DNA of 64,000 bases, from contig NZ_CP017006.1 of NCBI RefSeq assembly GCF_001719125.1, positions 1,302,001-1,366,000 on the forward strand, in the 5' to 3' direction. Source of the DNA: Sulfolobus sp. A20 (GTDB lineage Archaea; Thermoproteota; Thermoprotei_A; Sulfolobales; Sulfolobaceae). Below are positions 1 to 64,000 of this stretch, piece after piece; position 1 is the stretch's first letter, and each line of letters opens with the position of its first letter. The translations under genes and the position numbers were made by a program. A model generated the notes under the pieces. That model saw nothing but the letters and a program-made list of their open reading frames with translations. It had not been told where the DNA came from and ran no database searches.

Positions 1-1520
1 ATTTCTGCTTCTCTCAACAAGATCTCAGCCTTTCTGTTAAGTAATTTCATCTTAGAATGCGAAGTTAATACTCCCCTATGTGTCTCTAGATAGAGCTCTC
101 CTCTCCATTTATTGATTGGCTTAATCTCGTTTAGCATTTCACTCAAACCGTTTAAGGTAACTTTTGGCAAAATCGGTATGTCATTTATCGCATTAGCCTT
201 AATTAGCATAATCTCGTTTGGTCCTCCTCCCCCGTCCCCATATCCGAAAGAGTATAGCATTGGCTGGTTCTTCTCATTCCAATTTTGCCATTGTTGTAGT
301 ACGCTAGATGAGGAAAAATCTGAATTATATCCTCCCTTTCCGTTACCAAAGGCTATTGATGGCAATTCCTCACCATTTGGAGCTACCCAGTTAAACACAT
401 TGTATGGAAACTTATTCGTATCATTCCAAAAGACCTTGTGTGTGGCAAAAGCCTTAACTCCTCCTAGTTTAGCTATTTGAGGCAACGAAGCTGTGAAACC
501 GAACGTATCTGGTAACCATAAAACCTCAGCTAATCTATCGAAGTTCTCCAAGTAAAACCTCTGAGAGTATAAGAAATGTCTTGCTAAAGACTCCCCAGAT
601 ACCATGTTAGTATCGCTTTCAACGTATAGTGCACCTATCTCCCACTTTCCCTCCTTAACCTTTTGCTTTATCCTCTCGAAAAGTTCAGGGTAATCCTCCT
701 TTACCCATTCATAGTAAATTGAAGCGCTCTGAATGTAATGAAAATCATATCTATCCAGTAATGTTAACATAGTTGCAAAGGTCCTTATGACCTTTCTTCT
801 AGTCTCATCAAAAGGCCAAAGCCACGCAGTATCTATATGTGCATGACCTACACCTATCAGTTTACCTCTTTTACCGTAAATAGAAACGAGTTTTCTTAAC
901 TCATCTCTTAAGACGTTTAAGGCTTTAACATATTTCTCACTATTTTCATTCTGGGCATACACTTCATCATCACTGATCGACTTATACATTCTGTTTAAGT
1001 CTAAGCTAGTTTTAACGAACTTAGAAGCAATGTAGATTTGATCCTTGGAAACTGATTCAAAATATGCTTCTCTTAACCCTTTAGTTAAAGCCTCCGCTAA
1101 ATCATCTTTTATCTCTCTTTCTATATTATTATCCCTTAACAAATCTAGAATCAAATCGCCATAAATGTATAGTTCAAAGGCATTAAGATCTAATTCTGTG
1201 TAAAATGGTAATCCTGGGCTAGGATCGATCTTCTCTCCGAAATCCATATAGTTTGATAAATTTATGTTGAAGACGTGTTTTCCTTTGGGTATTGGTATTA
1301 GGGTATGATAAGCGTCTAATTCAAAGTATGGTTTTCCGTCTAGCCTAACTAACCCACTTCCTCTATGGTCAATTATTACCAGATAAGAGCTCTTGCCATT
1401 GCCCTCAACCTCAACGAAAGGTTCAGAATTGTTATACTTCCACCTAAGTTCCTTCAAGTTTTTGAAAGAACTGGCTAAAATTAATACAATTCTAGCCTCA
1501 AGCTCTGAAAATGTTCGCAT
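1..1520 (-). CDS. alpha-mannosidase, GH38 (N-terminal 506 residues; 3' part outside window)
   Basis: I translated this gene from the minus strand; it is open to the window edge. It should hydrolyse terminal alpha-mannosyl residues, acting on glycan or oligosaccharide inside the cell since no signal peptide is visible. Residues about 1-215 form a variable N-terminal region. The GH38 metal-site motif HAHIDTAWLWP follows at about 226-236 (His228 and Asp230 as zinc ligands by family analogy). YVESDTNMVSGES at about 299-311 carries the expected nucleophile Asp303, and a PDTFGF motif comes soon after. The start is the ATG at 1518-1520, giving a protein beginning MRTFSELEAR. The gene diverges from the glycosidase at 1558 with only 37 bp between start codons, so their promoters overlap. 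Family assignment is strong; the mannose linkage preference is inferred. The remaining C-terminal part cannot be judged. Confidence 0.9.
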   Translation of the reverse strand, partial: MRTFSELEARIVLILASSFKNLKELRWKYNNSEPFVEVEGNGKSSYLVIIDHRGSGLVRLDGKPYFELDAYHTLIPIPKGKHVFNINLSNYMDFGEKIDPSPGLPFYTELDLNAFELYIYGDLILDLLRDNNIEREIKDDLAEALTKGLREAYFESVSKDQIYIASKFVKTSLDLNRMYKSISDDEVYAQNENSEKYVKALNVLRDELRKLVSIYGKRGKLIGVGHAHIDTAWLWPFDETRRKVIRTFATMLTLLDRYDFHYIQSASIYYEWVKEDYPELFERIKQKVKEGKWEIGALYVESDTNMVSGESLARHFLYSQRFYLENFDRLAEVLWLPDTFGFTASLPQIAKLGGVKAFATHKVFWNDTNKFPYNVFNWVAPNGEELPSIAFGNGKGGYNSDFSSSSVLQQWQNWNEKNQPMLYSFGYGDGGGGPNEIMLIKANAINDIPILPKVTLNGLSEMLNEIKPINKWRGELYLETHRGVLTSHSKMKLLNRKAEILLREAE

Positions 1521-1557
1521 ATAATTTAAAAAGAGTTTTTAAGTTATAAGATTTAAC

Positions 1558-3351
1558 ATGGAAGATTTTATTATAGGAGTAAATTATTGGCCATCTGATT
1601 CCAATATAAAGGTATGGAGTAGGTTTAATGTAAATGAAATTAATGAGGACTTTGAATTAATGAAAGAACTAGGTATTAATACGATAAGGGCTTTCATACT
1701 TGATGAAGATTGTTCAGATAAGGAAGCTAATTTCAAGGAAGAATGTAAGGTCAAACTATCACAATTCTTAGATATAGCAGAGAAAAACTCAATAAAAGTA
1801 TTACTTACCCTTATCGTAGGTCATATGAGTGGTAAGAATTGGAGAATACCTTGGGATGAGGACAATTCAATATATGACAAAATAGAACTAACTAAGAAAT
1901 TTGTAACAGAGATAGTAAGCCACTTCAAGTCGCATAAGGCATTACTGGGATGGGTATTAACTAATGAAATATCTCTTGTTAAAATTCCTCAAAGCGATCA
2001 ACAATTCTTTATTTGGTTAAGGGAAATATATAATGCAATAAAAAGTATAGACAATGAACATTTAGTTTCCTTAGGTGATTCTGTCTCTCCATTTTCTCCC
2101 ACTTTCCTAAAGCCAGAGAACGTAAAAGGCATTGTAGACTACGCTTCTCCACATATTTACCTCTACGATAATGATCCCATTAGACTTACAATGCAATACT
2201 TCATGACAATAGAGTATGATAGAAGCTCTGGATTACCAGTAATTTTAGAGGAGTTCGGATTACCAACAGCAGTTTATTCGGAGGAGTCAGTAGGCAGGTT
2301 CGTAGGACTGATATTAAGGGGAGCTTTGGTTTATGGGGCTAAAGGGGCACTAGTATGGTGTTTCTCAGATTTTGCTAGAGAAGAGGACGAACCTTATCTT
2401 TGGGAGCCACATGAGCTGACTTATGGAATAGTGAGGAAAGATAGGAGTTTGAAGAGATCTGCCTTGGAGCTTAAGAGTTTCTCCAGCAGAAAAATAGGAA
2501 AATATCACATACCTAAAAGAGATGCAACCATTCTCGTGCCCACTTGGCTTTACAAGAATTTTCAATTTGTACCAGAGCAATCAAAAAGATCTGATTTCGT
2601 TAGAGCACTTAGCGAAGCTTTCATTTTAGCTAGGTTATCAAACATACAAGTTACCTTTTCTAGGGAAAATGATGATCTTAACGAATATAAATTAATAATA
2701 GTCCCATCGATAACCAGGTTACTTAACACTACTTGGAGGAGATTATTGAGGGCAGTGGAGAATGGTTCTACATTATACTTTTCCACCGCAATGAGTTTAC
2801 ATATGTCAGCAACCCATCTGTGGGAGGAGATATTTGGTGTAGTTCCTAAATTAGAGGCAGGGAGTAAAGGAGTAAAAATACCCAAAGCGATTAGATTTGT
2901 AAATACTGAGGAAATTAACATAGGAGGAGAAGTTCAACTACTAACGTACTCATTTAAGGAGAAAGATGCTAGCGTAATTGGTGTAGATGAAGAAGGGATT
3001 GGGAGGATATTCTTAACAAAGAGAGGAAAAGGGTATGCAGTGCTCTCAACCATACCTTTTGAGCTAATATCATCATCCAGAGAGAGTATTAACGGTAACT
3101 TACTAAAGTTTTATAGATACTTAGCAGAACTAACTAATGTAACCCAGAAGTACATCTCAAATGTTTCCGGGGTGGAATTTCAATTCTTAGAGGGAGAAAA
3201 AGATGACTTATTGGGAGTTATTAATCACTCGTGGGAGAATAAGGAAGTAAAAATTGATGCGAGAATTGTAGAGGATATTGACAGTTGTGTTAAAGAAGAA
3301 ACAATAAGTTTAGCTCCTAAGTCTGCTTGCTTGATTAGAGTTTCAAAATAA
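1558..3351 (+). CDS. clan GH-A glycosidase (GH5-like, mannanase/beta-mannosidase-like)
   Basis: Predicted retaining glycoside hydrolase with a TIM barrel in residues about 1-310. It opens with IGVNYWPSDS, has the acid/base motif WVLTNEIS (Glu137) and the nucleophile motif VILEEFGLP (Glu232). Residues about 320-500 look like the Rossmann-like GH42 trimerisation domain (LIIVPSITRLL; GSTLYFSTA), and the rest is a short beta-rich C-terminal domain. There is no signal peptide, so it probably acts in the cytoplasm on imported oligosaccharide. A TATA-like tttaaaaa lies about 29 bp before the ATG, which suggests leaderless transcription. It diverges from the GH38 mannosidase and is followed 54 bp later by a sugar dehydrogenase, so a mannose-containing substrate is plausible. 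Homologues in Sulfolobus are annotated as mannanase-like; true specificity is unknown. Confidence 0.75.
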   Translation: MEDFIIGVNYWPSDSNIKVWSRFNVNEINEDFELMKELGINTIRAFILDEDCSDKEANFKEECKVKLSQFLDIAEKNSIKVLLTLIVGHMSGKNWRIPWDEDNSIYDKIELTKKFVTEIVSHFKSHKALLGWVLTNEISLVKIPQSDQQFFIWLREIYNAIKSIDNEHLVSLGDSVSPFSPTFLKPENVKGIVDYASPHIYLYDNDPIRLTMQYFMTIEYDRSSGLPVILEEFGLPTAVYSEESVGRFVGLILRGALVYGAKGALVWCFSDFAREEDEPYLWEPHELTYGIVRKDRSLKRSALELKSFSSRKIGKYHIPKRDATILVPTWLYKNFQFVPEQSKRSDFVRALSEAFILARLSNIQVTFSRENDDLNEYKLIIVPSITRLLNTTWRRLLRAVENGSTLYFSTAMSLHMSATHLWEEIFGVVPKLEAGSKGVKIPKAIRFVNTEEINIGGEVQLLTYSFKEKDASVIGVDEEGIGRIFLTKRGKGYAVLSTIPFELISSSRESINGNLLKFYRYLAELTNVTQKYISNVSGVEFQFLEGEKDDLLGVINHSWENKEVKIDARIVEDIDSCVKEETISLAPKSACLIRVSK

Positions 3352-3405
3352 TTTGAAAAATAAAACTCTAAAATCTTTATTAGTTTTAATCTCTATCATT
3401 ATTCT

Positions 3406-4638
3406 ATGCACTTGAGAATAGCCTTTTTAGGAAGTGGTTTCTCAGCCCGTTTTCACTTACGAGGATTAGTAGGTGTGAGAAACGTTGAAGTTAGGGCTGT
3501 ATATTCCAGAAATCCTCAATCAGCTAAGGAATTCTCTTTGATTTCAGAGGAATTAGGAGTAGGTAAACCTAAAGTTTACGATGACATAAGTAAGATGCTG
3601 AGCGATAAGGATATAAATGCAGTATGGCTTACCGTGCCAAATAACGTTCACTTAGAATACACGAGAAGAATAGTAGAGGAGGTAAATCAAGGTAAAAGCA
3701 ATATTATAGGCATAGCTATAGAGAAACCATTAGCTAGAAACGTTAAGGAGGCTAAAGAGATGATAAGGCTAGTTGAGAAAGCGAGCTTACTTCACGGGTA
3801 CTTGGAAAACCAAGTATTTATGCCATCAGTCATTAAGGGGAAAGAGTTATTATGGCAAATGGGTGCTAAGAGCTCTGGTAGACCTTATTTAGCTAGAGCT
3901 GCAGAGGAGCATTCTGGTCCTCATAACAGCTGGTTTTGGAAGCCCACTATTTCCGGTGGAGGAGCTTTGTTAGATATGACTTGCCATAGTTTAGAGACCA
4001 CAAGATACGTTCTCACAGACCCTAATAAGGAGAAATCTTCATTGAAACCCGTAAGTGTTTATAGCGAGATAGCTACTTTAAAGTGGAACAAGAAGGAGTA
4101 TGTTAGTTACTTAAAACAAAAATATAACGTAGATTTCGACAAGGAACAAGCTGAAGATTACGCCCTCACGATAGTTTACTATAAGGATAATGAAGATAAT
4201 CTAGTTATATCTGAGACTAGAACCTCATGGAACTTCGTCGGTGCTGGTTTAAGATTGACTGTTGAAGTATTAGGTCCAGAGTACAGTTTAAATATTAATA
4301 CACTTCAACCCGAGCTATTTACTTTCTTTAGTAGAAATGTAAAGATACCTCAATCTGAAGCTTTTGTGGAGAAGCAAAACGCGGAACAAGGACTTATGCC
4401 CGTAATCCCAGATGAGGCAGTGACTTATGGTTATCAAGGGGAGGATAGACACATGGTGGAATCGTTTCTAGCTCGTAGAATGCCAACGGAAAACTGGTAT
4501 GATGGACTATTCATAGTTGAGTTAATGATGCATGCTTACTTGTCAGCTGAATTAGGAAAGAAGGTTAATTTCAGTCCTCAGCAAATAGAAGATTTTATTC
4601 CAAAGGTAGCTAAAGGTGAGTGGAGAGGGACGGAATAG
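3406..4638 (+). CDS. Gfo/Idh/MocA family oxidoreductase
   Basis: NAD(P)-dependent sugar or polyol dehydrogenase. The N-terminal Rossmann fold starts with IAFLGSGFSARFHLRG, and the family Lys motif IEKPLARN is at about residue 105. The C-terminal alpha/beta dimerisation domain contains GGGALLDMTCHSLE, with the usual active-site His. At 410 residues it is longer than the usual 330-360 because of extra C-terminal sequence. A TATA-like tctttatta lies about 28 bp before the ATG, so the mRNA is probably leaderless. It follows the GH-A glycosidase on the same strand with its own promoter. The substrate cannot be read from the sequence; context suggests a sugar released by the neighbouring mannosidase or mannanase-like enzymes. 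Confidence 0.8.
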   Translation: MHLRIAFLGSGFSARFHLRGLVGVRNVEVRAVYSRNPQSAKEFSLISEELGVGKPKVYDDISKMLSDKDINAVWLTVPNNVHLEYTRRIVEEVNQGKSNIIGIAIEKPLARNVKEAKEMIRLVEKASLLHGYLENQVFMPSVIKGKELLWQMGAKSSGRPYLARAAEEHSGPHNSWFWKPTISGGGALLDMTCHSLETTRYVLTDPNKEKSSLKPVSVYSEIATLKWNKKEYVSYLKQKYNVDFDKEQAEDYALTIVYYKDNEDNLVISETRTSWNFVGAGLRLTVEVLGPEYSLNINTLQPELFTFFSRNVKIPQSEAFVEKQNAEQGLMPVIPDEAVTYGYQGEDRHMVESFLARRMPTENWYDGLFIVELMMHAYLSAELGKKVNFSPQQIEDFIPKVAKGEWRGTE

Positions 4639-4730
4639 AGTTTATATACTATAATTATAGAATATGTACTTTTTACTTAGTATGATGAAAGTAAAATTTT
4701 TTAACTTCACTACTAACTTATAGTCAAGTG

Positions 4731-4804
4731 GGAAGAGGGCCAGAGCAATGGGGATTTATAGGGGTATAAAGGGGATCAACGTTGGGGTTGGCTCTGGCCC
4801 TTCC
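4731..4804 (+). other. long hairpin whose loop carries four GGGG tracts (possible small RNA / G-quadruplex)
   Basis: An inverted repeat pairs 4731-4746 with 4791-4804: GGAAG, a two-base AG bulge, then GGCCAGAGC against GCTCTGGCC and CTTCC. The 44-nt loop contains G tracts at 4750-4753, 4761-4764, 4771-4774 and 4784-4787, separated by 7, 6 and 9 bases, which fits a four-layer G-quadruplex. G+C content is far above the surrounding A+T-rich intergenic DNA, and no ORF explains it. A TATA-like attttttaac near 4695-4705 would place a transcript start around 4725, so a structured small RNA is possible. A transcription-related hairpin after the 4638 stop codon is an alternative. Only the base pattern is certain. 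Confidence 0.6.
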
Positions 4805-4892
4805 TGCTCGACATAATAAAATTTCATAAATTATAAAAATTGAGCTTCACTTCAAGACGTAAGGTAAATACTCTTTCATATAAATACTTAAT

Positions 4893-4906
4893 CTTAACTT
4901 GTTAAG
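4893..4906 (+). promoter_or_regulatory. palindrome CTTAAC-TT-GTTAAG (ARA-box-like)
   Basis: This is a perfect 6-2-6 inverted repeat of the same form as the sites at 47203 and 54890. It lies 97-110 bp before the start at 5003, farther than the 38-41 bp seen elsewhere, so its link to that promoter is weaker. Confidence 0.4.
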
Positions 4907-5002
4907 CATTGAAACGTAGCGTATTATGAAAACTTGTATATTATTTTTTAGTTAGTCCTCCTTTAATAAAGTTTAATAAATTGATAGCGTTAAGGTATAA
5001 CA

Positions 5003-7180
5003 ATGACTCAAGCAATAGGAAAAGCATTGAGGAGAATAATAGAAGATCCACCATTAATCACTGGAAGAGGTAGGTTCGTTTATGACATTGACTTTAGAGG
5101 AGCCCTTTATGCCGTATTTATAAGAAGTCAATATGCCCACGCGAAAATAAAAAGTGTTAGATGCCCTTCTAACTCCTTATGTTATACAGCTCAGAACTTA
5201 CCTAACATTGTAGGCTTTGCTAAAGACGAGGCAATCTATCAAGGACAACCATTGGCAGTAGTATTAGCTGAGGATGAGTATAAAGCTAGAGATTTAGCAG
5301 AACAGGTTGAAGTAGAATATGAGCCTTTATCAGCGGTTATAAGTGTAGAAGAAGCACTGAGAGATGTTAATAAGGCTAAAAGTGACTTAGAATCTAATAT
5401 CGTAATGCAAGATGAAATAGAAGTGGGAGATATTAGAGAGACGTTTCAGAAAGCTTATAAGGTTGTTGAAGGGGAATTGGTTAACCAAAGGGTAATCCCT
5501 TCAGCAATGGAACCTAGAGGAGCTGTGGCTTACTTTGATGGGAGAAGGTTAACTGTCTGGAGTAGTACACAGACTCCATTTGATTTGAAAAAGGGGCTAT
5601 CAGCTTTACTAGGTAACTATGGTGTTTATGATATAAGGGTTATTCAACCGTTTGTTGGAGGAGCTTTTGGAAGTAAAATAATTAATTATCCAGAGGAATT
5701 TATAGTAGCATATTTATCAGTTATTACTGGCAAGCCAATAAAATGGTTTAACACTAGGTCTGAGGATATGCAAACTACTAACCATGGAAGAGATATGAGA
5801 TTTAAATTTAAGGCAGCCTTCGATTCTGAGGGTAGGCTGTTAGGCATTGAAGGTACTTTAATTATGGACTTAGGTGCTCCAATACCAGAGATTAATGGGG
5901 ACTCCTTTGGCATGGCTACCACTGCAGCAAGGTTATTGATAGGAAGGTATAAGGTAAATGCGTTAAAGGTGAAGGTATTAGGAATAGCTACCAATAAAAC
6001 ATTTATTGGAGCATATAGGGGAGCTGGCAGACCTGAAGCTACATATTTTATAGAGAGAATTCTAAACCTTGGAGCGAGAGAGCTAGGAATTGATCAATTT
6101 GAAATTAGAGAAAGGAATATAATGGATGACGTGAATTTTTACAAATTACCAACTGGTATAGTTTATGACAGTGGAAAGTATAGGGAAATGTTAAGAATAG
6201 CTAAGCCTTATTATCATGAATTACTGAGGAGAAGAAATGAGCTAAGGAGTAAAGGTAAGCTAGCTGGTGTTGGTATTGCGATAGTGAGCGAGATAGCCTC
6301 TTTCGGTCCTTTCTCTACAGCGAAGGTTAAGGTACTGCCTAATGGTAGGATACAAGTAGTAACTGGGACTACGCCACATGGTCAAGGTGATGCTACAGCC
6401 TTTGCCCAGATAGCCTCTGAAATATTTGAGGTAGATCCTAGCCAGGTTGATGTTTTATGGGGAGATACGGACCTAATAGCTGAAGGTGATTTAACAGCAG
6501 GAAGTAGAAGTGTAACTGTTGGTGGTTCAGCAGTATTTGAGGCATCTAGGAGATTAAAGGAGAAACTATTGAGAATAGTATCGGAGAGGATGAGTGTTAA
6601 ACCAGAGGAAGTAATTTATGAAAATGGAAAATTCATTCATAAACAGAGTGGCAAATCTGTGACTTTAGCTGAAGCTTCAAGTATTTCAACTCATATGGGT
6701 GTCTTACCCGAGGAGGAGTATTCTTACGTTATGAACCTATACACTTCCCCATACGGTCTCCATATGGCATTAATAGAAGTTGATAGAGAAACTGGTTTTG
6801 TCAAGATATTGGATTACAAAGCATTTGATGACGTAGGAATAGTTGTGAATCCATTGTTGGCTGAAGGTCAAGTTCACGGAGGAGCTCTTCAAGGAATTTC
6901 ACAAGCTCTATATGAGGAAACGGTCTACACTCCAGAAGGAGCTTTAATAACTTCTAACTTTTCCGATTACGTAATACCCACGGCTGTAGAGAGCATAAAA
7001 GTTGAATGGAAGTCGTTAGCGTTAGCAAAATCCGATACTCCAATAGGTTCCAAGGGAATAGGTGAATTGCCTACGATAGCTTCAACACCTACTATTCTTC
7101 ACGCAGTAGAAGATGCAGTGAATAAGAACATTTACACGATGCCAATTAAGCCAGAGATTATTCTAAAGCTTTTGGATTAA
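5003..7180 (+). CDS. molybdopterin-dependent aldehyde oxidase/dehydrogenase large subunit (xanthine oxidase family)
   Basis: Catalytic molybdenum subunit that would oxidise an aldehyde (or a heterocycle) to the acid with water as oxygen donor. Family marks are GRGRFVYDIDF near the start, VGGAFGSK at about 219-226, GAYRGAGRPEA at about 336-346, TPHGQGDAT at about 456, and SKGIGELPT near 688 holding the expected catalytic Glu. The active-site loop is AYRGAGR, not the AYxCSFR of true CO dehydrogenase, so a 'carbon monoxide dehydrogenase' label would be wrong. Length is normal for the family. The FAD and 2Fe-2S subunits that complete such enzymes are not adjacent, so partners must come from elsewhere or are lacking. 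TATA-like tttaataa lies about 27 bp before the ATG (leaderless). Glyceraldehyde or another sugar-derived aldehyde is a reasonable substrate guess. Confidence 0.85.
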   Translation: MTQAIGKALRRIIEDPPLITGRGRFVYDIDFRGALYAVFIRSQYAHAKIKSVRCPSNSLCYTAQNLPNIVGFAKDEAIYQGQPLAVVLAEDEYKARDLAEQVEVEYEPLSAVISVEEALRDVNKAKSDLESNIVMQDEIEVGDIRETFQKAYKVVEGELVNQRVIPSAMEPRGAVAYFDGRRLTVWSSTQTPFDLKKGLSALLGNYGVYDIRVIQPFVGGAFGSKIINYPEEFIVAYLSVITGKPIKWFNTRSEDMQTTNHGRDMRFKFKAAFDSEGRLLGIEGTLIMDLGAPIPEINGDSFGMATTAARLLIGRYKVNALKVKVLGIATNKTFIGAYRGAGRPEATYFIERILNLGARELGIDQFEIRERNIMDDVNFYKLPTGIVYDSGKYREMLRIAKPYYHELLRRRNELRSKGKLAGVGIAIVSEIASFGPFSTAKVKVLPNGRIQVVTGTTPHGQGDATAFAQIASEIFEVDPSQVDVLWGDTDLIAEGDLTAGSRSVTVGGSAVFEASRRLKEKLLRIVSERMSVKPEEVIYENGKFIHKQSGKSVTLAEASSISTHMGVLPEEEYSYVMNLYTSPYGLHMALIEVDRETGFVKILDYKAFDDVGIVVNPLLAEGQVHGGALQGISQALYEETVYTPEGALITSNFSDYVIPTAVESIKVEWKSLALAKSDTPIGSKGIGELPTIASTPTILHAVEDAVNKNIYTMPIKPEIILKLLD

Positions 7181-7274
7181 AATTAAACTTTTTCCTAACT
7201 TAAAAGTGTTTTTACGAATTAATTAGGAGTTAAATTTAAAATTAATTCATATTAAGTAGTCATTATGACCCTCA

Positions 7275-8447
7275 TTGAGACCTCTGAGAACTTACGCTCT
7301 ACTTAACAATCTTGCCACGAGCCTCATAAACCCTTTCATATCATTCTTTAGTGCATCAAATGGAATTATAGGACCTTTCTTGGCTTTAGTTTCATCAGCT
7401 AATACTGCATTCCCTGGAATAATGCAATATATATTAGCTAACTTATCGATAAGGGCAAAGAGAATGATAATAATAGGGGATCTGTTAAGCGGAATTCTAT
7501 GGATAACCATCGGTGCCTTAGGAATTTACAATTCCATGTTTGTGCTAATATATGTTATAATTGCTGCACTATTGGGGGTGGCTAATTTTGGTTGGCTATT
7601 GATTCTAGACAAGGTAAGCGGAACTAAAAGAGGAACTACATTAGCTTATTATAACTTCTACGCTTATATTGGGGGATTAGTTGCTACGCTTATTACGGGC
7701 TTAATAGTAAAAGATGATCTATCTCTCATGGATTATTTCTTCATTATTGGGGGAATAATATACATAATAAATTGCTTTGTGATAAGTAGATTAGACGTAG
7801 ACGTCAAATTCATTAAGAGTAAAACCTCAGTTAAAAATCTTATTCTCAATAATTCTGAAATGCGAAAGTTTATATTAGCAAGCTTCATTTTTACATTAAT
7901 TTGGTCAATGGCATGGCCAATATTTCCCCTAGCTCAAGTATATAAATTCCATATGAACGAGTTTCAAATAGCTATCATTAATTTAACTGGCGGTCTGTCA
8001 ACAGTAGCCTTGCAAAGGTTAGTAGGAAGATTGGTAGACAAGCATAGAAGAAGAGTTATGTTCTTTGGAAGATTTGCCTTAGCTACTTTTCCTTTGGCTT
8101 ATGCACTTTCAACGTATACATATCAAATATACTTAGCTAATCTAGTATCTGGTTTTACAAATTCAGCATCGATCTCCTATACGGCATACTTATTTGATAA
8201 CTCTAACTACTACGAAAAAAGAGCTAATATAGCGTTATATAATATGTTTAATGGTTTTGCGGCGTTGATAGGATCTACGTTATCGAGTGTCTTTTTTGAA
8301 ATACTATCCAGCCATCTTAGCTTAGTCTTCAGTATCGATTTAATGTTATTAATGATTGGTATTTTGAGGATTTTAGCGTCATTATTATTTCTGACCGTTA
8401 GAGATAGGAGTAAGGCTGAAAACTCTAACATTATTAATAAATACTAA
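7275..8447 (+). CDS. MFS transporter (paralogue of the one at 17440)
   Basis: Multi-pass membrane protein of 390 residues with about 11-12 hydrophobic helices and the MFS layout of two halves. It shares strong blocks with the protein at 17440: YALLNNLA/YAILSNLA at the N-terminus, LGVANFGWLLI, and AWPIFPLAQVYKFHMN in the middle. The start is TTG at 7275. The nearby ATG at 7265 is in another frame and soon hits a stop, and conservation with the paralogue, which also starts with TTG, begins right after the initiator. It follows the molybdenum enzyme by 94 bp and precedes a sugar dehydrogenase, so uptake or efflux of a sugar or sugar acid is likely. The substrate is unknown. Confidence 0.8.
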   Translation: MRPLRTYALLNNLATSLINPFISFFSASNGIIGPFLALVSSANTAFPGIMQYILANLSIRAKRMIIIGDLLSGILWITIGALGIYNSMFVLIYVIIAALLGVANFGWLLILDKVSGTKRGTTLAYYNFYAYIGGLVATLITGLIVKDDLSLMDYFFIIGGIIYIINCFVISRLDVDVKFIKSKTSVKNLILNNSEMRKFILASFIFTLIWSMAWPIFPLAQVYKFHMNEFQIAIINLTGGLSTVALQRLVGRLVDKHRRRVMFFGRFALATFPLAYALSTYTYQIYLANLVSGFTNSASISYTAYLFDNSNYYEKRANIALYNMFNGFAALIGSTLSSVFFEILSSHLSLVFSIDLMLLMIGILRILASLLFLTVRDRSKAENSNIINKY

Positions 8448-8513
8448 ATATTTCTGAAGAATAAATGAAAAGATAAATCAAAGGCTTATAAACGTATGTC
8501 ATAATTATATAAC

Positions 8514-9599
8514 ATGAAATTAGGCATTATAGGATTAGGTGGATGGGTTACCTATGGGCATCTACCAGCGTTATCAGAGCTAGGAGTTAAAGTGGAATCA
8601 TGCGTAGATATAGATGAAAGGAGAGTAAAGGATTTTTCTTCAAAGACTGGCTGTAAAGGATATACTGATTACATAGATATGTTAAAAAACGAAAATCCTG
8701 ACCTAGTCTTAATAGCAGTTCCTCACTCTCTTCATGCTAAAATTGCTTTAGATGCTCTTAGCAACGGCTCTAACGTGTATGTTGAAAAACCGATGGCTAC
8801 ATCTTTTGAGGAAGCATTAAAGTTAGTTGAAGCGTCTAAGAAAAAGAACAAGATTCTTGTAGTAGGTCATGAATTTAGATTTGAACAAAACTCCCTTACT
8901 GCTAAAAAATTGATCAAAAACGGTGAACTAGGTAATATATATCATGTAAGAAGCTTATATATAAGGCAAAAAGGTATACCCACTTCGTCTACCTTTATAA
9001 GGAAGGATTTAGCTAAAGGGGGAGTAATTTTTGATTTAGCGACTCACTTAGTAGATCTTATAATGTTCTTCTTAGATTTCCCAACTCCTAAAAGCGTAGT
9101 ATCTAGAACTCATTACGTCTTCTCTCAAGATAAGACTAAGTTTTCCTCATATCCTTCACCTACCTTACCTAAAGATAAGGTAGAGGTGGAGGACTTCGCT
9201 TCAGCGTTTCTAGATCTTGACGGTATTTCAGTGTATATAGAAACTAGCTGGGCTTCTTACATTAAAGAGAGCAAGAGGGAAATAGTAATATTAGGTAATA
9301 AGGGTGGAATTCATATAGATAATTCCTTATACTTTATGAGAAATATAGCTGATGAATTCTTCATCTCTAATCCATTAACCACTCAGCAAAGAAGCGTATA
9401 TAAAGAGGTCTGGAGTAAAATTATTAACGCTATTGAGAAAGCCGAAATACCGTATCCATTTTGTACAGTGGAACAAGGGGCAATTAATGTAGCAATATTA
9501 GAGAGTATGTATAAATCGGCTATGGAAGGTAAAGAAGTTAAAATAGATATTCCAGCTTGGTTATTGCAGTCGGCTAAACAGTCTCTAGAAGTAAATTAA
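8514..9599 (+). CDS. Gfo/Idh/MocA family oxidoreductase
   Basis: NAD(P)-dependent dehydrogenase of 361 residues. The Rossmann motif GIIGLGGWVTYGHLPAL is at residues 3-19, the conserved YVEKPMAT near 92-99, and FDLATHLVDLI near 178-188 carries the active-site His. It resembles the 355-residue protein at 13555 (both have a R-x-x-GIP segment after the catalytic Lys region), so the two are probably a diverged pair. TATA-like cttataaac lies about 25 bp before the ATG, indicating a leaderless start. Its 3' end overlaps the convergent ABC gene by 26 bp. Substrate unknown; a pyranose, inositol or glycoside is typical for the family. Confidence 0.82.
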   Translation: MKLGIIGLGGWVTYGHLPALSELGVKVESCVDIDERRVKDFSSKTGCKGYTDYIDMLKNENPDLVLIAVPHSLHAKIALDALSNGSNVYVEKPMATSFEEALKLVEASKKKNKILVVGHEFRFEQNSLTAKKLIKNGELGNIYHVRSLYIRQKGIPTSSTFIRKDLAKGGVIFDLATHLVDLIMFFLDFPTPKSVVSRTHYVFSQDKTKFSSYPSPTLPKDKVEVEDFASAFLDLDGISVYIETSWASYIKESKREIVILGNKGGIHIDNSLYFMRNIADEFFISNPLTTQQRSVYKEVWSKIINAIEKAEIPYPFCTVEQGAINVAILESMYKSAMEGKEVKIDIPAWLLQSAKQSLEVN

Positions 9600-12159
9600 G
9601 GCTTTTCTTGTCTAACTGATTTAAATCAATTTCATATAGATTATCATTTTTATCTATTAAAACTACTTTAGAATCAAACACAACAACATTTCTCCTACCC
9701 AAAGTATATGTTGTAACTCCACCTCTATCGGTTATTAAATTCCATTCGAGTTGATCTCCCTTTATATTTATTTCGTTTATTTTATTAACTTTGAATATTA
9801 AGTTATTATAAGATATAGCCCTTTCTAATACTTCTCTAGAATTTTCATCAGTAATCTTAGTATAATCTTCTAGCAATAGTACCTCTTTTCCATTTTCGTC
9901 ATAAAATCCTATAAATGTAGGCTTAGTAATTGGAAATAACATTTTAGGAATTAGGTCATGATATACTATACCATCTATTTGAACGTTAACCCTACTTGAC
10001 CTATTAGTGGGATAAACTTTTAAGTCTCTTACGACTCTCAATTGATCTTCTCGGTTCCTCTTCTCTTTAGCTTTCGTAAAAATGTTCTCCTCATTGATTT
10101 GATCCTTAAACATTTCATAGAAAGCACTTTTCTTACTCAATAAATCTCTCGGAGTTCCCTCTTCTACAATCTTACCCTTATCTAACACTATTACCTTATC
10201 TGCATTCATCACTTCGTGAACATTATGGGTTATCAAGATCACAGTTTTACCTTGTGATACGTTAATCATAGCTTCATATACTTCTCTCTCGCTTATTACG
10301 TCTAAATTCGATGTAGCCTCATCGAATATTAATACGTCAGGGTTCTTTATTATAGCCCTTGCAATACTTAGCCTTTGCCTTTGTCCACCCGATAAATATG
10401 TCCCCCTCTCCCCTAGAATAGTATCGTAAGCGAATGGTAATTTTATTATTTCATCGTGTATTTTGGCAATTTTACAAGCCCTTATTATATCCAGCTCATC
10501 AACGTTATCGGAACCATAAGCAACGTTGTATCCTACTGTAGTATCGAATAGGACTACGTCTTGAGGTACGTAAGCTATCTTCTTTCTTAAATACTCAAGA
10601 TCAATTTCCTTAACGTCAACATTACCTATGCTTATCTTTCCTTCATCAACATCATAAAATCTCAAAAGGAGTTTAGCAATTGTACTCTTACCAGAACCGC
10701 TTTTACCTACTATCGCTACCTTTTCTCCAGGCTTAATCATAAAACTAACGTTTTTTATTACAGGAAAGTGAGGGTCATAACCAAAGGAAACTTTATCAAA
10801 AACTATTTCAGCTGGCATCTTGGGTTTCTTAGGACTTTCTGAGTTCGAAATTTGGGGCTTTACTTCCAATACTTCTCTTATCCTTTCAGCTGATGTTAGG
10901 GATTGTTGTATGAAAGGTAAAACATTGCTTAGATTATTTATTGGACCGTAAAACTGGGATACATAAGCTATAAAAGCAGTTACTATACCTAATTCTATAA
11001 CTCCGGATATAACTTCATGCCCTCCTAGCCACCAAATTATTACGGTTGATAAGTTGACCACTAGTCCCATTAGAGGCCAATAATAAGAGTTCATCTTATT
11101 TATCGAAACACTAGATTCATATAACCTGTTCAACATCTCTCTCAATCTCTTGCTTTCATAATCTTCTTTGGAGAATGATCTAACAACTAGGAAGTTTGGA
11201 ACAGTATCATTTATTCTTGAAGTTATGTCAGCACTTCTCCTCCAATTTCTGTGGTATAATCTATGGGATTTTCTTCTATATCTTATTATCATTAAAACTA
11301 TTATTGGAATAGGGATCAAGATGAAAGTAGCCAGAGTAGCATCTAGGGTGAAAAGTATAACACCTATACCAATTATGGTAAACAGGTTAGTTACTAGTGT
11401 TGGCAAACCCCATACTAATAACCAATTAGTGTTCCCAGCATCTGTAGTAAGTCTTGATAGAATTCTACTTGGAGATATTCTCTCTATGAACGAATAATCA
11501 TGTCTAATAACATGGTTATAAAGGATCTCCCTTAAATCATTTATTATTCTGGATCCTAAATTGTTTAGTGTTCTAGTTTGTATTGAAGAAACAATTGCAA
11601 GACTAGAATAAGTTAAGACTAAGAAAATTATTATGTCTTCAAACAAAGCTGGGGAATGAGTATTTGATAACAAAACGCTATCGATCAATACTTTTAACAA
11701 GTAAGGTGGAACTAGGTTAAGCCCAGTAGTTATTAATGATAATATGGCGCCTAATATCATTGTCTTCCTATACTTAGATGATATACTGAAGAGCCACCTC
11801 AATGTACTAATACTTACTTTATGAATATCTGAAGCCTCTTCATCCTTAATATCTATTTGCTCATTTCTGTTGAAAGCATCAGCTAATCTCTTAAAGACTT
11901 CCTCTTTTTTCTTCGTAAAGTAAGCTATTTCTACACTCTTACCATCCGAAGTGTAAGCTATTAACTTGCTAATAGTAATTCCACTTTCTACACTAAGTTT
12001 TATTACGTTATCTACGCGTAATATCAGATTCCTTTTCGAATCGTATACTGTAATTGTTTTTCCATCTATTTTGATTACTTCCTCTCCTAACTTAAGGTCT
12101 CTATCGAGATCAGTCTTTATCTCTATAGAGAACTTAGTTGACAGCAGAGTATTCTTCAT
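9574..12159 (-). CDS. ABC exporter half-transporter with C-terminal DUF1854 domain
   Basis: Single polypeptide of about 861 residues. Residues 1-110 form a soluble beta-rich N-terminal domain, then a six-helix exporter membrane domain (about 125-420), an ATPase domain with Walker A GKSGSGKST, signature LSGGQRQR and Walker B VLIFDEATSNLD, and a C-terminal region of about 150 residues. That last region matches the DUF1854 pattern as I remember it (LLEDYTKITDENSREVLERA; ITDRGGVTTYTLGRRN; LIDKNDNLYEIDLNQLD). Proteins of this design are known mainly from bacteria, where some are tied to cyanophycin metabolism. An upstream TTG at 12210 could extend it by 17 residues. I prefer the ATG at 12159 because TATA-like tttataaa lies about 28 bp before it and falls inside the longer version. 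Substrate unknown; ATP-driven export is the family expectation. Confidence 0.8.
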   Translation of the reverse strand: MKNTLLSTKFSIEIKTDLDRDLKLGEEVIKIDGKTITVYDSKRNLILRVDNVIKLSVESGITISKLIAYTSDGKSVEIAYFTKKKEEVFKRLADAFNRNEQIDIKDEEASDIHKVSISTLRWLFSISSKYRKTMILGAILSLITTGLNLVPPYLLKVLIDSVLLSNTHSPALFEDIIIFLVLTYSSLAIVSSIQTRTLNNLGSRIINDLREILYNHVIRHDYSFIERISPSRILSRLTTDAGNTNWLLVWGLPTLVTNLFTIIGIGVILFTLDATLATFILIPIPIIVLMIIRYRRKSHRLYHRNWRRSADITSRINDTVPNFLVVRSFSKEDYESKRLREMLNRLYESSVSINKMNSYYWPLMGLVVNLSTVIIWWLGGHEVISGVIELGIVTAFIAYVSQFYGPINNLSNVLPFIQQSLTSAERIREVLEVKPQISNSESPKKPKMPAEIVFDKVSFGYDPHFPVIKNVSFMIKPGEKVAIVGKSGSGKSTIAKLLLRFYDVDEGKISIGNVDVKEIDLEYLRKKIAYVPQDVVLFDTTVGYNVAYGSDNVDELDIIRACKIAKIHDEIIKLPFAYDTILGERGTYLSGGQRQRLSIARAIIKNPDVLIFDEATSNLDVISEREVYEAMINVSQGKTVILITHNVHEVMNADKVIVLDKGKIVEEGTPRDLLSKKSAFYEMFKDQINEENIFTKAKEKRNREDQLRVVRDLKVYPTNRSSRVNVQIDGIVYHDLIPKMLFPITKPTFIGFYDENGKEVLLLEDYTKITDENSREVLERAISYNNLIFKVNKINEINIKGDQLEWNLITDRGGVTTYTLGRRNVVVFDSKVVLIDKNDNLYEIDLNQLDKKSLNLLLETV

Positions 12160-12304
12160 GATAAGACTATAACTTTGTGAAAATTTATAAATATTATTTT
12201 TTAAACTCAAGGGTAAAAAGACTTAAACCAAGTAATAATCCTACAAAAAATTGTGAAGAAAACTAAAAATAATATTTATATTCTAGCAACTTATAGTAGA
12301 ATTC

Positions 12305-13246
12305 ATGAAAGTAGCTGTAGTAGGATGTAACGGTTTCGGTAAAATCCATCTAAGCGCAATGAGAAATATTGGAGGTATAGAATACTATGTGTTTAGTAGG
12401 GATGAGCAAAAGGCAAAAGATTGTATGAAAGAATTCAATGCAACGGGCTATTTCACAAAATATGAGGACATTTTAAGATCTAATGTTGATGTGATAGATT
12501 TGTTAGTAAGCCACGATCAACATCTAAAAATGGGAGTAGAGGCTATGAGGAGTGGAAAACATTTGATGTTAGAGAAGCCAATAGCCAGAACTATTGAAGA
12601 AGGAGAAAAGTTAATTAATACTGCAAAGGAAAATGGAGTTAAATTTATGGTTTTAGAACAGTTCTTCTTCGATTCCTCTGTACGTAAAGCTAGGGAAATT
12701 ATGCCTAAATTGGGTAAAATATCGTTAATAATAGTAAGGTCTACCCACTTATATCAACCTAAAGGTTGGAGGACGAATAAGGAAAAGATGGGAGGAGGAG
12801 CCTTTATAGATGGAGGAGTACACTTTATTGACACGCTTCTTAATCTTGGTGGGGATTATGAAAAAGCTTTAGGATTATGTAATAATTACTTCTCTGGAAT
12901 AGAAGGAGAAGACACTACAATAGCTCTCTTCAAGTTTAAGAACAACGCATTGGGCACAATACTTTATAGCTGGTCAGTTCCTAAGCCCCCTAAAGTACCC
13001 GGTTTTGAAATACATGGAGAAAATGGTAGTATAATAGAAGATCCTAACACGAGGATAAATCGTAAACCATTTGGAGATCTAGTTTTTAATGGCGAGGTAG
13101 TAAAAGTAGATCAAGTTAATCCGATAGAGGAAGAAATAAAGGGTTTCATTAAAGCTGTGGAAAATAATGAGCCAGTTCCCATGCCTCCAGAGATAGCACT
13201 AAGAGACTTAAAAGCTGTATTAGACGTATACAAAACTTGTATGTAG
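12305..13246 (+). CDS. Gfo/Idh/MocA family oxidoreductase
   Basis: NAD(P)-dependent dehydrogenase of 313 residues, at the short end for the family. It has VAVVGCNGFGKIHLSAM at the N-terminus, LMLEKPIART near residue 93 and GGVHFIDTLLNLGG near 175-188 with the usual His. TATA-like atttatat lies about 27 bp before the ATG, so translation is probably leaderless. It diverges from the ABC exporter at 12159 and is followed by a small convergent gene. No close sequence tie to the other dehydrogenases beyond the family fold is visible; substrate unknown. Confidence 0.8.
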   Translation: MKVAVVGCNGFGKIHLSAMRNIGGIEYYVFSRDEQKAKDCMKEFNATGYFTKYEDILRSNVDVIDLLVSHDQHLKMGVEAMRSGKHLMLEKPIARTIEEGEKLINTAKENGVKFMVLEQFFFDSSVRKAREIMPKLGKISLIIVRSTHLYQPKGWRTNKEKMGGGAFIDGGVHFIDTLLNLGGDYEKALGLCNNYFSGIEGEDTTIALFKFKNNALGTILYSWSVPKPPKVPGFEIHGENGSIIEDPNTRINRKPFGDLVFNGEVVKVDQVNPIEEEIKGFIKAVENNEPVPMPPEIALRDLKAVLDVYKTCM

Positions 13247-13257
13247 TAAAAAGTTTT

Positions 13258-13431
13258 TTAAATTATCTCATAATAGTAGCTATTTCTCCTCACTTTCTGA
13301 AGGTATTTCCATTCATTAGGATATTCCAACTTTAGGTATTCCTCTGGTAATTTATCTATAGAGATCAGCTCTTCGTTTATTGTTTCCTCCTCATTACTTT
13401 TTTGCTTTTGTTTGAATTGAAGTAAAGCCAT
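13258..13431 (-). CDS. small acidic/basic protein of 57 residues, unknown function
   Basis: I found this gene by reading the gap; it runs from ATG at 13429-13431 to TAA at 13258-13260. The protein begins MALLQFKQKQKSNEEETI and ends RRNSYYYEII, with charged N-terminal and Tyr-rich C-terminal parts and no membrane segment. A TATA-like tttaaaaac lies about 35 bp before the start. It is convergent with the dehydrogenase at 12305 (11 bp between stops) and divergent from the one at 13555. A sensible promoter and a protein-like composition support a real gene, but I recognise no family. Confidence 0.55.
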   Translation of the reverse strand: MALLQFKQKQKSNEEETINEELISIDKLPEEYLKLEYPNEWKYLQKVRRNSYYYEII

Positions 13432-13554
13432 TCTATTTCACTAAAGTATAAGTTTAACTACTAGTTTTTAAATCTATCTATCCTTATACTTTAATATAAC
13501 TAGTAAAATATAAGCAAACCAAAAGATAATAGGCTCACGTAGTTTTATATTATT

Positions 13555-14622
13555 ATGGTTGAAAAAATAAGGTACGGCGTAATTGGAGTTGGAGGACATG
13601 GTAAGAATAGACACTTAATACCCTTAACGAGATTAAGTGATCAAGTGCAAGTGTCAGCAGTAAGCGATATAAATAAACAAAGATGTGAAGAGATTTCATC
13701 ACAATTTAAAGTTAAATGTTATTACGATTACATGGAAATGATAGAGAAAGAGGCGTTAGATGCTGTTAGTATAGTCACACCAACTGGTACACATGCTAAT
13801 ATAGCAATTGACGTCTTAAGTAAGGGAATTAATGCATTAGTTGATAAGCCCCTCGGTGCTAATCTAGAGGAAGTGATCAAAGTCGTTAAGACAGCTGAGA
13901 ATAAGGGAGCAAAACTAATGGTGGGGTATTGGACTAGATTTTCTCCAGCGATTCAGTTCGCTAAGGAAGTAAAATTAGGTGAACCTTATGTAGCTTATGG
14001 ATATTTGGTAAGGAGGAGAGGAATTCCCGGTATTCCCACGTTTATAGATCAAAAGTTATCTGGTGGAAGAGGAGTTCTTTTAGATATCGGATGTTATGTA
14101 ATTGATAACGTATTATCTATACTTAAATTTAGGAAGCCAATAAGCGTTATGGGTAAGGTTTATACTAAATTCGGGAATAAAAGCGAAGAGACAAAATTTA
14201 ATTGGGGAACTTGGGATCCAAAACGCTTTAATTTGGACGATTACGCTATCGCCTACATTAAGCTAGAGAAAGACATCAGTTTCGTTCTAGAAGTAGGTTG
14301 GGCTGGAAATGTTTCTCACGTCGAAGAAAGAGGTTATATTAGAATTTTAGGGGATGAGGGAGGATTGGAGGGGATTGGAAATGAGGCAATTGTTGATATT
14401 TCGTACCATAGTAGGACTGAAAACTTTTTAGTCGATACTAAGCCACATTTAGGAAAGGTTGATCTACCCTTTGAAATGGTCAAGTCTTTTGTTAAAAGCA
14501 TTATGGAGAATAGAGTACCTCCAATTACTGGATATGAGAGCGTTGTACTCCATTCAATTATTGACGCAATATATAAATCCTCTGAGGAAAATAGAGAAGT
14601 GAGGGTAACTTTGCCAGATTAG
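13555..14622 (+). CDS. Gfo/Idh/MocA family oxidoreductase (glucose-fructose oxidoreductase/xylose dehydrogenase-like)
   Basis: NAD(P)-dependent sugar dehydrogenase of 355 residues. YGVIGVGGHGKNRHLIPL binds the nucleotide, and the catalytic Lys lies in VDKPLGAN, a DKP variant of the usual EKP, near residue 101. The C-terminal motif is LLDIGCYVIDNVL, where Tyr replaces the His of inositol-type members; this is the pattern of glucose-fructose oxidoreductase and aldose 1-dehydrogenase relatives. That makes aldose oxidation at C1 more likely here than in the other four family members of the window, by inference. A TATA-like aaaatataag lies about 48 bp before the ATG, leaving a short leader. It ends 19 bp from the convergent amidohydrolase gene. 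Confidence 0.82.
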   Translation: MVEKIRYGVIGVGGHGKNRHLIPLTRLSDQVQVSAVSDINKQRCEEISSQFKVKCYYDYMEMIEKEALDAVSIVTPTGTHANIAIDVLSKGINALVDKPLGANLEEVIKVVKTAENKGAKLMVGYWTRFSPAIQFAKEVKLGEPYVAYGYLVRRRGIPGIPTFIDQKLSGGRGVLLDIGCYVIDNVLSILKFRKPISVMGKVYTKFGNKSEETKFNWGTWDPKRFNLDDYAIAYIKLEKDISFVLEVGWAGNVSHVEERGYIRILGDEGGLEGIGNEAIVDISYHSRTENFLVDTKPHLGKVDLPFEMVKSFVKSIMENRVPPITGYESVVLHSIIDAIYKSSEENREVRVTLPD

Positions 14623-14641
14623 GAAGAGTAAAAACTGTTTA

Positions 14642-15496
14642 TCATTTTAGCTCACTTAGAGGTTTGAATATCGATTTAGCATTCTTACTTGCAATTTGTT
14701 CTTTAGCTTTATCACTTATACTAATAGACAAAAATTCCTTTAAGTTTTGGGAAATGCTTTTAATACCCGGACCTCCATAATCACTTCCATAAATAGTTTT
14801 GCTGGCAATTTCTTCAATTCTAGGTAAATAGTCCAGTAGCTTCTTTGGGGGTATTGAAGAGATTTCAGCAATTATGTTTTTCCTAATTCTAACTAATTGA
14901 AATGCAGTTGAAACGTAATTTGGTCTTCCCATGTGTGCCATGATGATTTTTAGCTTAGGGAAGTCTACTGAAACATCATCTACAAAGATTGGGTCAGCAT
15001 ATTTGTTTCTAGCATTATTAAACATGCTAGTTCCAGTATGAATTATTACTGGTAAGTCGTGATCCTGAGCAAATTCATACATCAAATTAAGCTGTTTCAG
15101 CCCTCCCTCCTCCTCTCTGTAAGCATTGGGCTTGAGATGAGAATGAACAGGATGTAGTTTTAATCCAGAAATTCCCGCTTCGTATTGTTTTCCCAACAAA
15201 TACTTAGCCTCATCTAATGATATCTTGTTAGGCTCTATTCCACCTACAATTGAAAATCTATCACTATAATCCTTAAGAAAATTAATCATATTTACTGGAA
15301 AGTTCTCCTTAGTTCTCCATATCTCCCTAGATGGATATGCTATAATTACTATATAATCAATGTTAACATCATTCATCTCCTTCAAAATATCATTGACATT
15401 AGGAGGAGAAAACTCGTAACCAGAGTTATTATTAAAGAACTCTTGCGGAAGAGTTTCCTTAAACCAAACATGGGTATGAGCGTCAACATAACCCAT
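14642..15496 (-). CDS. metal-dependent amidohydrolase-2 family hydrolase (TIM barrel)
   Basis: Predicted lactonase, decarboxylase or amidohydrolase of the PF04909-type family, 284 residues. It opens with YVDAHTHVWF (metal ligands His7 and His9), has GLKLHPVHSH near 128-137, VIIHTGTSM, IIMAHMGRP and IYGSDYGGPG near 240, the last with the conserved Asp. A TATA-like gtttatta lies about 27 bp before the ATG. It diverges from the ThDP enzyme at 15721. In this setting a sugar-acid lactonase is attractive, because several neighbouring dehydrogenases would produce lactones, but family members also include decarboxylases and the sequence does not decide. Confidence 0.75.
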   Translation of the reverse strand: MGYVDAHTHVWFKETLPQEFFNNNSGYEFSPPNVNDILKEMNDVNIDYIVIIAYPSREIWRTKENFPVNMINFLKDYSDRFSIVGGIEPNKISLDEAKYLLGKQYEAGISGLKLHPVHSHLKPNAYREEEGGLKQLNLMYEFAQDHDLPVIIHTGTSMFNNARNKYADPIFVDDVSVDFPKLKIIMAHMGRPNYVSTAFQLVRIRKNIIAEISSIPPKKLLDYLPRIEEIASKTIYGSDYGGPGIKSISQNLKEFLSISISDKAKEQIASKNAKSIFKPLSELK

Positions 15497-15600
15497 GATA
15501 AAAATTAACTAGTTGAAAAGTAATAAACTTAACAGTAAAATGTTTTGACAAAAAACTCAGTTCAAAAAATTCTATAGCTTTTAATAGTGGAAACAATGTA

Positions 15601-15680
15601 GGAGGTACTTAAGCCCTATTCCGTCTCTAGTGAGCTGACTTCCATCCCGTCATAAATGGCGAGGCTTTCCCTCAACTCCG
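15601..15680 (+). mobile_element. IS200/IS605-like end remnant (no transposase)
   Basis: The stretch resembles the subterminal end of IS200/IS605 elements: GAGCTGACTTCC, then a hairpin at 15648-15661 (CGTCA, loop TAAA, TGGCG with one T-G pair), then AGGCTTTCCCTCAACTCC. In intact copies the hairpin is usually closer to CGCCC-TAAA-GGGCG, so this one has drifted. No transposase or TnpB/OrfB reading frame is nearby. It lies just upstream of the promoter of the ThDP enzyme. The element assignment rests on remembered motif similarity. Confidence 0.5.
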
Positions 15681-15720
15681 TGAATAATCATTATTTAAGC
15701 TATGATTTAATTATTAAATT

Positions 15721-17388
15721 ATGAAAGCCTCTAAAGCTATATTAGAACTCCTAAAAAAGTATTCCGTAACTAACGTATTTGGTCTAGTTGGTGAGACATC
15801 TTTTCCCCTATACGAATACTGGTCCGACTATGAGAGGGAAGTCTCTCACGTATTTGCCAGGGATGAAAGAAATGCTGTAATAATGGCTGACGCATATGCT
15901 AGATTTTCTTTTAAACCCGGCATAGTTGAAGTCCCCGGAGTGGGAGCACCTTATACTTTACCAGCATTAGTCGAGGCAAATATTTCATCAATACCTATCA
16001 TAATGATAGTCAGCGATATTCCTAGCTATAACGAGAAGAGAAACGTTCTGACTGAACATGAAAAAGAATACTTAGCATATAATGTAAAAGATTTCATTAA
16101 CGTCAATGACTCGTCCTCCCTCCCAAGACTATTGAGGAGAGCCTTTAGATTAGCCACGACTGGCAGGACCGGTCCAGTAGTGGTTAGAATCCCAATGAAC
16201 GTATATGAGGGAGAGGTAAGTGAGGACGAAATTTACGCTCAAACTGAGTATTCAAGCTATCCCTCGCTTAGGTTTGCTCCAGACGATGAAAGGATAGCTG
16301 AGGCTTTAAAGATATTATTAAACGCTGAGAGACCAGTAATAATTTGTGGTCAAGGAGTTTTATTGTCCCAAGCTTGGGAAGAAGTAATAAAATTAGCTGA
16401 AACGCTTTATATACCGGTAGGAACTACGATAACCGGAAAGGGATCTTTTCCAGAAAATCATCCGTTATCTTTAGCTGTGATAGGAGCTAGGGGTGGAACG
16501 AAGTTCTCTAATAACGTGGTACAAGAAGCAGACGTAGTATTTTTAATAGGAACTAATACTGACTCAGCAAATACTTGGGATTGGAGAATACCGAGCAAGA
16601 AATCAATTATTATCCAATTAGACGTAAGTGAGCGTGAACTTGGAAATAACTATAAAGTTTATCCGCTTTTAGGAGACGCTAAATTGACGTTAAAGAAGAT
16701 GATAAATATGATAAGTGAGATAAGGAAAAGGGACTTGTCAACCTTTATAGAGAAAAAGAAGGAGTTCGAGGATTACGTAAATTCATTGGCTGAAGAGAAG
16801 ATGAACTTAGTTAACCCTATAAAGTTTGTTAAATATTTATCGAGATTTATAGATAATAACACTTACATCGTTTCTGATCCCGGTACTGGCGCTATCTATA
16901 GTTCTGCTTATCTTAAATTGAACTCAGCTGGGAGAAGAATAATGTATAACTATTCTTTAGGTGGTTTGGGATATGCAATACCGGCGTCAATAGGAGCTTA
17001 TATAGCGACTAAGCGTAGAATTGTCGCACTTACAACTGACGGTAATCTATATTTTAACATGGGCGAATTGGAGACAATAAATAGGTTAAACGTTAACGTT
17101 AAAATATTTCTCTTCAACAATAAGTCTTTTGGTTGGATAAGGGCTGCTATGCTGTCTAAATATGGAAGGATATTACAAGGTACAGACATAAGCGAGGTAA
17201 AGTACTCCGATATCGCCTCTGCGTTCAACCTGGATTATATGAGGATAGAGAGGTCTGACGATATAGAGGAAGTAATGAATAGTATATTTAAGGACGAGAG
17301 ACCCAAACTAGTAGAGGTATTAATACAAAGTGAAGAGAAGTTACTTCCCCCTGTTCCAGATTGGGAAAACATTAGAGAAGCGAAGTAA
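15721..17388 (+). CDS. thiamine-diphosphate-dependent enzyme (acetolactate synthase/benzoylformate decarboxylase-like)
   Basis: ThDP enzyme of 555 residues with the three-domain pyruvate-oxidase-type layout. The N-terminal PYR domain has FGLVGETSFPLY and FARDERNAVIMADAYAR, whose Glu49 matches the cofactor-activating Glu; the usual RHEQ is RDER here. A central domain follows (about 190-330), then a C-terminal PP domain with TTDGNLYFNMGELETI, in which GDG is replaced by TDG, and a magnesium-site LFNN near 467. TATA-like ttatttaag lies about 25 bp before the ATG. The neighbours are sugar dehydrogenases, a TIM-barrel hydrolase and a transporter, and no acetolactate synthase small subunit is present. 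A catabolic carboligase, decarboxylase or diketone hydrolase is therefore more likely than branched-chain amino-acid synthesis. Confidence 0.8.
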   Translation: MKASKAILELLKKYSVTNVFGLVGETSFPLYEYWSDYEREVSHVFARDERNAVIMADAYARFSFKPGIVEVPGVGAPYTLPALVEANISSIPIIMIVSDIPSYNEKRNVLTEHEKEYLAYNVKDFINVNDSSSLPRLLRRAFRLATTGRTGPVVVRIPMNVYEGEVSEDEIYAQTEYSSYPSLRFAPDDERIAEALKILLNAERPVIICGQGVLLSQAWEEVIKLAETLYIPVGTTITGKGSFPENHPLSLAVIGARGGTKFSNNVVQEADVVFLIGTNTDSANTWDWRIPSKKSIIIQLDVSERELGNNYKVYPLLGDAKLTLKKMINMISEIRKRDLSTFIEKKKEFEDYVNSLAEEKMNLVNPIKFVKYLSRFIDNNTYIVSDPGTGAIYSSAYLKLNSAGRRIMYNYSLGGLGYAIPASIGAYIATKRRIVALTTDGNLYFNMGELETINRLNVNVKIFLFNNKSFGWIRAAMLSKYGRILQGTDISEVKYSDIASAFNLDYMRIERSDDIEEVMNSIFKDERPKLVEVLIQSEEKLLPPVPDWENIREAK

Positions 17389-17439
17389 TTAAGTTAACTT
17401 TTAAAATTGTAACATTTATCTAGAATCTAGAGAAGTAGT

Positions 17440-18570
17440 TTGAAGTATCTTAAGGTCTACGCAATATTATCTAATCTAGCAAATAATTTGGTCTCACCTT
17501 TTATATCTTTCGTATCAGCCTATTTTGGAATGTCTTCTGAACAGATAGCCTTAATTACCGCAGCTACTAACGCAGTACCGAATATTTCACAGTACTTTCT
17601 AAGTTTCATTAAATCTAGGGCTAGGTTTTTATTGTTTATAGGAACTTTAACTAATGGAATACTGTGGATTCTAAGTTCTTTCATCAAATTCAATTGGATA
17701 TTTTTAATCATATATTTTGCAATCACTATAACTGGTGGGATAGCTAACTTCGGTTGGCTACTTATAATGAACAAGGTTAGTGTGAACAATAGAGGTAAAA
17801 CATTATCAAGTTACCTAGTTTATACGACAATCGGAGGTATGTTAGCGACATTCATTACCGGATTAATAACTGAACAAGACACGGAACTGATAAAATACTT
17901 CTTCATGACTTCTGGTCTTTTATTAAATGTTTCTTCCTTGGTAGCTAATAAGATAGAGGTAGATGTAGACAATGATGATAATAATAAAAATAAGGGAAAT
18001 AACGAAATTAGAAGGTTTCTAGTAAGCACTTTCATGTTTAACTTGGTTCTCTCCTTAGCATGGCCGATATTCCCCATAGCACAAGTATATAAATTCCATA
18101 TGAATGACGAACAAGTTGCCATTATGAGCATAGAGACTGGTGTGTTCACAGTTGTCTTTCAAAGGATCATAGCTAAACTTACGGATGTGAGAAGAACTTT
18201 AACCATGTTTTTAGGAAGCTCCACATATGCGATATATCCGATGAGTTATTATTTATCTAATTCAGTATTTTATTTATATTTAGCCAATGCTCTGTCTGGC
18301 TTCACGAATGGTGTTTATTCTATTACTTTCATAGCATACCTATTTGATAAATCTACCAGATATAATCTGAAGAACAACCTAGCATTATATAACTTGGTCA
18401 TAGGTTCAGCCATATTTATAGGTTCTATTCTAGGAGGATATATTTATGGAGTATTAGAAAATATATATGGCGTAATAGCTTCTATAAATATAATGTTGTT
18501 AACAACTACTTTACTTAGACTCTCTGTCTCTCCATTATTCCTTATCGTAGATAAGGCTAAAAAATTATGA
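17440..18570 (+). CDS. MFS transporter (paralogue of the one at 7275)
   Basis: Membrane protein of 376 residues with about 11-12 hydrophobic helices. It shares NPFISF/SPFISF near the N-terminus, GIANFGWLLIMNKVS, and AWPIFPIAQVYKFHMN with the protein at 7275, so the two arose by duplication. The start is TTG at 17440, as in the paralogue; conservation starts right after it and no in-frame ATG precedes it closely. TATA-like cttttaaaa lies about 33 bp upstream. It follows the ThDP enzyme by 51 bp on the same strand, so the two may act on the same compound. Substrate unknown. Confidence 0.8.
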   Translation: MKYLKVYAILSNLANNLVSPFISFVSAYFGMSSEQIALITAATNAVPNISQYFLSFIKSRARFLLFIGTLTNGILWILSSFIKFNWIFLIIYFAITITGGIANFGWLLIMNKVSVNNRGKTLSSYLVYTTIGGMLATFITGLITEQDTELIKYFFMTSGLLLNVSSLVANKIEVDVDNDDNNKNKGNNEIRRFLVSTFMFNLVLSLAWPIFPIAQVYKFHMNDEQVAIMSIETGVFTVVFQRIIAKLTDVRRTLTMFLGSSTYAIYPMSYYLSNSVFYLYLANALSGFTNGVYSITFIAYLFDKSTRYNLKNNLALYNLVIGSAIFIGSILGGYIYGVLENIYGVIASINIMLLTTTLLRLSVSPLFLIVDKAKKL

Positions 18571-18885
18571 TAGAATCTTTTAAATTTTTGATATATGTTT
18601 CTTAGATCTGGTAAATCTTGTAGCAAATTTTCCGGTTTAATGATGAAATTTCATCGATAACAGCCAATTTTACATTTTCTCCAAATTCACTAAATTGATT
18701 ATAACGTTATCTAGTTCAGAATAGTTTTATGTTTAAGTTCTCATATTTATTTTTAAAGGACCTTATACTTTTCTATTGGAGTTACAGAAAATAAGTTAAA
18801 ATTTTTTTAATTTTTAAACATAATTTATAAAAAAAAGAGTTAATTTCCCTCATTTTTATTATACAGTACTATAATTATATAAGAC
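18571..18885. other. intergenic region, A+T rich
   Basis: There is no convincing ORF or RNA in this stretch. It contains T-rich runs after the MFS gene and, near its right end, the TATA-like tttttatta about 28 bp before the GH15 start at 18886. Confidence 0.5.
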
Positions 18886-20586
18886 ATGAGACCCTTAGGG
18901 TTTGTATCTAACGGGATGACATCAGCCCTAATAGACAGAGGATCAATAGTATGGCTTGCCTTTCCCAGATTTGATTCACCTTCAATCTTTGGGAAACTAC
19001 TTGATAACGAAGCGGGAGAATTTAGCATATTACCACGAGAGGAAGAATATGAAGTTACCCAACAGTTTCTCGTCCCAAACGTATTACTTACTAAATTTAA
19101 GACTAAGGAAGGTAAAGCTGATATAATAGATTTAATGCCAATAGGTGAAAAAGCTATAATAAGAAAGATAAGGAGTGAAATAACGTTAAGAATTGATATT
19201 AAACCTATGTTCAACTATGGACTGTATCGACCAGTTATGGAACTAGAAGATAACGGGATTAGATTTCTAAACCCCTTATCTAGGGAATGTTTAGCGTTAA
19301 TGAGTGATAAGTCCTTATCATCATCTTCATTTGAGACTAAAGGTGAGACAACACTCTACTTAGTCTACAGTTCTGATTACTCATATGGTCCATTCCATAA
19401 AGGTAAGAGGTTAAGAAAAGATTTAGAGAATTCATTCAACCTCACTTTGAATTATTGGAAAAATAAGGTAAAAGTTGACGATAAGGATGAGATAGGTAAA
19501 ATGAAGTCGATAAGCTTAGGACTACTATTAGGTCTAATTTATTCACCTTCTGGTGGTAGCATAGCAGCCCCTACAACCTCTCTTCCAGAGGTAGAGGGAG
19601 GAAGCAGAAATTGGGATTATAGATACGTCTGGATAAGGGATTCAGCGATGATCTCAGAAGCATTGTTGTTTTCCGGATATATAGTAGAAGCTAGAAGAAT
19701 AATTAACTTTCTCCTAGGATTAGTCAACTTCACGTCTAAACCTTTATTGCATCCTTTATACACCGTAGACGGTAACGATCCCCCTCCTGAGATGGAGATA
19801 TCTTGGCTAAGAGGATATAAGGATTCGAAGCCAGTTAGGGTGGGAAACGCCGCTGCCTCGCAAGTACAGTTAGATATAGAGGGTTTTCTTATTGATGCTA
19901 TATATAAATATTTCAGCATGACTAATGACAAGGTGTTCATAGAGGAGAATAAAGAGAAGATACAGTACATTGCGGATTGGGTATCCAAAAATTGGATGCT
20001 GAGAGATGCGGGAATGTGGGAGGACAGAGGGAAGCCATTACACTATACACACTCTAAGGTTATGATGTGGGTAACCCTTGATAGAGCTGAGAAGATTTTA
20101 GGTCTCTCTTATGGAGAAAAAGATAAGTTAAGGGATTGGATTATGAGGAATTGCGTTAAGGAAGGTAGCTTCGTAAGAAGCTCAGATTCAAATGATGTTG
20201 ATGCTAATTTACTAACTTTGCCACTATATGGTTTCGTTCAAGTGAATGACGAGATATTTTTAAGGACCCTTAAAAGGGTAGAAGAGGAACTTCATGTAAA
20301 AGGTTTTGTGAAGAGGTATTCAAAAGACTCTCTAGGTGAAGCTATGCATCCATTTTCCCTTGCTAGTATTTGGCTATCTAGAATTTATCTAAGATTAGGA
20401 AGAAAAGATGAAGCCCTAGAGCTAATTAGAAAGGTGCTGAAACCTTCTGGTGGGTTATATTTGATAGGTGAACATATTGACGTAGAAAAAATGGAATATA
20501 CTGGCAACTATCCTCAAGCATTCGTTCACGCACAACTACTGATAGCATTAAATGAATTAAGTAATAACAAATTTTTTGAGCAATAA
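18886..20586 (+). CDS. glucoamylase/trehalase-like glycosidase, GH15
   Basis: Inverting alpha-glucosidase of 566 residues that should release glucose from maltodextrin or trehalose. The N-terminal beta-sandwich (about 1-195, GFVSNGMTSALIDRGSIVWL) is followed by an (alpha/alpha)6 barrel. GGSRNWDYRYVWIRDSA near 235-250 and MWEDRGKPLHYTHSKVM near 375-392 hold the acid catalyst Glu, and LIGEHIDVE near 525 followed by GNYPQAFVHAQLL holds the likely base. No signal peptide is seen, so it acts in the cytoplasm. TATA-like tttttatta lies 28 bp before the ATG. Related Sulfolobus proteins include both glucoamylases and trehalases, and the sequence alone does not decide which. Confidence 0.85.
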   Translation: MRPLGFVSNGMTSALIDRGSIVWLAFPRFDSPSIFGKLLDNEAGEFSILPREEEYEVTQQFLVPNVLLTKFKTKEGKADIIDLMPIGEKAIIRKIRSEITLRIDIKPMFNYGLYRPVMELEDNGIRFLNPLSRECLALMSDKSLSSSSFETKGETTLYLVYSSDYSYGPFHKGKRLRKDLENSFNLTLNYWKNKVKVDDKDEIGKMKSISLGLLLGLIYSPSGGSIAAPTTSLPEVEGGSRNWDYRYVWIRDSAMISEALLFSGYIVEARRIINFLLGLVNFTSKPLLHPLYTVDGNDPPPEMEISWLRGYKDSKPVRVGNAAASQVQLDIEGFLIDAIYKYFSMTNDKVFIEENKEKIQYIADWVSKNWMLRDAGMWEDRGKPLHYTHSKVMMWVTLDRAEKILGLSYGEKDKLRDWIMRNCVKEGSFVRSSDSNDVDANLLTLPLYGFVQVNDEIFLRTLKRVEEELHVKGFVKRYSKDSLGEAMHPFSLASIWLSRIYLRLGRKDEALELIRKVLKPSGGLYLIGEHIDVEKMEYTGNYPQAFVHAQLLIALNELSNNKFFEQ

Positions 20587-20736
20587 TTTAGTTATTCCGA
20601 TATGAACTAAAGTATCACAGCGAGAAGCAAATGGGCAAGAAAATTTTAATGATTTATCTAAGATAAAAATACTAAATAATCTTAAAAATCAAATTTTAGG
20701 TTAATATGAGAAATTTAAAAAAATGAATTAGATCCT

Positions 20737-22197
20737 TCACTTAACTTCCTCTTTTCTTTCCATCTTAATTACTGATTCTCTACCTTTTCTCATTTGTGAT
20801 AATGAAGTTTCTGAGAACATCTTAACAATTTGCTCCAGAGACAATCCCTTAGTTTCAGGCAATATGAAGTACATCAATATCAAGGCTATTGCGTCGAATG
20901 CTGCAAACACAAACATAGATCCTGCAAGACCTATTGTTGATAACATCACTGGGAAGACCTCTATTATAGCGAAGTTTGATAACCAATCAATTAAAGCTAT
21001 TATAGCTGCCATTCTACCTCTTAATGCAGTTTTAAAGTACTCTGCCTGAATTAGCCATCCGGTTCCTCCTACGCCATAGGCGAAGAATATTATGAAGCCA
21101 GCGAAAGCTATGAGTGCCCCTATTAATATCCCTTTCATTACGAGAAAACCACCTAAAAGATCAAATACTAACATACCAGCATAAGCAGATAATCCTAAGT
21201 TTCTCCTACCGATTCTGTCAATATATCTAAACGCTATGAATGTTGCAGCAACGTTTATAACAGCGAGTACTGAGGCAGCTAAAACTGAGTATATTTCACT
21301 ATAAACTGGGTTTGAGGAACTACCAAATATATGTAGATTTAATATTATTGTAGGTCCATAGTAGAAAGGTACGTTAATTCCCGTTATTTGTTGAAAAACA
21401 ATCCATAAGCCCACTACAATCAATGCCCTTTTTGTTGGTGTATCAAACTTTGCTAAAGCCTCACTCCTAACTTCTTGAATAGCCTTCTGTATTAGTGTAT
21501 CATCGACCTCAACCCCAAATCTTTTTAGGTCATTCTTTAACCTATCAATCTTCCCGCTTAATAATAACCATCTAGGAGATTCAGGCATTAAGAATCTGAA
21601 AACCAAGCCTATTATTGCCGGGATTGCAGCTACTCCTAATATTAACCTCCAATCTATGGTGAAAGCTAAGGAAGGTGCAATCAATAGTATTGCTGAACCT
21701 ACAATATAAGAGCCTAAAATACCTATAGTTATCATCCATTGTTGCATTATGCCTAGAGCTCCTCTCCTATCTTTCGGAGCATATTCTGTGATATACGCTG
21801 TGGCTACAGCTGAATCAGCACCAATTGCAATACCAATAATTGTCCTCATTATTAGGAGCATTAAACCATTTATCGTTAACGCAGAAAGTATTGCAGCTCC
21901 TGCATAAATTCCTGCATCAGCTATAAGCAGAGATTTTCTTCCATACCTGTCTGTATAAAAGTAAGCTATGATGGCTCCTATCGCTGCTCCCAGTGAAGCA
22001 CTAGCTATTTCATATCCTAAAACTAAACCAGTAAAGTGGTAGGGAACGAACACTGAGGCAATACCTATAACTTCGGTATCGTAACCAAACAAGAATCCAC
22101 CTATTGCAGCCAGTATGGTAATTATCCAATAGAACCTTGTGACCTTCTTAGTATCTATATGGTCTAAAATCTGTTGTAATGCAGACTGTGAAGACAT
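20737..22197 (-). CDS. MFS sugar porter
   Basis: Sugar:proton symporter type protein of 486 residues with 12 predicted helices. Family marks are FGYDTEVIG in helix 1, DRYGRKSLL between helices 2 and 3, PESPRWLLLSGK before the central loop, QQITGINVPFYYGPTI in helix 7, DRIGRRNLG, and PETKGLSLEQI after helix 12. The central QQITG and PETKG motifs are those of glucose/xylose/arabinose carriers, so monosaccharide uptake is a safe role and the precise sugar is unknown. It is transcribed alone, convergent with the GH15 gene. Confidence 0.88.
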   Translation of the reverse strand: MSSQSALQQILDHIDTKKVTRFYWIITILAAIGGFLFGYDTEVIGIASVFVPYHFTGLVLGYEIASASLGAAIGAIIAYFYTDRYGRKSLLIADAGIYAGAAILSALTINGLMLLIMRTIIGIAIGADSAVATAYITEYAPKDRRGALGIMQQWMITIGILGSYIVGSAILLIAPSLAFTIDWRLILGVAAIPAIIGLVFRFLMPESPRWLLLSGKIDRLKNDLKRFGVEVDDTLIQKAIQEVRSEALAKFDTPTKRALIVVGLWIVFQQITGINVPFYYGPTIILNLHIFGSSSNPVYSEIYSVLAASVLAVINVAATFIAFRYIDRIGRRNLGLSAYAGMLVFDLLGGFLVMKGILIGALIAFAGFIIFFAYGVGGTGWLIQAEYFKTALRGRMAAIIALIDWLSNFAIIEVFPVMLSTIGLAGSMFVFAAFDAIALILMYFILPETKGLSLEQIVKMFSETSLSQMRKGRESVIKMERKEEVK

Positions 22198-22407
22198 GGA
22201 AAGTCACATTATAATATCTATCACATTCTTTATAAACTCTATTTTATAATTTATTCACATAATAGTACGTTTAGTATCATTTTATGTTTATACTCTTTAT
22301 AATGAAGTATTAACAGACAAAGTAAAATTTTATTTACGACAGAAAATTATAAGTTAAGATAGATTATGAAAAAACTATAATAGATTAGAATATTTAAAAA
22401 TCACAAA

Positions 22408-23223
22408 CTAAAAGGAATCTTCTATCTCATTTAATATCTTCTTCATACCTAGGAAGGATTCCCTAGTACTCTCTTCAGGATCATTCTTATCATTTCTATA
22501 GTGAGTTTCTAAAGATATAACTATAGGTTTATTCTTCACAGCACTTAATTGATTTCTATAGTTAATACTTCCTTTGCCAATAGGCATCCATTTAAAACCA
22601 CCATTTATTACCTTTACGTCTTTAACGTGCATGTGAGTTACGTGATCTTTTATTAGTCCATAACCATTAGGAAAAGGTGTTTCCCTAGCTACGAAAGCAT
22701 TACCGGGGTCCCATAATACTTTAACCCATCTTGTATCTACCTTATCCAATAAGGTCTTTAAATCTCTTCCATTACCGACTAGGCAACTATACTCATTTTC
22801 AATTACAATAATGATTCCCTCAGTTTTAGCGATATCAATTGCCTCACTAAGCCTCTCAATTAGCTTGTCTAAATAATGGTCTAATTCCCCTTCATACCAG
22901 AAAGTAAATATCCTAGTGTAAGTTAAGTCAAGTCTCTTACTTAACTCTATTACCTTCTTAAATACGTTTAAGTGTTCCCTATACTCTTTCTCGTCATCAA
23001 TATAAGTCTTAAATGTGAACGAATCCAAATTGGATATTTGTAAATTATATTTTACAACTAAATTTCTCATTTCAGATATTTCCGAGTCACTTAAACTAAC
23101 AACATTTTTGTTCCATAGATTTCTTATTTCAACGAAATTAGCACCTAGTTCCGATATAACCTTTAGAGAATGCTCAAAATCTTGTGATATTTCGTCTGAA
23201 ATTATTCCTAAATTCCACTTCAT
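22408..23223 (-). CDS. sugar phosphate isomerase/epimerase family TIM-barrel enzyme (IolE-like)
   Basis: AP-endonuclease-2-fold protein of about 271 residues. It begins MKWNLGIISDEISQDF; the metal-site pattern is visible as IVIENEYS, VLWDPGNAF, HMHVKDVK and ISLETHYR. An in-frame upstream start at 23286 would add 21 residues, but the TATA-like atttatta about 28 bp before the ATG at 23223 supports the shorter, leaderless form. An ARA-box-like site lies 40 bp before this start. Such enzymes isomerise, epimerise or dehydrate sugars, inososes or keto-glycosides, often together with Gfo/Idh/MocA dehydrogenases, of which this window has five. Exact reaction unknown. Confidence 0.8.
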   Translation of the reverse strand: MKWNLGIISDEISQDFEHSLKVISELGANFVEIRNLWNKNVVSLSDSEISEMRNLVVKYNLQISNLDSFTFKTYIDDEKEYREHLNVFKKVIELSKRLDLTYTRIFTFWYEGELDHYLDKLIERLSEAIDIAKTEGIIIVIENEYSCLVGNGRDLKTLLDKVDTRWVKVLWDPGNAFVARETPFPNGYGLIKDHVTHMHVKDVKVINGGFKWMPIGKGSINYRNQLSAVKNKPIVISLETHYRNDKNDPEESTRESFLGMKKILNEIEDSF

Positions 23224-23262
23224 ATTTACAGAGTAAAGGGGATTAGATAATAAATTTTTAGA

Positions 23263-23276
23263 AATAACAAGTATTA
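23263..23276 (-). promoter_or_regulatory. ARA-box-like site before the isomerase gene at 23223
   Basis: Read on the gene strand the site is TAATACTTGTTATT, matching the core ACTTGTTA of the better sites. It lies 40 bp before the ATG, the same position as the others, but is a weaker palindrome. Confidence 0.4.
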
Positions 23277-23288
23277 AAGGGATCATCA

Positions 23289-23412
23289 GAGAATTCAGCT
23301 ATAAACCTACAACAAAATCAGGAGGACCCAATAGTGAGGAGGAAATTAGAGTAAAGCTAAGTATATATTAAGTTAACTTTGAAATTATTAGAAAAAGATA
23401 AGCTGAATTCTC
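23289..23412. repeat. 12-bp inverted repeat flanking about 100 bp
   Basis: GAGAATTCAGCT at 23289-23300 and its exact reverse complement at 23401-23412 enclose 100 bp between two divergent genes. The enclosed DNA holds no start-to-stop gene, although one frame reads open for about 20 codons. It could be a small insertion scar or chance. Confidence 0.35.
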
Positions 23413-23457
23413 GAGAAAAGTTTTCCCTTAAATATGTTTAAAAGGGAAAGGTGAGAT

Positions 23458-24495
23458 ATGTATAGTATGAAATATGTTAGGTTAGGAGATAGCGGATTAA
23501 AAGTGTCTCAAATATGCCTAGGCACTTGGTTTCTACCACTATTATCGGAGAAGGATGAATTAGGAGTATATAAGGTAGATGAAGAGACTACTTTAAAGAT
23601 ACTTAAGAAGGCTTACGACGAGGGAGTGAATTTCATAGATACTGCTAACGTATATCACGGGGCATTATGGGAAACGGACCCTCTACACGTGGGTTTATCA
23701 GAAAAATTAGTGGGTAAGTTCCTTTCTTCAGTGGATAGGGAATCTGTTGTAATTTCAACCAAGGTAAGGGGAAAGATGGCTAATTGGGCTAATGGAGAAG
23801 GATTGTCTAGAAAGCATATAACGTGGCAAATAAGGGAAAGTTTAAGGAGGTTGAATACTGAATATGTTGACATTTACATAATACATTGGACAGATCACGA
23901 GACCCCTAAGATAGAGACGCTCAGAACTCTAAATGATTTGGTAAGACGTGGGCTAGTTTATTACTTAGGTGTTAGCAATCATGAGGCTCATGACATAATT
24001 GAATTCTTAGAATTAAGTGAGAGATATAACTTGGAGAAGTTTAGTGTAATTCAAGATTTATATAATCTTTTAGAAAGGCAAGTAGAGAGATATAAATTAA
24101 GTATCGCTAGAAGATTTGGACTTGCGATTATGGCTTATGCTCCCTTAGCCCACGGCTTCCTAACTGGCAAATATGTAGACTTCAATAATAAGACATGGAA
24201 GGTAGATGAACTTACTAGGATTTCATTAAATGAAAGACTTAAAACTAGATATTTTAGAGATAGTCATCTTAAAGTATTACTTACGTTAAAGGAGATTGCT
24301 GATGAGAAAGATGCGACTATCTCACAAATTAGTATAGCTTGGCTTCTAAAAAGAGGGGAAGAATTTAACGTACCTATAATCCCAGTTATTGGAGTTACGA
24401 GACTAGAGCATCTAGATGATAATTTAAATGCTATTAAAATAAAATTGTCTTACGATGATATGAAAAAAATTGATGAGGCTCTAGGAAATGCTTGA
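23458..24495 (+). CDS. aldo/keto reductase
   Basis: NAD(P)H-dependent oxidoreductase of 345 residues with the TIM-barrel AKR fold. The catalytic tetrad is complete: Asp61 and Tyr66 in NFIDTANVYHG, Lys102 in VISTKVRG, and His143 in YIIHWTDH. The C-terminal half has VIPVIGVTRLEHLDDNL, which binds the cofactor phosphate. A second ATG three codons in (23467) follows a ggtgag Shine-Dalgarno-like sequence at a better distance, so the true protein may start there. It overlaps the convergent GH3 gene by 15 bp. The likely substrate is an aldose or keto sugar of the neighbouring pathway; this is inference from context. Confidence 0.88.
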   Translation: MYSMKYVRLGDSGLKVSQICLGTWFLPLLSEKDELGVYKVDEETTLKILKKAYDEGVNFIDTANVYHGALWETDPLHVGLSEKLVGKFLSSVDRESVVISTKVRGKMANWANGEGLSRKHITWQIRESLRRLNTEYVDIYIIHWTDHETPKIETLRTLNDLVRRGLVYYLGVSNHEAHDIIEFLELSERYNLEKFSVIQDLYNLLERQVERYKLSIARRFGLAIMAYAPLAHGFLTGKYVDFNNKTWKVDELTRISLNERLKTRYFRDSHLKVLLTLKEIADEKDATISQISIAWLLKRGEEFNVPIIPVIGVTRLEHLDDNLNAIKIKLSYDDMKKIDEALGNA

Positions 24496-26703
24496 AGAAG
24501 AGAAGTAATTATTTCTCTTCGTTAACTCCTTAGTTTCAACTAATTTTACACTTCCCTCAAATACACTATCGAGCGCGTTCTTAGCAACAATAACCTTATA
24601 CTCTCCGGATTGTAGAATTAATTTTAAGTCTTTATCATAAAAAGCTAACAGATCTGTAGGAATAGCGAACGTTATCTTCTTAACCTCATTAGGTCTTAAG
24701 TTGACTTTTATGAAAGCTTTAAGCTCTTTAACTGGCAAAGCTACATTACTCTTTCTTCTAGATATATATACTTGAATCACTTCGTCAACTTCGTATTTTC
24801 CCTCATTCTTAACCTCTAAGCTTAATTTAATATCCTCTCCAGCTCTCACTTCAGGTGTGAGTATCTTGAAGTTGTTGTAGCTGACCTTAGAATAAGTTAG
24901 ACCGTAACCGAACGGGAATAGAGGATCAGAGGAAGACTCGATATATTTTCCAAACGATGATGGTTTTCTAGAATAATACACGGGTATTTGTCCAGTACTT
25001 TTAGGCAATGAGACTGGGAGTCTTCCACTGGGCGAAACTTCTCCAAATATCACATCGGCTATAGCGTTACCACCTTCTTCTCCTAATTTCCACGCCCACA
25101 ATACAGCATCGACCTTATTAATTATCTTCTCTAATGACATGGGTCTGCCGGCAATTACTACCAATATTATTGGCTTTCCAAGGCTACTTAATTCTTCAAT
25201 TAATTTCGTTTGTGGCTCCGGTAGTTCAATATCAGCTCTATCAACTCCCTCACCAGATGTGCACATCTCTGGATCGAAAATACAAGACATGTCTCCTACT
25301 ACTCCTATTATTACGTTAGCCTTGCTTGCTAATTCTTTAGCCTCGTTAAGCAAGCCAAGATCTAACTTATTCACCTCAGATCCCTTAGCGTAAATTACGT
25401 TCTTGACTTTGTTTTTAATCCCTTCCAATACTGTAACTACGTTTACGTCTACTTTAAAAGTCCTAGTATGAGTCGGGAAATGATAGTCGCCAAGCATCGC
25501 TAATGGGTTATCAGCCAATGGTCCTATAACTGCGATCCTCTCATTGCTTTTATTTAATGGCAGTGAATTATTCTCGTTCTTTAGTAGTATAATTGATTTT
25601 GAAGCCACTTCTCTAGCCATTTCCCTGTGCTCCTTATTATCTAATATTTCTGGTATTTTACTCTCATCAACAAAGGGATTATCAAAGAGTCCTATAAGAT
25701 ATTTTACGTATAAAACTCTCTCAACGGCATTATCTATTATCTTTTCTGGAATTTCTCCGCTACTAATGGCATCCTCTAACTCCCTAAAACATTCTAATGA
25801 GGGAAACTCTATATTGACTCCCGCGTTAAGTGCTAATAATCCTGCTTCTTTACAACTATCAGCTACTCTATGTACCGTGTTTAGATATTTTACTGCCCAA
25901 TAGTCTGAGACAATTATTCCTTTAAAACCCCACTCCTCTCTTAGAACTTTGTGTAGTAACTCATTATTGGCGTGACAAGGAACGCCGTCAATTTCATGAT
26001 AGGCTGGCATTATGGATAATACTTCAGATTTCCTAACTGCTACTTCAAAGGGATATAAATAAACATTTCTTAGCTCTCTATTTCCGACGTTAACCGGTGC
26101 AGTATTTCTCCCGCCTTCCGGACTACCATGAGCTACGAAATGTTTAGCAGTGGCAATGAGTTGATTATTTCCTTGAAGACCAGTGATATAAGCGTTTGCC
26201 ATACTTGCCGTCAAATATACGTCTTCTCCAAACGTCTCTTCGCATCTTCCCCACCGAGGATCTCTACATAGGTCAAGGACTGGTGACAAACAATGCCTAA
26301 TGCCCAAAATGGTAGTCTGATTTCTGATTGCCTTAGTAACCTTGCTTACAGTAGTTAGATCCCATGTGCTGGACAACGCCAAAGGTATGGGAAATAGTGT
26401 AGCAGTAGGTCCCATTAGACCTGATAAACACTCTTCATGGACTATTGCAGGTATCCTAACCCTTGTTTTCTCTATTAAGTAACGTTGTATCTGATTTATA
26501 ACCTTCCCAGCCTGTTTTGGTCTTAAATTTGAGCCTACGACTCTGGTTATCTCCCCGATCCCATATCGCAATAATTTCTCCGCTTTTTCTTCTGAGAATT
26601 CATTGTTCTCTAGTAATTCATTTACTTGAATTGAACCTAATTGTGCTACCTTCTCCTCTATTTTCATTTTATTGATAAGATTTTTGATATCTGATGGGTT
26701 CAA
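24481..26703 (-). CDS. beta-xylosidase/alpha-L-arabinosidase-like glycosidase, GH3
   Basis: Retaining exo-glycosidase of 740 residues. Domain 1 (about 1-320) has DPRWGRCEETFGED, the substrate-binding KHFVAHG near 187-193 and the nucleophile Asp267 in GIIVSDYWA. Domain 2 (about 345-590) follows and a fibronectin-III-like C-terminal domain (about 620-715) closes it. Length and order match the Sulfolobus solfataricus GH3 beta-xylosidase/arabinosidase (XarS). No signal peptide. The start is TTG at 26703, which keeps the normal GH3 N-terminus (IKNLINKMKIEEKVAQL) and has GGTG about 10 nt before it; the internal ATG at 26667 would remove part of this. It is the third gene of a row with lacS and an esterase, which suits breakdown of xylo-oligosaccharides. 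Confidence 0.88.
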   Translation of the reverse strand: MNPSDIKNLINKMKIEEKVAQLGSIQVNELLENNEFSEEKAEKLLRYGIGEITRVVGSNLRPKQAGKVINQIQRYLIEKTRVRIPAIVHEECLSGLMGPTATLFPIPLALSSTWDLTTVSKVTKAIRNQTTILGIRHCLSPVLDLCRDPRWGRCEETFGEDVYLTASMANAYITGLQGNNQLIATAKHFVAHGSPEGGRNTAPVNVGNRELRNVYLYPFEVAVRKSEVLSIMPAYHEIDGVPCHANNELLHKVLREEWGFKGIIVSDYWAVKYLNTVHRVADSCKEAGLLALNAGVNIEFPSLECFRELEDAISSGEIPEKIIDNAVERVLYVKYLIGLFDNPFVDESKIPEILDNKEHREMAREVASKSIILLKNENNSLPLNKSNERIAVIGPLADNPLAMLGDYHFPTHTRTFKVDVNVVTVLEGIKNKVKNVIYAKGSEVNKLDLGLLNEAKELASKANVIIGVVGDMSCIFDPEMCTSGEGVDRADIELPEPQTKLIEELSSLGKPIILVVIAGRPMSLEKIINKVDAVLWAWKLGEEGGNAIADVIFGEVSPSGRLPVSLPKSTGQIPVYYSRKPSSFGKYIESSSDPLFPFGYGLTYSKVSYNNFKILTPEVRAGEDIKLSLEVKNEGKYEVDEVIQVYISRRKSNVALPVKELKAFIKVNLRPNEVKKITFAIPTDLLAFYDKDLKLILQSGEYKVIVAKNALDSVFEGSVKLVETKELTKRNNYFSSSSIS

Positions 26704-26748
26704 TCAAGATCAACACCAATTCAGCCCATTAGATAAAAACTATTTTGG

Positions 26749-26760
26749 TTAACACTTATT
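26749..26760 (-). promoter_or_regulatory. weak ARA-box-like site before the GH3 gene
   Basis: Read on the gene strand this is AATAAGTGTTAA, close to the TTAAAGTGTTAAA form seen before lacS. It lies 46-57 bp before the TTG start and touches the esterase stop codon. It could give the GH3 gene its own promoter. Confidence 0.25.
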
Positions 26761-27682
26761 ATTGATTAAACAAATCCTTCATTAACGCGCCAGACATTAC
26801 TAATACTTGCCTACTTACCAATGGAGAGCCAGAAAAGGAGTGAATCATACCATTCACCCTAACACTTAATGTAGGTATACCGCTTTCCATTAATCTGTAA
26901 GCGTATGCCTCAGCTTGATCTCTTAAAGGATCGTATTCTGCAGTAATTATTATCGTGTACGGAAGCCCACTTAAGTCCTCAGCTAAGAGCGGAGAGAATA
27001 GGGGATTTAGTAAATCTTTTTCATCTCTTATATAATTACGAATCATGAAGTCTATCGGTAAACCCATATCTAAACCGAAGCCCTTTCTGTATTCCATCAT
27101 TGATTTAGACGTTAAGTCAAGTCCTAAAACAGGAACTACAGCATTTTGAACACTTAATTTTACACCTTTTTGCTTTGCTAGTATAGAGCTTGTAAGAACT
27201 AGATTACCACCAGCGCTTACCCCAAACAGCCCTATTTTGTCTTTATCCCCTCCAATACTTTCCGCGTTTTTCTTCGCCCACAAAATACTGTTAAAACAAT
27301 CATAAACCGCTGTAGGGAACTTATACTCCGGAGCTAGTCTATAATCTACTGAGATGACGATACAGTCACACGTTTTAGTCAATATCCTAGAAGCACTGTC
27401 TTCTGTCTCTATACTTCCTATCATCCATCCTCCACCATGAAAGTACAATATAATTGGGTGTCCTTTCTCCCCATCTGGATAATATATCCTCACAGACATC
27501 TCATAACCGTTAGAGTCAATTTTCCTATCCTCAATCTTATATATCTGCTCTTTAGGATATTTTCTAGCCCTTTCCTCAAACATTCTTCTAATTTCTTGTA
27601 TAGTGTACTTCTTCGAGTCAAAGATGTTACTCTTATAGTATTCTTCTTCTAAATATTTTCTAACCACGGGATCTAAAGGCAT
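26759..27682 (-). CDS. alpha/beta-hydrolase, hormone-sensitive-lipase-type esterase
   Basis: Carboxylesterase of 307 residues. The oxyanion-hole motif YFHGGGWMIGS is near residue 80, the nucleophile elbow GVSAGGNL near 154-161, the acid in TAEYDPLRDQ near 247, and the catalytic His in NGMIHSFSG near 280. No signal peptide is seen. It lies 14 bp after lacS and 55 bp before the GH3 gene on the same strand, so the three are probably co-transcribed. Removing acetyl or similar esters from imported xylo- or gluco-oligosaccharides is the natural role in that setting; the family itself is broad and this is inference. Confidence 0.87.
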   Translation of the reverse strand: MPLDPVVRKYLEEEYYKSNIFDSKKYTIQEIRRMFEERARKYPKEQIYKIEDRKIDSNGYEMSVRIYYPDGEKGHPIILYFHGGGWMIGSIETEDSASRILTKTCDCIVISVDYRLAPEYKFPTAVYDCFNSILWAKKNAESIGGDKDKIGLFGVSAGGNLVLTSSILAKQKGVKLSVQNAVVPVLGLDLTSKSMMEYRKGFGLDMGLPIDFMIRNYIRDEKDLLNPLFSPLLAEDLSGLPYTIIITAEYDPLRDQAEAYAYRLMESGIPTLSVRVNGMIHSFSGSPLVSRQVLVMSGALMKDLFNQ

Positions 27683-27696
27683 TGGAAAAACTACCT

Positions 27697-29166
27697 TTAA
27701 TGCCTTAATGGCTTAACGGGTGGTATACTATTTAAGTGCTGTATTTCATCTGGAATACCTTGGTTCTTTGTAATCTCTCTATAAACTAATGCTGAAGGTC
27801 TCCAATACTGCTTCTTAGTAGAATAGTCAACCTTTAGTAAACCAAACTTCATCGAGAACCCTGAAGCCCACTCGTAGTTATCAGCTAACGACCAGTGCAA
27901 ATATCCTCTTACGTCAACTCCTTTATCTATTGCCCTATTAACTTGATAGAGGTGAGATACGAGATAGTAAGGTCTTTGATAGTCTGCATCATCGGCAATG
28001 CCATTCTCAGTGACGTACATGTAAAGATGATATCTGTTCCAATACTTAGTCAAAACATCGTTTAAACCTTCTGGGAAGAACTCCCAACCGAAATCACTAG
28101 TTGGTAATCCTGCTAAACTAACTGAATTCCTCTCACATCCATGACCATAACCGGGTAAGGCAGTATAACCTTTTTCCGTCTTTTTAACAACGGTTCTAGT
28201 GTAATAGTTTACTCCTATCCAATCCAGCTTATTACGTAAATCATCTCTTACCGCTTTTTGATTATCCTTAACGATTTCTCCTTTAATTATAGCGTCAAAG
28301 AATGACCACCTCTCGCTATGTTCAGCCATCTCTACAGCTTCCCTATCAGAATCAGTTAAGGGTTGAAACGAACTATTAGCATATATTATTCCAACGTTTT
28401 TCTTTGTTAAACTCTTTATCGCATCGTAAGCTCTCGCATGAGCTTGAATAATGTTATACCTAGCTCTCTGTGCCAATTGAAAGCTTAAATACCCCGGAGG
28501 GAATCCAGATTTTATACCAACGTAACCTAAACCAAAAACAACGTTAGGTTCGTTCATCGTAGAATATTCATCTACTAAATCATCCAATTTCCACGTTACA
28601 TAAGCTGTAAACCTAGCGAACTCATAAACTGTCCTAGTGCTTAACCAACCTATGGGTCCAGTTAAATCCCCTTTTCTAACTCTAATAGGGTCATGTAGCC
28701 ACAATGGCATTGGCCAATGATACATGTTAAGTACGAAATGAAATCCTCTACTCTTTAGATCAGTAAAGATTTCCCTATAATGATTTATTGCATCTTTGTT
28801 GGCATATTCGTCCATCCTCCTCAACACGTTTTCATTTATTTCTACGTGAACCACATCGTTCTTATTCTCGTCAAATCCTTCAGGTTTAGGTAATGGTTTA
28901 GGAAATATCCTTGACCATTCAACTCCTATTCTGGCTATTTTTAATCCCATCTTCTCAGCGTTATCGTGGAACATCTTATAGTTTCCCCAATATCCGGGAC
29001 CATTCTCTGGAAAGTCACCACTAACTAAGCCAGAGGCAATGTTTTCTTGATCGTGAACCCAAGCATACCAATCACTGTTAGGATCTTCGCTACCTGGAGT
29101 TCCCATTTCTGATTGAAATCCCGCTTGAGACCAGCCAAACTTGAAGCTCTTAGGAAAGCTTATCAT
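27697..29166 (-). CDS. lacS: beta-glycosidase LacS, GH1
   Basis: Thermostable retaining beta-glucosidase/galactosidase/fucosidase of 489 residues, the same length as S. solfataricus LacS. The acid/base Glu206 lies in STMNEPNV and the nucleophile near 387 in [13 protein letters not shown]. The C-terminus ends PPVKPLRH as in Sulfolobus LacS proteins, and [16 protein letters not shown] opens the barrel. It acts in the cytoplasm on cellobiose and other beta-linked disaccharides. TATA-like cttaaaat lies about 28 bp before the ATG (leaderless), and an ARA-box-like palindrome at 29206-29218 sits 40 bp upstream and serves the divergent gene at 29258 equally. Esterase and GH3 genes follow on the same strand. 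Confidence 0.97.
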
Positions 29167-29205
29167 GTTAGTCTACTATTAGACGTACAATTTTAAGCTT
29201 TTCCG

Positions 29206-29218
29206 TTAAAGTGTTAAA
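29206..29218. promoter_or_regulatory. shared ARA-box-like palindrome between lacS and the isomerase gene
   Basis: TTAAAGTGTTAAA lies exactly 40 bp from both start codons (29166 and 29258). The same 13-mer occurs in reverse 38 bp before the dehydrogenase at 49706. Confidence 0.55.
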
Positions 29219-29257
29219 TACAAGATATTTAGTCTAATTTTTTATTAAACATATAAT

Positions 29258-30034
29258 ATGAAAGTAGTATTCTCTAGTCTTGCCTATCCAAATTTATCCT
29301 TAGGAGAGGTAGTAAGTAGAGTTATTAATTTTAACTTTGATGGATTAGAGTTAAGAGTTGCAGATGATGGAAGGCACTTAAGACCAGAGTATCCTTTAAC
29401 CAAGGACATATTGGATTTACTTTCTTCGATAACCATTTCGGACATAGCTGGATATGCGAAATTTAGTTCAAGTGATGAAAATGAGAGAAAGAAAAATGAA
29501 AAATTATTAGAAATTTTAATTAAAATTGCTAACTCACTAAATGCTTTGGGTGTTAGAGTGTATGGCGGAGAGTTTAATGACCCTAAAATAATAGGGAGAA
29601 TTGCCGACTCGTTAAACAGAATGAGCAAAATTGCTGAAGACTATAACGTCAAAATCTTAGTGGAAACACACGACAGCTTAGCTATAAAGGAAAATATTAT
29701 CGCATTGCTCAAGCAGATCAACGAGACCATTGGCTTTGTTTATGATCCTGCGAACGTAATTTTTGCAAAAGGTAAACATGAAGAGACTTATCCGTTAATC
29801 TCGAAAAGAATATATCAAGTTCACATAAAAGACTTTGTATTCAGAAATGGTAAAAGAGTCTTCACCCTTCCCGGGCAAGGAGTCGTTCCAATAGATAAGA
29901 TAATTAATGATCTCAAGATAAATAAATATAATTATTACGTTTCAGTGGAATGGGAGAAAATGTGGCATCAAGAGTTAGAAGATGCTGATTTAGTCTTACC
30001 AAAATATCTTTCATATTTAAGAAATTTGATTTAA
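29258..30034 (+). CDS. sugar phosphate isomerase/epimerase family TIM-barrel enzyme
   Basis: AP-endonuclease-2-fold enzyme of 258 residues. It begins MKVVFSSLAYPNLSLGEVV, and the putative metal and substrate ligands are in ILVETHDS, GFVYDPANVI, VHIKDFVF and YVSVEWEKM. It diverges from lacS with a 91-bp region holding one palindrome equidistant from both starts, so the two are probably co-regulated and this enzyme may act on a product or derivative of beta-glycosides. The amidase follows 48 bp downstream. Reaction unknown: isomerase, epimerase, dehydratase or keto-glycoside lyase are all known in the fold. Confidence 0.8.
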   Translation: MKVVFSSLAYPNLSLGEVVSRVINFNFDGLELRVADDGRHLRPEYPLTKDILDLLSSITISDIAGYAKFSSSDENERKKNEKLLEILIKIANSLNALGVRVYGGEFNDPKIIGRIADSLNRMSKIAEDYNVKILVETHDSLAIKENIIALLKQINETIGFVYDPANVIFAKGKHEETYPLISKRIYQVHIKDFVFRNGKRVFTLPGQGVVPIDKIINDLKINKYNYYVSVEWEKMWHQELEDADLVLPKYLSYLRNLI

Positions 30035-30082
30035 CTGTCTTTTTAATTAAAAGATATAAAACTTGAGGACAATACTTTAGTG

Positions 30083-31597
30083 ATGGGAATCAAAACACCT
30101 ACATTAGAAGAGCTGAAAAAGATTTCAAACCAATTTAACCTAGAATTAGATGACGAAGAGTTAAGAAATTTCCAGACTTTAATATCAATACAATTAAGGT
30201 CATATCAAAGATTAGACAGTTTGCCAGATTTTAAGCCATTACCCAAATATCCCAGAAATTTTGGCAGACCCCCTAGTAAAGAGGAAAACCCGTATAATGC
30301 TATAGCCTGGATTGCTAGAATAAAAGGTAGGGACGAGGGCAAACTTAAAGGGAAAAGAGTATGTATAAAAGACAACATTATGATAGCTGGATTACCGATG
30401 CTGAATGGATCGAGACTCCTTGAAGGATTTATTCCAGATATGGATGCAACGGTAGTTACAAGAGTTCTAGATGAGGGTGGAGAGATAGTTGCCAGGACCA
30501 CATGCGAAGATTTATGCTTCTCTGGAGGTAGTCATACTTCATTTCCCTCACCCGTTTTAAACCCTAGAAATCCAGAATTCATGGCTGGAGGTTCCTCAAG
30601 TGGTAACGCTGCTGCTATAGCAAGTGGAGTTTGTGAAATGGGAGTAGGTGGAGATCAAGGAGGGTCAATAAGAATACCAAGCTCTTGGGTTGGAATATAT
30701 GGATTAAAACCAACTCATGGCTTAGTTCCTTATACTGGTGCTTTTTCGATAGAGCCTACCTTAGATCACTTAGGACCAATGGCTAATTCAACTGAAAATG
30801 TTGCATTACTCTTAGAAGTCATAGCTGGAAGAGATGGGTTAGATCCAAGACAGCCAGAAAGTCTACCTTATCCGCCGGTAAAAGAATATTCTAAGCTAAT
30901 CAAAGGTGAGGTGAAAGGAGTAAGAGTTGGAATAGTAAAAGAAGGATTTGGCTGGGATAACTCTGAGAAGGATGTTGATGAACTAGTCATGACTTCAGCA
31001 AAAAGCTTGGAAAAGTTTGGAATTAAAGTGGAAGAGATATCAATACCTATGCATAGGTTAGGTTTGGATATATGGATGCCGATAGGTATGGAAGGGGCAA
31101 TGGCTACGATGATATTAGGGAGTGGATTAGGTTGGGGGAGAAAGGGTTTATTCGAAACTTCGATAGCAGAATTTTTCGGAAACGCATTAAAGGCTAAAGC
31201 AAGGGATTTGCCTAATACAGTAAAAGGAGTAATTCTATTAGGATATTTTATGATAAACAAATATAATAGCAAATATTATGCTAAAGCTAGAAACTTATCA
31301 CATATACTCAAGGATACTTATGATGAAGCATTAAAGAAATATGATATACTTATTATGCCAACCACTCCTATGAAGGCAATGAGATACAAAGAGAACCCAT
31401 CCTTCCAAGAATATGTGATGATGGCACTAAGTATGGTCAATAACACTGCTCCCTTTGATGTAACTGGTCATCCAGCTATGAGTATCCCAGTAGGTTATTC
31501 TAACGGTCTACCAGTGGGAATGATGTTAGTTGGAAGGCACTTTGAGGAAGAAACAATCCTTAAACTTTCTAATCTGATAGAACAAAGCACGAAATAA
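30083..31597 (+). CDS. amidase signature family hydrolase
   Basis: Amide hydrolase of 504 residues with the complete Ser-cisSer-Lys triad: Lys near 96 in [11 protein letters not shown], cis-Ser near 172 in [11 protein letters not shown], and nucleophile Ser near 195 in [13 protein letters not shown]. It is neither GatA-like in context (no gatB/C) nor fused to other domains. A GTG one codon earlier (30080) is possible, but the ATG at 30083 is the natural start, with a gagg sequence about 14 nt upstream. It follows the isomerase by about 48 bp on the same strand. It could hydrolyse amides of sugar acids or aromatic acids; nothing in the sequence identifies the substrate. Confidence 0.88.
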
Positions 31598-31623
31598 AAA
31601 ATAACATTACTTTTTATTAATTT

Positions 31624-33804
31624 TTATCTTCTTCTCAGTAATATAACAGCAGCTATTATAATTATTACGATTATAACGCCTATTGCTACATAAAGCAGCG
31701 TATTTCCGGAACTCTTAGTAACAGTCGTTGGAACTATAGATGTGGAAACACTTGTTGTAGTAACTGTCGTCGTAGTAGTAGATACGCTTGTAGATGTAGT
31801 TGTGCTAACTGAGGTAGTTGTTGTTGTACTTGTTGTCGTTGTTGTAGAGGTGGTTGTAGATACTTGATATACGAACGGATCGTTAGAGGTATACCAACTT
31901 TGAGGTACTTGTGAGGTATAATACCACCAAGGTTCTGGCACTGACTGATTAACTAAATGTAGTGCTAATACAACTGGTAATGGTGTCGATGGTAAACCAG
32001 TATATGGAGAAGCTATCCAATAATAGTTTTGCTGTGTAGGCCAGCCTACTACAGTTTGATTTACATACTCATACCATAAAGCAGCATAAACAGTAGCAAC
32101 AGACGGCATGTATTTTATCCAAAGTAAAGCTAAATTATTTATTATTTTATTGTAGTTAGAAGGATTTATACTAAAGTTCCCCATTGCCCATCCTACCCAC
32201 TGTTCAAAACTTGGTTGAACAACAGATAAGTTAAGTCTATTCAGATCGAAGTAAGTACTATTACCTATAGGTGTTACATTGCCTGGAGAGTTCCAGTAAT
32301 TATATAAGTAACCTTCAAATTCGTCAATAGGAGTAGGTCCATTAATCAACTCCCACATTAATCCTAAATCATAAGTACCGGACTCCATATTGCTAAACCA
32401 TACAGTAAAGGGTGGAGTTTCGACTTCCACTGTTAATCCTATTTGTTTCAACTCTTGAGATATTAGGCTTATCTGAGCGTCCCAATCAGTCCAGCCTGCA
32501 ACTGTAATTATTGTTAGAGGAGGAATTACTGACCCGTTAGGCGCAACTAACTGACCTTGTGAGTTTAAATGATAGCCGTGACTTTCTAATAGTTGTAATG
32601 CTGCTGTAACATTACCATAAGGAGGTGCAAATTGTTCTGCTAGCTGAAGTACTGAAGAGTTTAAGACTGATAATTGTTGAGGTGGTAAAGGTAATGGAGT
32701 TTCTGCTGGAGGCTCATATCCATACTCTGCTAAATAATACAGTGCAGTTCTATTTATTGCTAGACTAATAGCTTGTCTTAATACTGGATCCGATAATGGC
32801 CATTTCAAATCGTTTATGGTCAGCATCACGGGTACGCTTGGTGCAAAGTAGTAATGATAATACTGTGGATTTTTAGCCACGAAGTCTTGCTGTATATCTG
32901 GTTCAAATACTCCTCCCCAAGTCACTTGTCCATTATTTAAGGCAGTATCAGCTTGTACGTTACTAGGATATGAGGGATATAATAAGTACTTTATTCTAGG
33001 TTCTCCGGGCATCCAGTAGTGTGGATTAGCAACTAAGACTATCTCTTGAGGACTGAAGCTGTAAAGCATGTAGGGACCAGTTCCGATAGGATCAGTCAGC
33101 TCGTATGTATATGGATTTCCAGTCTTGTTTAACCCTATGTAACTTCCGTTTGGAAATTGCTCAACTGGAAATACCTTACCCCATTGATTTGGATCAACAA
33201 TGAATTGCTCTAAGGCAGTATAGAGGATTAGTGGAGAAGTAGTGTTCTTGAACACTATCTCAATCTCGTACGGATTTATTATGGTCATGTTAGCTACGTT
33301 ACCAGCTAAATAGCCTAATTGAGGATAAGCTTGTTCTAACGCTACTGTATACCATACGGCAGTTGCATTGAATGGGTCTCCATTATTGAAGTATACCCCT
33401 TGCCTAAGTTTAAAAATAAGTCCATGAGTAGGTACTTGGATTAAATGCCCAGAGCTATTTACGTAATAATAAGTGTTTATCCACGTCCAATTGGTTGCCA
33501 GCCAAGGTATAACTTGTCCGTTAAGATAATTAACTAGTGCCAGAGGCTCATAAATGAACCATATTAGCCCACCGGGCAAAGCAGGATAATTCCATGGGTT
33601 AAAGTCATCCTGCCATACAATACCGGGTGATGGCAATAAGGTTATACTTCCCTCAGGTTGAAATGACGATGACTGTTGAGAAGTTACCGGTCTAATAAAG
33701 ACGCCTGCACTAGCTAGTAGTAATAAAGTGAAGATTGTAGATAGTAGCATCTTACTAAGATTTACTTTAGAGTTTTCTTTCAACTTACACCACTGCGTAT
33801 ACAT
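31624..33804 (-). CDS. ABC transporter substrate-binding protein, family 5, with Ser/Thr stalk and C-terminal membrane anchor
   Basis: Secreted binding protein of the Opp/Dpp family, which in Sulfolobus binds oligosaccharides. An N-terminal signal segment (MLLSTIFTLLLLASAGVF) is followed by the binding domain (about 45-655), with LRQGVYFNNGDPFNATAVWYT typical of the family. A Thr/Ser repeat stalk follows (about 660-695), then a hydrophobic helix and the tail LLRRR. This is the Sulfolobus arrangement that ties binding proteins to the outer face of the membrane. Many N-x-S/T sites suit glycosylation. The ATG at 33804 is only about 18 bp after TATA-like tttatata, so a TTG seven codons in (33783) with GGTG before it could be the real start. 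It lies last in the gene order of the first ABC operon, after the GH12 gene, but has its own promoter. Confidence 0.9.
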   Translation of the reverse strand: MYTQWCKLKENSKVNLSKMLLSTIFTLLLLASAGVFIRPVTSQQSSSFQPEGSITLLPSPGIVWQDDFNPWNYPALPGGLIWFIYEPLALVNYLNGQVIPWLATNWTWINTYYYVNSSGHLIQVPTHGLIFKLRQGVYFNNGDPFNATAVWYTVALEQAYPQLGYLAGNVANMTIINPYEIEIVFKNTTSPLILYTALEQFIVDPNQWGKVFPVEQFPNGSYIGLNKTGNPYTYELTDPIGTGPYMLYSFSPQEIVLVANPHYWMPGEPRIKYLLYPSYPSNVQADTALNNGQVTWGGVFEPDIQQDFVAKNPQYYHYYFAPSVPVMLTINDLKWPLSDPVLRQAISLAINRTALYYLAEYGYEPPAETPLPLPPQQLSVLNSSVLQLAEQFAPPYGNVTAALQLLESHGYHLNSQGQLVAPNGSVIPPLTIITVAGWTDWDAQISLISQELKQIGLTVEVETPPFTVWFSNMESGTYDLGLMWELINGPTPIDEFEGYLYNYWNSPGNVTPIGNSTYFDLNRLNLSVVQPSFEQWVGWAMGNFSINPSNYNKIINNLALLWIKYMPSVATVYAALWYEYVNQTVVGWPTQQNYYWIASPYTGLPSTPLPVVLALHLVNQSVPEPWWYYTSQVPQSWYTSNDPFVYQVSTTTSTTTTTSTTTTTSVSTTTSTSVSTTTTTVTTTSVSTSIVPTTVTKSSGNTLLYVAIGVIIVIIIIAAVILLRRR

Positions 33805-33879
33805 TTCTTATTACGTATATATAAATTTTATTACTCGCATAAATATATATAATTGAAATTAGTCATGATAATTAGAAAG

Positions 33880-34842
33880 TCATTCATCAATAATAGTGAG
33901 ATCCCATGAATATAAATTAAATCCCATTTGAGCATTACCGTGGTTATCATTGAATTCCATACCAATTTGTATAGCATCTAAATAGAATGTTTTTTCATAT
34001 ATTTGAGGAAAAACTTTATTTATAAAAAAGAATTCGTTGTTTAGAAAGAAATTTAAGGGAATTTCTACTTCACCCTCTAAGTTTTTCTCACTAAGGTAAT
34101 ATACCCCTATCCATCCTGAGGCAGAACCGGTATGCGGTAAAACGTATACTAGAAAAGTGTCATTTTCCTTAGTCCCGTTTACTTCGATCGTAACAGTAAC
34201 GTTGCCTTCTTTAATGAAGAAGGGTGATGTTATATTACTTTCATGATACAACCAAATCATTAATTCAATATCTGGAAATTGTAGATTACTAATATTAGGA
34301 TTTTGACTTAACCATATATCATATGAGAAGTCATCAATAGTACCATTTTCATCCCATATAGTATAATTTAACAAGGAATATATCTTAGGGGTGGTAGTTA
34401 CATTGATAGGTAACTCTAACCATTGCGATTCTGCTGTTTTACCTTGAAATGGAAACCAATACTCTTGACCGTACATGATTCCGGGGTAACCATCTACATC
34501 TATATTTGGATTTATTTTCTTAAAACTTGTTAAATTAACTATTAGTCTAAGCCCATAATCTTTAATATAAGTTAGATTAATGAACCCTTCAGCCATCCTA
34601 TAATTCCAAAGATATGGGGAAATAAATATCGAAACGTTATTAGAATATAATTGTTTAATTTGATATCCATATCCATAAGGATACACACAATTTATTGACA
34701 TATCAGAGTTGTTGTATAAAAGAAATATTTCGTGAATTTTTACATTTGAGTTAATGATACTAAATTTTATGTATACTAATATTGTGAAAGTTAGGAATAA
34801 GATAATTGCAATTAACGCTAAATATCTTCTTTTCATAAACAT
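33880..34842 (-). CDS. endo-beta-1,4-glucanase, GH12, secreted or membrane-anchored
   Basis: Retaining endoglucanase of 320 residues, assigned from motifs. The N-terminal 30 residues are a basic start and one hydrophobic segment (YLALIAIILFLTFTILVYI), so it is exported and perhaps kept in the membrane. The beta-jelly-roll core has GYPGIMYGQEYWFPF at about 118-132, nucleophile Glu193 in DIELMIWLYHE, and acid/base Glu296 in AIQIGMEFNDN near the C-terminus. Frequent Asn-x-Ser/Thr sites suit an external glycoprotein. It sits between an ABC ATPase gene (45 bp upstream in gene order) and the binding-protein gene of the same ABC system, implying that the transporter takes up its cello-oligosaccharide or xyloglucan products. 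S. solfataricus has several GH12 enzymes of similar size. A second ATG at codon 3 is possible. Confidence 0.82.
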   Translation of the reverse strand: MFMKRRYLALIAIILFLTFTILVYIKFSIINSNVKIHEIFLLYNNSDMSINCVYPYGYGYQIKQLYSNNVSIFISPYLWNYRMAEGFINLTYIKDYGLRLIVNLTSFKKINPNIDVDGYPGIMYGQEYWFPFQGKTAESQWLELPINVTTTPKIYSLLNYTIWDENGTIDDFSYDIWLSQNPNISNLQFPDIELMIWLYHESNITSPFFIKEGNVTVTIEVNGTKENDTFLVYVLPHTGSASGWIGVYYLSEKNLEGEVEIPLNFFLNNEFFFINKVFPQIYEKTFYLDAIQIGMEFNDNHGNAQMGFNLYSWDLTIIDE

Positions 34843-34887
34843 CTTCCAAAATAGTGATTCTTTTTTATCAATAAAAAATTAATCTAA

Positions 34888-35688
34888 TCATTCAATTCTT
34901 TTGTAAGGATCTGGGACGGACTCTATAAGTAACCTAGTATACTCGTCTTTAGGATGGGATAATACAGTTTCTACATCACCTTCATCCACTATTCTACCTT
35001 GTTTTACTACATAAACCCTATCTGCTACGTAACCTATTGTAGCTATGTCGTGAGTTATATACATAATTGATATACCTTTTTCATCTCTTAACTGCTTAAA
35101 TAATTCTAGTAGAGATGCCCTAATTGAGGCATCAACATTAGATACTGGCTCATCCGCAATTATAACCTTAGGGTTAAGTGCTAGTACTCTTGCCAAATAT
35201 ACTCTTTGTCTTTGTCCTCCAGATAATTGAAAGGGATACTTATCTAAGAAATCTGATGGGGGAGTGAGAGCTACTTCTTTTAATAACTCTTTTATTTTCT
35301 CATCCATATCACCCTCGTAGCCATAGATCTTTAGTGGTCTTTCCAAGTGCCATCTCACTGTGTGAGCAGGGTCTAATGAGGAATACGGATCTTGAAAGAC
35401 TAGTTGAACCTCAGCTCTATATTTTTTCAATTGTTTCTTGTTCATCCTAACAACATCTAAATTCATCGGATGATAGATTATTTGTCCTTTAGTGGGCTTT
35501 AACAAGCCTACTATCATCCACGCAATTACTGTCTTACCACCCCCGCTCCCTCCAACCATGCCTACTATCTCATTGCTTCTAATTTCCATATTTACGTCCC
35601 ATATGCCTGGTCTATGCTCTTTTTGAAATATATTTTTTCTTACTATAAAATCCTTATATATGTGGATTAATTCTATTAATTTACTCAT
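34888..35688 (-). CDS. ABC transporter ATPase (DppF/OppF type)
   Basis: Second ATPase of the first Opp/Dpp-like uptake system, 266 residues. Walker A is GGSGGGKTV, the Q-loop region VFQDPYSSLDPAHTV, the signature LSGGQRQRVYLAR, and Walker B VIIADEPVSNVD. It ends with the family pattern LLIESVPDPYKRIE. Its start overlaps the end of the preceding ATPase gene by 8 bp, showing translational coupling within the operon. It pairs with that protein to drive uptake of a probable oligosaccharide. Confidence 0.92.
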   Translation of the reverse strand: MSKLIELIHIYKDFIVRKNIFQKEHRPGIWDVNMEIRSNEIVGMVGGSGGGKTVIAWMIVGLLKPTKGQIIYHPMNLDVVRMNKKQLKKYRAEVQLVFQDPYSSLDPAHTVRWHLERPLKIYGYEGDMDEKIKELLKEVALTPPSDFLDKYPFQLSGGQRQRVYLARVLALNPKVIIADEPVSNVDASIRASLLELFKQLRDEKGISIMYITHDIATIGYVADRVYVVKQGRIVDEGDVETVLSHPKDEYTRLLIESVPDPYKRIE

Positions 35689-36676
35689 AAGCCTTTTTCA
35701 CCTCATTTCTCCACTCTGGATATCTATGACATTTATAATACCCGAAAGAATCATATTTAACTGTCTCAGGCTGACTATCCTTACAAGTTATTGTCGCGAA
35801 GGGGCACCGATACGAAAATACACATCCTTTAGGATACCTTATAAATCCTTCAAAATCACCTGAAATCCTAGGCAACTTTTTACCCCTAGCTCTAATCGTA
35901 GGTATACTATTAAGTAAAAGGTAAGTATAAGGATGATAAGCTTCTTCGAGTAACGTGTTGTATTTGCCATATTCTACTATTTGACCTCCATACATAACCG
36001 CTATGTAGTCAGATATTTGAAATAGCATTGCGATATCATGGCTTATAATAACTAAAGTTAAATTTCTCTCTTTTTGCAGCTTCTTTATAAGTCTGAGTAT
36101 TTCATACTGAACTACTACATCTAAGCCAGTAGTTGGCTCATCCATTATAACTATTTCAGGATTCAGAAGAAGTGAAATTGCTATTACAACCCTTTGTTTC
36201 ATACCTCCAGAAAGCTGGAACGGGTACATATCTAATATTTGCTTATCAGAAAGACCAACGTCCTCTAAAGCTTTGTAAATCATGCTTAGATTATTGTAGT
36301 AATCCATCCCTTTCGACTTAAGTATATCAGCAAAGGTTTCCTTTACCTTTCGTATTGGATTTAGAGAGTTTTGGGCAGCTTGAGGAACATAGGAGATTAT
36401 CTTACCTCTAATCTGGTTTAATTCAATATCATCTAAATTAAATATTTTGTATTTTTCGTTTATTATCACATCACCGGACTCTACTATCATTGGAGGGCTG
36501 ACGAATCCCATTACAGCAGTAGCTAGAGTAGATTTACCAGAACCAGATTCCCCAGCTATGCCAGTTATTTTATTTCTAGGAATATCTATACTTACGTTCC
36601 TCAACACTCTAATGAGTCCATAATCTGATAAATAGCCTACACTCAAGTTTTTTACTGATATACTTACTTCGTCCAT
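35681..36676 (-). CDS. ABC transporter ATPase (DppD/OppD type)
   Basis: First ATPase of the same system, 331 residues. Walker A is GESGSGKST, the signature LSGGMKQRVVIA, and Walker B IVIMDEPTTGLDVVV. Its C-terminal oligopeptide/dipeptide extension has a Cys cluster (GCVFSYRCPFATITC, then YKCHRYPEW) that in this family can hold an iron-sulfur cluster. The 5' end overlaps the permease gene by 13 bp. Family resemblance is to peptide transporters, but Sulfolobus uses this class for di- and oligosaccharides; the GH12 gene in the operon favours that here. Confidence 0.92.
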   Translation of the reverse strand: MDEVSISVKNLSVGYLSDYGLIRVLRNVSIDIPRNKITGIAGESGSGKSTLATAVMGFVSPPMIVESGDVIINEKYKIFNLDDIELNQIRGKIISYVPQAAQNSLNPIRKVKETFADILKSKGMDYYNNLSMIYKALEDVGLSDKQILDMYPFQLSGGMKQRVVIAISLLLNPEIVIMDEPTTGLDVVVQYEILRLIKKLQKERNLTLVIISHDIAMLFQISDYIAVMYGGQIVEYGKYNTLLEEAYHPYTYLLLNSIPTIRARGKKLPRISGDFEGFIRYPKGCVFSYRCPFATITCKDSQPETVKYDSFGYYKCHRYPEWRNEVKKAYE

Positions 36677-37626
36677 TCTATAACCTCCTCCTCCTTTCTT
36701 CTTTTCTTAATTTCACTTAACATCTTCTTATACTTCTTATTATCTACCCTTAATCTAGGATTAGCTACCCGATCGATCCCAATATTTATCAATGCGAACG
36801 AGAGGGCAACCAAACCTATCATCAATCCAGGTGGAATGTACCACCACCATAAACCTCTTAAATAAGCTTCTCCTCCCAGTGACCAATAGAGCAATGTTCC
36901 CCAATTTACTTGAGTTAAGCTTCCTAAACCAAAATAATATATAAAAGTGAATCCAGCTATTCCGTAAATTGCAGTGAAGAAGAAATTAGAAGCTATAAAG
37001 GGTAAATTGTTTGGTATTATTTGTCTAACAACTATGCTAAGTTTAGATTCTCCTATAAGCTCTGAAGACAGTATATATTCCCTTCTCCTCAACGGTAAAA
37101 CTAACGATCTGAGAACTCTAGCCCCCCACGCCCAGCCTGTAGTAGATAAAGCTATTAAAATCGTGATATAACCTAACTTTATCTGCTCAGCTCCTAAGTA
37201 AGCCCCTATTAGTTCAATAATTAATATGCCTGGTATTACTAAGAATATTTGTGTAATACCACTTAATATTCTGTCCACTAACGTATCAGCATATAATCCA
37301 GCAGATATACCTATAAAAATTGAAATAAGAGTTCCTATCAAGCCCGTAAGTAAGCCTACTCCTATAACTGGGAAACCTCCAACTAATAGTTGAGAAAACA
37401 CATCATGTCCATAATCATCAGTTCCTAACCAATGTTTAGGTGAAGGAGGAAGATCCCTAGGGAATTGCGTAGAATTAGGATTATAAGGAGTCCAAAAAAC
37501 CCCTATTAAACAAAATATTATTATTGCTAATAAGATGTACATCCCTACCCTAGCAACTTTCTGTTCCCAAATGCCTTGTAATAAGCTGTAAAACGGACTA
37601 TATTTATTTATTTTAAACCTTCTCAT
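36664..37626 (-). CDS. ABC transporter permease (DppC type)
   Basis: Inner-membrane permease of 320 residues with a long N-terminal helix, the DppC start pattern HWLGTDDYGHDVFSQLLVGG near 66-85, and about five more helices. The EAA-like coupling loop is visible at LRSLVLPLRRREYILSSELIGES near 172-194. A charged C-terminal tail (KKYKKMLSEIKKRRKEEEV) extends into the cytoplasm. It begins one base after the preceding permease stop codon and overlaps the following ATPase by 13 bp. Confidence 0.92.
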   Translation of the reverse strand: MRRFKINKYSPFYSLLQGIWEQKVARVGMYILLAIIIFCLIGVFWTPYNPNSTQFPRDLPPSPKHWLGTDDYGHDVFSQLLVGGFPVIGVGLLTGLIGTLISIFIGISAGLYADTLVDRILSGITQIFLVIPGILIIELIGAYLGAEQIKLGYITILIALSTTGWAWGARVLRSLVLPLRRREYILSSELIGESKLSIVVRQIIPNNLPFIASNFFFTAIYGIAGFTFIYYFGLGSLTQVNWGTLLYWSLGGEAYLRGLWWWYIPPGLMIGLVALSFALINIGIDRVANPRLRVDNKKYKKMLSEIKKRRKEEEVIEWTK

Positions 37627-37627
37627 T

Positions 37628-38659
37628 TTACTCTCCCTCAGTTTCCTCTTTACTTGTTCTAGGATCTATGATTCCATAAATTATATCCGCTACGAAATTG
37701 CTTAACACCATAGCAGTTACTAACATAAAAAATATTCCATTTAATAACGGATAATCAAGACCCGTAATCGCTTGATTGAAGAAATATCCTAGTCCAGCAT
37801 AATTAAACAAATACTCTATAGCTACAGCCCCTAAAACGGAATATCCTAAGGCGATTGAAAAACTGGTAAAATTAGGTAATAAGGCTAATCTGTATGCTTT
37901 ACTCGAAATTACTCTTTCCGGAACACCCATTAACCTATAATAATTCATATAATCCTCTTGCAATATAGGAATCATATTATTTCTCATGCCTATTATCCAC
38001 CCTGCAAGTGAAAACAACACTAGGGTTAAAACTGGTAATATGGCATGATATATAACGGACCATATAAAAGGTAGTGAAAATGTAGGCTTTAGAAATATAA
38101 ATGTATTGTATTGCCCGCCGGTAGGGAAAATATGAAGATCTACTGCCAGAAATTCTATTAAGATTTCCCCTGTCACAAACACCGGGAAAGTATATAAGAA
38201 CATGGTACCACCTAGAATTACGTAATCTCTAATGCCTCCCCTATGTAAGGCTGCTGATCTACCCAATAGATTACCTATGAAGAAAGCTGCGACCACCGCT
38301 GGTATTACAATCATGAATGTCCATGGAGCAGCCTCTGCGATTATTTTACCTACTGAGATGGGGAACTCAGTCAACGAGGGTCCAAAATTTAATCTTATTA
38401 TGTCCTTTAAGAAGTCGAAATATTGTATATAAAGTGGAGTATGATAATATTGGGATAAACCTAGTTGTTGTACCAATGTCTCAATTTCTTGCTGGACGTT
38501 TTGCCCATATGCAGAAAGATTACCTCCTATTCTTCCATATATTATAGTACCCAGAACGTTCCCTGGAATAAGCCTAGGAAGTATGAAATCCAAAGAGATT
38601 CCGATAAACCAAATAATAACATAGTATATACCTCTTTTTATTATGTAGTCCTTCCTCAT
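37628..38659 (-). CDS. ABC transporter permease (DppB type)
   Basis: First gene of the first ABC operon, 343 residues. It has an N-terminal helix (YYVIIWFIGISLDFILPRLIPGN), a long external loop ending NFGPSL, five further helices and the coupling segment MNYYRLMGVPERVISSKAYRLAL. It ends with the DppB pattern DIIYGIIDPRTS. A ggaag sequence lies five bases before the ATG. The order permease B, permease C, two ATPases, GH12, binding protein differs from the second system in the window, where the binding protein comes first. Confidence 0.92.
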   Translation of the reverse strand: MRKDYIIKRGIYYVIIWFIGISLDFILPRLIPGNVLGTIIYGRIGGNLSAYGQNVQQEIETLVQQLGLSQYYHTPLYIQYFDFLKDIIRLNFGPSLTEFPISVGKIIAEAAPWTFMIVIPAVVAAFFIGNLLGRSAALHRGGIRDYVILGGTMFLYTFPVFVTGEILIEFLAVDLHIFPTGGQYNTFIFLKPTFSLPFIWSVIYHAILPVLTLVLFSLAGWIIGMRNNMIPILQEDYMNYYRLMGVPERVISSKAYRLALLPNFTSFSIALGYSVLGAVAIEYLFNYAGLGYFFNQAITGLDYPLLNGIFFMLVTAMVLSNFVADIIYGIIDPRTSKEETEGE

Positions 38660-38818
38660 TATTCTTCCTAATATTTCATAAATAATTAGGAGTATAAAAG
38701 CATTATTTTAATTAATAATGTAAAGATGGTTAGATGAATTATATAAGTCTAGTCGATATTATGTTTAAACTTCTCTTAAAGTTTATAAATATGTATACAA
38801 AACATTAGTAAAATTCCC

Positions 38819-40552
38819 TTACTCTCGTTTCAGCTGTATATCAATAAAATTTCCCTTAGGTACCCTGACTTTGTTGAGTTGATTATCTGTTTTCACGTTA
38901 GCTAAATTATCCCTGATCCTAAACTTGATTTCGATATCGTAGTCATTCATGTTTAAGACTATAACTCTTTTATCGTATGGAATAAGACATACATTAAATA
39001 ATGGCATATCACTTTCGAGAGTGAATCCTAAATAATCGTAAACTATATCCCTCATAGTTTGTCTGACTATCTCCGGGTAATACTCCACGAGATAAGGGGT
39101 GTACTTAGTTAAAGATAGCAAATAAACTATGGAATTATCATATGCTATTTTATGTAATACCGGGTAACTCCTATTACCGTCAGTAGCATATAAAAGTATT
39201 TCCTCTTTTCCCTTATAATCTACTATTGGACCGACTGGAAATCCAATTTGTCTTCGGTGATCCATAGAGTAAAATTTGTCTCCTTTGATGAACGCCTTAA
39301 CATGAATAACATCATCGACCAATTCTAAACCATCTATATAACCTCCTTTAGCTATTACTTCTGTAGCTGATGAAGTCAAAATTAAACTAACTTTTTTTCT
39401 TACTAAATCAAATATATCTCCTTGCCTAATCCACTTATCTGTAATTAATACATAGTCTCCTTCATTAAAGTTATTAGATGGTAGCAAAGGTATACCAATC
39501 ATTCCTAAATAATCCTCAATATATCTGTCAGAACTGTTGGAATAGATTGGTTGAGTAACAGGCACTTTAATACCTGACAAATTCCCTTTTAGCTTATTTC
39601 TCAAATCTATTACCCCCTTTAGTTTACTCTTTAGCTCTGCTGTAAGTTCATTATAATATCCCAATAATGAACCTGCGTGAAATAATGTTACTTCCCTAGT
39701 AAGGCTTAATAGACTGAGCAGAGCTTGTTCTAAATATGACTTGACGGCAGTTGGAATACTCCAATTGAATCCATTCCCTTGATCAAACCATACTCCCAGT
39801 AACTTATCTCCAACTAATGCTTTAACGAAATTAGCAATAAAGAAAGAACCATATCTCCCCGTCCCTTCTCTCGACTCAGTTCCTACATAGATACTATCAA
39901 ACATTTCCTTTAATTTATTAAGAAAAAGCCCTCTATGATAAAAGTCCTCTCTCCACTCTGGCAATTTAAGGGTTATTTTCACTCTAGGATTTACTCTTCT
40001 AGATACGTCGACGACGTATTTCTTAGAGACATCCAAGAGCAATTCAGTCGAATATACTGCCCATAGACTACTTATCATGGCATCTCCTTTTCTTATACTC
40101 TCTATCAGCCTTTCCTTGGTTAATGAAAAACCAAATCTCTCGTTAAATAACTCTACATCATGATCAGAATAGCACCAATTCGACCAAAAATCATCTATAA
40201 TAATTTCATCAAATATTGTAGCTTGTTGACTCATAACTTTACCTACCAACTCTTTATTCTTATCATCTGATATACAGATTACGTTAAAGCCCAACGATCT
40301 CTTTTCTCCCCACCCTTCGCCCCAAGTACCTATAGCAACACCTCCTGCTACTTCAAATTCCTTCTCGAATAGATGTTTAACCTTACTCATTTCATCTGTT
40401 GAAAGTAAATAACCATCCCTATAATTCTCTAAGTATATTTTTGTAATGTTCATCTCCTTTAATAAGCTACTAATTTTATTTCTAGTCATTACATCACGTA
40501 GCACTCTTTCTACATCAAATGCAGTGAAGTACGTAGCTAATTTTAGGTCCAT
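38819..40552 (-). CDS. candidate glycoside hydrolase of unrecognised family (TIM barrel plus C-terminal domains)
   Basis: Protein of about 577 residues that I cannot place in a known family. The first 310 residues read as a TIM barrel. Strand ends carry acidic residues: IIIDDFWSNW (Asp120-121), LKLPEWREDFY (Glu199), YVGTESREGTGRYG (Glu226) and GVWFDQGNGF (Asp257). Residues about 330-460 look like a Rossmann-type (GH42M-like) domain (LGMIGIPLLP; DYVLITDKWI), and the last 100 are beta-rich. No signal peptide is seen once the start is set at the ATG at 40552; the 15 extra residues from 40597 are hydrophobic, but TATA-like tttaact about 24 bp before 40552 favours the shorter form. It lies between two oligosaccharide ABC operons, the typical place for an intracellular glycosidase. 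Function is inference. Confidence 0.6.
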   Translation of the reverse strand: MDLKLATYFTAFDVERVLRDVMTRNKISSLLKEMNITKIYLENYRDGYLLSTDEMSKVKHLFEKEFEVAGGVAIGTWGEGWGEKRSLGFNVICISDDKNKELVGKVMSQQATIFDEIIIDDFWSNWCYSDHDVELFNERFGFSLTKERLIESIRKGDAMISSLWAVYSTELLLDVSKKYVVDVSRRVNPRVKITLKLPEWREDFYHRGLFLNKLKEMFDSIYVGTESREGTGRYGSFFIANFVKALVGDKLLGVWFDQGNGFNWSIPTAVKSYLEQALLSLLSLTREVTLFHAGSLLGYYNELTAELKSKLKGVIDLRNKLKGNLSGIKVPVTQPIYSNSSDRYIEDYLGMIGIPLLPSNNFNEGDYVLITDKWIRQGDIFDLVRKKVSLILTSSATEVIAKGGYIDGLELVDDVIHVKAFIKGDKFYSMDHRRQIGFPVGPIVDYKGKEEILLYATDGNRSYPVLHKIAYDNSIVYLLSLTKYTPYLVEYYPEIVRQTMRDIVYDYLGFTLESDMPLFNVCLIPYDKRVIVLNMNDYDIEIKFRIRDNLANVKTDNQLNKVRVPKGNFIDIQLKRE

Positions 40553-40931
40553 AACTACTATTAATATTAGAGTTAAAGAATCTTCTATCATTATCATGCT
40601 TTACCTTTAAGATACTTGTTTTTAATTTCAAGAAATCATCAGATTGTACAAGTATAAAGGAGGTGATATATACTAAACCTGTTCTAGAACACTGAAATGA
40701 TATAAACATTAGTTAAATAGTAGAACTTAATACACGAGAAATCCTCGATTAGTCAAGATTATATCGATATGTATGATCTTCTGTAATATAAGGAATATAG
40801 TCAAGGTTATACATTACCTAGATGTTTAACTTTATTTTTAATACGTTTATCATAAGAGTTACATAATAATATAAGGAAATTTATATAACAATTTATAAAA
40901 TATTTGAATAAATAAGTTAATAAAAAAGTTT
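40553..40931. other. intergenic region with an unused Shine-Dalgarno-like sequence
   Basis: There is no convincing gene here. GGAGGTGAT at 40659-40667 is a perfect match to the archaeal ribosome-binding consensus on the plus strand, but the only reading frame after it runs just a few codons. The rest is A+T-rich DNA. Confidence 0.4.
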
Positions 40932-42782
40932 TTATATTCTCTTGTACGGATCAGGCACAGCACTAATCAGTTCCTTAGTATATTCATGGTTTGGATTTTT
41001 GACGATATCCCATACGTTTCCGCTCTCGACTATTTTCCCTTTGTATATAACCATCATCTCATCTGCAACATATGATACAGTAGCTATATCATGAGTAATA
41101 TATAATATGCTCATGCCCAGTTTCTTAAAATTCTTCAAAAGATTTAGGATTCCTGCTCTAACTGACGCATCTAACATCGATACCGGTTCATCAGCTATTA
41201 GAACCTTAGGCTCTACGCTTATAGCTCTAGCTATTGCCACTCTCTGTCTCTCTCCCCCGGACAACTCATGAGGATATTTACCTAAGTACTTCTCCGGAGG
41301 CTTTAGTCCAACAGTCTTCAATATTTCCCCTATCTTAGATTCTAACTCACTCTTATTCCTTACTTTTTTGTGAAGTAACAATGGTCTCTCTATATGCCAT
41401 TTCACGGTATGTCTAGGATCTAATGAGGAATAAGGGTCTTGGAATATCATCTGAACTCTTGATCTATAATATATGCTTCTCCTCTTAGAAGTTGAGGAAA
41501 AGTCTTTATCCTCTAGGTATATCTTTCCACTTGTTTGCTCCTCTATACCAGCTAATACTCTCGCAATAGTTGACTTACCATGTCCACTTCCACCCACTAA
41601 GGCTATAATCTTCCCTTTTTTAAGTTGAAAAGATACTCCATTAACGGCATAAAGCGGTTCTTTACTAACCAACCCTTTACTAACCATGAAGACTTTAGTT
41701 AAATTTTCAACACGAAGAATTATACTGGCATCGTTGCTTTCAGTTTCTACCTTAAGACTTCCTCCCTCCTCGCTATAGTATTCTGGAGGGACAGGTAAGG
41801 AGTTTAAATCGACACTATTATTTTGCTGTGGAATGTAACACCTAGAGAAATGACTACCATTTACATTCAATAGTCTAGGTCTCTCCATCTTACAAGTTTC
41901 GAAGTGAAATGGACATCTATCATAAAATCTACATGAGTTCGGAACGTTATTAACCAATACGGGTGGGTTACCCGGTATAGCAAATAGCTTATCTCTCACA
42001 TTGATTAATGACGGTACGCTTTTTAATAATAATAATGAGTATGGGTGTTTAGGAGAATTAAGTATCTGGTCTCTAGAACCGATTTCTACTATTTCTCCTC
42101 CATACATTATTCCTACCCTATCAGCTATCATCATCATTAAGGGTAAGTCATGTGATATAATCATTATTGATATACCTAATTTTCTTTGTATTTCCTTGAT
42201 ATCCTTTAACATGTTGTATTGGACTATTACATCTAATCCAGTGGTCGGCTCATCCAGTATTACCAGTTTAGGATCCAGCAATAGAGACGTTGCTATCACA
42301 GCTCTTTGCCTCATTCCTCCGGATAATTCATGAGGGTACATGTTAAGTACACTGCTTGGTAATCTAACCAATTCTAATTTCTCCTTAATAACCTTATCAG
42401 CCTCACTTCCGATTATACCATGTTCTTCCAATGCCCTCCTCATAAAATCGCCTATTTTCATAACGGGATTTAAAGCGTCCATAGCATATTGGGGAACCAA
42501 TGAGATCTCCTTCATTCTTACTTCTCTAATATCGTCATAACTTAGTTTCAATATATCTCTACCGTTAAATATTACTTCACCGAAAAACACCTTTCCTGGA
42601 AACTTTAAAACACCATAAATTGCTGATGCTAGTGTGCTTTTCCCGGATCCCGACTCTCCTACTATCGCAAATATCTCGTTTTCGTAAACGTCAAAGGACG
42701 CACCAGTAACTGCTAGGACTACTCCAAAAGGTGCGTAATATCCTACTACAAGGTTCTTTACAGACAATACTGAATTCATCAC
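40932..42782 (-). CDS. fused ABC transporter ATPase (DppD-DppF in one chain)
   Basis: A 616-residue protein with two complete nucleotide-binding domains. The first (about 1-270) has GESGSGKST, LSGGMRQRAVIA and VILDEPTTGLDVIV. A Cys-containing linker follows (SCRFYDRCPFHFETC, about 283-297, then a further Cys near 315), which equals the DppD C-terminal extension. The second domain (about 355-616) has GGSGHGKST, LSGGERQRVAIARAI and VLIADEPVSMLDASV, and ends SAVPDPYKRI. It is thus a head-to-tail fusion of the two genes that are separate at 34888-36676. It ends the second ABC operon and overlaps the preceding permease gene by 4 bp. Confidence 0.93.
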   Translation of the reverse strand: MMNSVLSVKNLVVGYYAPFGVVLAVTGASFDVYENEIFAIVGESGSGKSTLASAIYGVLKFPGKVFFGEVIFNGRDILKLSYDDIREVRMKEISLVPQYAMDALNPVMKIGDFMRRALEEHGIIGSEADKVIKEKLELVRLPSSVLNMYPHELSGGMRQRAVIATSLLLDPKLVILDEPTTGLDVIVQYNMLKDIKEIQRKLGISIMIISHDLPLMMMIADRVGIMYGGEIVEIGSRDQILNSPKHPYSLLLLKSVPSLINVRDKLFAIPGNPPVLVNNVPNSCRFYDRCPFHFETCKMERPRLLNVNGSHFSRCYIPQQNNSVDLNSLPVPPEYYSEEGGSLKVETESNDASIILRVENLTKVFMVSKGLVSKEPLYAVNGVSFQLKKGKIIALVGGSGHGKSTIARVLAGIEEQTSGKIYLEDKDFSSTSKRRSIYYRSRVQMIFQDPYSSLDPRHTVKWHIERPLLLHKKVRNKSELESKIGEILKTVGLKPPEKYLGKYPHELSGGERQRVAIARAISVEPKVLIADEPVSMLDASVRAGILNLLKNFKKLGMSILYITHDIATVSYVADEMMVIYKGKIVESGNVWDIVKNPNHEYTKELISAVPDPYKRI

Positions 42783-43720
42783 TTTTCGACCTCCTCTCTA
42801 GTAACAACTATATTAACTACCTTCTCATCTGTTGGTATAGGAACTTCAATTTTCTCAGTAGTGAATTTCATCTTTCTCAGCCTAGGATCAGAAATTTCAT
42901 CAAGACCTACTATTAGAAATCCTATACCTATTGCCATTACAACTATTGGTAGTATTGCTCCTAAGATCCACCACCAATCTCCTATTAAATAAGCAGATCC
43001 AGACGCTATCAGAGATAGCATAGTACCTAAGTTTTCCGTGGTCACGGGAATGACTCCCCAAAACTCTGCTGTAGTCAGTGACAGAACTCCGTACAACGTC
43101 CCAAACAAGAATTGCCCCATAGTTAATGGTACAATTGGAGGTAGAATTTGTTGGAACATAATCCTCCATGACTTCTCCCCTATCAATTTAGAAGCTATAA
43201 TATACTCCCTATTCGATAACGACAAAACTTGGGCTCTCATTACTTTTGCTCCCCAAGCCCAACCGGTTATTGCTAATGCGAACACAACCACGTCATAACC
43301 AATCACTGAACTAGCTGATTGAAAATAGGCTCCTAATAATATTAAGATTAATACACCGGGTATTGCCAAGGCTAATATCGTAGCAACGTCAATTATTACA
43401 CCCGTCCTCCTAGCTCCATAATATCCTCCTAAGATTCCTATTGCTGTTGATATCAGCGTTGTTAATGCGCCAATGCCTAATCCAACTAATAATGTGGGCA
43501 AAGTTGAAACTAGCATAACAGAAAAAACATCATGTCCAAATGTATCTGTACCCAATAAATGTTGTGAAGAAGGTGGTAAATTTGGTGTAAATGTAGCGGT
43601 AGGGGGATATGGTGTCCAAAAATGCCCAATAATGCCTAAGATTAAATCAGCTATTAAAATCGAGAATCCTACCGTAGTAAATGCATTTGTAAATATATAT
43701 TTTTTAATTTTTGAACTCAT
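42779..43720 (-). CDS. ABC transporter permease (DppC type)
   Basis: Permease of 313 residues for the second ABC system. It has an N-terminal helix, PPSSQHLLGTDTFGHDVFSVM near 45-65, about five further helices, and the coupling segment MRAQVLSLSNREYIIASKLIGEKSW. The C-terminal 35 residues are charged and cytoplasmic. Four-base overlaps at both ends (with 43717-44754 and with the fused ATPase) show tight translational coupling. Confidence 0.92.
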   Translation of the reverse strand: MSSKIKKYIFTNAFTTVGFSILIADLILGIIGHFWTPYPPTATFTPNLPPSSQHLLGTDTFGHDVFSVMLVSTLPTLLVGLGIGALTTLISTAIGILGGYYGARRTGVIIDVATILALAIPGVLILILLGAYFQSASSVIGYDVVVFALAITGWAWGAKVMRAQVLSLSNREYIIASKLIGEKSWRIMFQQILPPIVPLTMGQFLFGTLYGVLSLTTAEFWGVIPVTTENLGTMLSLIASGSAYLIGDWWWILGAILPIVVMAIGIGFLIVGLDEISDPRLRKMKFTTEKIEVPIPTDEKVVNIVVTREEVEK

Positions 43721-44754
43721 CCTTGACCACCTCTCACTCTCGGATCAAGTAAACCATAAACTATCTCTATAATAGCTAAGGATATTATTAGCATAACAAC
43801 AATGATCAAGAATATACCTTGTAGTAATGGTAAATCTCTATCGAGAAGGGCATTCCCTAGATAATACCCAGTTCCCGGTACTGCTAATAAACCTTCTATA
43901 GTTAGGGCACTGCTTATTCCAAAACCTACAGTTATGCTAAAGTTCGTAATATTGGGTAACATAGAGTTCCTTGATACAAACTTCCTTATTGTTGACCTCT
44001 TAAAGCCCAATATTTCCGCATAATTGACGTAATTATCCCTCAATGTATGAACCATGGTGTTTCTCATTCCGAAATAAAATCCAGGCATCAAAGAGACAAT
44101 GAAACCTATCATTGGTATAATATAAAAGTTAATCAAATTCAAAATGCCTTTGGGCGTAAGTGAAACGCCAGGAAAAGATATCATGACCAGCTTCAAGTTT
44201 ACTGAAAACGCTAGCTCTAGATACATAATTATAACGAAAGCCGGAATAGTAATTAAGATAGCTGAAATCACGTCAGCGAGAGTTCCAGACTTAGTTCCTC
44301 TTCTTATAGCGAATATCGAACCTAACCATGAGCCTAAGAAATAAGCAGATATAGAGGCTATAAGAGCTTCACCTAAAGTAATTCCTATAGACGAAGATAT
44401 GATATGAATTACACTTAGCGGATAATATGTTATTGAGACTCCTAAATTTCCAGTAAAAATTCCTTTAAGATAATGAAAATACTCAACGTACCAAGGTTGA
44501 GGTAGAAGACCAAACTCTGCTTCTAATTGATGAATTTCTTGTGAAAGTTGGGCAACTGACGCCCCTCCTGCAGCAGTGCTTGAAGATAATCCAGCTTCAG
44601 CTCCGGAGAGTGCAGCTATAAGTGTTGAAAGTGCATTACCCGGAATAAGCCTGGTAAGGAAGAAATTTATAGTAATTGCAATGAAAAATACTATAAAATA
44701 TGTTATAATCTTATAGATTAAAAATTTTATAGTTCTTAAGTTCAAATCATTCAC
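43717..44754 (-). CDS. ABC transporter permease (DppB type)
   Basis: Permease of 345 residues for the second ABC system. The first helix is ITYFIVFFIAITINFFLTRLIPGN, followed by an Ala/Ser-rich external loop (about 45-75), then NLGVSITYYP and five helices. The coupling segment is NYVNYAEILGFKRSTIRKFVSRN, and the family end VYGLLDPRVRGG is present. It follows the binding-protein gene by 68 bp and overlaps the next permease by 4 bp. Confidence 0.92.
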   Translation of the reverse strand: MNDLNLRTIKFLIYKIITYFIVFFIAITINFFLTRLIPGNALSTLIAALSGAEAGLSSSTAAGGASVAQLSQEIHQLEAEFGLLPQPWYVEYFHYLKGIFTGNLGVSITYYPLSVIHIISSSIGITLGEALIASISAYFLGSWLGSIFAIRRGTKSGTLADVISAILITIPAFVIIMYLELAFSVNLKLVMISFPGVSLTPKGILNLINFYIIPMIGFIVSLMPGFYFGMRNTMVHTLRDNYVNYAEILGFKRSTIRKFVSRNSMLPNITNFSITVGFGISSALTIEGLLAVPGTGYYLGNALLDRDLPLLQGIFLIIVVMLIISLAIIEIVYGLLDPRVRGGQG

Positions 44755-44822
44755 CCTACTAAATTTGTAAATAGATAAAAAATGATATTAACTTAAAATC
44801 TGTTATCTTTATTGTCATCTTT

Positions 44823-47165
44823 TTATCTCCTTCTTAAAGCCAATACTACTCCTATAATTATTATTATTATCACTACCACGGCTATAGCTACGTAAAGCCC
44901 AGTATTGCTACTACTGGTAACTGTGGAAGTCGTAGTTACGGTAGTTGGGCTAGTTGTCGTGACCGTGCTCGTTGTGGTACTCACTGAGGTCGTGGTAACA
45001 GTGCTTGTCGAAGACGATACACTAGTAACAGTACTGGTTGTAGTGACAGTGCTAACTCCTAACATTGCCAATAAGGAAGGCGGTGTTGCCGTAGATGCCT
45101 TACCATATAGAAATGCTAGTACATCGCTCCAAGCTTGTTGAGTAAAGTTCAATGCTTGTTGATTCGTCATTCCCGGAGGTCTAGGGGCTATATTCCATAT
45201 TATGGGTTCAGCTGGATTGGCGGCATTCCCAACATATACGTTTAGCCAGTACATATATTGAGGAGTAGAGAATCCTATATAATATTGATCTTCCCACTCC
45301 TCAAACGGCCATTCAGTTGTCGTAAAGGGTATCACTGGAGTGTTGTTCATTATTATTTGAGCCATCTGATCGTATATTTGTCTAAGTTGTGTGACATTAT
45401 TAGTCTCACCAGCTTGTATGTATAAGTTGATTAATTGCTGTGGTGGAATCCATCTTTCCCAATCAGAGAGAAGAGTTGTACTCTTCAAAATCGCTGTTAT
45501 GTTTGCTACGTATACTATAGTACTGTTATTTAATAATGAACTATTTTCTGCCCTTAGCTGAGGTAAGTTTAATAAATATTCTTGTGCTGCAGTTAAATTG
45601 GCTATCAGTGTTCCATTAGGCAGTCTTATCTCTGTGTTATTGAGGGCAGTTATATTCGCTGCATATTTACCATTCGATAATTGCACTATAGAAACTAGCG
45701 GTGGTATAACTAAGAACCCCCATACAGTATAAGGAGATAGCCAACTATCGTCTCCATACCAATAAGCTAGCTCATAATTTCCTGCCTCCATATAAGATGG
45801 TAGTGTAGAAGGACTAACTGAAACTACTTGTACTTGCAAACCTAATTCTGTTTGCATTTCTTGAGCGAAAGCATACGCTTGAGCATATACATCAGACCAG
45901 TCTACGAAATTATACAAGGTTACTGGGGGTAATGGCGTACCATTTGGAAAAGATAGTTTACCATTAATAATCTTTAATCCATGTTGTTGCAATATCTGTA
46001 AAGCTTCAGAAACATTAGGATGGATGAAGCCTTGTTGATAAATTTGAGGGGATAGCCAATTCTGTGCCATAATTGGCGGCAAATACCACGATGTTGGATA
46101 GGGAACCGCTCCATTAGGTAAATAACCTGTTGCAACGTCAGATAACTGGGTCATATTAAGGGCTAATGCTATAGCCATTCTGAACCATGTTTGATTCCAA
46201 GGCCAATAGTTTAGTTTTTGATTGTTAATATACAAATACCAGTTATTTCCACCAGTACCATTTGGAAATCCCATCATTGCGTGATAATATTGAGGATTTT
46301 TATCTATAAATAATGATTCAAGAGGTGTCGGTCCATTGCTACCTGAAGAGGCCCATTGTAATTGTCCCTCAGCTAACATTGAGTAAACTTGTGGATTATA
46401 GATTCCATAAACCTTTATTTCTGGTAAGAATGGTCTGCCAGGGATCCAATACACTGGATTTCTATAATATATCAGTAAGTTGGTACTTTGGCTAGCTAAA
46501 TAATATGGTCCCGTTCCTATGGGGACTGGTATTACTGCATTAGCCGGATTTGAAGAGTTTAGCAAAGGAGCGTATTGTTCCCATGGTACTATGTATTGCC
46601 CAGATAAAATAGTATATAATGCATAGGGAATATTGGGAGTAGTGAAATTAAATATTACTTCGTAAGGGTTAGGTGAACTCATAGTAATTTGGAAGGGGTT
46701 TCCAAACACCTTAAAGTACAGCTCGAAGGTTACTATTACGTCTTTAGCAGTGAAAGGCCACTCAATTACTTGCTGTGTCCCATTATATGTCCCATTATAA
46801 TAGAAGTACACTCCTTGTCTTAAATACACTATTAATTCATGATAATTATCTGCGAATGTCCAATTAGTGGCTAATATTGGAAGTAATTGTCCCGTATATT
46901 GTTCAGCATCAGCTAATTGCTCTAACACGAATGCCATCATGTGATAATTATCTCCATACCTAACTGAGGGTGAAAAAACATTCCAGTTTCCTTGAACGAA
47001 AGGACCGTCACCATTAGCTATACTAAACACTGGATAGTTAGAAGCATACGAAAATGTTGGTTGAGGATTAGGAGTTGGCTGCGCAATACTTACTATTCCT
47101 CCTAGGGCTATCATTAATGTCAAAAGTAGTATAGGTATCGTTTCTAAAAACCTACTTTTATGCAT
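44823..47165 (-). CDS. ABC transporter substrate-binding protein, family 5, with Thr-rich stalk and C-terminal anchor
   Basis: Secreted binding protein of about 780 residues, first gene of the second ABC operon. A signal segment (FLETIPILLLTLMIALGGIVSIA) leads into the binding domain with LRQGVYFYYNGTYNGTQQ. A Ser/Thr/Val repeat stalk covers roughly the last 50-80 residues before the hydrophobic anchor, and the tail is ALRRR. The GTG at 47171 would add two residues; I chose the ATG at 47165, with TATA-like ttatttac about 26 bp upstream. An ARA-box-like palindrome lies 38 bp before it. It probably binds an oligosaccharide and passes it to the permease pair downstream. Confidence 0.9.
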   Translation of the reverse strand: MHKSRFLETIPILLLTLMIALGGIVSIAQPTPNPQPTFSYASNYPVFSIANGDGPFVQGNWNVFSPSVRYGDNYHMMAFVLEQLADAEQYTGQLLPILATNWTFADNYHELIVYLRQGVYFYYNGTYNGTQQVIEWPFTAKDVIVTFELYFKVFGNPFQITMSSPNPYEVIFNFTTPNIPYALYTILSGQYIVPWEQYAPLLNSSNPANAVIPVPIGTGPYYLASQSTNLLIYYRNPVYWIPGRPFLPEIKVYGIYNPQVYSMLAEGQLQWASSGSNGPTPLESLFIDKNPQYYHAMMGFPNGTGGNNWYLYINNQKLNYWPWNQTWFRMAIALALNMTQLSDVATGYLPNGAVPYPTSWYLPPIMAQNWLSPQIYQQGFIHPNVSEALQILQQHGLKIINGKLSFPNGTPLPPVTLYNFVDWSDVYAQAYAFAQEMQTELGLQVQVVSVSPSTLPSYMEAGNYELAYWYGDDSWLSPYTVWGFLVIPPLVSIVQLSNGKYAANITALNNTEIRLPNGTLIANLTAAQEYLLNLPQLRAENSSLLNNSTIVYVANITAILKSTTLLSDWERWIPPQQLINLYIQAGETNNVTQLRQIYDQMAQIIMNNTPVIPFTTTEWPFEEWEDQYYIGFSTPQYMYWLNVYVGNAANPAEPIIWNIAPRPPGMTNQQALNFTQQAWSDVLAFLYGKASTATPPSLLAMLGVSTVTTTSTVTSVSSSTSTVTTTSVSTTTSTVTTTSPTTVTTTSTVTSSSNTGLYVAIAVVVIIIIIIGVVLALRRR

Positions 47166-47202
47166 AGGCACTTTTTATAAAAGATAGTAAATAACTCATT
47201 AC

Positions 47203-47216
47203 GTTAACTTGTTAAC
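47203..47216 (-). promoter_or_regulatory. ARA-box-like palindrome before the second ABC operon
   Basis: GTTAAC-TT-GTTAAC is the most regular site in the window, 38 bp before the binding-protein ATG and just upstream of its TATA box. AACTTGTTAA differs by one base from the published Sulfolobus ARA-box core AACATGTTAA, as I recall it. Confidence 0.6.
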
Positions 47217-47545
47217 CAGATTGATGAAATAAGCAAAATTATGCAACCAATCAAAAATCTAAAACTAATTATATAAAATTTTACATCAGTATTTGTTTCT
47301 ACTTAATCTTTGTTGTCTTCAAATGCATGTATGAATTACATTTCATGCGGTTAACTTAACCTTAAACAGTGGGAAGGATAGAAAGATTTTCATGTTATTA
47401 TAAGAATTTATATCGTTCATTTTCCTTGATCTATAATACAGGAAAAATCTACTAATTGAACACTAGTTGAAATCCCATTTAAATTCATCATTGTTCACCT
47501 TGTAAGTATTAATAGGCTTTCCTAGTCATAGAGCACATAGAAGCT
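47217..47545. other. intergenic region, nothing recognised
   Basis: A+T-rich DNA between the promoter of the second ABC operon and the 3' end of the next minus-strand gene. No ORF, RNA or repeat stands out. Confidence 0.4.
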
Positions 47546-48223
47546 TCACATTGACATTAAAAACTCTAATGACTTTTTAATTCCGTTCACGGGATCATCT
47601 AGCTCGTATTCTATCATAATTGGTATATCCAGCTCTTTGGCTTTCTTCATTACGTCTTTAATGTTAAGAACTCCCTTACCAATAATAACATCACTACCAT
47701 TCTCATTCACGTCTTTAAGATGAATTTCTAATATTCTTTTACCTAACTTCTCAATAGCCTCTAATGGATTTTCTCCGTATCTTGCTAAGTGGGCTAGATC
47801 TAGACACATGCCTATTCTTGAGTCTAGATTCTCCACTTTCTCATAAATCTTCTTATACGATCCCCATCTGTGATTAGGACCATGATTGTGTATTGCTACC
47901 TTTATATTATATTCCTTAACTAAATCATTTATTTTAGGTAAGGTCTCTTCATCTGGGTCAGCTGTTAAGATTTCAATTTCTACACTATTTGCAAAATCAA
48001 ATAATTCTTTCAATCCCTTTTCACTCATTCGATTAACTCCATGTGAGATTAACTTTATCCCAAATTTTTTATGTATATTGAGGGCTATTCCTACATTTTC
48101 CGCTTTTGGTTCCAAATGTCTAGGATATGCCTCTACATACTTAAATCCTAAATTAGAAATAACTTCTAATGCTTTTTCATAACTTAGGTTTCTTAATGAG
48201 TAACTTTGAACTCCTAATATCAT
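47546..48223 (-). CDS. sugar phosphate isomerase/epimerase family TIM-barrel enzyme, short form
   Basis: AP-endonuclease-2-fold protein of only 225 residues, at the low end for the family. It begins MILGVQSYSLRNLSYEKAL. Likely metal ligands are in AIHNHGPNHRWG, MCLDLAHLARYG, EIHLKDVNEN and IMIEYELDDP, as in many hydroxypyruvate-isomerase or IolE-like proteins. It precedes the second ABC operon on the same strand but is separated from it by more than 370 bp. It may form a pathway pair with the dehydrogenase at 48651. Reaction unknown. Confidence 0.8.
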   Translation of the reverse strand: MILGVQSYSLRNLSYEKALEVISNLGFKYVEAYPRHLEPKAENVGIALNIHKKFGIKLISHGVNRMSEKGLKELFDFANSVEIEILTADPDEETLPKINDLVKEYNIKVAIHNHGPNHRWGSYKKIYEKVENLDSRIGMCLDLAHLARYGENPLEAIEKLGKRILEIHLKDVNENGSDVIIGKGVLNIKDVMKKAKELDIPIMIEYELDDPVNGIKKSLEFLMSM

Positions 48224-48650
48224 CGACCAAAACTATCAGGAAAACAATTTAAAGTTTTTCTGTCCTATTCGTTTATGTGTTAAAAATTAAATAATCCATA
48301 TTTTCATAATATAGTGATAATAATGTAACTCAAAATAGTTTTATTTAAAAAGTTACCCTTTACTTGTTAACCTTTCTATAAAAATAGTGTAAGCGTATAC
48401 TTCCTTAAACCAAGATGTCATATAATGTAAGCTCAGCACTTGTATAGTTTCGCTTTAAATTAAAATAGATATTTTATTTTTCAGATAGCCCTATATGGAT
48501 AAGTTATACGTGAATCTCGAAGAATTTAATTCTGTTATTTTCAATTAAGTTATGGTGAATTCCTAATTGTATAATACCATTTTACAAGTCCCAATTAATG
48601 TACTAAAAATATTTCAAATTTTAATCCTAATAATATCGTAAGAAAAACCA
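48224..48650. other. intergenic region with one imperfect ARA-box-like site
   Basis: No gene is visible. TTTACTTGTTAAC at 48359-48371 differs by one base from the TTAACTTGTTAAC form, but lies 136 bp before the start at 48223, so its use is doubtful. Confidence 0.35.
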
Positions 48651-49706
48651 TTAAATTACTATATCAAAGTTTAACGGTAACCTAACAACCTCTCTTTTTG
48701 CTGAAGAGAGATAAATTGCCTTAATTAATTCTAGGCTTTTTATTCCATCCTCTCCATTTATAGGGAAATCATCATTTTCCTCATATCTCTTAAGGAAATC
48801 TCTAAATAATTCCTTATGTAAGTCTATATTTTGACTTAGTGTATCAGAAGATTTACCGATTAGCTCTTCTTTTGTTATTCCCTCAATTTTAATTGAGCTA
48901 ATTTTCCTATCCGTAATTTCTATGAAACCACTAGTCCCGTTTATCCTGATCTTTCTATATTGGCTATCCTTAGGGATAAAGGAGACCGTTTGAGCCATAA
49001 CTCCTAATGCCTTACTCTTAAACTTAAATATAGATACCGCGTTATCCTCAACCTCTATAGATGGATGAGTTAAAGTATCAACGAATCCAGAAACCTCCTC
49101 TATTTCCCCTCCAAACCATAACAAGAGGTCAATAGTATGAATGCCTTGATTAGTTAATACTCCACCACCCTCCGTGTTCCACATGCCACGCCAACTTCTG
49201 GCAATCTCATCTTTTTTATAATACTCCTTTTCATCACGATACCACTTCAACTCAGCTTCTAACAGATATACCTTACCCAATTTTTCGATTAATTCATACC
49301 TCACTCTTTTGATGTCTGGGGAATATCTCTCTTGAAATATTACACCCAATCTTACTCCATTTCTATTAGCTCTCTTAATCATTTCTTTAGCTCCAGCTAA
49401 AGTAGTAGCCATCGGCTTCTCTGTTATTACGCTCTTTCCATACTCAAACGCTTGTATTGCTTGGGGTGAGTGAAGATAAGAGGGAGTAGCAAGAGTAATT
49501 ATATCAACTTGTGGATTCCTTAAAGCTGAGTCGAGAGAAGAGAATGCTATAACATCATATTGTTTAGCTATCTCCTCTGCTAAGGTGCTTATTTGATCCA
49601 CTACACCTATCAGCTTAACGTTACTATTTTCCTTCTCTAATTCTTTTAGCGCCCTAATGTGGACTTTACCTATATTTCCCAATCCTACAACTACAACTCC
49701 GATCAT
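48651..49706 (-). CDS. Gfo/Idh/MocA family oxidoreductase
   Basis: NAD(P)-dependent dehydrogenase of 351 residues. GVVVVGLGNIGKVHIRAL binds the nucleotide, VITEKPMATT near 92-101 holds the catalytic Lys, and GGGVLTNQGIHTIDLLLWFGG near 175-195 holds the active-site His typical of inositol and glycoside-oxidising members. TATA-like ccttaaatt lies about 25 bp before the ATG, and TTAAAGTGTTAAA (49744-49756 in reverse) sits 38 bp upstream, the same site as at lacS. Shared regulation with beta-glycosidase genes suggests a substrate from beta-glucosides or pentosides; this is inference. Confidence 0.83.
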   Translation of the reverse strand: MIGVVVVGLGNIGKVHIRALKELEKENSNVKLIGVVDQISTLAEEIAKQYDVIAFSSLDSALRNPQVDIITLATPSYLHSPQAIQAFEYGKSVITEKPMATTLAGAKEMIKRANRNGVRLGVIFQERYSPDIKRVRYELIEKLGKVYLLEAELKWYRDEKEYYKKDEIARSWRGMWNTEGGGVLTNQGIHTIDLLLWFGGEIEEVSGFVDTLTHPSIEVEDNAVSIFKFKSKALGVMAQTVSFIPKDSQYRKIRINGTSGFIEITDRKISSIKIEGITKEELIGKSSDTLSQNIDLHKELFRDFLKRYEENDDFPINGEDGIKSLELIKAIYLSSAKREVVRLPLNFDIVI

Positions 49707-49743
49707 GTTCGTAGATTAGAGATTATGGAATTTAAGGCTTATC

Positions 49744-49756
49744 TTTAACACTTTAA
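49744..49756 (-). promoter_or_regulatory. ARA-box-like palindrome before the dehydrogenase at 49706
   Basis: Read on the gene strand this is TTAAAGTGTTAAA, identical over 13 bases to the site between lacS and the isomerase gene, and 38 bp before the ATG. Confidence 0.55.
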
Positions 49757-49900
49757 TAAGCCAATCTAGTACAAGTCTTAAGCCTTTCCTAATAGGGCAT
49801 AATTAAATTCCTCCCCATTGACAAGTCTTTCATTATTTAGTATAGTTTAGACATGAAATTTTACACCTTATTTCTATAAAATAAGGAGAAAAATACTTAT

Positions 49901-50410
49901 CTATATACTATCTAACCTAATTGTAATTATAGGCAATAGTACTCCTAGCATCTTTAATAACGTTCTTAACTCTTTATCATCATTAGCCCTATAGGCTTTT
50001 AGACTACCTATTGTAGCCCAAGTGTTATCATATTCATTATCACTTACTTTCTCTAACCACTCTATATTTTTACCATCTTTCTTCTCTTGAATTGCTATGT
50101 GAGTCATTGATAATGTTGGTGATGCTCCATGCCAGTGTCTTTGTCCGGGAGGGGTCCAAATCACGTCACCCTCTTTAATCTCTACAGCCTCTTCTCCTTC
50201 TGCCTTTATTATACCCTTACCATTTGTTACTATCAATAATTGACCTAGGGGATGGTAATGCCATGCTGTTCTTGCTCTCGGCTCAAATGTGACTAATGAC
50301 GCGGAGATCATGGCAGGTGGTTCGGCATCATATAGCATTTCTATTTTTACATTACCGCTGAAGTGTTGCTCTTCTCCTCTTCTCACTTGTCTAGACCTTA
50401 TTACCCGCAT
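49901..50410 (-). CDS. cupin-domain protein
   Basis: Small beta-barrel protein of 169 residues. The two cupin motifs are clear: AWHYHPLGQLLIVTNGKG near 49-66 and the PPGQRHWHGAS stretch near 87-97, with His residues for a metal. Such proteins may be isomerases, dioxygenases or binding proteins, often in aromatic or sugar-acid degradation. The cupin fold ends near residue 130, and the last 40 residues (from about DNTWATIGSLKAYRANDD) are an unexplained tail, either a real extension or read-through into decayed sequence. It stands alone between a dehydrogenase and a divergent GH31 gene. Confidence 0.78.
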   Translation of the reverse strand: MRVIRSRQVRRGEEQHFSGNVKIEMLYDAEPPAMISASLVTFEPRARTAWHYHPLGQLLIVTNGKGIIKAEGEEAVEIKEGDVIWTPPGQRHWHGASPTLSMTHIAIQEKKDGKNIEWLEKVSDNEYDNTWATIGSLKAYRANDDKELRTLLKMLGVLLPIITIRLDSI

Positions 50411-50666
50411 GCTTACCTAATTTAGAAGTTTTCGAAACTCTGTTATAAAGTTTTGTAAATAAGGCTCAGAATTTATATTAAGGAACTTAGTCAACATTCT
50501 GTTTTATCTAAGAGATTTGATTTATATATTTCAGCATATATTTAAAATCTACTATAACAGTTTATACTTACTATGTTTAAGTATGATATTGATTTCCATT
50601 AATTCGTTACTCTAAAAATTTTTGCAATACTTAAGTCTTATATATTTCTTGATTTAACGCACTATC

Positions 50667-52757
50667 ATGGAACCTAAAGTAGAATACTATGATTCAAATA
50701 TAGCGAGAATAACTTATGGGAATAGGAAAGATTCTAGCTTAATAATTAGAAGCAAGCAGATAAAAAACGAAATTCAAGAAGTTAAAGTGACTTATGATGG
50801 GGTATCCAAAAAATTGCTCTTTACTGATCCTAATGGTAAAACTCTCTTAAAGGAGGTCAATAGGGCTATAATACCAGTAAATATATTAGGTGAACCTACA
50901 AATCACATAGAACAAGAATTTGAATTATCGAAAGATGAGGCAATATATGGGTTTGGACAACACGCAGGAGGAAACGGACTAGGTCAATCATTCGGGTTAT
51001 TCAATTATAGGGGTTCTACAATAATCTTATCTCAGAGAAATACGGACATAGGAATACCCTTCATGGTCTCAAGTAAAGGTTATGGAATTTTATGGGATAA
51101 TTATTCAATGATGCTTATAAATAATAGAGACGATAAGTTAAGGATCTGGTTTGAAGCTGGAGATGCCTTAGACTACTATTTCATCTACGGACCAGAATTG
51201 GATAGAGTAATTGCTAGCTATAGAAGACTAACTGGAGACGCGCCTTTACTTCCAAAATGGGCTTATGGATATTGGCAATCGAAGGAAAGATATGCCTCAC
51301 AAAATGAGTTATTAAATACTTTAGAGGAATTTAAAAAAAGAAACATACCTATAGACGTTATAGTTCTAGACTGGAGATATTGGGGCAGGTATGGATGGAA
51401 TGCATTTAAATTCGATGAAAACGATTTCCCTGATCCTGAAGGGATGATAAATCAAGTACATGAGAAGAAATGTAGGTTAGTTATTTCCATTTGGCCTACG
51501 TTTGGAAAGGAAACTGAAATCTACAAGGAATTTGAGAGTAAGGGTTGCATAATACAAAACACTACTGCATTTAATCCTTTCAAAGATGAGTGTAGAAAGC
51601 TGTTTTGGGAGCATATAAAGAAGAGTTTTTTCGACATTGGTGTAGATGGTTATTGGTTAGACGCGTCAGAACCGGAAACAGGCTATGGTCTCTTGTTCTA
51701 TTCTCCTTTACATGACGCTAAAGTTAATGAAAACTATGGTTTCAAGTACTTAAATGCTTTTCCGTTAATGGAAACTAGGGCAGTTTATGAAGGACAGAGA
51801 GCGGTCAGCAATAAAAGAGTTGTCATTTTGACTAGATCTTCTTTTGCGGGTCAGCAAGCTAGTTCAGCAATCAGTTGGTCTGGAGACATTTTATCTGATT
51901 GGGCTACATTAAGGGGACAAATACCAGCCGGGCTGAACTTTTGCCTCTCCGGTATTCCATACTGGACGACTGATATTGGAGGCTTTTTCAGTGGTAATCC
52001 AGAGAGTCAAGCTTATAAGGAAATATTCGTTAGATGGTTTCAGTGGGGAGTTTTCTGTCCTATATTTAGAGTTCACGGGACTATATTCCCTAAAGAACCT
52101 TGGAGATTTGGAGACTTTGAGAAAATTATAGTAAAATATATTAATTTACGCTATAGATTATTACCCTATATATATTCTCTAGCATGGAAGGTTACTAGTG
52201 AAGGATATACAATGATGAGAGCTTTAGTGATGGACTTCAGAGATGATTCGAACGTTTATAATATAGACGATCAGTTCATGTTCGGTCCATACATGTTGAT
52301 TAGCCCAGTTACGTTACCAGAAGTTACAGAAAGAGAAATCTATTTGCCTAAAGGGAGATGGTATGACTTTTGGACTGGTAGAAAAGTCGAAGGAGGAAGG
52401 TGGTTAAAGGTAGATTCGCCTATTGATATAATACCGATTCACGTTAAGGAAGGAGCCATAATACCATTAGCCTCACGAGATAATAGTATAGAGATTAGGG
52501 TTTATCCGGGAGGGAAGACAAATTTCTTACTTTACGATGATGACGGTATTACATATAATTATGAAAAAGGTGATTACTCATTAATACCTCTTAATCTGAA
52601 TAACGATTATCTTACAATTGGGAAGAGAATAGGAGAGTATTCTGTTAATAAAGTTTTTAAAATAGTTTCCGTAAGGGAGGGAATTGGAATTAAGGAAGAT
52701 AAAGGTGATAAAATTGTAGAATATAATGGCGATGAAATAAAAGTAAAAATTAATTGA
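50667..52757 (+). CDS. alpha-xylosidase, GH31 (XylS/YicI-like)
   Basis: Retaining glycosidase of 696 residues. The N-terminal beta-sandwich (about 1-180) leads to a TIM barrel starting LPKWAYGYWQSKERY. The nucleophile Asp332 is in GYWLDASEPE and the acid/base Asp407 in SWSGDILSDW. IPYWTTDIGGF near 431-441 and the DWRYWGRYGWNAFKFD insert near 235-250 match the YicI/XylS alpha-xylosidase branch rather than the MalA alpha-glucosidase branch. C-terminal beta domains complete it. No signal peptide. It would remove alpha-xylosyl units from xyloglucan oligosaccharides, fitting with LacS and the GH12 enzyme; in S. solfataricus XylS and LacS act together on such oligomers. It is a little shorter than XylS, so I leave the gene symbol open. 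Confidence 0.88.
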   Translation: MEPKVEYYDSNIARITYGNRKDSSLIIRSKQIKNEIQEVKVTYDGVSKKLLFTDPNGKTLLKEVNRAIIPVNILGEPTNHIEQEFELSKDEAIYGFGQHAGGNGLGQSFGLFNYRGSTIILSQRNTDIGIPFMVSSKGYGILWDNYSMMLINNRDDKLRIWFEAGDALDYYFIYGPELDRVIASYRRLTGDAPLLPKWAYGYWQSKERYASQNELLNTLEEFKKRNIPIDVIVLDWRYWGRYGWNAFKFDENDFPDPEGMINQVHEKKCRLVISIWPTFGKETEIYKEFESKGCIIQNTTAFNPFKDECRKLFWEHIKKSFFDIGVDGYWLDASEPETGYGLLFYSPLHDAKVNENYGFKYLNAFPLMETRAVYEGQRAVSNKRVVILTRSSFAGQQASSAISWSGDILSDWATLRGQIPAGLNFCLSGIPYWTTDIGGFFSGNPESQAYKEIFVRWFQWGVFCPIFRVHGTIFPKEPWRFGDFEKIIVKYINLRYRLLPYIYSLAWKVTSEGYTMMRALVMDFRDDSNVYNIDDQFMFGPYMLISPVTLPEVTEREIYLPKGRWYDFWTGRKVEGGRWLKVDSPIDIIPIHVKEGAIIPLASRDNSIEIRVYPGGKTNFLLYDDDGITYNYEKGDYSLIPLNLNNDYLTIGKRIGEYSVNKVFKIVSVREGIGIKEDKGDKIVEYNGDEIKVKIN

Positions 52758-53631
52758 ATTCAGCTAATATTTTTTGAATGATCTTTAAAGCTTGTTTTCT
52801 CTGTTCATCGCTTAATTGTGGTAGAGGCGGTCTCACCACTGAAGATGAGATCAATCCCTTTAATTCAGCTCCTAATTTTGCGAGGTGAGCCATAGTTATC
52901 GGAGGTTTGATTATCGACCTATATTCTAATAATAGGTCATATAGTTTAAAAGCCCTCTCGTACTCTCCTCTTACGTAACTCTCGTATATTTTTATAGGTA
53001 ATGAAGAGAAAGAACCCATAGACGTGGTGAAACCCTTAGCGCCCAATATCATTCCAAGTAATGCTCTCTCCTCTAATCCATCTATCACGTCTATTTTAGA
53101 ACCCACTAACCTAACAACTTCTTTAAATTCTACTACGTTATATCTAGCTTCTTTTAATGCTTTTATGGAAGGCACTTCTCTAACTAATTCATATATAAGA
53201 TTAGGCGATAGATCAAAGTTAATCACAGATGGATTATTATAAATCACTATATCCATTTCACATAAAGAACTTACTAATTTAAAATATTCAATAATCCCCT
53301 CATGGTTTCCTTTAAGATAATAAGGTGGTGTAAGCATTACTCTCTTCACACCTAAATCACGATATTTTTTGCACAAATTTCCCGTTTCTACGTATGACGT
53401 TGATGAGGCACCAGCTATAACTTCTGACTTGTTAACGCTTTTTACAACGTTCTCTACTACTTTTACTCTTTCTTCGATTGATAGAGAAGAAAACTCTCCT
53501 GCAGTACCTAAAGGGACTATATATCTCATGTTAACGTTTTCAGCATAACTTATAATATTTCTTAAACCTTGTATGTCTAATTCAAGGTTCTTATTAAATG
53601 GGGTTATATTAGTTAGGAAAACTCCTTCCAC
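52750..53631 (-). CDS. DHDPS/N-acetylneuraminate-lyase family lyase or dehydratase
   Basis: Class I Schiff-base lyase of 293 residues. PLGTAGEFSSLS near 40-51 equals the family GTTGE motif, Tyr131 lies in IVIYNNP, and the Schiff-base Lys is probably Lys160 in ALKEARYN. The gene is 21 bp after the enolase-superfamily gene and surely co-transcribed with it. In this fold, 5-keto-4-deoxyglucarate dehydratase/decarboxylase would use the product of a glucarate dehydratase; an aldolase for 2-keto-3-deoxy sugar acids is the other option. It differs clearly from the Sulfolobus KDG aldolase (KdgA). It overlaps the convergent GH31 gene by 8 bp. Confidence 0.82.
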   Translation of the reverse strand: MEGVFLTNITPFNKNLELDIQGLRNIISYAENVNMRYIVPLGTAGEFSSLSIEERVKVVENVVKSVNKSEVIAGASSTSYVETGNLCKKYRDLGVKRVMLTPPYYLKGNHEGIIEYFKLVSSLCEMDIVIYNNPSVINFDLSPNLIYELVREVPSIKALKEARYNVVEFKEVVRLVGSKIDVIDGLEERALLGMILGAKGFTTSMGSFSSLPIKIYESYVRGEYERAFKLYDLLLEYRSIIKPPITMAHLAKLGAELKGLISSSVVRPPLPQLSDEQRKQALKIIQKILAEFN

Positions 53632-53652
53632 TCTATAACACCCCTCTCTTCT

Positions 53653-54852
53653 CTAATGGCAATCACATTTCATGAAGTCCGTCTTAGGAATAGTTGGTAT
53701 ACTTTTACTATCCTTACTCAAGTGATAAACGTATTCTCCACTTTCTTTATATAACGTCTCAAATCTATCTACCTTATTCTCATCGACTTCAATTCCTAAT
53801 CCTGGATCGTTAGGTACTTTAATTTTTCCATTTTCAATTTTTAACGGTCTCTTTATTATATCACCAGCTAGATGAATGTAGTGAGTATCTATTGCATAGC
53901 TTAGGTTAAAAGTGGAGCTAGCAACTTGAACCATAGCTGACAGAGATATTCCAGTTTCACTAGGGCTATGCATACCTAATTCTAAACCAAGTGCCCATAA
54001 AGTAGCTGACAATTCCAAATATCCATAAACACCAAACCACCAATGCGGATCCCCTAAAACTATATCTACGCACCTCTTCGTATAAACGTTTTGAATGTCT
54101 TCAAATCTAGTCGCAACAGTATTAGTTGCCACGGGGAACTTCGATGCTTCCTTAAACGCTCTTAAGCCTTCACATGTCCACACTGGATCCTCAAAGTATT
54201 CTATATTAGCTCCTTCTAAGCTTCTGGAAACGCTTAAGGCCTCAGATAAGTTCCATCCCCCATTAGGATCAACCCTAAACTTAACTTTAGGAATTTCAGT
54301 TGCCATCGTCTTTATGGCGTCAATTTCATGCTCAGGCTTGAATACTCCAGCTTTTAGCTTAATAACTCTAAATCCATACTCTTTTACGATATTTTTTACC
54401 ATTTTCACTAAATCATCAACGCTTATTGTCTCCGGTGTTGCAAATATGTAGCCAGAAGTCTCCACCTCGTCCCTTACCTTACCTCCAAGCAAATCATGTA
54501 AGGGTAAGCCTAAAGCTTTCCCTTTAATGTCTAGCAATGCAGTCTCTATAGGGAACCATATCTGAGGTAAGAGTTGATTATAATAAGTTGTCGTTATGGG
54601 GGCAGCTACCTTATATCTCAATCTTCTAATATTAAAAGGGTCTTCTCCTATTAATAAATCTTTAAGTTTATCTATTAGGGGAACTAGAGAATAACCACCT
54701 CCACCCGTCTCCCCATATCCTACTATTCCCTCATCAGTACTTATCTTAACCAGCGTGAAAACCGTAGTACCAGGATGTTCACCAGCCACTCGTAGCAATC
54801 TTCTTTTAAGAGGTAAAGAGATACTTTTCGCTTCTACTTTAGTTATTTTCAT
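53653..54852 (-). CDS. enolase-superfamily sugar-acid dehydratase, glucarate-dehydratase-like
   Basis: Mg-dependent acid-sugar dehydratase of 399 residues. The KxK motif is Lys165/Lys167 in VIKLKAGV. Metal ligands are Asp195 in RVDPNGGW, Glu221 in YFEDPVW and Asn244 in VATNTVA; Asp268 in GDPHWWFG and His295 in GMHSPSETGISLSAM form the His-Asp pair. Asn as third ligand and the MHSxSExGISL motif are features of glucarate dehydratase rather than gluconate dehydratase. The unusual C-terminus ends MKCDCH. An ARA-box-like palindrome lies 38 bp before the ATG, with TATA-like catttattt about 27 bp upstream. The expected product, 5-keto-4-deoxyglucarate or a related keto-deoxy acid, would go to the lyase encoded 21 bp downstream. 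Confidence 0.83.
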   Translation of the reverse strand: MKITKVEAKSISLPLKRRLLRVAGEHPGTTVFTLVKISTDEGIVGYGETGGGGYSLVPLIDKLKDLLIGEDPFNIRRLRYKVAAPITTTYYNQLLPQIWFPIETALLDIKGKALGLPLHDLLGGKVRDEVETSGYIFATPETISVDDLVKMVKNIVKEYGFRVIKLKAGVFKPEHEIDAIKTMATEIPKVKFRVDPNGGWNLSEALSVSRSLEGANIEYFEDPVWTCEGLRAFKEASKFPVATNTVATRFEDIQNVYTKRCVDIVLGDPHWWFGVYGYLELSATLWALGLELGMHSPSETGISLSAMVQVASSTFNLSYAIDTHYIHLAGDIIKRPLKIENGKIKVPNDPGLGIEVDENKVDRFETLYKESGEYVYHLSKDSKSIPTIPKTDFMKCDCH

Positions 54853-54889
54853 AATTATCTATTTTTATACTTCGCAAATAAATGTAAGT

Positions 54890-54903
54890 GTTAACAAGTT
54901 AAT
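54890..54903. promoter_or_regulatory. shared ARA-box-like palindrome between the dehydratase and the gene at 54942
   Basis: GTTAAC-AA-GTTAAT lies 38 bp from the ATG at 54852 and 39 bp from the GTG at 54942, nearly the same symmetric layout as at lacS. Confidence 0.6.
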
Positions 54904-54941
54904 AAAGAAACTTTTAGTAGACTGATGATAAAAATAGCAGA

Positions 54942-56414
54942 GTGATCTATATGAATAATCTAAATTTACGAAAATTTATAACATATGATGAAGTAGGAAT
55001 GGGACAAAACCAATTCAGATGTTTCTATATGACTTTCCACCCTTCTAATGGGAAGTTAATAATTCATGAAGGACATTCGGGTAAAGTCTATGCTGAAGAA
55101 AAGCTAATATACTCTTATGAAGTCTTAGGGAAACTTCCTAAAGCTGGAGGGGATACGCATGGAGCAATTACTAACTCCAAAGACCTAGTATTTTTCGGAG
55201 GTTGGCTAAAAGCTCCTCCTGGACTATTGGTTTCGAGTGACAGAACTTTGGTTAAGCAGGACATGAGGGAAAAATACAGCCATATACACGCCATAGATGA
55301 TAAGGATAGAGTAGAATTATTGTGGAGTAGAAAGTGGGATGATAAGATACCACCTAATCATTGGTATGGAGAAGTAACCGACTTAGTTTATGACGGTCAT
55401 GAGAATACCTTATATTTCTCTAGGGCTGATGGTCATGCTGAACTAGGACTATGGAAACTAAGCTTAGGCGATAGAAAGGCTGAGTGGATAATTAGAGATA
55501 GGACTGTTTATAAATTGGAGATTAAGGATGACAAGATTTTTGGTACTGTGTTCAACCCAGCTCACTTTGAAAATTCATCTATAGTAGTTTATGATATGAT
55601 AGAAAATAAGTCTAAAATAGTTGAGGAGTTTGAATTTGGAATAAACCTTGATGATAAGATCAAAATTAAACGTGACGGAGGACAAATCGTTCAGCTTCAG
55701 AATAAGTTAATATCGTTTTACGGTGGAGCTCTCGTAGTATCTGATCCTTATAAGGATAAACACACTTTATATCCCTTCTTAGAGGTAATTAACAATGAGT
55801 CGGAAAGACCTTCTTATATACCCGGATTGAGAACCCAAAAAGTTTACTTGATGGGAATTCCTATCATAGGGGTTAATCCTTCGGAAGGGCTTACAGAACC
55901 TACACTTAGGACTACGGTAAGTATGATTTTAAGAGTTGACCCAGTCGTTCCTCAAATAATCTCCATCAGCGGATTTATATCTGGAATAGTGAGCGATGGT
56001 TATAACGTATATTTCGGCACATCTTATGCTAATCATTCCCCGGCTTACACTTATAGGAGTGGTGAGGGAAAAATTTACGCCATAAGAACAAGGGAATTAA
56101 TGTCAAACGCATGGAATGCTATTAGAATATGGATCTTTGATGGAAGTTACGTGAAGGGAAATACTGGCATTAAAGGTTGGTTTGGGGGTATACCACTGAA
56201 AGGTTTCACAAATAAGAAGTTGAGAGTTTTTACTGATGAAAGCACTAACCTAAACATCTGTGAATATAACTTATTATCAAAGGTTGTTGAAGATCACATT
56301 CACTTAAGAGAGGGATGGAATACAGTAGATCTATCCTCATACTATGATCTTCTAGCCTTCTCTTTTGATGAAAATATCAAAAGAATTAAGATGGAAATAA
56401 TTTTAGATCCTTGA
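54942..56414 (+). CDS. archaeal protein of unknown function, probably beta-propeller (DUF2139-like)
   Basis: Protein of 490 residues with many short beta-strand repeats (for example FGGWLKAPPGLLVSSD, LYFSRADGHAELGLWKL, VYFGTSYANHSPAYTY), suggesting a propeller of about 1-400 and a C-terminal beta domain (IRIWIFDGSYVKG). I believe it belongs to the archaeal DUF2139 group, without certainty. No signal peptide or membrane helix. The GTG at 54942 would be leaderless given TATA-like cttttagta about 27 bp upstream; the ATG at 54951 with gagtgat before it is the alternative. It shares an operator-like palindrome with the glucarate-dehydratase-like gene, so a lactonase or sugar-acid-related role is attractive. 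Propeller lactonases (gluconolactonase-like) are a precedent, not proof. Confidence 0.65.
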   Translation: MIYMNNLNLRKFITYDEVGMGQNQFRCFYMTFHPSNGKLIIHEGHSGKVYAEEKLIYSYEVLGKLPKAGGDTHGAITNSKDLVFFGGWLKAPPGLLVSSDRTLVKQDMREKYSHIHAIDDKDRVELLWSRKWDDKIPPNHWYGEVTDLVYDGHENTLYFSRADGHAELGLWKLSLGDRKAEWIIRDRTVYKLEIKDDKIFGTVFNPAHFENSSIVVYDMIENKSKIVEEFEFGINLDDKIKIKRDGGQIVQLQNKLISFYGGALVVSDPYKDKHTLYPFLEVINNESERPSYIPGLRTQKVYLMGIPIIGVNPSEGLTEPTLRTTVSMILRVDPVVPQIISISGFISGIVSDGYNVYFGTSYANHSPAYTYRSGEGKIYAIRTRELMSNAWNAIRIWIFDGSYVKGNTGIKGWFGGIPLKGFTNKKLRVFTDESTNLNICEYNLLSKVVEDHIHLREGWNTVDLSSYYDLLAFSFDENIKRIKMEIILDP

Positions 56415-56458
56415 GAAGTCACAAATATCCAAACTCTAAAGCAAATTATAAGATCATG

Positions 56459-56480
56459 TAATTATCTCGTTAGATAATTA
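56459..56480. repeat. 9-bp perfect inverted repeat with 4-nt loop
   Basis: TAATTATCT-CGTT-AGATAATTA lies 44 bp after the stop at 56414 and about 110 bp before the glucose dehydrogenase ATG. It could be a regulator site or an RNA hairpin at a transcript end; A+T-rich composition raises the chance of coincidence. Confidence 0.4.
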
Positions 56481-56536
56481 TGGTATTATGCATCGTTTCT
56501 ATAAAAATTATATAATTGTATCTAATTCTTAAGATT

Positions 56537-56550
56537 TTTAACTTGTTAGT
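56537..56550 (+). promoter_or_regulatory. ARA-box-like site before glucose dehydrogenase
   Basis: TTTAACTTGTTAGT keeps the 11-base core TTAACTTGTTA and ends 41 bp before the ATG at 56591. TATA-like cttaaaat lies between, centred about 28 bp before the start. Confidence 0.55.
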
Positions 56551-56569
56551 TATAACGCTTAAAATCTAA

Positions 56570-57691
<1,122 letters not shown>

Positions 57692-57706
57692 TGGTTTACA
57701 ATTTTA

Positions 57707-59167
57707 TTATTGTTTGTTGCTTTCGCTAACATTTTTCAGTACCCAGGATTCCCCTAAATCGTTTTTCCTCCATTTATATACTATATAACCAAGCGATCCT
57801 ATGATTACAGCAGTTGCTAAGATTAGTGCCCCAAAATATGGTTCCGCCAGATCTCCTATTATACCCTCATAGAACGTATATGCGAAAAATACTATGCCTA
57901 TTACTGGAATTATTAATCCCACTATCCATAGTCTAATCTTAGAATAAGAAATTTCCTTATGCTTCCTAATAAAATTGAATAATCCTACTTCTGGTATGAA
58001 GTGATGGAAATACCATATTATCGTACCTATAGTAGCGTCTGTATACCATGTAACAGCTACAGTAGAGGCATTATAGCCATATATAGTAGTCAATACTAGA
58101 CCTATTACCAAGAATATAATTGACGAAAAAATAACGTATAACATCGTTGCATTCTTAGGGGTTTTTTGTTTAGGATCTAATTTCTTAATCCAGTTATTTT
58201 TAATGAAATTATCCCTAGCAAGGCTCCACATTAACCTTCCAGTATATCCTATATCCGCAGACATAGCTATGGTTGATGCTATAAATATAAACATATTAAG
58301 AATTAGTAAAGAAAAGAGAGGGAGGTACTTACTCCAGGATACTATCTGAGGAAGTGATGATGAACCTACTGTAGACAGTTGTGAAAGAGGAACAGCCACG
58401 GTTTCTGAATATGCTATGAAAGCTATAACAATTGTAGAAATAATAACTGAAACGTATATTGCCTTATATACAGATGTTCTAGAATCTTTAGCCTCCTCAC
58501 TGAAAAATAAGCTGGTTCCATATCCAACGTATGTATAAAAGCCGACCGTAGCCGTAGCTAAAGCTACTCCGCTGAATCCAGTAGGGCTATTAAGAGGATT
58601 AAGATAGTAAAGAGAATTGTATGGAGATCTTATAGTTACGTATATACTAAATATTAACACTACCAACATGCCTAATAATATAGTATAAAAAATAATCTTA
58701 CTGAGCAAATTTGAATTTAATGTAGCTACAAAATATTCAGCGATTAGAACCATAATTCCTACTACCATCCATACCCAGATAGGAATTAGATAACCTAAGA
58801 CGTAATAAATGGTATCAGTAATTATCCATCCCATTGCGAAAGCATTGGAGGCTAGCCAGAAGAAACCATAAATCATGTTTAAAAGACCAGTAAATTTGCC
58901 CGCAGCTTTTCCAAATCCTAATTCCGCTAATCCATAATAGCCCCCTGCGAATGGTACAATTCTTGTATATTCTATAATAGGCAGTGAGATTATAAGGAAC
59001 AATATTGCTCCCAAGATTACTGGCCACATTGAGGCTGGTCCCGCATCGTTAATAAACGCCGAAACTTCTATAGGACCGAAAATAGGTAGAATACCTGCTA
59101 AACCTATTGCGACTAACCCCCAGAATCCTATTGTATTTTCTTTTAACTTATGATGATCATCATTCAT
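57707..59167 (-). CDS. APC-superfamily amino acid/organic amine permease
   Basis: Integral membrane protein of 486 residues with about 12 helices. The first helix region has GLVAIGLAGILPIFGPIEV, and helix 3 FAGGYYGLAELGFGK matches the conserved APC segment; a cytoplasmic loop (RDNFIKNNWIKKLDPKQKTPKNA) precedes the second half. It probably brings in amino acids or related amines by ion symport. It ends 15 bp from the glucose dehydrogenase stop codon, convergent. It has no evident tie to the sugar genes. Confidence 0.85.
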   Translation of the reverse strand: MNDDHHKLKENTIGFWGLVAIGLAGILPIFGPIEVSAFINDAGPASMWPVILGAILFLIISLPIIEYTRIVPFAGGYYGLAELGFGKAAGKFTGLLNMIYGFFWLASNAFAMGWIITDTIYYVLGYLIPIWVWMVVGIMVLIAEYFVATLNSNLLSKIIFYTILLGMLVVLIFSIYVTIRSPYNSLYYLNPLNSPTGFSGVALATATVGFYTYVGYGTSLFFSEEAKDSRTSVYKAIYVSVIISTIVIAFIAYSETVAVPLSQLSTVGSSSLPQIVSWSKYLPLFSLLILNMFIFIASTIAMSADIGYTGRLMWSLARDNFIKNNWIKKLDPKQKTPKNATMLYVIFSSIIFLVIGLVLTTIYGYNASTVAVTWYTDATIGTIIWYFHHFIPEVGLFNFIRKHKEISYSKIRLWIVGLIIPVIGIVFFAYTFYEGIIGDLAEPYFGALILATAVIIGSLGYIVYKWRKNDLGESWVLKNVSESNKQ

Positions 59168-59666
59168 ACAACATATTTTGCATACTAACTTGTATTTAAA
59201 CCTTAGTCTTATGTATTTTTATTAAAACTAAATAAATTATTGTTTAAAATGAAATCATTAAGGAACAATCTATAATAAAAATATGTAAAAAAGCCTGCAT
59301 CGTATAGTTGAAAATATAATTGCCTTATGATGTTAAAGTTTTTCATTATCAAACGGTATTCTTACAAAATTCTAAATCCATGTAATAGGTTTAGCATTAA
59401 TTTATGGGAAAAGTCAGAATAATCCAGAAGTCGAAATAAATCAACACAGTATTGAGGCATAAATTATCTTAAACGCTCAGATTGATACATTAGGAACTAT
59501 ATATCTAAAGTAGGCATACGCGATGACATTGTATTACGTATTCCTTAGATTTTAATATATTTTAGAAAAAGATATTAATTGTGAATGATTAAAAATGAAA
59601 TTAAAGTATTTATAGCAAACTCTTATTTTAAGAAAGCTTTTTAATTGGCCTAAAAATTATACGTGC
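59168..59666. other. intergenic region, nothing recognised
   Basis: A+T-rich spacer of about 500 bp between divergent genes. Only promoter elements are visible: tttaaata near 59190-59200 for the permease on the minus strand, and ctttttaatt about 25 bp before the start at 59667. Confidence 0.4.
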
Positions 59667-61808
59667 ATGAAAAGCATAAAAAAGAGGATGAACCCAGCTT
59701 CCTTCTTCTTGATAGCAATCATACTAAATGTGTTATTAGTTTCATTAGCATCCATGGTAGTATCAAGCCAAACTACTATCACTATAGCTCCATCTAATAC
59801 TTCACAACTAATAGACGTATCCCAAACTATTCCTCCAGATGCATTAGATCCAGCTACAGGGTTTGCAGTGGAAGATGGTCCTTTCTTCACAGCTGTATTC
59901 CAAGAACTTGTGGAATTTAACGGGTCAGACTATCTCCATGTAGTTCCGGTAATAGCTCAGAATTGGAGTACATCCAATTACGAGAACTGGACGTTCTTCA
60001 TAAGACAAGGAGTTTACTTCCCAGACGGAGTACAAGTCAACGCGTCAACAGTATGGTTCTCGTTATATAGGACAATACTAATGGGACAAGGAGCAGGCAT
60101 CTCTAATTATGTTGGTTTATTGTTTAATGGAACAGTGTTTAGTACATTTGGATACGCTATACCTTGGGGTGTAAACAATGCAATTCAAAACGTTACTGGA
60201 TTACAAACTGGAGGAAACTTTACTTTAACAGCTAAGGTTTTAGCATCTATCCTATCACACTTCAACGCAAACAATCAAACAATTCAGAAGATAATGGAAT
60301 ACCCATACCAAGCAGTAGTTGTTAAAGGACCATATGAGGTAGAAATAAACACACTAGAACCCTACAGAGACTTCCTACTAGACTTGGCAAACTGGTGGGG
60401 AGCAATAGTAAACCCAGTATACGTAGACCAACACGGAGGAGTACAACCAAACAGTGCAAATTCATATATAAATGAAAATGGGATGAACGGAACTGGTCCA
60501 TATGTGATCAAAAAAGTAGGGGCAGGGATGTCAACGATCACTCTTGAAAAGAATCCTCACTATTGGGCAGAGAACCTAACTAATATTCCAGCGGTAGCTG
60601 AACCAGCACATATACCTATCATAATAGTAGATTACGGTTTATCTCATACTGATAGAGTTGAAGATTTCGCAACGAATCAAGCACAAATATCTTACGTTTC
60701 ACAACCTTTTTTGGAACAGATGTACTCCGCTTACCAATACAATAAATATGTTAATTTTAGCCAAGTTTTCCTTAACTTAGGCTATGAGGCTGCTGCATAC
60801 TTCATCTCCATGAATACTGAAACTTTTCCTACTAACATAACAGCCTTACGATTAACTTTAGTATATGGAATCAACTATACTGAACTCCTACAATTATTTA
60901 AACTTCCAAATGGACAAATAGGAGCTACAGAGTACTTCGGACCTATGTCACCAGTCTTTCCCTTATATAACGAGGTTATGCAACTTGATAATTTACATCC
61001 TTACGTATATAACTTTTCATTAGCCTTACATTACTTAAACGAGGCTGGATATGAAGGGCATTTTTACGTAATATTACCTAATGGGACTGTAGTAGGAGAT
61101 TCTAAGGGAAGTCAATTACCAACCTTGGAGATTTACTCTATAACTCCAGTAACTGAGCTGGAACAAGAGGAATTGGATATTGTTCAGCAAAACTTAGGCC
61201 AACTAGGCATATCAGTTGCCTTTAAGTATGTGTTACCAGCGGTAATAGACAACTGGCTCTCTCCTAATGATACGCCAGCTATGGCTGACTTAGGTTGGTT
61301 CCCCGATTGGCCAGATCCAGTATTCCAAGAGCTTATAGCACAAACTGACGTTGAATTTGGAGGGATTAGTGGTAATTTTGCTTGGGTTAATAACTCAGCC
61401 TTACAACAAATATATAGTAACTTGCCTTTCATAACTAATACTACACTTCAAACTAATGAAGTAGCACAAGCTTATAAGATACTTTACAACGAAGCCCCTT
61501 ACATCTGGTTACCTAACTATATAGTATACTTCTTCGTCCAACCATATGTTAAGGGATTTGTATGGAATCAATTCGATGGCTATTTCTATAACATGATGTA
61601 CTATCAACCCTATACGATTAATCTGGCATCTAGTAATACCGTAAGCTCTTCAAGTAATATAATAGCGACTACTACTTCCTCTAACTCCTTAACTACAGAG
61701 ACATTGAAGAATTCATCCAACTATACGTTATATTATATTGCTTTAGTCATAATATTTATCGTAATAATAATTGTAGGTGCACTTGTTCTATCGAGGAGAA
61801 GAAAGTAA
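59667..61808 (+). CDS. orphan ABC substrate-binding protein, family 5, with C-terminal anchor
   Basis: Secreted binding protein of 713 residues with a signal segment (FFLIAIILNVLLVSLASMV), a large binding domain containing FIRQGVYFPDGVQVNASTVW, a short Ser/Thr-rich stalk (about 655-680) and the anchor helix YIALVIIFIVIIIVGALVL followed by RRRK. The stalk is shorter and less regular than those of the two proteins at 31624 and 44823. TATA-like ctttttaat lies about 25 bp before the ATG. No permease or ATPase gene follows; the next 350 bp hold only decayed sequence. It may feed a distant transporter or may have lost its own. Confidence 0.9.
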   Translation: MKSIKKRMNPASFFLIAIILNVLLVSLASMVVSSQTTITIAPSNTSQLIDVSQTIPPDALDPATGFAVEDGPFFTAVFQELVEFNGSDYLHVVPVIAQNWSTSNYENWTFFIRQGVYFPDGVQVNASTVWFSLYRTILMGQGAGISNYVGLLFNGTVFSTFGYAIPWGVNNAIQNVTGLQTGGNFTLTAKVLASILSHFNANNQTIQKIMEYPYQAVVVKGPYEVEINTLEPYRDFLLDLANWWGAIVNPVYVDQHGGVQPNSANSYINENGMNGTGPYVIKKVGAGMSTITLEKNPHYWAENLTNIPAVAEPAHIPIIIVDYGLSHTDRVEDFATNQAQISYVSQPFLEQMYSAYQYNKYVNFSQVFLNLGYEAAAYFISMNTETFPTNITALRLTLVYGINYTELLQLFKLPNGQIGATEYFGPMSPVFPLYNEVMQLDNLHPYVYNFSLALHYLNEAGYEGHFYVILPNGTVVGDSKGSQLPTLEIYSITPVTELEQEELDIVQQNLGQLGISVAFKYVLPAVIDNWLSPNDTPAMADLGWFPDWPDPVFQELIAQTDVEFGGISGNFAWVNNSALQQIYSNLPFITNTTLQTNEVAQAYKILYNEAPYIWLPNYIVYFFVQPYVKGFVWNQFDGYFYNMMYYQPYTINLASSNTVSSSSNIIATTTSSNSLTTETLKNSSNYTLYYIALVIIFIVIIIVGALVLSRRRK

Positions 61809-61858
61809 TTTTTTAAATATTTCCTAGTTAGTCGCGTATAAATGAAGAAGCTCAAATT

Positions 61859-61999
61859 ATGGAAAATTTTTGGAAAACGTATCGCGGATTATATAGAGAC
61901 CTACATCTTAAACCTATATTAGCTATCGTTAGTATATCCTCTATGGAAGGATTTACCTTCGCAACGGCGCTATATTCACATACTAAGTCCCATTGCTAA
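61859..61999 (+). pseudogene. truncated fragment, possibly the N-terminus of a membrane transporter
   Basis: The 46-codon frame MENFWKTYRGLYRDLHL... contains a hydrophobic stretch (ILAIVSISSMEGFTFATAL) like the first helix of an MFS carrier. A one-base shift near 61973 would continue it with SPIANRSKGL before another stop. It looks like the remains of a gene lost by deletion. Family assignment is weak. Confidence 0.3.
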
Positions 62000-62160
62000 T
62001 AGATCCAAGGGATTATGCCAAGTGAGCAGTTCTACTTATGCCTAACTAAAATGCAGGAGAGGCTCAATATTTTAAGGTGAGAGAACCATGATTATATAAT
62101 ACATTGAATAACTTTTCTACCTCGCTGTAAAATAGAGCTATTGTAGTTAATATGTAACAT

Positions 62161-62865
62161 TTAAAATACTGTATGAAACATGCTATTTAGTAATTTTTTA
62201 ATAGAATTTCTTATGAGCATCGTTACTTCGGTTTTACTTATCCCTATTTCTTTACATAGTTCATCTAAAGATATTTTTCTGGGAATTTCAAAATAACCAC
62301 CATTTAATGCTTTTAATACTATATCCCTTTCTCTTCTTGTAAATAGTAAGACAGGAACAAGACGTAAAGGCATTAATGAGAATAAATTGTCAACAGTGAG
62401 ACTAGTTCTTCTAATATCTAATACTCTTAAATTATCATCTGCAGTTAATACTGTAATTAAGTTTTTAACCACTATATCATTTGAGATAAAATAAAATATT
62501 TCATGATTGTTAATAACTAATTGAGAGAAATCATTTATCCCACTCCTATAAAGCTTGACTATAGATGAGTACTCATAAGGAACTATCATGTGAAGAAGAT
62601 ATAGATTCTTATTAAGCTTTCTTATCGTAACGGTTTTTATCCCAAACTTTTCTCTGAAACTTTTACTCATAAATGACCCATCTATTATATTATTTCGTTC
62701 AACTTTAGCTATTCTAAATGCCTCAAGATGTTCACCATAACTATAAAATCCAATTAACGAATCAATGTACTCGCCATTAATGTGATAGCTCCAGCAATCA
62801 TCATGACTTAATTCTAATCTATACAAATAGTATTCTTGATCTCTCAAATCATTTTTACTTTTCAT
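62161..62865 (-). CDS. transcriptional regulator with C-terminal HTH_10 (bacterio-opsin-activator type)
   Basis: Protein of 234 residues. The C-terminal 60 residues carry the HTH_10 pattern: FTRRERDIVLKALNGGYFEIP, then SLDELCKEIGISKTEVTM and a final helix. The N-terminal 170 residues are a beta-rich domain (SYHINGEYIDSLIGFYSYGE; HMIVPYEYSSIVKLY), probably for ligand sensing. TATA-like tttatttta lies about 28 bp before the ATG. It is the only clear transcription factor in the window, so it is a possible regulator of nearby sugar genes or of the orphan binding protein; that is inference. Confidence 0.8.
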   Translation of the reverse strand: MKSKNDLRDQEYYLYRLELSHDDCWSYHINGEYIDSLIGFYSYGEHLEAFRIAKVERNNIIDGSFMSKSFREKFGIKTVTIRKLNKNLYLLHMIVPYEYSSIVKLYRSGINDFSQLVINNHEIFYFISNDIVVKNLITVLTADDNLRVLDIRRTSLTVDNLFSLMPLRLVPVLLFTRRERDIVLKALNGGYFEIPRKISLDELCKEIGISKTEVTMLIRNSIKKLLNSMFHTVF

Positions 62866-63319
62866 AACTATTAGATATCTTGTAGTGATAAAATAAATCT
62901 TCTTCGTATCTTGCTATCTCTAGCTTTCTAAAGATAAAATGAGAATCTATTGGGTTTTAGCATAAGATCTAACTATAACGCTCATGGACTTTCTTAAGCA
63001 CAGACGTATATCTAACTAACTAGAGGACTCCTAGTATTGTAATCGAGATATTATAATCGAGCGATATATTAACATAATTATAGTTATGAAGGTATTATTT
63101 ATTGACCAATTCTATATTTGTTATGGGTAAGGATGGAGCTTTATAGGGATACAACTTATACAAAGTGTGATAGTTATCGCCTTGTTAAGGGGTAAACTAG
63201 AGTATGAACATACCGAGTTTATTAACGATGTCTAAGTATAGATAAAGCAAAATTCCTTGAACGTATTAATAGTATGAGGTAACTGTTTTAAATAAGGGGT
63301 ATACTATTTTCACTTAGAT
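62866..63319. other. non-coding stretch, probably decayed coding sequence
   Basis: No intact ORF is present. Short open pieces, such as one reading LEYEHTEFIND near 63200-63225, interrupted by stops and shifts, suggest the remains of the same lost gene that continues at 63320. Confidence 0.35.
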
Positions 63320-63490
63320 ATGGAAAGCAGAAGTATTTATAATATATTGAACTGTGGAATAAGGCTTGAGTCCAAGGCAATATCAAAATTCGTCTACTGG
63401 ACATACTTCAAGAGGAATGTTAAAGGGTTATATAAGTGGATATTCACAATAATAAGCTACACGGATAAGGCTATGTACCTAGTATTCTAA
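63320..63490 (+). pseudogene. fragment of a decayed gene, possibly a transposase
   Basis: A 56-codon frame begins MESRSIYNILNCGIRLESKA and includes FVYWTYFKRNVKGLYKWIF and SYTDKAMYLVF before TAA. In another frame the sequence goes on for about 30 codons (KDEKTSRKLKYIAQSKIERY), so a frameshift has broken it. Together with the broken pieces upstream it looks like an old insertion-sequence or viral gene, but I cannot name the family. Confidence 0.4.
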
Positions 63491-63723
63491 GTAAAGATGA
63501 AAAGACTTCAAGGAAGCTAAAATACATTGCCCAGAGCAAGATAGAACGATATTATATTATTCTTCATAATACCGTTATACACACATAAATTATAGTGTAG
63601 TTTATTAGCTGTTATGGCTTAAATGATTAAAAACCGTTCTAAAAATTATACCTAGATAATGATAATAGTATTATATTCCTTTACTACATTTGATTGATGG
63701 TTGAGTAATATTAATGAAATTTT

Positions 63724-64000
63724 TTACCTAGACGCTAGATATAATTCCGCTTCACCTTCTCTAACTATTATCAATTTTTCGCTTTTACGTAAGTAGTTGA
63801 GTATAGCCTCTGCCGTAATTAATGCTTGCGGATATACTTTTCTTTTTATCCCATATTCTGCTAATAAATTATCCGTAAATTCTCCTAGTGTTTTAGGTTT
63901 ATCCAGAATTGATTCAGCTATGTCTATGAGCTCGAGTGCAGAATATAATGATGAGTATAAAAACTTATCTACGTCCGTACCCTCAATAATTCTTGAGTTA
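63724..64000 (-). CDS. partial protein, unknown function (C-terminal 91 residues)
   Basis: The frame is open from the window edge to TAA at 63724-63726. The visible part reads ...NSRIIEGTDVDKFLYSSL... with helical segments (ELIDIAESILDKPKTLGEF; ALITAEAILNYLRKSEKL) and ends REGEAELYLASR. Helix content and the final strand-like end could be a winged-helix domain. The start lies beyond the window, so no function is given. Confidence 0.6.
   Translation of the reverse strand, partial: NSRIIEGTDVDKFLYSSLYSALELIDIAESILDKPKTLGEFTDNLLAEYGIKRKVYPQALITAEAILNYLRKSEKLIIVREGEAELYLASR

Follow-up and report, generated by a model that had tools for sequence, protein, structure and literature searches.

The window, the whole 64,000-base stretch of Sulfolobus sp. 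A20 DNA analyzed here, contains a hairpin with four G tracts between a Gfo/Idh/MocA-type oxidoreductase gene and a gene for the large subunit of a molybdopterin-binding dehydrogenase (Table 1). The nearest NCBIfam model to the product of the latter (hereafter the molybdenum enzyme) is glyceraldehyde dehydrogenase alpha, with a score below the model cut-off. Seven genomes of the genus were compared, namely that of the window (G000) and six others, which represent four deep lineages (G000, G004, G005 and the clade G001/G002/G003/G006). The order of genes is the same in all seven, with a first gene that we take to be mannosidase-like followed by a glycosidase, the MocA-type gene, the hairpin, the molybdenum enzyme, an MFS transporter, a second MocA gene and an ABC transporter.

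Table 1. Features of the hairpin locus, with positions in the window.
Feature	Position	Strand	Basis or remark
Upstream neighbor, Gfo/Idh/MocA oxidoreductase gene	3406..4638	+	Pfam PF01408; ends 6 nt before block A
Conserved upstream block A (51 bp), predicted promoter/operator region	4645..4695	+	Mean pairwise identity 0.90
Perfect 12-bp palindrome CTATAATTATAG, candidate dimeric regulator site	4649..4660	.	Sequence reading
Inverted repeat TTTACTT-N10-AAGTAAA	4672..4695	.	3' half over expected BRE position
Putative TATA-like box TTTTTTAA	4697..4704	+	Sequence drifts, TATA-like in 7/7
Predicted small RNA, ~75-80 nt	4727..4805	+	5' end predicted near A4727 from TATA spacing
Basal helix, 5' strand (GGGA)	4730..4733	+	Partner 4802-4805; fold predicted in 7/7
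One-sided bulge, 2 nt (AG)	4734..4735	+	5' side in 7/7; 2-3 nt in relatives
Upper stem, 5' strand AGGGCCAGAGC	4736..4746	+	Compensatory changes at four pairs of helix
Four GGGG tracts, four-layer quadruplex motif, A/T-rich loops	4750..4787	+	Tract G kept in 7/7
Upper stem, 3' strand GCTCTGGCCCT	4791..4801	+	Compensatory changes at four pairs of helix
Basal helix, 3' strand (TCCT)	4802..4805	+	Predicted fold
Downstream neighbor, molybdopterin-binding dehydrogenase large subunit gene	5003..7180	+	Profile match

An earlier note, made from the sequence alone, had described the hairpin as a near-perfect 14-bp stem within a unit at 4731-4804. The element is real, and its dimensions need correcting: the paired unit spans 4730-4805 and comprises 15 bp, with 11 perfect pairs between AGGGCCAGAGC and GCTCTGGCCCT and four pairs, one of them G-U, in a basal helix set off by the one-sided bulge. 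Beyond these 15 bp the predicted stem continues outward with poorer pairing. The G tracts (4750-4753, 4761-4764, 4771-4774 and 4784-4787) and the intervening loops of 7, 6 and 9 nt lie inside the stem as the note had described. The hairpin folds better than 200 of 200 shuffled sequences on both strands (z of -4.6 for the plus and -7.2 for the minus strand). Such a motif was also said to be unusual in this DNA, which agrees with our counts, as the pattern GGGG-N-GGGG-N-GGGG occurs three times in the window against 0.07 expected; nine three-tract windows were listed for the whole genome, two of which overlap at the hairpin locus to give the four-tract run. The hairpin is present once in its own genome of 2,688,317 bases.

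Searches with the intergenic DNA recovered the locus in 6/6 other genomes of the genus; G002 and G003 were matched solely through a 62-bp block upstream of the hairpin, which was itself read afterwards and did not select the match. The covariance-model search of Sulfolobales that the earlier note had proposed returned one strong match per genome in all seven genomes of the genus (70.3-94 bits, all syntenic). Under the strict filters used for the 214 genomes of the order, there were no strong matches in the other 207 (next best 23.8 bits, at L042), in a search that missed the lookalike described below and may have missed other weak relatives too. Eight weak-match loci, of the many listed, were aligned, and the stem and four tracts were never found together. 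Descent from a virus or plasmid was considered and rejected: no match to the element was found in phages or plasmids, nor any match to a gapped stem-and-tract pattern in the viral contigs. A mobile repeat or MITE would be expected in several copies per genome at non-syntenic places; the hairpin has one copy per genome at the same locus in all seven, and this suggestion of the earlier note was rejected. Separately, seven weak model matches of 62 nt each and with only two scores (e.g., 450221-450282 and 1646643-1646704) were seen in G003:C1, which suggest a repeat element of G003.

The stem and the G tracts, on whose conservation the earlier note had made its proposal depend, are both kept in all seven genomes. 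Neutral sites are nearly saturated; between the four deep lineages, the flanking genes share 39-40% identity at fourfold degenerate sites, against 32-34% expected by composition. All 16 tract guanines are retained in 7/7 genomes. With 39% per site, a single deep comparison would by a rough estimate keep all 16 by chance about 3 times in 10 million. The quadruplex loops vary between 4 and 11 nt, are 95% A+T and share 38-59% identity between deep lineages. Within the stem alignment, 96% of cells are paired and five pairs carry double changes, compared with 1.3 in shuffles; none of 500 shuffles reached the observed pairing or double-change count, in a count that ignores kinship, with four of the seven sequences forming one close clade. 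One of the five double-change pairs belongs to the basal helix, whose alignment is out of register between sequences, and reliance is therefore placed on the four in the upper helix. When the partner strand was slid by 1-3 columns, only 0-1 such pairs were left. The compensatory changes include C-G to U-A in G002 and, at other pairs, G-C to A-U in both G003 and G004, and a G-C/A-U exchange separates G000 and G005 from the remaining genomes. The A-U pair adjoining the quadruplex is absent from G000 and G005. Further pair types showed no excess over shuffles (278 of 500 reached the observed value). Taken together, the hairpin structure is almost certainly under selection.

Conservation extends upstream of the hairpin and ends at its 3' side. 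Among deep lineages, identity is 0.90 in block A, 0.60 in the TATA-plus-spacer and 0.30 in the 40 nt 3' of the hairpin, and because of this last drop the conserved island is read as promoter plus hairpin. A 22-bp core of block A occurs, at 0-1 mismatch, solely at the hairpin locus in six of the seven genomes, the G003 locus having three mismatches. In G003, both half-sites of the palindrome are altered together (CTATAATTATAG to CTGTAATTACAG), leaving it perfect, and GAAAGTAAA, the 3' half of the second inverted repeat, is identical in 7/7. The distance from this end of block A to the GGG at the stem base is 33 nt in six genomes and 34 nt in the window, and an A stands two nucleotides before the GGG in six of seven. 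Block A and the TATA-like box, held at this spacing throughout the genus, would thus supply what is expected of a small-RNA gene, a promoter of its own. The TATA-like element that the earlier note had placed about 26 bp upstream was found at that distance from the stem base. Transcription usually starts 26 nt or so from the center of the TATA box, which puts the predicted start 2-3 nt upstream of the stem. Neither a terminator nor a 3' end was recognizable as conserved. A small peptide was considered as the product and rejected, since no conserved frame of the ATG GGA TAG type is found where the RNA begins.

Folding with the quadruplex option of ViennaRNA at 37 °C gave the stem plus a four-layer quadruplex as the minimum-energy structure in all seven sequences, with a gain of ~17-25 kcal/mol over folding without that option. 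All seven carry the motif required of an RNA G-quadruplex, four G tracts able to stack. Conversely, at 75 and 80 °C the stem was predicted and the quadruplex in 0/7, which counts against a quadruplex, with the qualification that the temperature extrapolation of ViennaRNA for quadruplexes is rough. Weighing both, we consider formation of the quadruplex in the RNA probable.

The same inverted repeat and G tracts also exist in DNA, and both strands fold well, so the locus could instead work at the DNA level without any RNA, as an extruded cruciform or hairpin whose G strand folds into a quadruplex, binding an architectural protein or influencing transcription or replication. We regard this as unlikely for three reasons. 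First, the non-Watson-Crick cells of the stem comprise seven G-U and one each of AG, AA, GA and UU, with no A-C; of the seven G-U cells, a single column accounts for four and the basal helix, which aligns poorly, for two, and the number of independent events is accordingly small. Columns 8/72 hold G-C, G-U and A-U in different genomes, a series that is the usual path of an RNA pair. Since G-U is tolerated in an RNA read from the plus strand, whereas one read from the minus strand would see each G-U as A-C, the presence of G-U without A-C favors an RNA from the plus strand. Second, the fixed spacing from the TATA-like box places the stem base where the 5' end of an RNA would be expected. Third, the promoter-like block is more conserved than the stem, which would make little sense without an RNA.

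If the hairpin is transcribed, it could belong to either neighboring gene, and insertions in two genomes bear on this. The hairpin lies upstream of the molybdenum-enzyme gene on the same strand in 7/7 genomes, the arrangement behind the earlier proposal of a regulatory element for that gene, and a leader, riboswitch or attenuator acting in cis would fit it. We disfavor this and consider it improbable. In the window, a TATA-like box of the gene's own lies at 4972-4979, ~27 nt before the ATG, and by reading such a box stands ~26-30 nt before the ATG in all seven genomes, from which the gene is probably leaderless. It is also preceded by a separate palindrome, CTTAACTTGTTAAG (4893-4906), read in similar form across the genus, which is a likely operator of the molybdenum-enzyme gene, distinct from block A. 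In G004, ~1.26 kb with a 190-aa ORF intervenes between the hairpin and the gene; the hairpin is intact, and the counterpart of CTTAACTTGTTAAG lies beyond the insertion, i.e., away from the hairpin. More improbable still is that the hairpin forms the 3' end of the MocA-type mRNA or governs its stability. The hairpin directly follows that gene in six of seven genomes, as such an element would, whereas in G001 the two are separated by an insertion of ~2.6 kb that enters the gene within its final codons, upstream of block A (L065 ~6390-9010); on reading, the insertion has inverted ends and frames resembling those of transposons. Moreover, the conserved block between gene and hairpin is promoter-like rather than terminator-like. 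A MocA-type gene is also present in G007, in another neighborhood and without the hairpin. As block A and the hairpin are unbroken in both G001 and G004, and the molybdenum-enzyme gene has a TATA-like box and a palindrome of its own, the hairpin belongs to neither neighbor.

Membership of a known small-RNA family (C/D, H/ACA, CRISPR- or TnpB-associated), or descent from a mobile repeat, is highly improbable for this single-copy, syntenic element, since the box-C-like ATGATGA within block A of six of seven genomes is missing from G004, no box D was seen, and nothing matched in Rfam at gathering scores. The latter held for all 64,000 bases. At relaxed E-values, five sub-threshold matches fell within 4600-4900, the best at 16.4 bits against a cut-off of 80, and the sR2 family matched the region at 10.9 bits against 42. 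Two guide-RNA types were rejected individually. A C/D box sRNA is defined by boxes C (RUGAUGA) and D (CUGA), a C'/D' pair and a kink-turn, and by reading the ATGATGA lies only upstream of the predicted RNA. An H/ACA sRNA is defined by a stem with a pseudouridylation pocket and a 3' ACA box, and by reading no ACA follows the stem at a conserved spacing, nor does the predicted fold contain an internal pocket.

We therefore lean towards reading the locus as a small-RNA gene with a stem-mounted quadruplex, which would act by its shape through a bound protein or ligand. The first part of the earlier proposal, that the unit is a novel structured small RNA transcribed from its own promoter, gains support from the conservation, the covariation, the fixed TATA-to-stem spacing and the survival of the unit between insertions. 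On these sequence grounds the locus very probably makes its own transcript. The features retained are the bulged stem and a quadruplex with a UGGGG start, with no conserved loop stretch fit for target pairing. Because the loops vary freely and the stem and tracts do not, a shape-based function is favored over base-pairing with an mRNA; whether the RNA acts through a bound protein or ligand is, on the same evidence, an even call. In the mechanism we propose, a regulator would bind the palindromic operator at 4649-4660, and perhaps also the inverted repeat at 4672-4695, and the RNA would be produced when the regulator at the palindrome permits. TBP and TFB would assemble on the TATA-like box (4697-4704) to start transcription ~2-3 nt before the stem. 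The RNA would then fold into the 4-bp basal helix, a short purine-rich one-sided bulge and a helix of 11-12 bp, with the four-layer G-quadruplex stacked on the helix end, and would act in trans on a protein, small ligand or ion, for which it would be a platform for binding, a decoy or a sensor.

Beyond the genus, one lookalike was found, in another genus of the family (G027; L120 1568-1636 on the minus strand, G027:C1 ~912375-912443). Its stem pairs GGGGCTAGA with TCTAGCCCC, plus ATA/TAT, and it carries four or five GGGG tracts. A TATA-like sequence, TTTTTTAAAC, precedes it, with the first paired nucleotide ~33 nt after the box, a distance about as in the genus. The stem core reads GGGCTAG/CTAGCCC compared with GGGCCAG/CTGGCCC, one compensatory change and the same as in G002. 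It differs in its neighbors, which are ABC-2-type transporter genes with the hairpin upstream of them, and in having no block A; this type of hairpin was also not found in the three other genomes of G027's genus. Against a model built without it, G027 scored 20.7 bits (E of about 0.03 for the whole genome by our own scaling), and without quadruplex terms its fold is ordinary (z of -0.8). Judged from its sequence, it is a possible relative of the genus hairpin. A search of the 31 genomes of the family with a second model that incorporated G027 (R2) yielded no new find, the best match after the genus and G027 having an E of 0.026. In a scan for three GGGG tracts, covering 30 loci (one each in 30/31 genomes) and 12 places, only G027 has, as the genus hairpin does, four tracts in a noncoding stem. 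As these searches did not find the hairpin outside the genus save for this lookalike, its function must be dispensable or replaceable there. A wider and tentative view is that of a new archaeal RNA class, with a quadruplex-on-stem core that at ~75-80 °C would offer proteins a platform or sense an ion or a flat ligand (e.g., a cofactor), with a dedicated regulator and with a shortened form, that of G027, spread to a second genus.

The closest structural parallels are the in vitro-selected dye-binding aptamers Spinach, Mango and Corn, in which a quadruplex is stacked on a duplex stem. The hairpin is alike in having a stem-stacked quadruplex within a short RNA; the sequences are unrelated, and it differs in its four layers, long A/U loops and natural conservation. 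Evidence for cellular use of RNA quadruplexes rests largely on motif counts, whereas this locus is a compact natural case in which selection has retained four G tracts together with their supporting stem, and the sequence between the tracts has changed throughout. S. islandicus and S. solfataricus can be transformed; with one small gene, a cellular need for a quadruplex thus becomes testable in a tractable hyperthermophile. The element would also provide a stem-quadruplex scaffold of natural origin, expected to be stable at high temperature. The trans-encoded intergenic small RNAs of Saccharolobus/Sulfolobus are likewise short intergenic genes with their own promoters, and literature searches found no quadruplex-bearing member among them. 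The main S. solfataricus transcriptome map is reportedly that of Wurtzel et al. 2010, and the RNA may already have been detected in that species as an unnamed ncRNA. Cappable-seq has also been carried out on S. solfataricus (PMC8448881). Our searches, largely of papers outside subscription, found no report of such a stem-quadruplex RNA, nor were the S. solfataricus tags of the gene pair named in an RNA context. The RNA is best called a new family with an unusual architecture. Saccharolobus/Sulfolobus ncRNAs of this intergenic kind, with no function assigned, have been co-purified with SmAP proteins (PMC4500138). A survey found quadruplex motifs over-represented in annotated archaeal ncRNA (PMC7565180); it counts motifs, and its accessible part names no stem-quadruplex gene and no conservation of one.

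The scans for G-rich DNA also met other loci. Among the three-tract GGGG matches, those at L125, L126 and L135 (G008 and G025) have GC-rich ends, CCTCGCC...GGGGATGGATAGCCC and variants, which we take to resemble transposon-associated guide-RNA ends. A G-rich core promoter beginning GGGGTTTAAGTGGGGGG was seen at G000:C1:567192-567222 (L131), directly preceding a gene of ~127 aa that presumably encodes a SpeD-type decarboxylase. This promoter is present in all seven genomes of the genus (G001:1141828, G002:1718092, G003:518804, G004:2479286, G005:342398 and G006:2563290), and GGGG-TATATAA-GGGGGG-like strings occur in other genera as well.

Follow-up and report, generated by a model that had tools for sequence, protein, structure and literature searches.

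We analysed a window of 64,000 nucleotides from Sulfolobus sp. A20 (contig NZ_CP017006.1, positions 1,302,001 to 1,366,000); coordinates are those of this whole stretch unless given as genome positions. The genes considered here are the following.

27697 to 29166, minus strand: lacS, GH1 beta-galactosidase BgaS (NF041004, 878 bits, above the cut-off)
29258 to 30034, plus strand: xylose-isomerase-like TIM barrel protein, IolE-like (PF01261)
44823 to 47165, minus strand: ABC solute-binding protein, SBP_bac_5 (PF00496)
48651 to 49706, minus strand: Gfo/Idh/MocA dehydrogenase (PF01408)
53653 to 54852, minus strand: enolase-superfamily sugar-acid dehydratase (MR_MLE), glucarate/arabinonate dehydratase-like (below all curated cut-offs)
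54942 to 56414, plus strand: DUF2139 protein (PF09910), the propeller-like protein of the original prediction
56588 to 57691, plus strand: glucose dehydrogenase (GDH), closely related to the solved glucose dehydrogenase 2cd9
62161 to 62865, minus strand: HTH_10 protein, a distant XylR paralogue with a different recognition helix (22% identity to A20 XylR)

A 592-residue protein encoded at 38819-40597, in the oligosaccharide transporter cluster, had no Pfam match, and scanning the window against Rfam gave no hits.

Palindromic sites and their distance to start codons

The original prediction described six sites of the form TTAA[AC][GT]TGTTAA[AC] before eight start codons. Four of the six fit this pattern (29206 plus, 47204 plus, 49744 minus and 54890 minus), which are all the matches in the window, compared to 0.03 expected from shuffled sequences. 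The site at 56537, TTAACTTGTTAG, deviates by a single mismatch, and the one at 23263 does not match: it has only ACTTGTTA in common with the pattern and ranked 1219 of 214,000 positions with the ARA-box matrix presented below. Site 23263 was dropped together with its start codon, leaving five sites and seven start codons. The listed start of the isomerase open reading frame at 22408-23286 is probably too far upstream, as the relatives begin near ATG 23226. A further site, at 4894, was absent from the earlier list. The sites are given below, with distances counted as the bases that separate the 12-mer from the start codon.

29206 to 29217: class-2 site TTAAAGTGTTAA, between the divergent lacS (minus strand, 39 bp) and IolE-like (plus strand, 40 bp) genes; matrix rank 120 of 214,000
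47204 to 47215: ARA-box TTAACTTGTTAA, before the ABC solute-binding protein gene, 38 bp to its ATG (47165); matrix rank 4
49745 to 49756: class-2 site TTAAAGTGTTAA, before the Gfo/Idh/MocA gene at a distance of 38 bp; matrix rank 120
54891 to 54902: ARA-box TTAACTTGTTAA, between the divergent MR_MLE dehydratase (minus strand, 38 bp) and DUF2139 (plus strand, 39 bp) genes; matrix rank 4
56538 to 56549, plus strand: ARA-box TTAACTTGTTAG, before the glucose dehydrogenase gene, 38 bp to a TTG and 41 bp to an ATG; matrix rank 1
4894 to 4905: ARA-box TTAACTTGTTAA, upstream of an aldehyde oxidoreductase gene at a distance of 97 bp

The five sites before the seven start codons form an abrupt series at 37-41 bp, and the distances of 38-41 bp reported originally were correct for all five. 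In a 214-kb region, nine genes had a site with a palindrome score of at least 9 at 37-41 bp, whereas the frequency at other distances predicts 0.22 (P about 2e-12), and ten against 0.76 when all alternative starts were allowed; this region was picked for holding the sites, so that the P values are flattering and descriptive only. A TATA-like box, also correctly anticipated, starts about 8 bp past most sites and about 30 bp ahead of the start codon. The sites thus lie directly upstream of BRE/TATA, the exception being the one at 4894, and their spacing together with the TATA-like box fits leaderless promoters.

Genome-wide tests consisted of pattern searches and selected stretches. The exact pattern had 13 matches in the whole A20 genome, compared to six for a reversed control. 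Five of them are located 37-40 bp from a large open reading frame and show no sign of being inside another gene, and all five precede sugar genes: they are the four window sites plus a fifth in front of an MFS sugar transporter at genome position 1408394. Another match, at 459898, lies 38 bp from an ATG that looks internal, and matches inside genes were discarded as chance. The looser core TAACWWGTTA occurred 34 times and its control 17 times, and the sites at a plausible promoter distance were found mainly in the sugar island. A match to TAACATGTTA located 38 bp before ATG 1074220 was set aside because it overlaps the likely true start of a nucleotidyltransferase.

These results bear on the possibility that the repeats arose by chance from A+T-rich promoter DNA, or that they constitute a general promoter element. 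With one mismatch allowed, the 10-base core is barely enriched in the window (16 versus 11.6), and to that extent a chance origin finds some footing. The strong distance preference, the confinement of the sites to sugar genes and the retention of the box at five types of promoter across the genus (see below) argue against it, however, and we regard this explanation as extremely improbable.

Comparison of the sites with known ARA-boxes

The ARA-box matrix was built from targets outside the window only. The known ARA-box promoters taken were those of araS from seven species, of DOPDH/KDAD from ten and of xylF from S. acidocaldarius. Of the seven Saccharolobus species, six have AACAAGTT as the core of the araS box and one has AACTAGTT; the core of DOPDH/KDAD is AACATGTT. 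In S. acidocaldarius, TTAACATGTTAA is located 41 bp before the start of xylF, with the HTH_10 gene xylR nearby. Known ARA-boxes have AT, TT/AA or TA at their centre, and the box tolerates different central base pairs.

The window core AACTTGTT is the reverse complement of AACAAGTT and is therefore a known form of the ARA-box. Accordingly, the core is not one base away from the ARA-box, as had been proposed, but identical to the araS box core of those six species, and the term "ARA-box-like regulon" was right, if over-cautious for three of the sites. The sites at 47204, 54891, 56538 and 4894 all carry the palindromic core AAC-N2-GTT, and the matrix places all of them among its 11 best of 214,000 positions; judged by their sequence, these four are ordinary ARA-boxes.

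The distinction of two site classes turned out to be real. In the AAGTGT-type sites one half is weakened to TTAAA, while the other is a perfect GTTAA. The sites at 29206 and 49745 both have matrix rank 120 and lack the AAC-N2-GTT core, and we therefore do not count them as ARA-boxes; XylR may bind them weakly, or they may belong to a second regulator. Membership of the AAGTGT-type sites at lacS and Gfo in the regulon is accordingly uncertain.

XylR and other HTH_10 proteins as candidate regulators

XylR itself belongs to the HTH_10 family. The A20 XylR orthologue is encoded outside the window, at genome positions 1400529-1401221, directly before araS. It is 50% identical to the XylR of S. acidocaldarius, here assigned from gene order and not from a label, and shares with it the recognition helix VTKVALDRxIRN. 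The S. acidocaldarius HTH_10 gene in question (1937314-1938009) adjoins the xylFGH operon, a gene order as described for xylR (Saci_2116; PMC7264815). The original prediction named "the HTH_10 protein or the XylR homologue" as candidates. The two are not separate families, and the HTH_10 protein of the window (62161), being a distant paralogue with 22% identity, was ruled out as XylR. The candidate regulator is thus probably the XylR orthologue outside the window and not the HTH_10 protein within it. HTH_10 matches number 16 in the A20 genome, compared to 6-7 in two genomes of the S. acidocaldarius genus, and any of the 16 might read a similar site. Several HTH_10 genes are scattered through the sugar island (genome positions 1364161-1428051).

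Two alternatives involve such paralogues. According to the first, XylR would act on the AACTTGTT sites and a second HTH_10 protein, perhaps the A20-specific one at 62161, on the TTAAAGTGTTAA sites. The two class-2 sites are identical over 13 bases, lie at equal distance and score far below the ARA-boxes; about 1 Mb of sequence from relatives showed no class-2 site in front of a gene, and the HTH_10 protein of the window differs in its recognition helix and is without close relatives in the loci examined. These observations would suit a separate regulator. Just two class-2 sites at promoters are known, however, their perfect GTTAA half and unchanged spacing may equally mark them as weak XylR sites, and the absence of an orthologue of the HTH_10 protein applies to the examined loci only. 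Hence we consider a division between two regulators unlikely.

The second alternative is that all sites are read by an HTH_10 paralogue other than XylR, forming a regulon for hexoses and oligosaccharides that runs alongside the pentose regulon and is based on a similar palindrome. The mixed hexose and oligosaccharide functions of the genes would agree with this, as would the HTH_10 genes of the sugar island, one of which is located near the MFS gene that has the box in A20 and relative G012. However, the araS promoter, a known pentose target, has the identical core, so that XylR must already read it, which makes a parallel regulon of this kind quite improbable.

Conservation was observed at some of the promoters only, so that the expectation of conservation in related species was borne out in part. 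The box is kept genus-wide at araS and DOPDH/KDAD, and is present in three species at the promoter of the MFS sugar transporter, in three species at that of the ABC binding protein and in three relatives at the isomerase beside Gfo. Box and TATA have the same spacing in the relatives' promoters for the MFS and isomerase genes, and also at the ABC binding protein of relatives G016 and G015, where the start codon is further downstream. A box at lacS was not found in 15 other promoters from relatives, nor was one found at the MR_MLE, Gfo and GDH orthologues of relatives apart from a weak GDH candidate in G008. Given boxes shared at some promoters and absent from others, the regulon appears to be partly common and partly either an A20 addition or a loss elsewhere.

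Three relatives retain the ARA-box at 4894 in their intergenic region (with one change in G016), inside a conserved block. Four Saccharolobus species share this block (4840-4905), which is located upstream of the aldehyde oxidoreductase gene at 5003-7180 and combines the ARA-box with AAAGAGT and ACCTTA in the minus-strand reading. It may serve as a composite control region, or else as promoter for an unannotated RNA on the minus strand.

A20 contains a second glucose dehydrogenase gene (genome positions 1297555-1298655) whose product is 83% identical to that of the window copy, and both are at most 71% identical to those of relatives. These identities suggest a duplication in the A20 lineage. 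No ARA-type box was found at the second copy, the window copy alone having one, and the pair, with and without box, offers a clean test of promoter rewiring. A recent rewiring of central sugar metabolism in A20, in which new ARA-type boxes arose at lacS, one glucose dehydrogenase copy and their neighbours, and in which a lineage-specific HTH_10 paralogue acts on the variant box, seems rather doubtful to us. If true, it would exemplify growth of an archaeal regulon by site birth and regulator duplication.

A proposed enlargement of the XylR pentose regulon

The reading we consider likely is that the sites are ARA-boxes, that A20 XylR is the protein most likely to bind them and that the pentose regulon has been enlarged in A20. 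It builds directly on what was observed: the sites and how they are spaced, a sequence identical to that of the araS box, and a XylR whose recognition helix is unchanged. On this reading the sites are 12-bp palindromes, TTAAC-N2-GTTAA, placed just upstream of BRE/TATA in leaderless promoters. In the presence of pentoses, a dimer of A20 XylR would bind the boxes and help to recruit the transcription machinery. Activation from just upstream of BRE/TATA by XylR has been shown for S. acidocaldarius, in which pentose induction needs both the box and XylR (PMC7264815). Genus-wide members of the regulon would be araS, DOPDH/KDAD, the MFS transporter and the ABC binding protein, and the presumed A20 additions are the window copy of the glucose dehydrogenase and the sugar-acid dehydratase with its divergent DUF2139 neighbour. 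The lacS, isomerase and Gfo dehydrogenase genes probably joined via weaker variant boxes. Rather than inventing a new switch, A20 thus seems to have brought additional genes under a known one. Transporters, an isomerase, a dehydratase and a glucose dehydrogenase copy become likely new members of the regulon, which suggests that the pentose switch in one species also controls oligosaccharide and hexose enzymes.

The pentose regulon of Sulfolobales with its ARA-box is reportedly the subject of work by Brouns from 2006. As in the ARA-box/XylR regulon (van der Kolk 2020, PMC7264815), the A20 ARA-boxes have AAC-N2-GTT with flanking TAA/TTA before BRE/TATA, a XylR orthologue is present, and A20 araS and DOPDH/KDAD carry the box. 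A20 differs in that the box is also found at a glucose dehydrogenase copy, the MR_MLE/DUF2139 pair and the ABC binding protein, and in that variant boxes occur at lacS, the isomerase and Gfo, whereas no box was found at the lacS, Gfo, MR_MLE and GDH orthologues of relatives, the weak GDH candidate of G008 aside.

In S. solfataricus, lacS, amyA and malA are under coordinate catabolite control. Control of lacS by the carbon source is common to that system and the situation proposed here, but the lacS promoters examined from other Saccharolobus species lack the palindrome, and the A20 lacS site would therefore constitute a separate input. A publication on the xyloglucan enzymes contained nothing on regulation. 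Since lacS serves as a standard reporter in Sulfolobus, and ARA promoters as standard tools for expression, a link between lacS and the ARA-box would also be of practical use.
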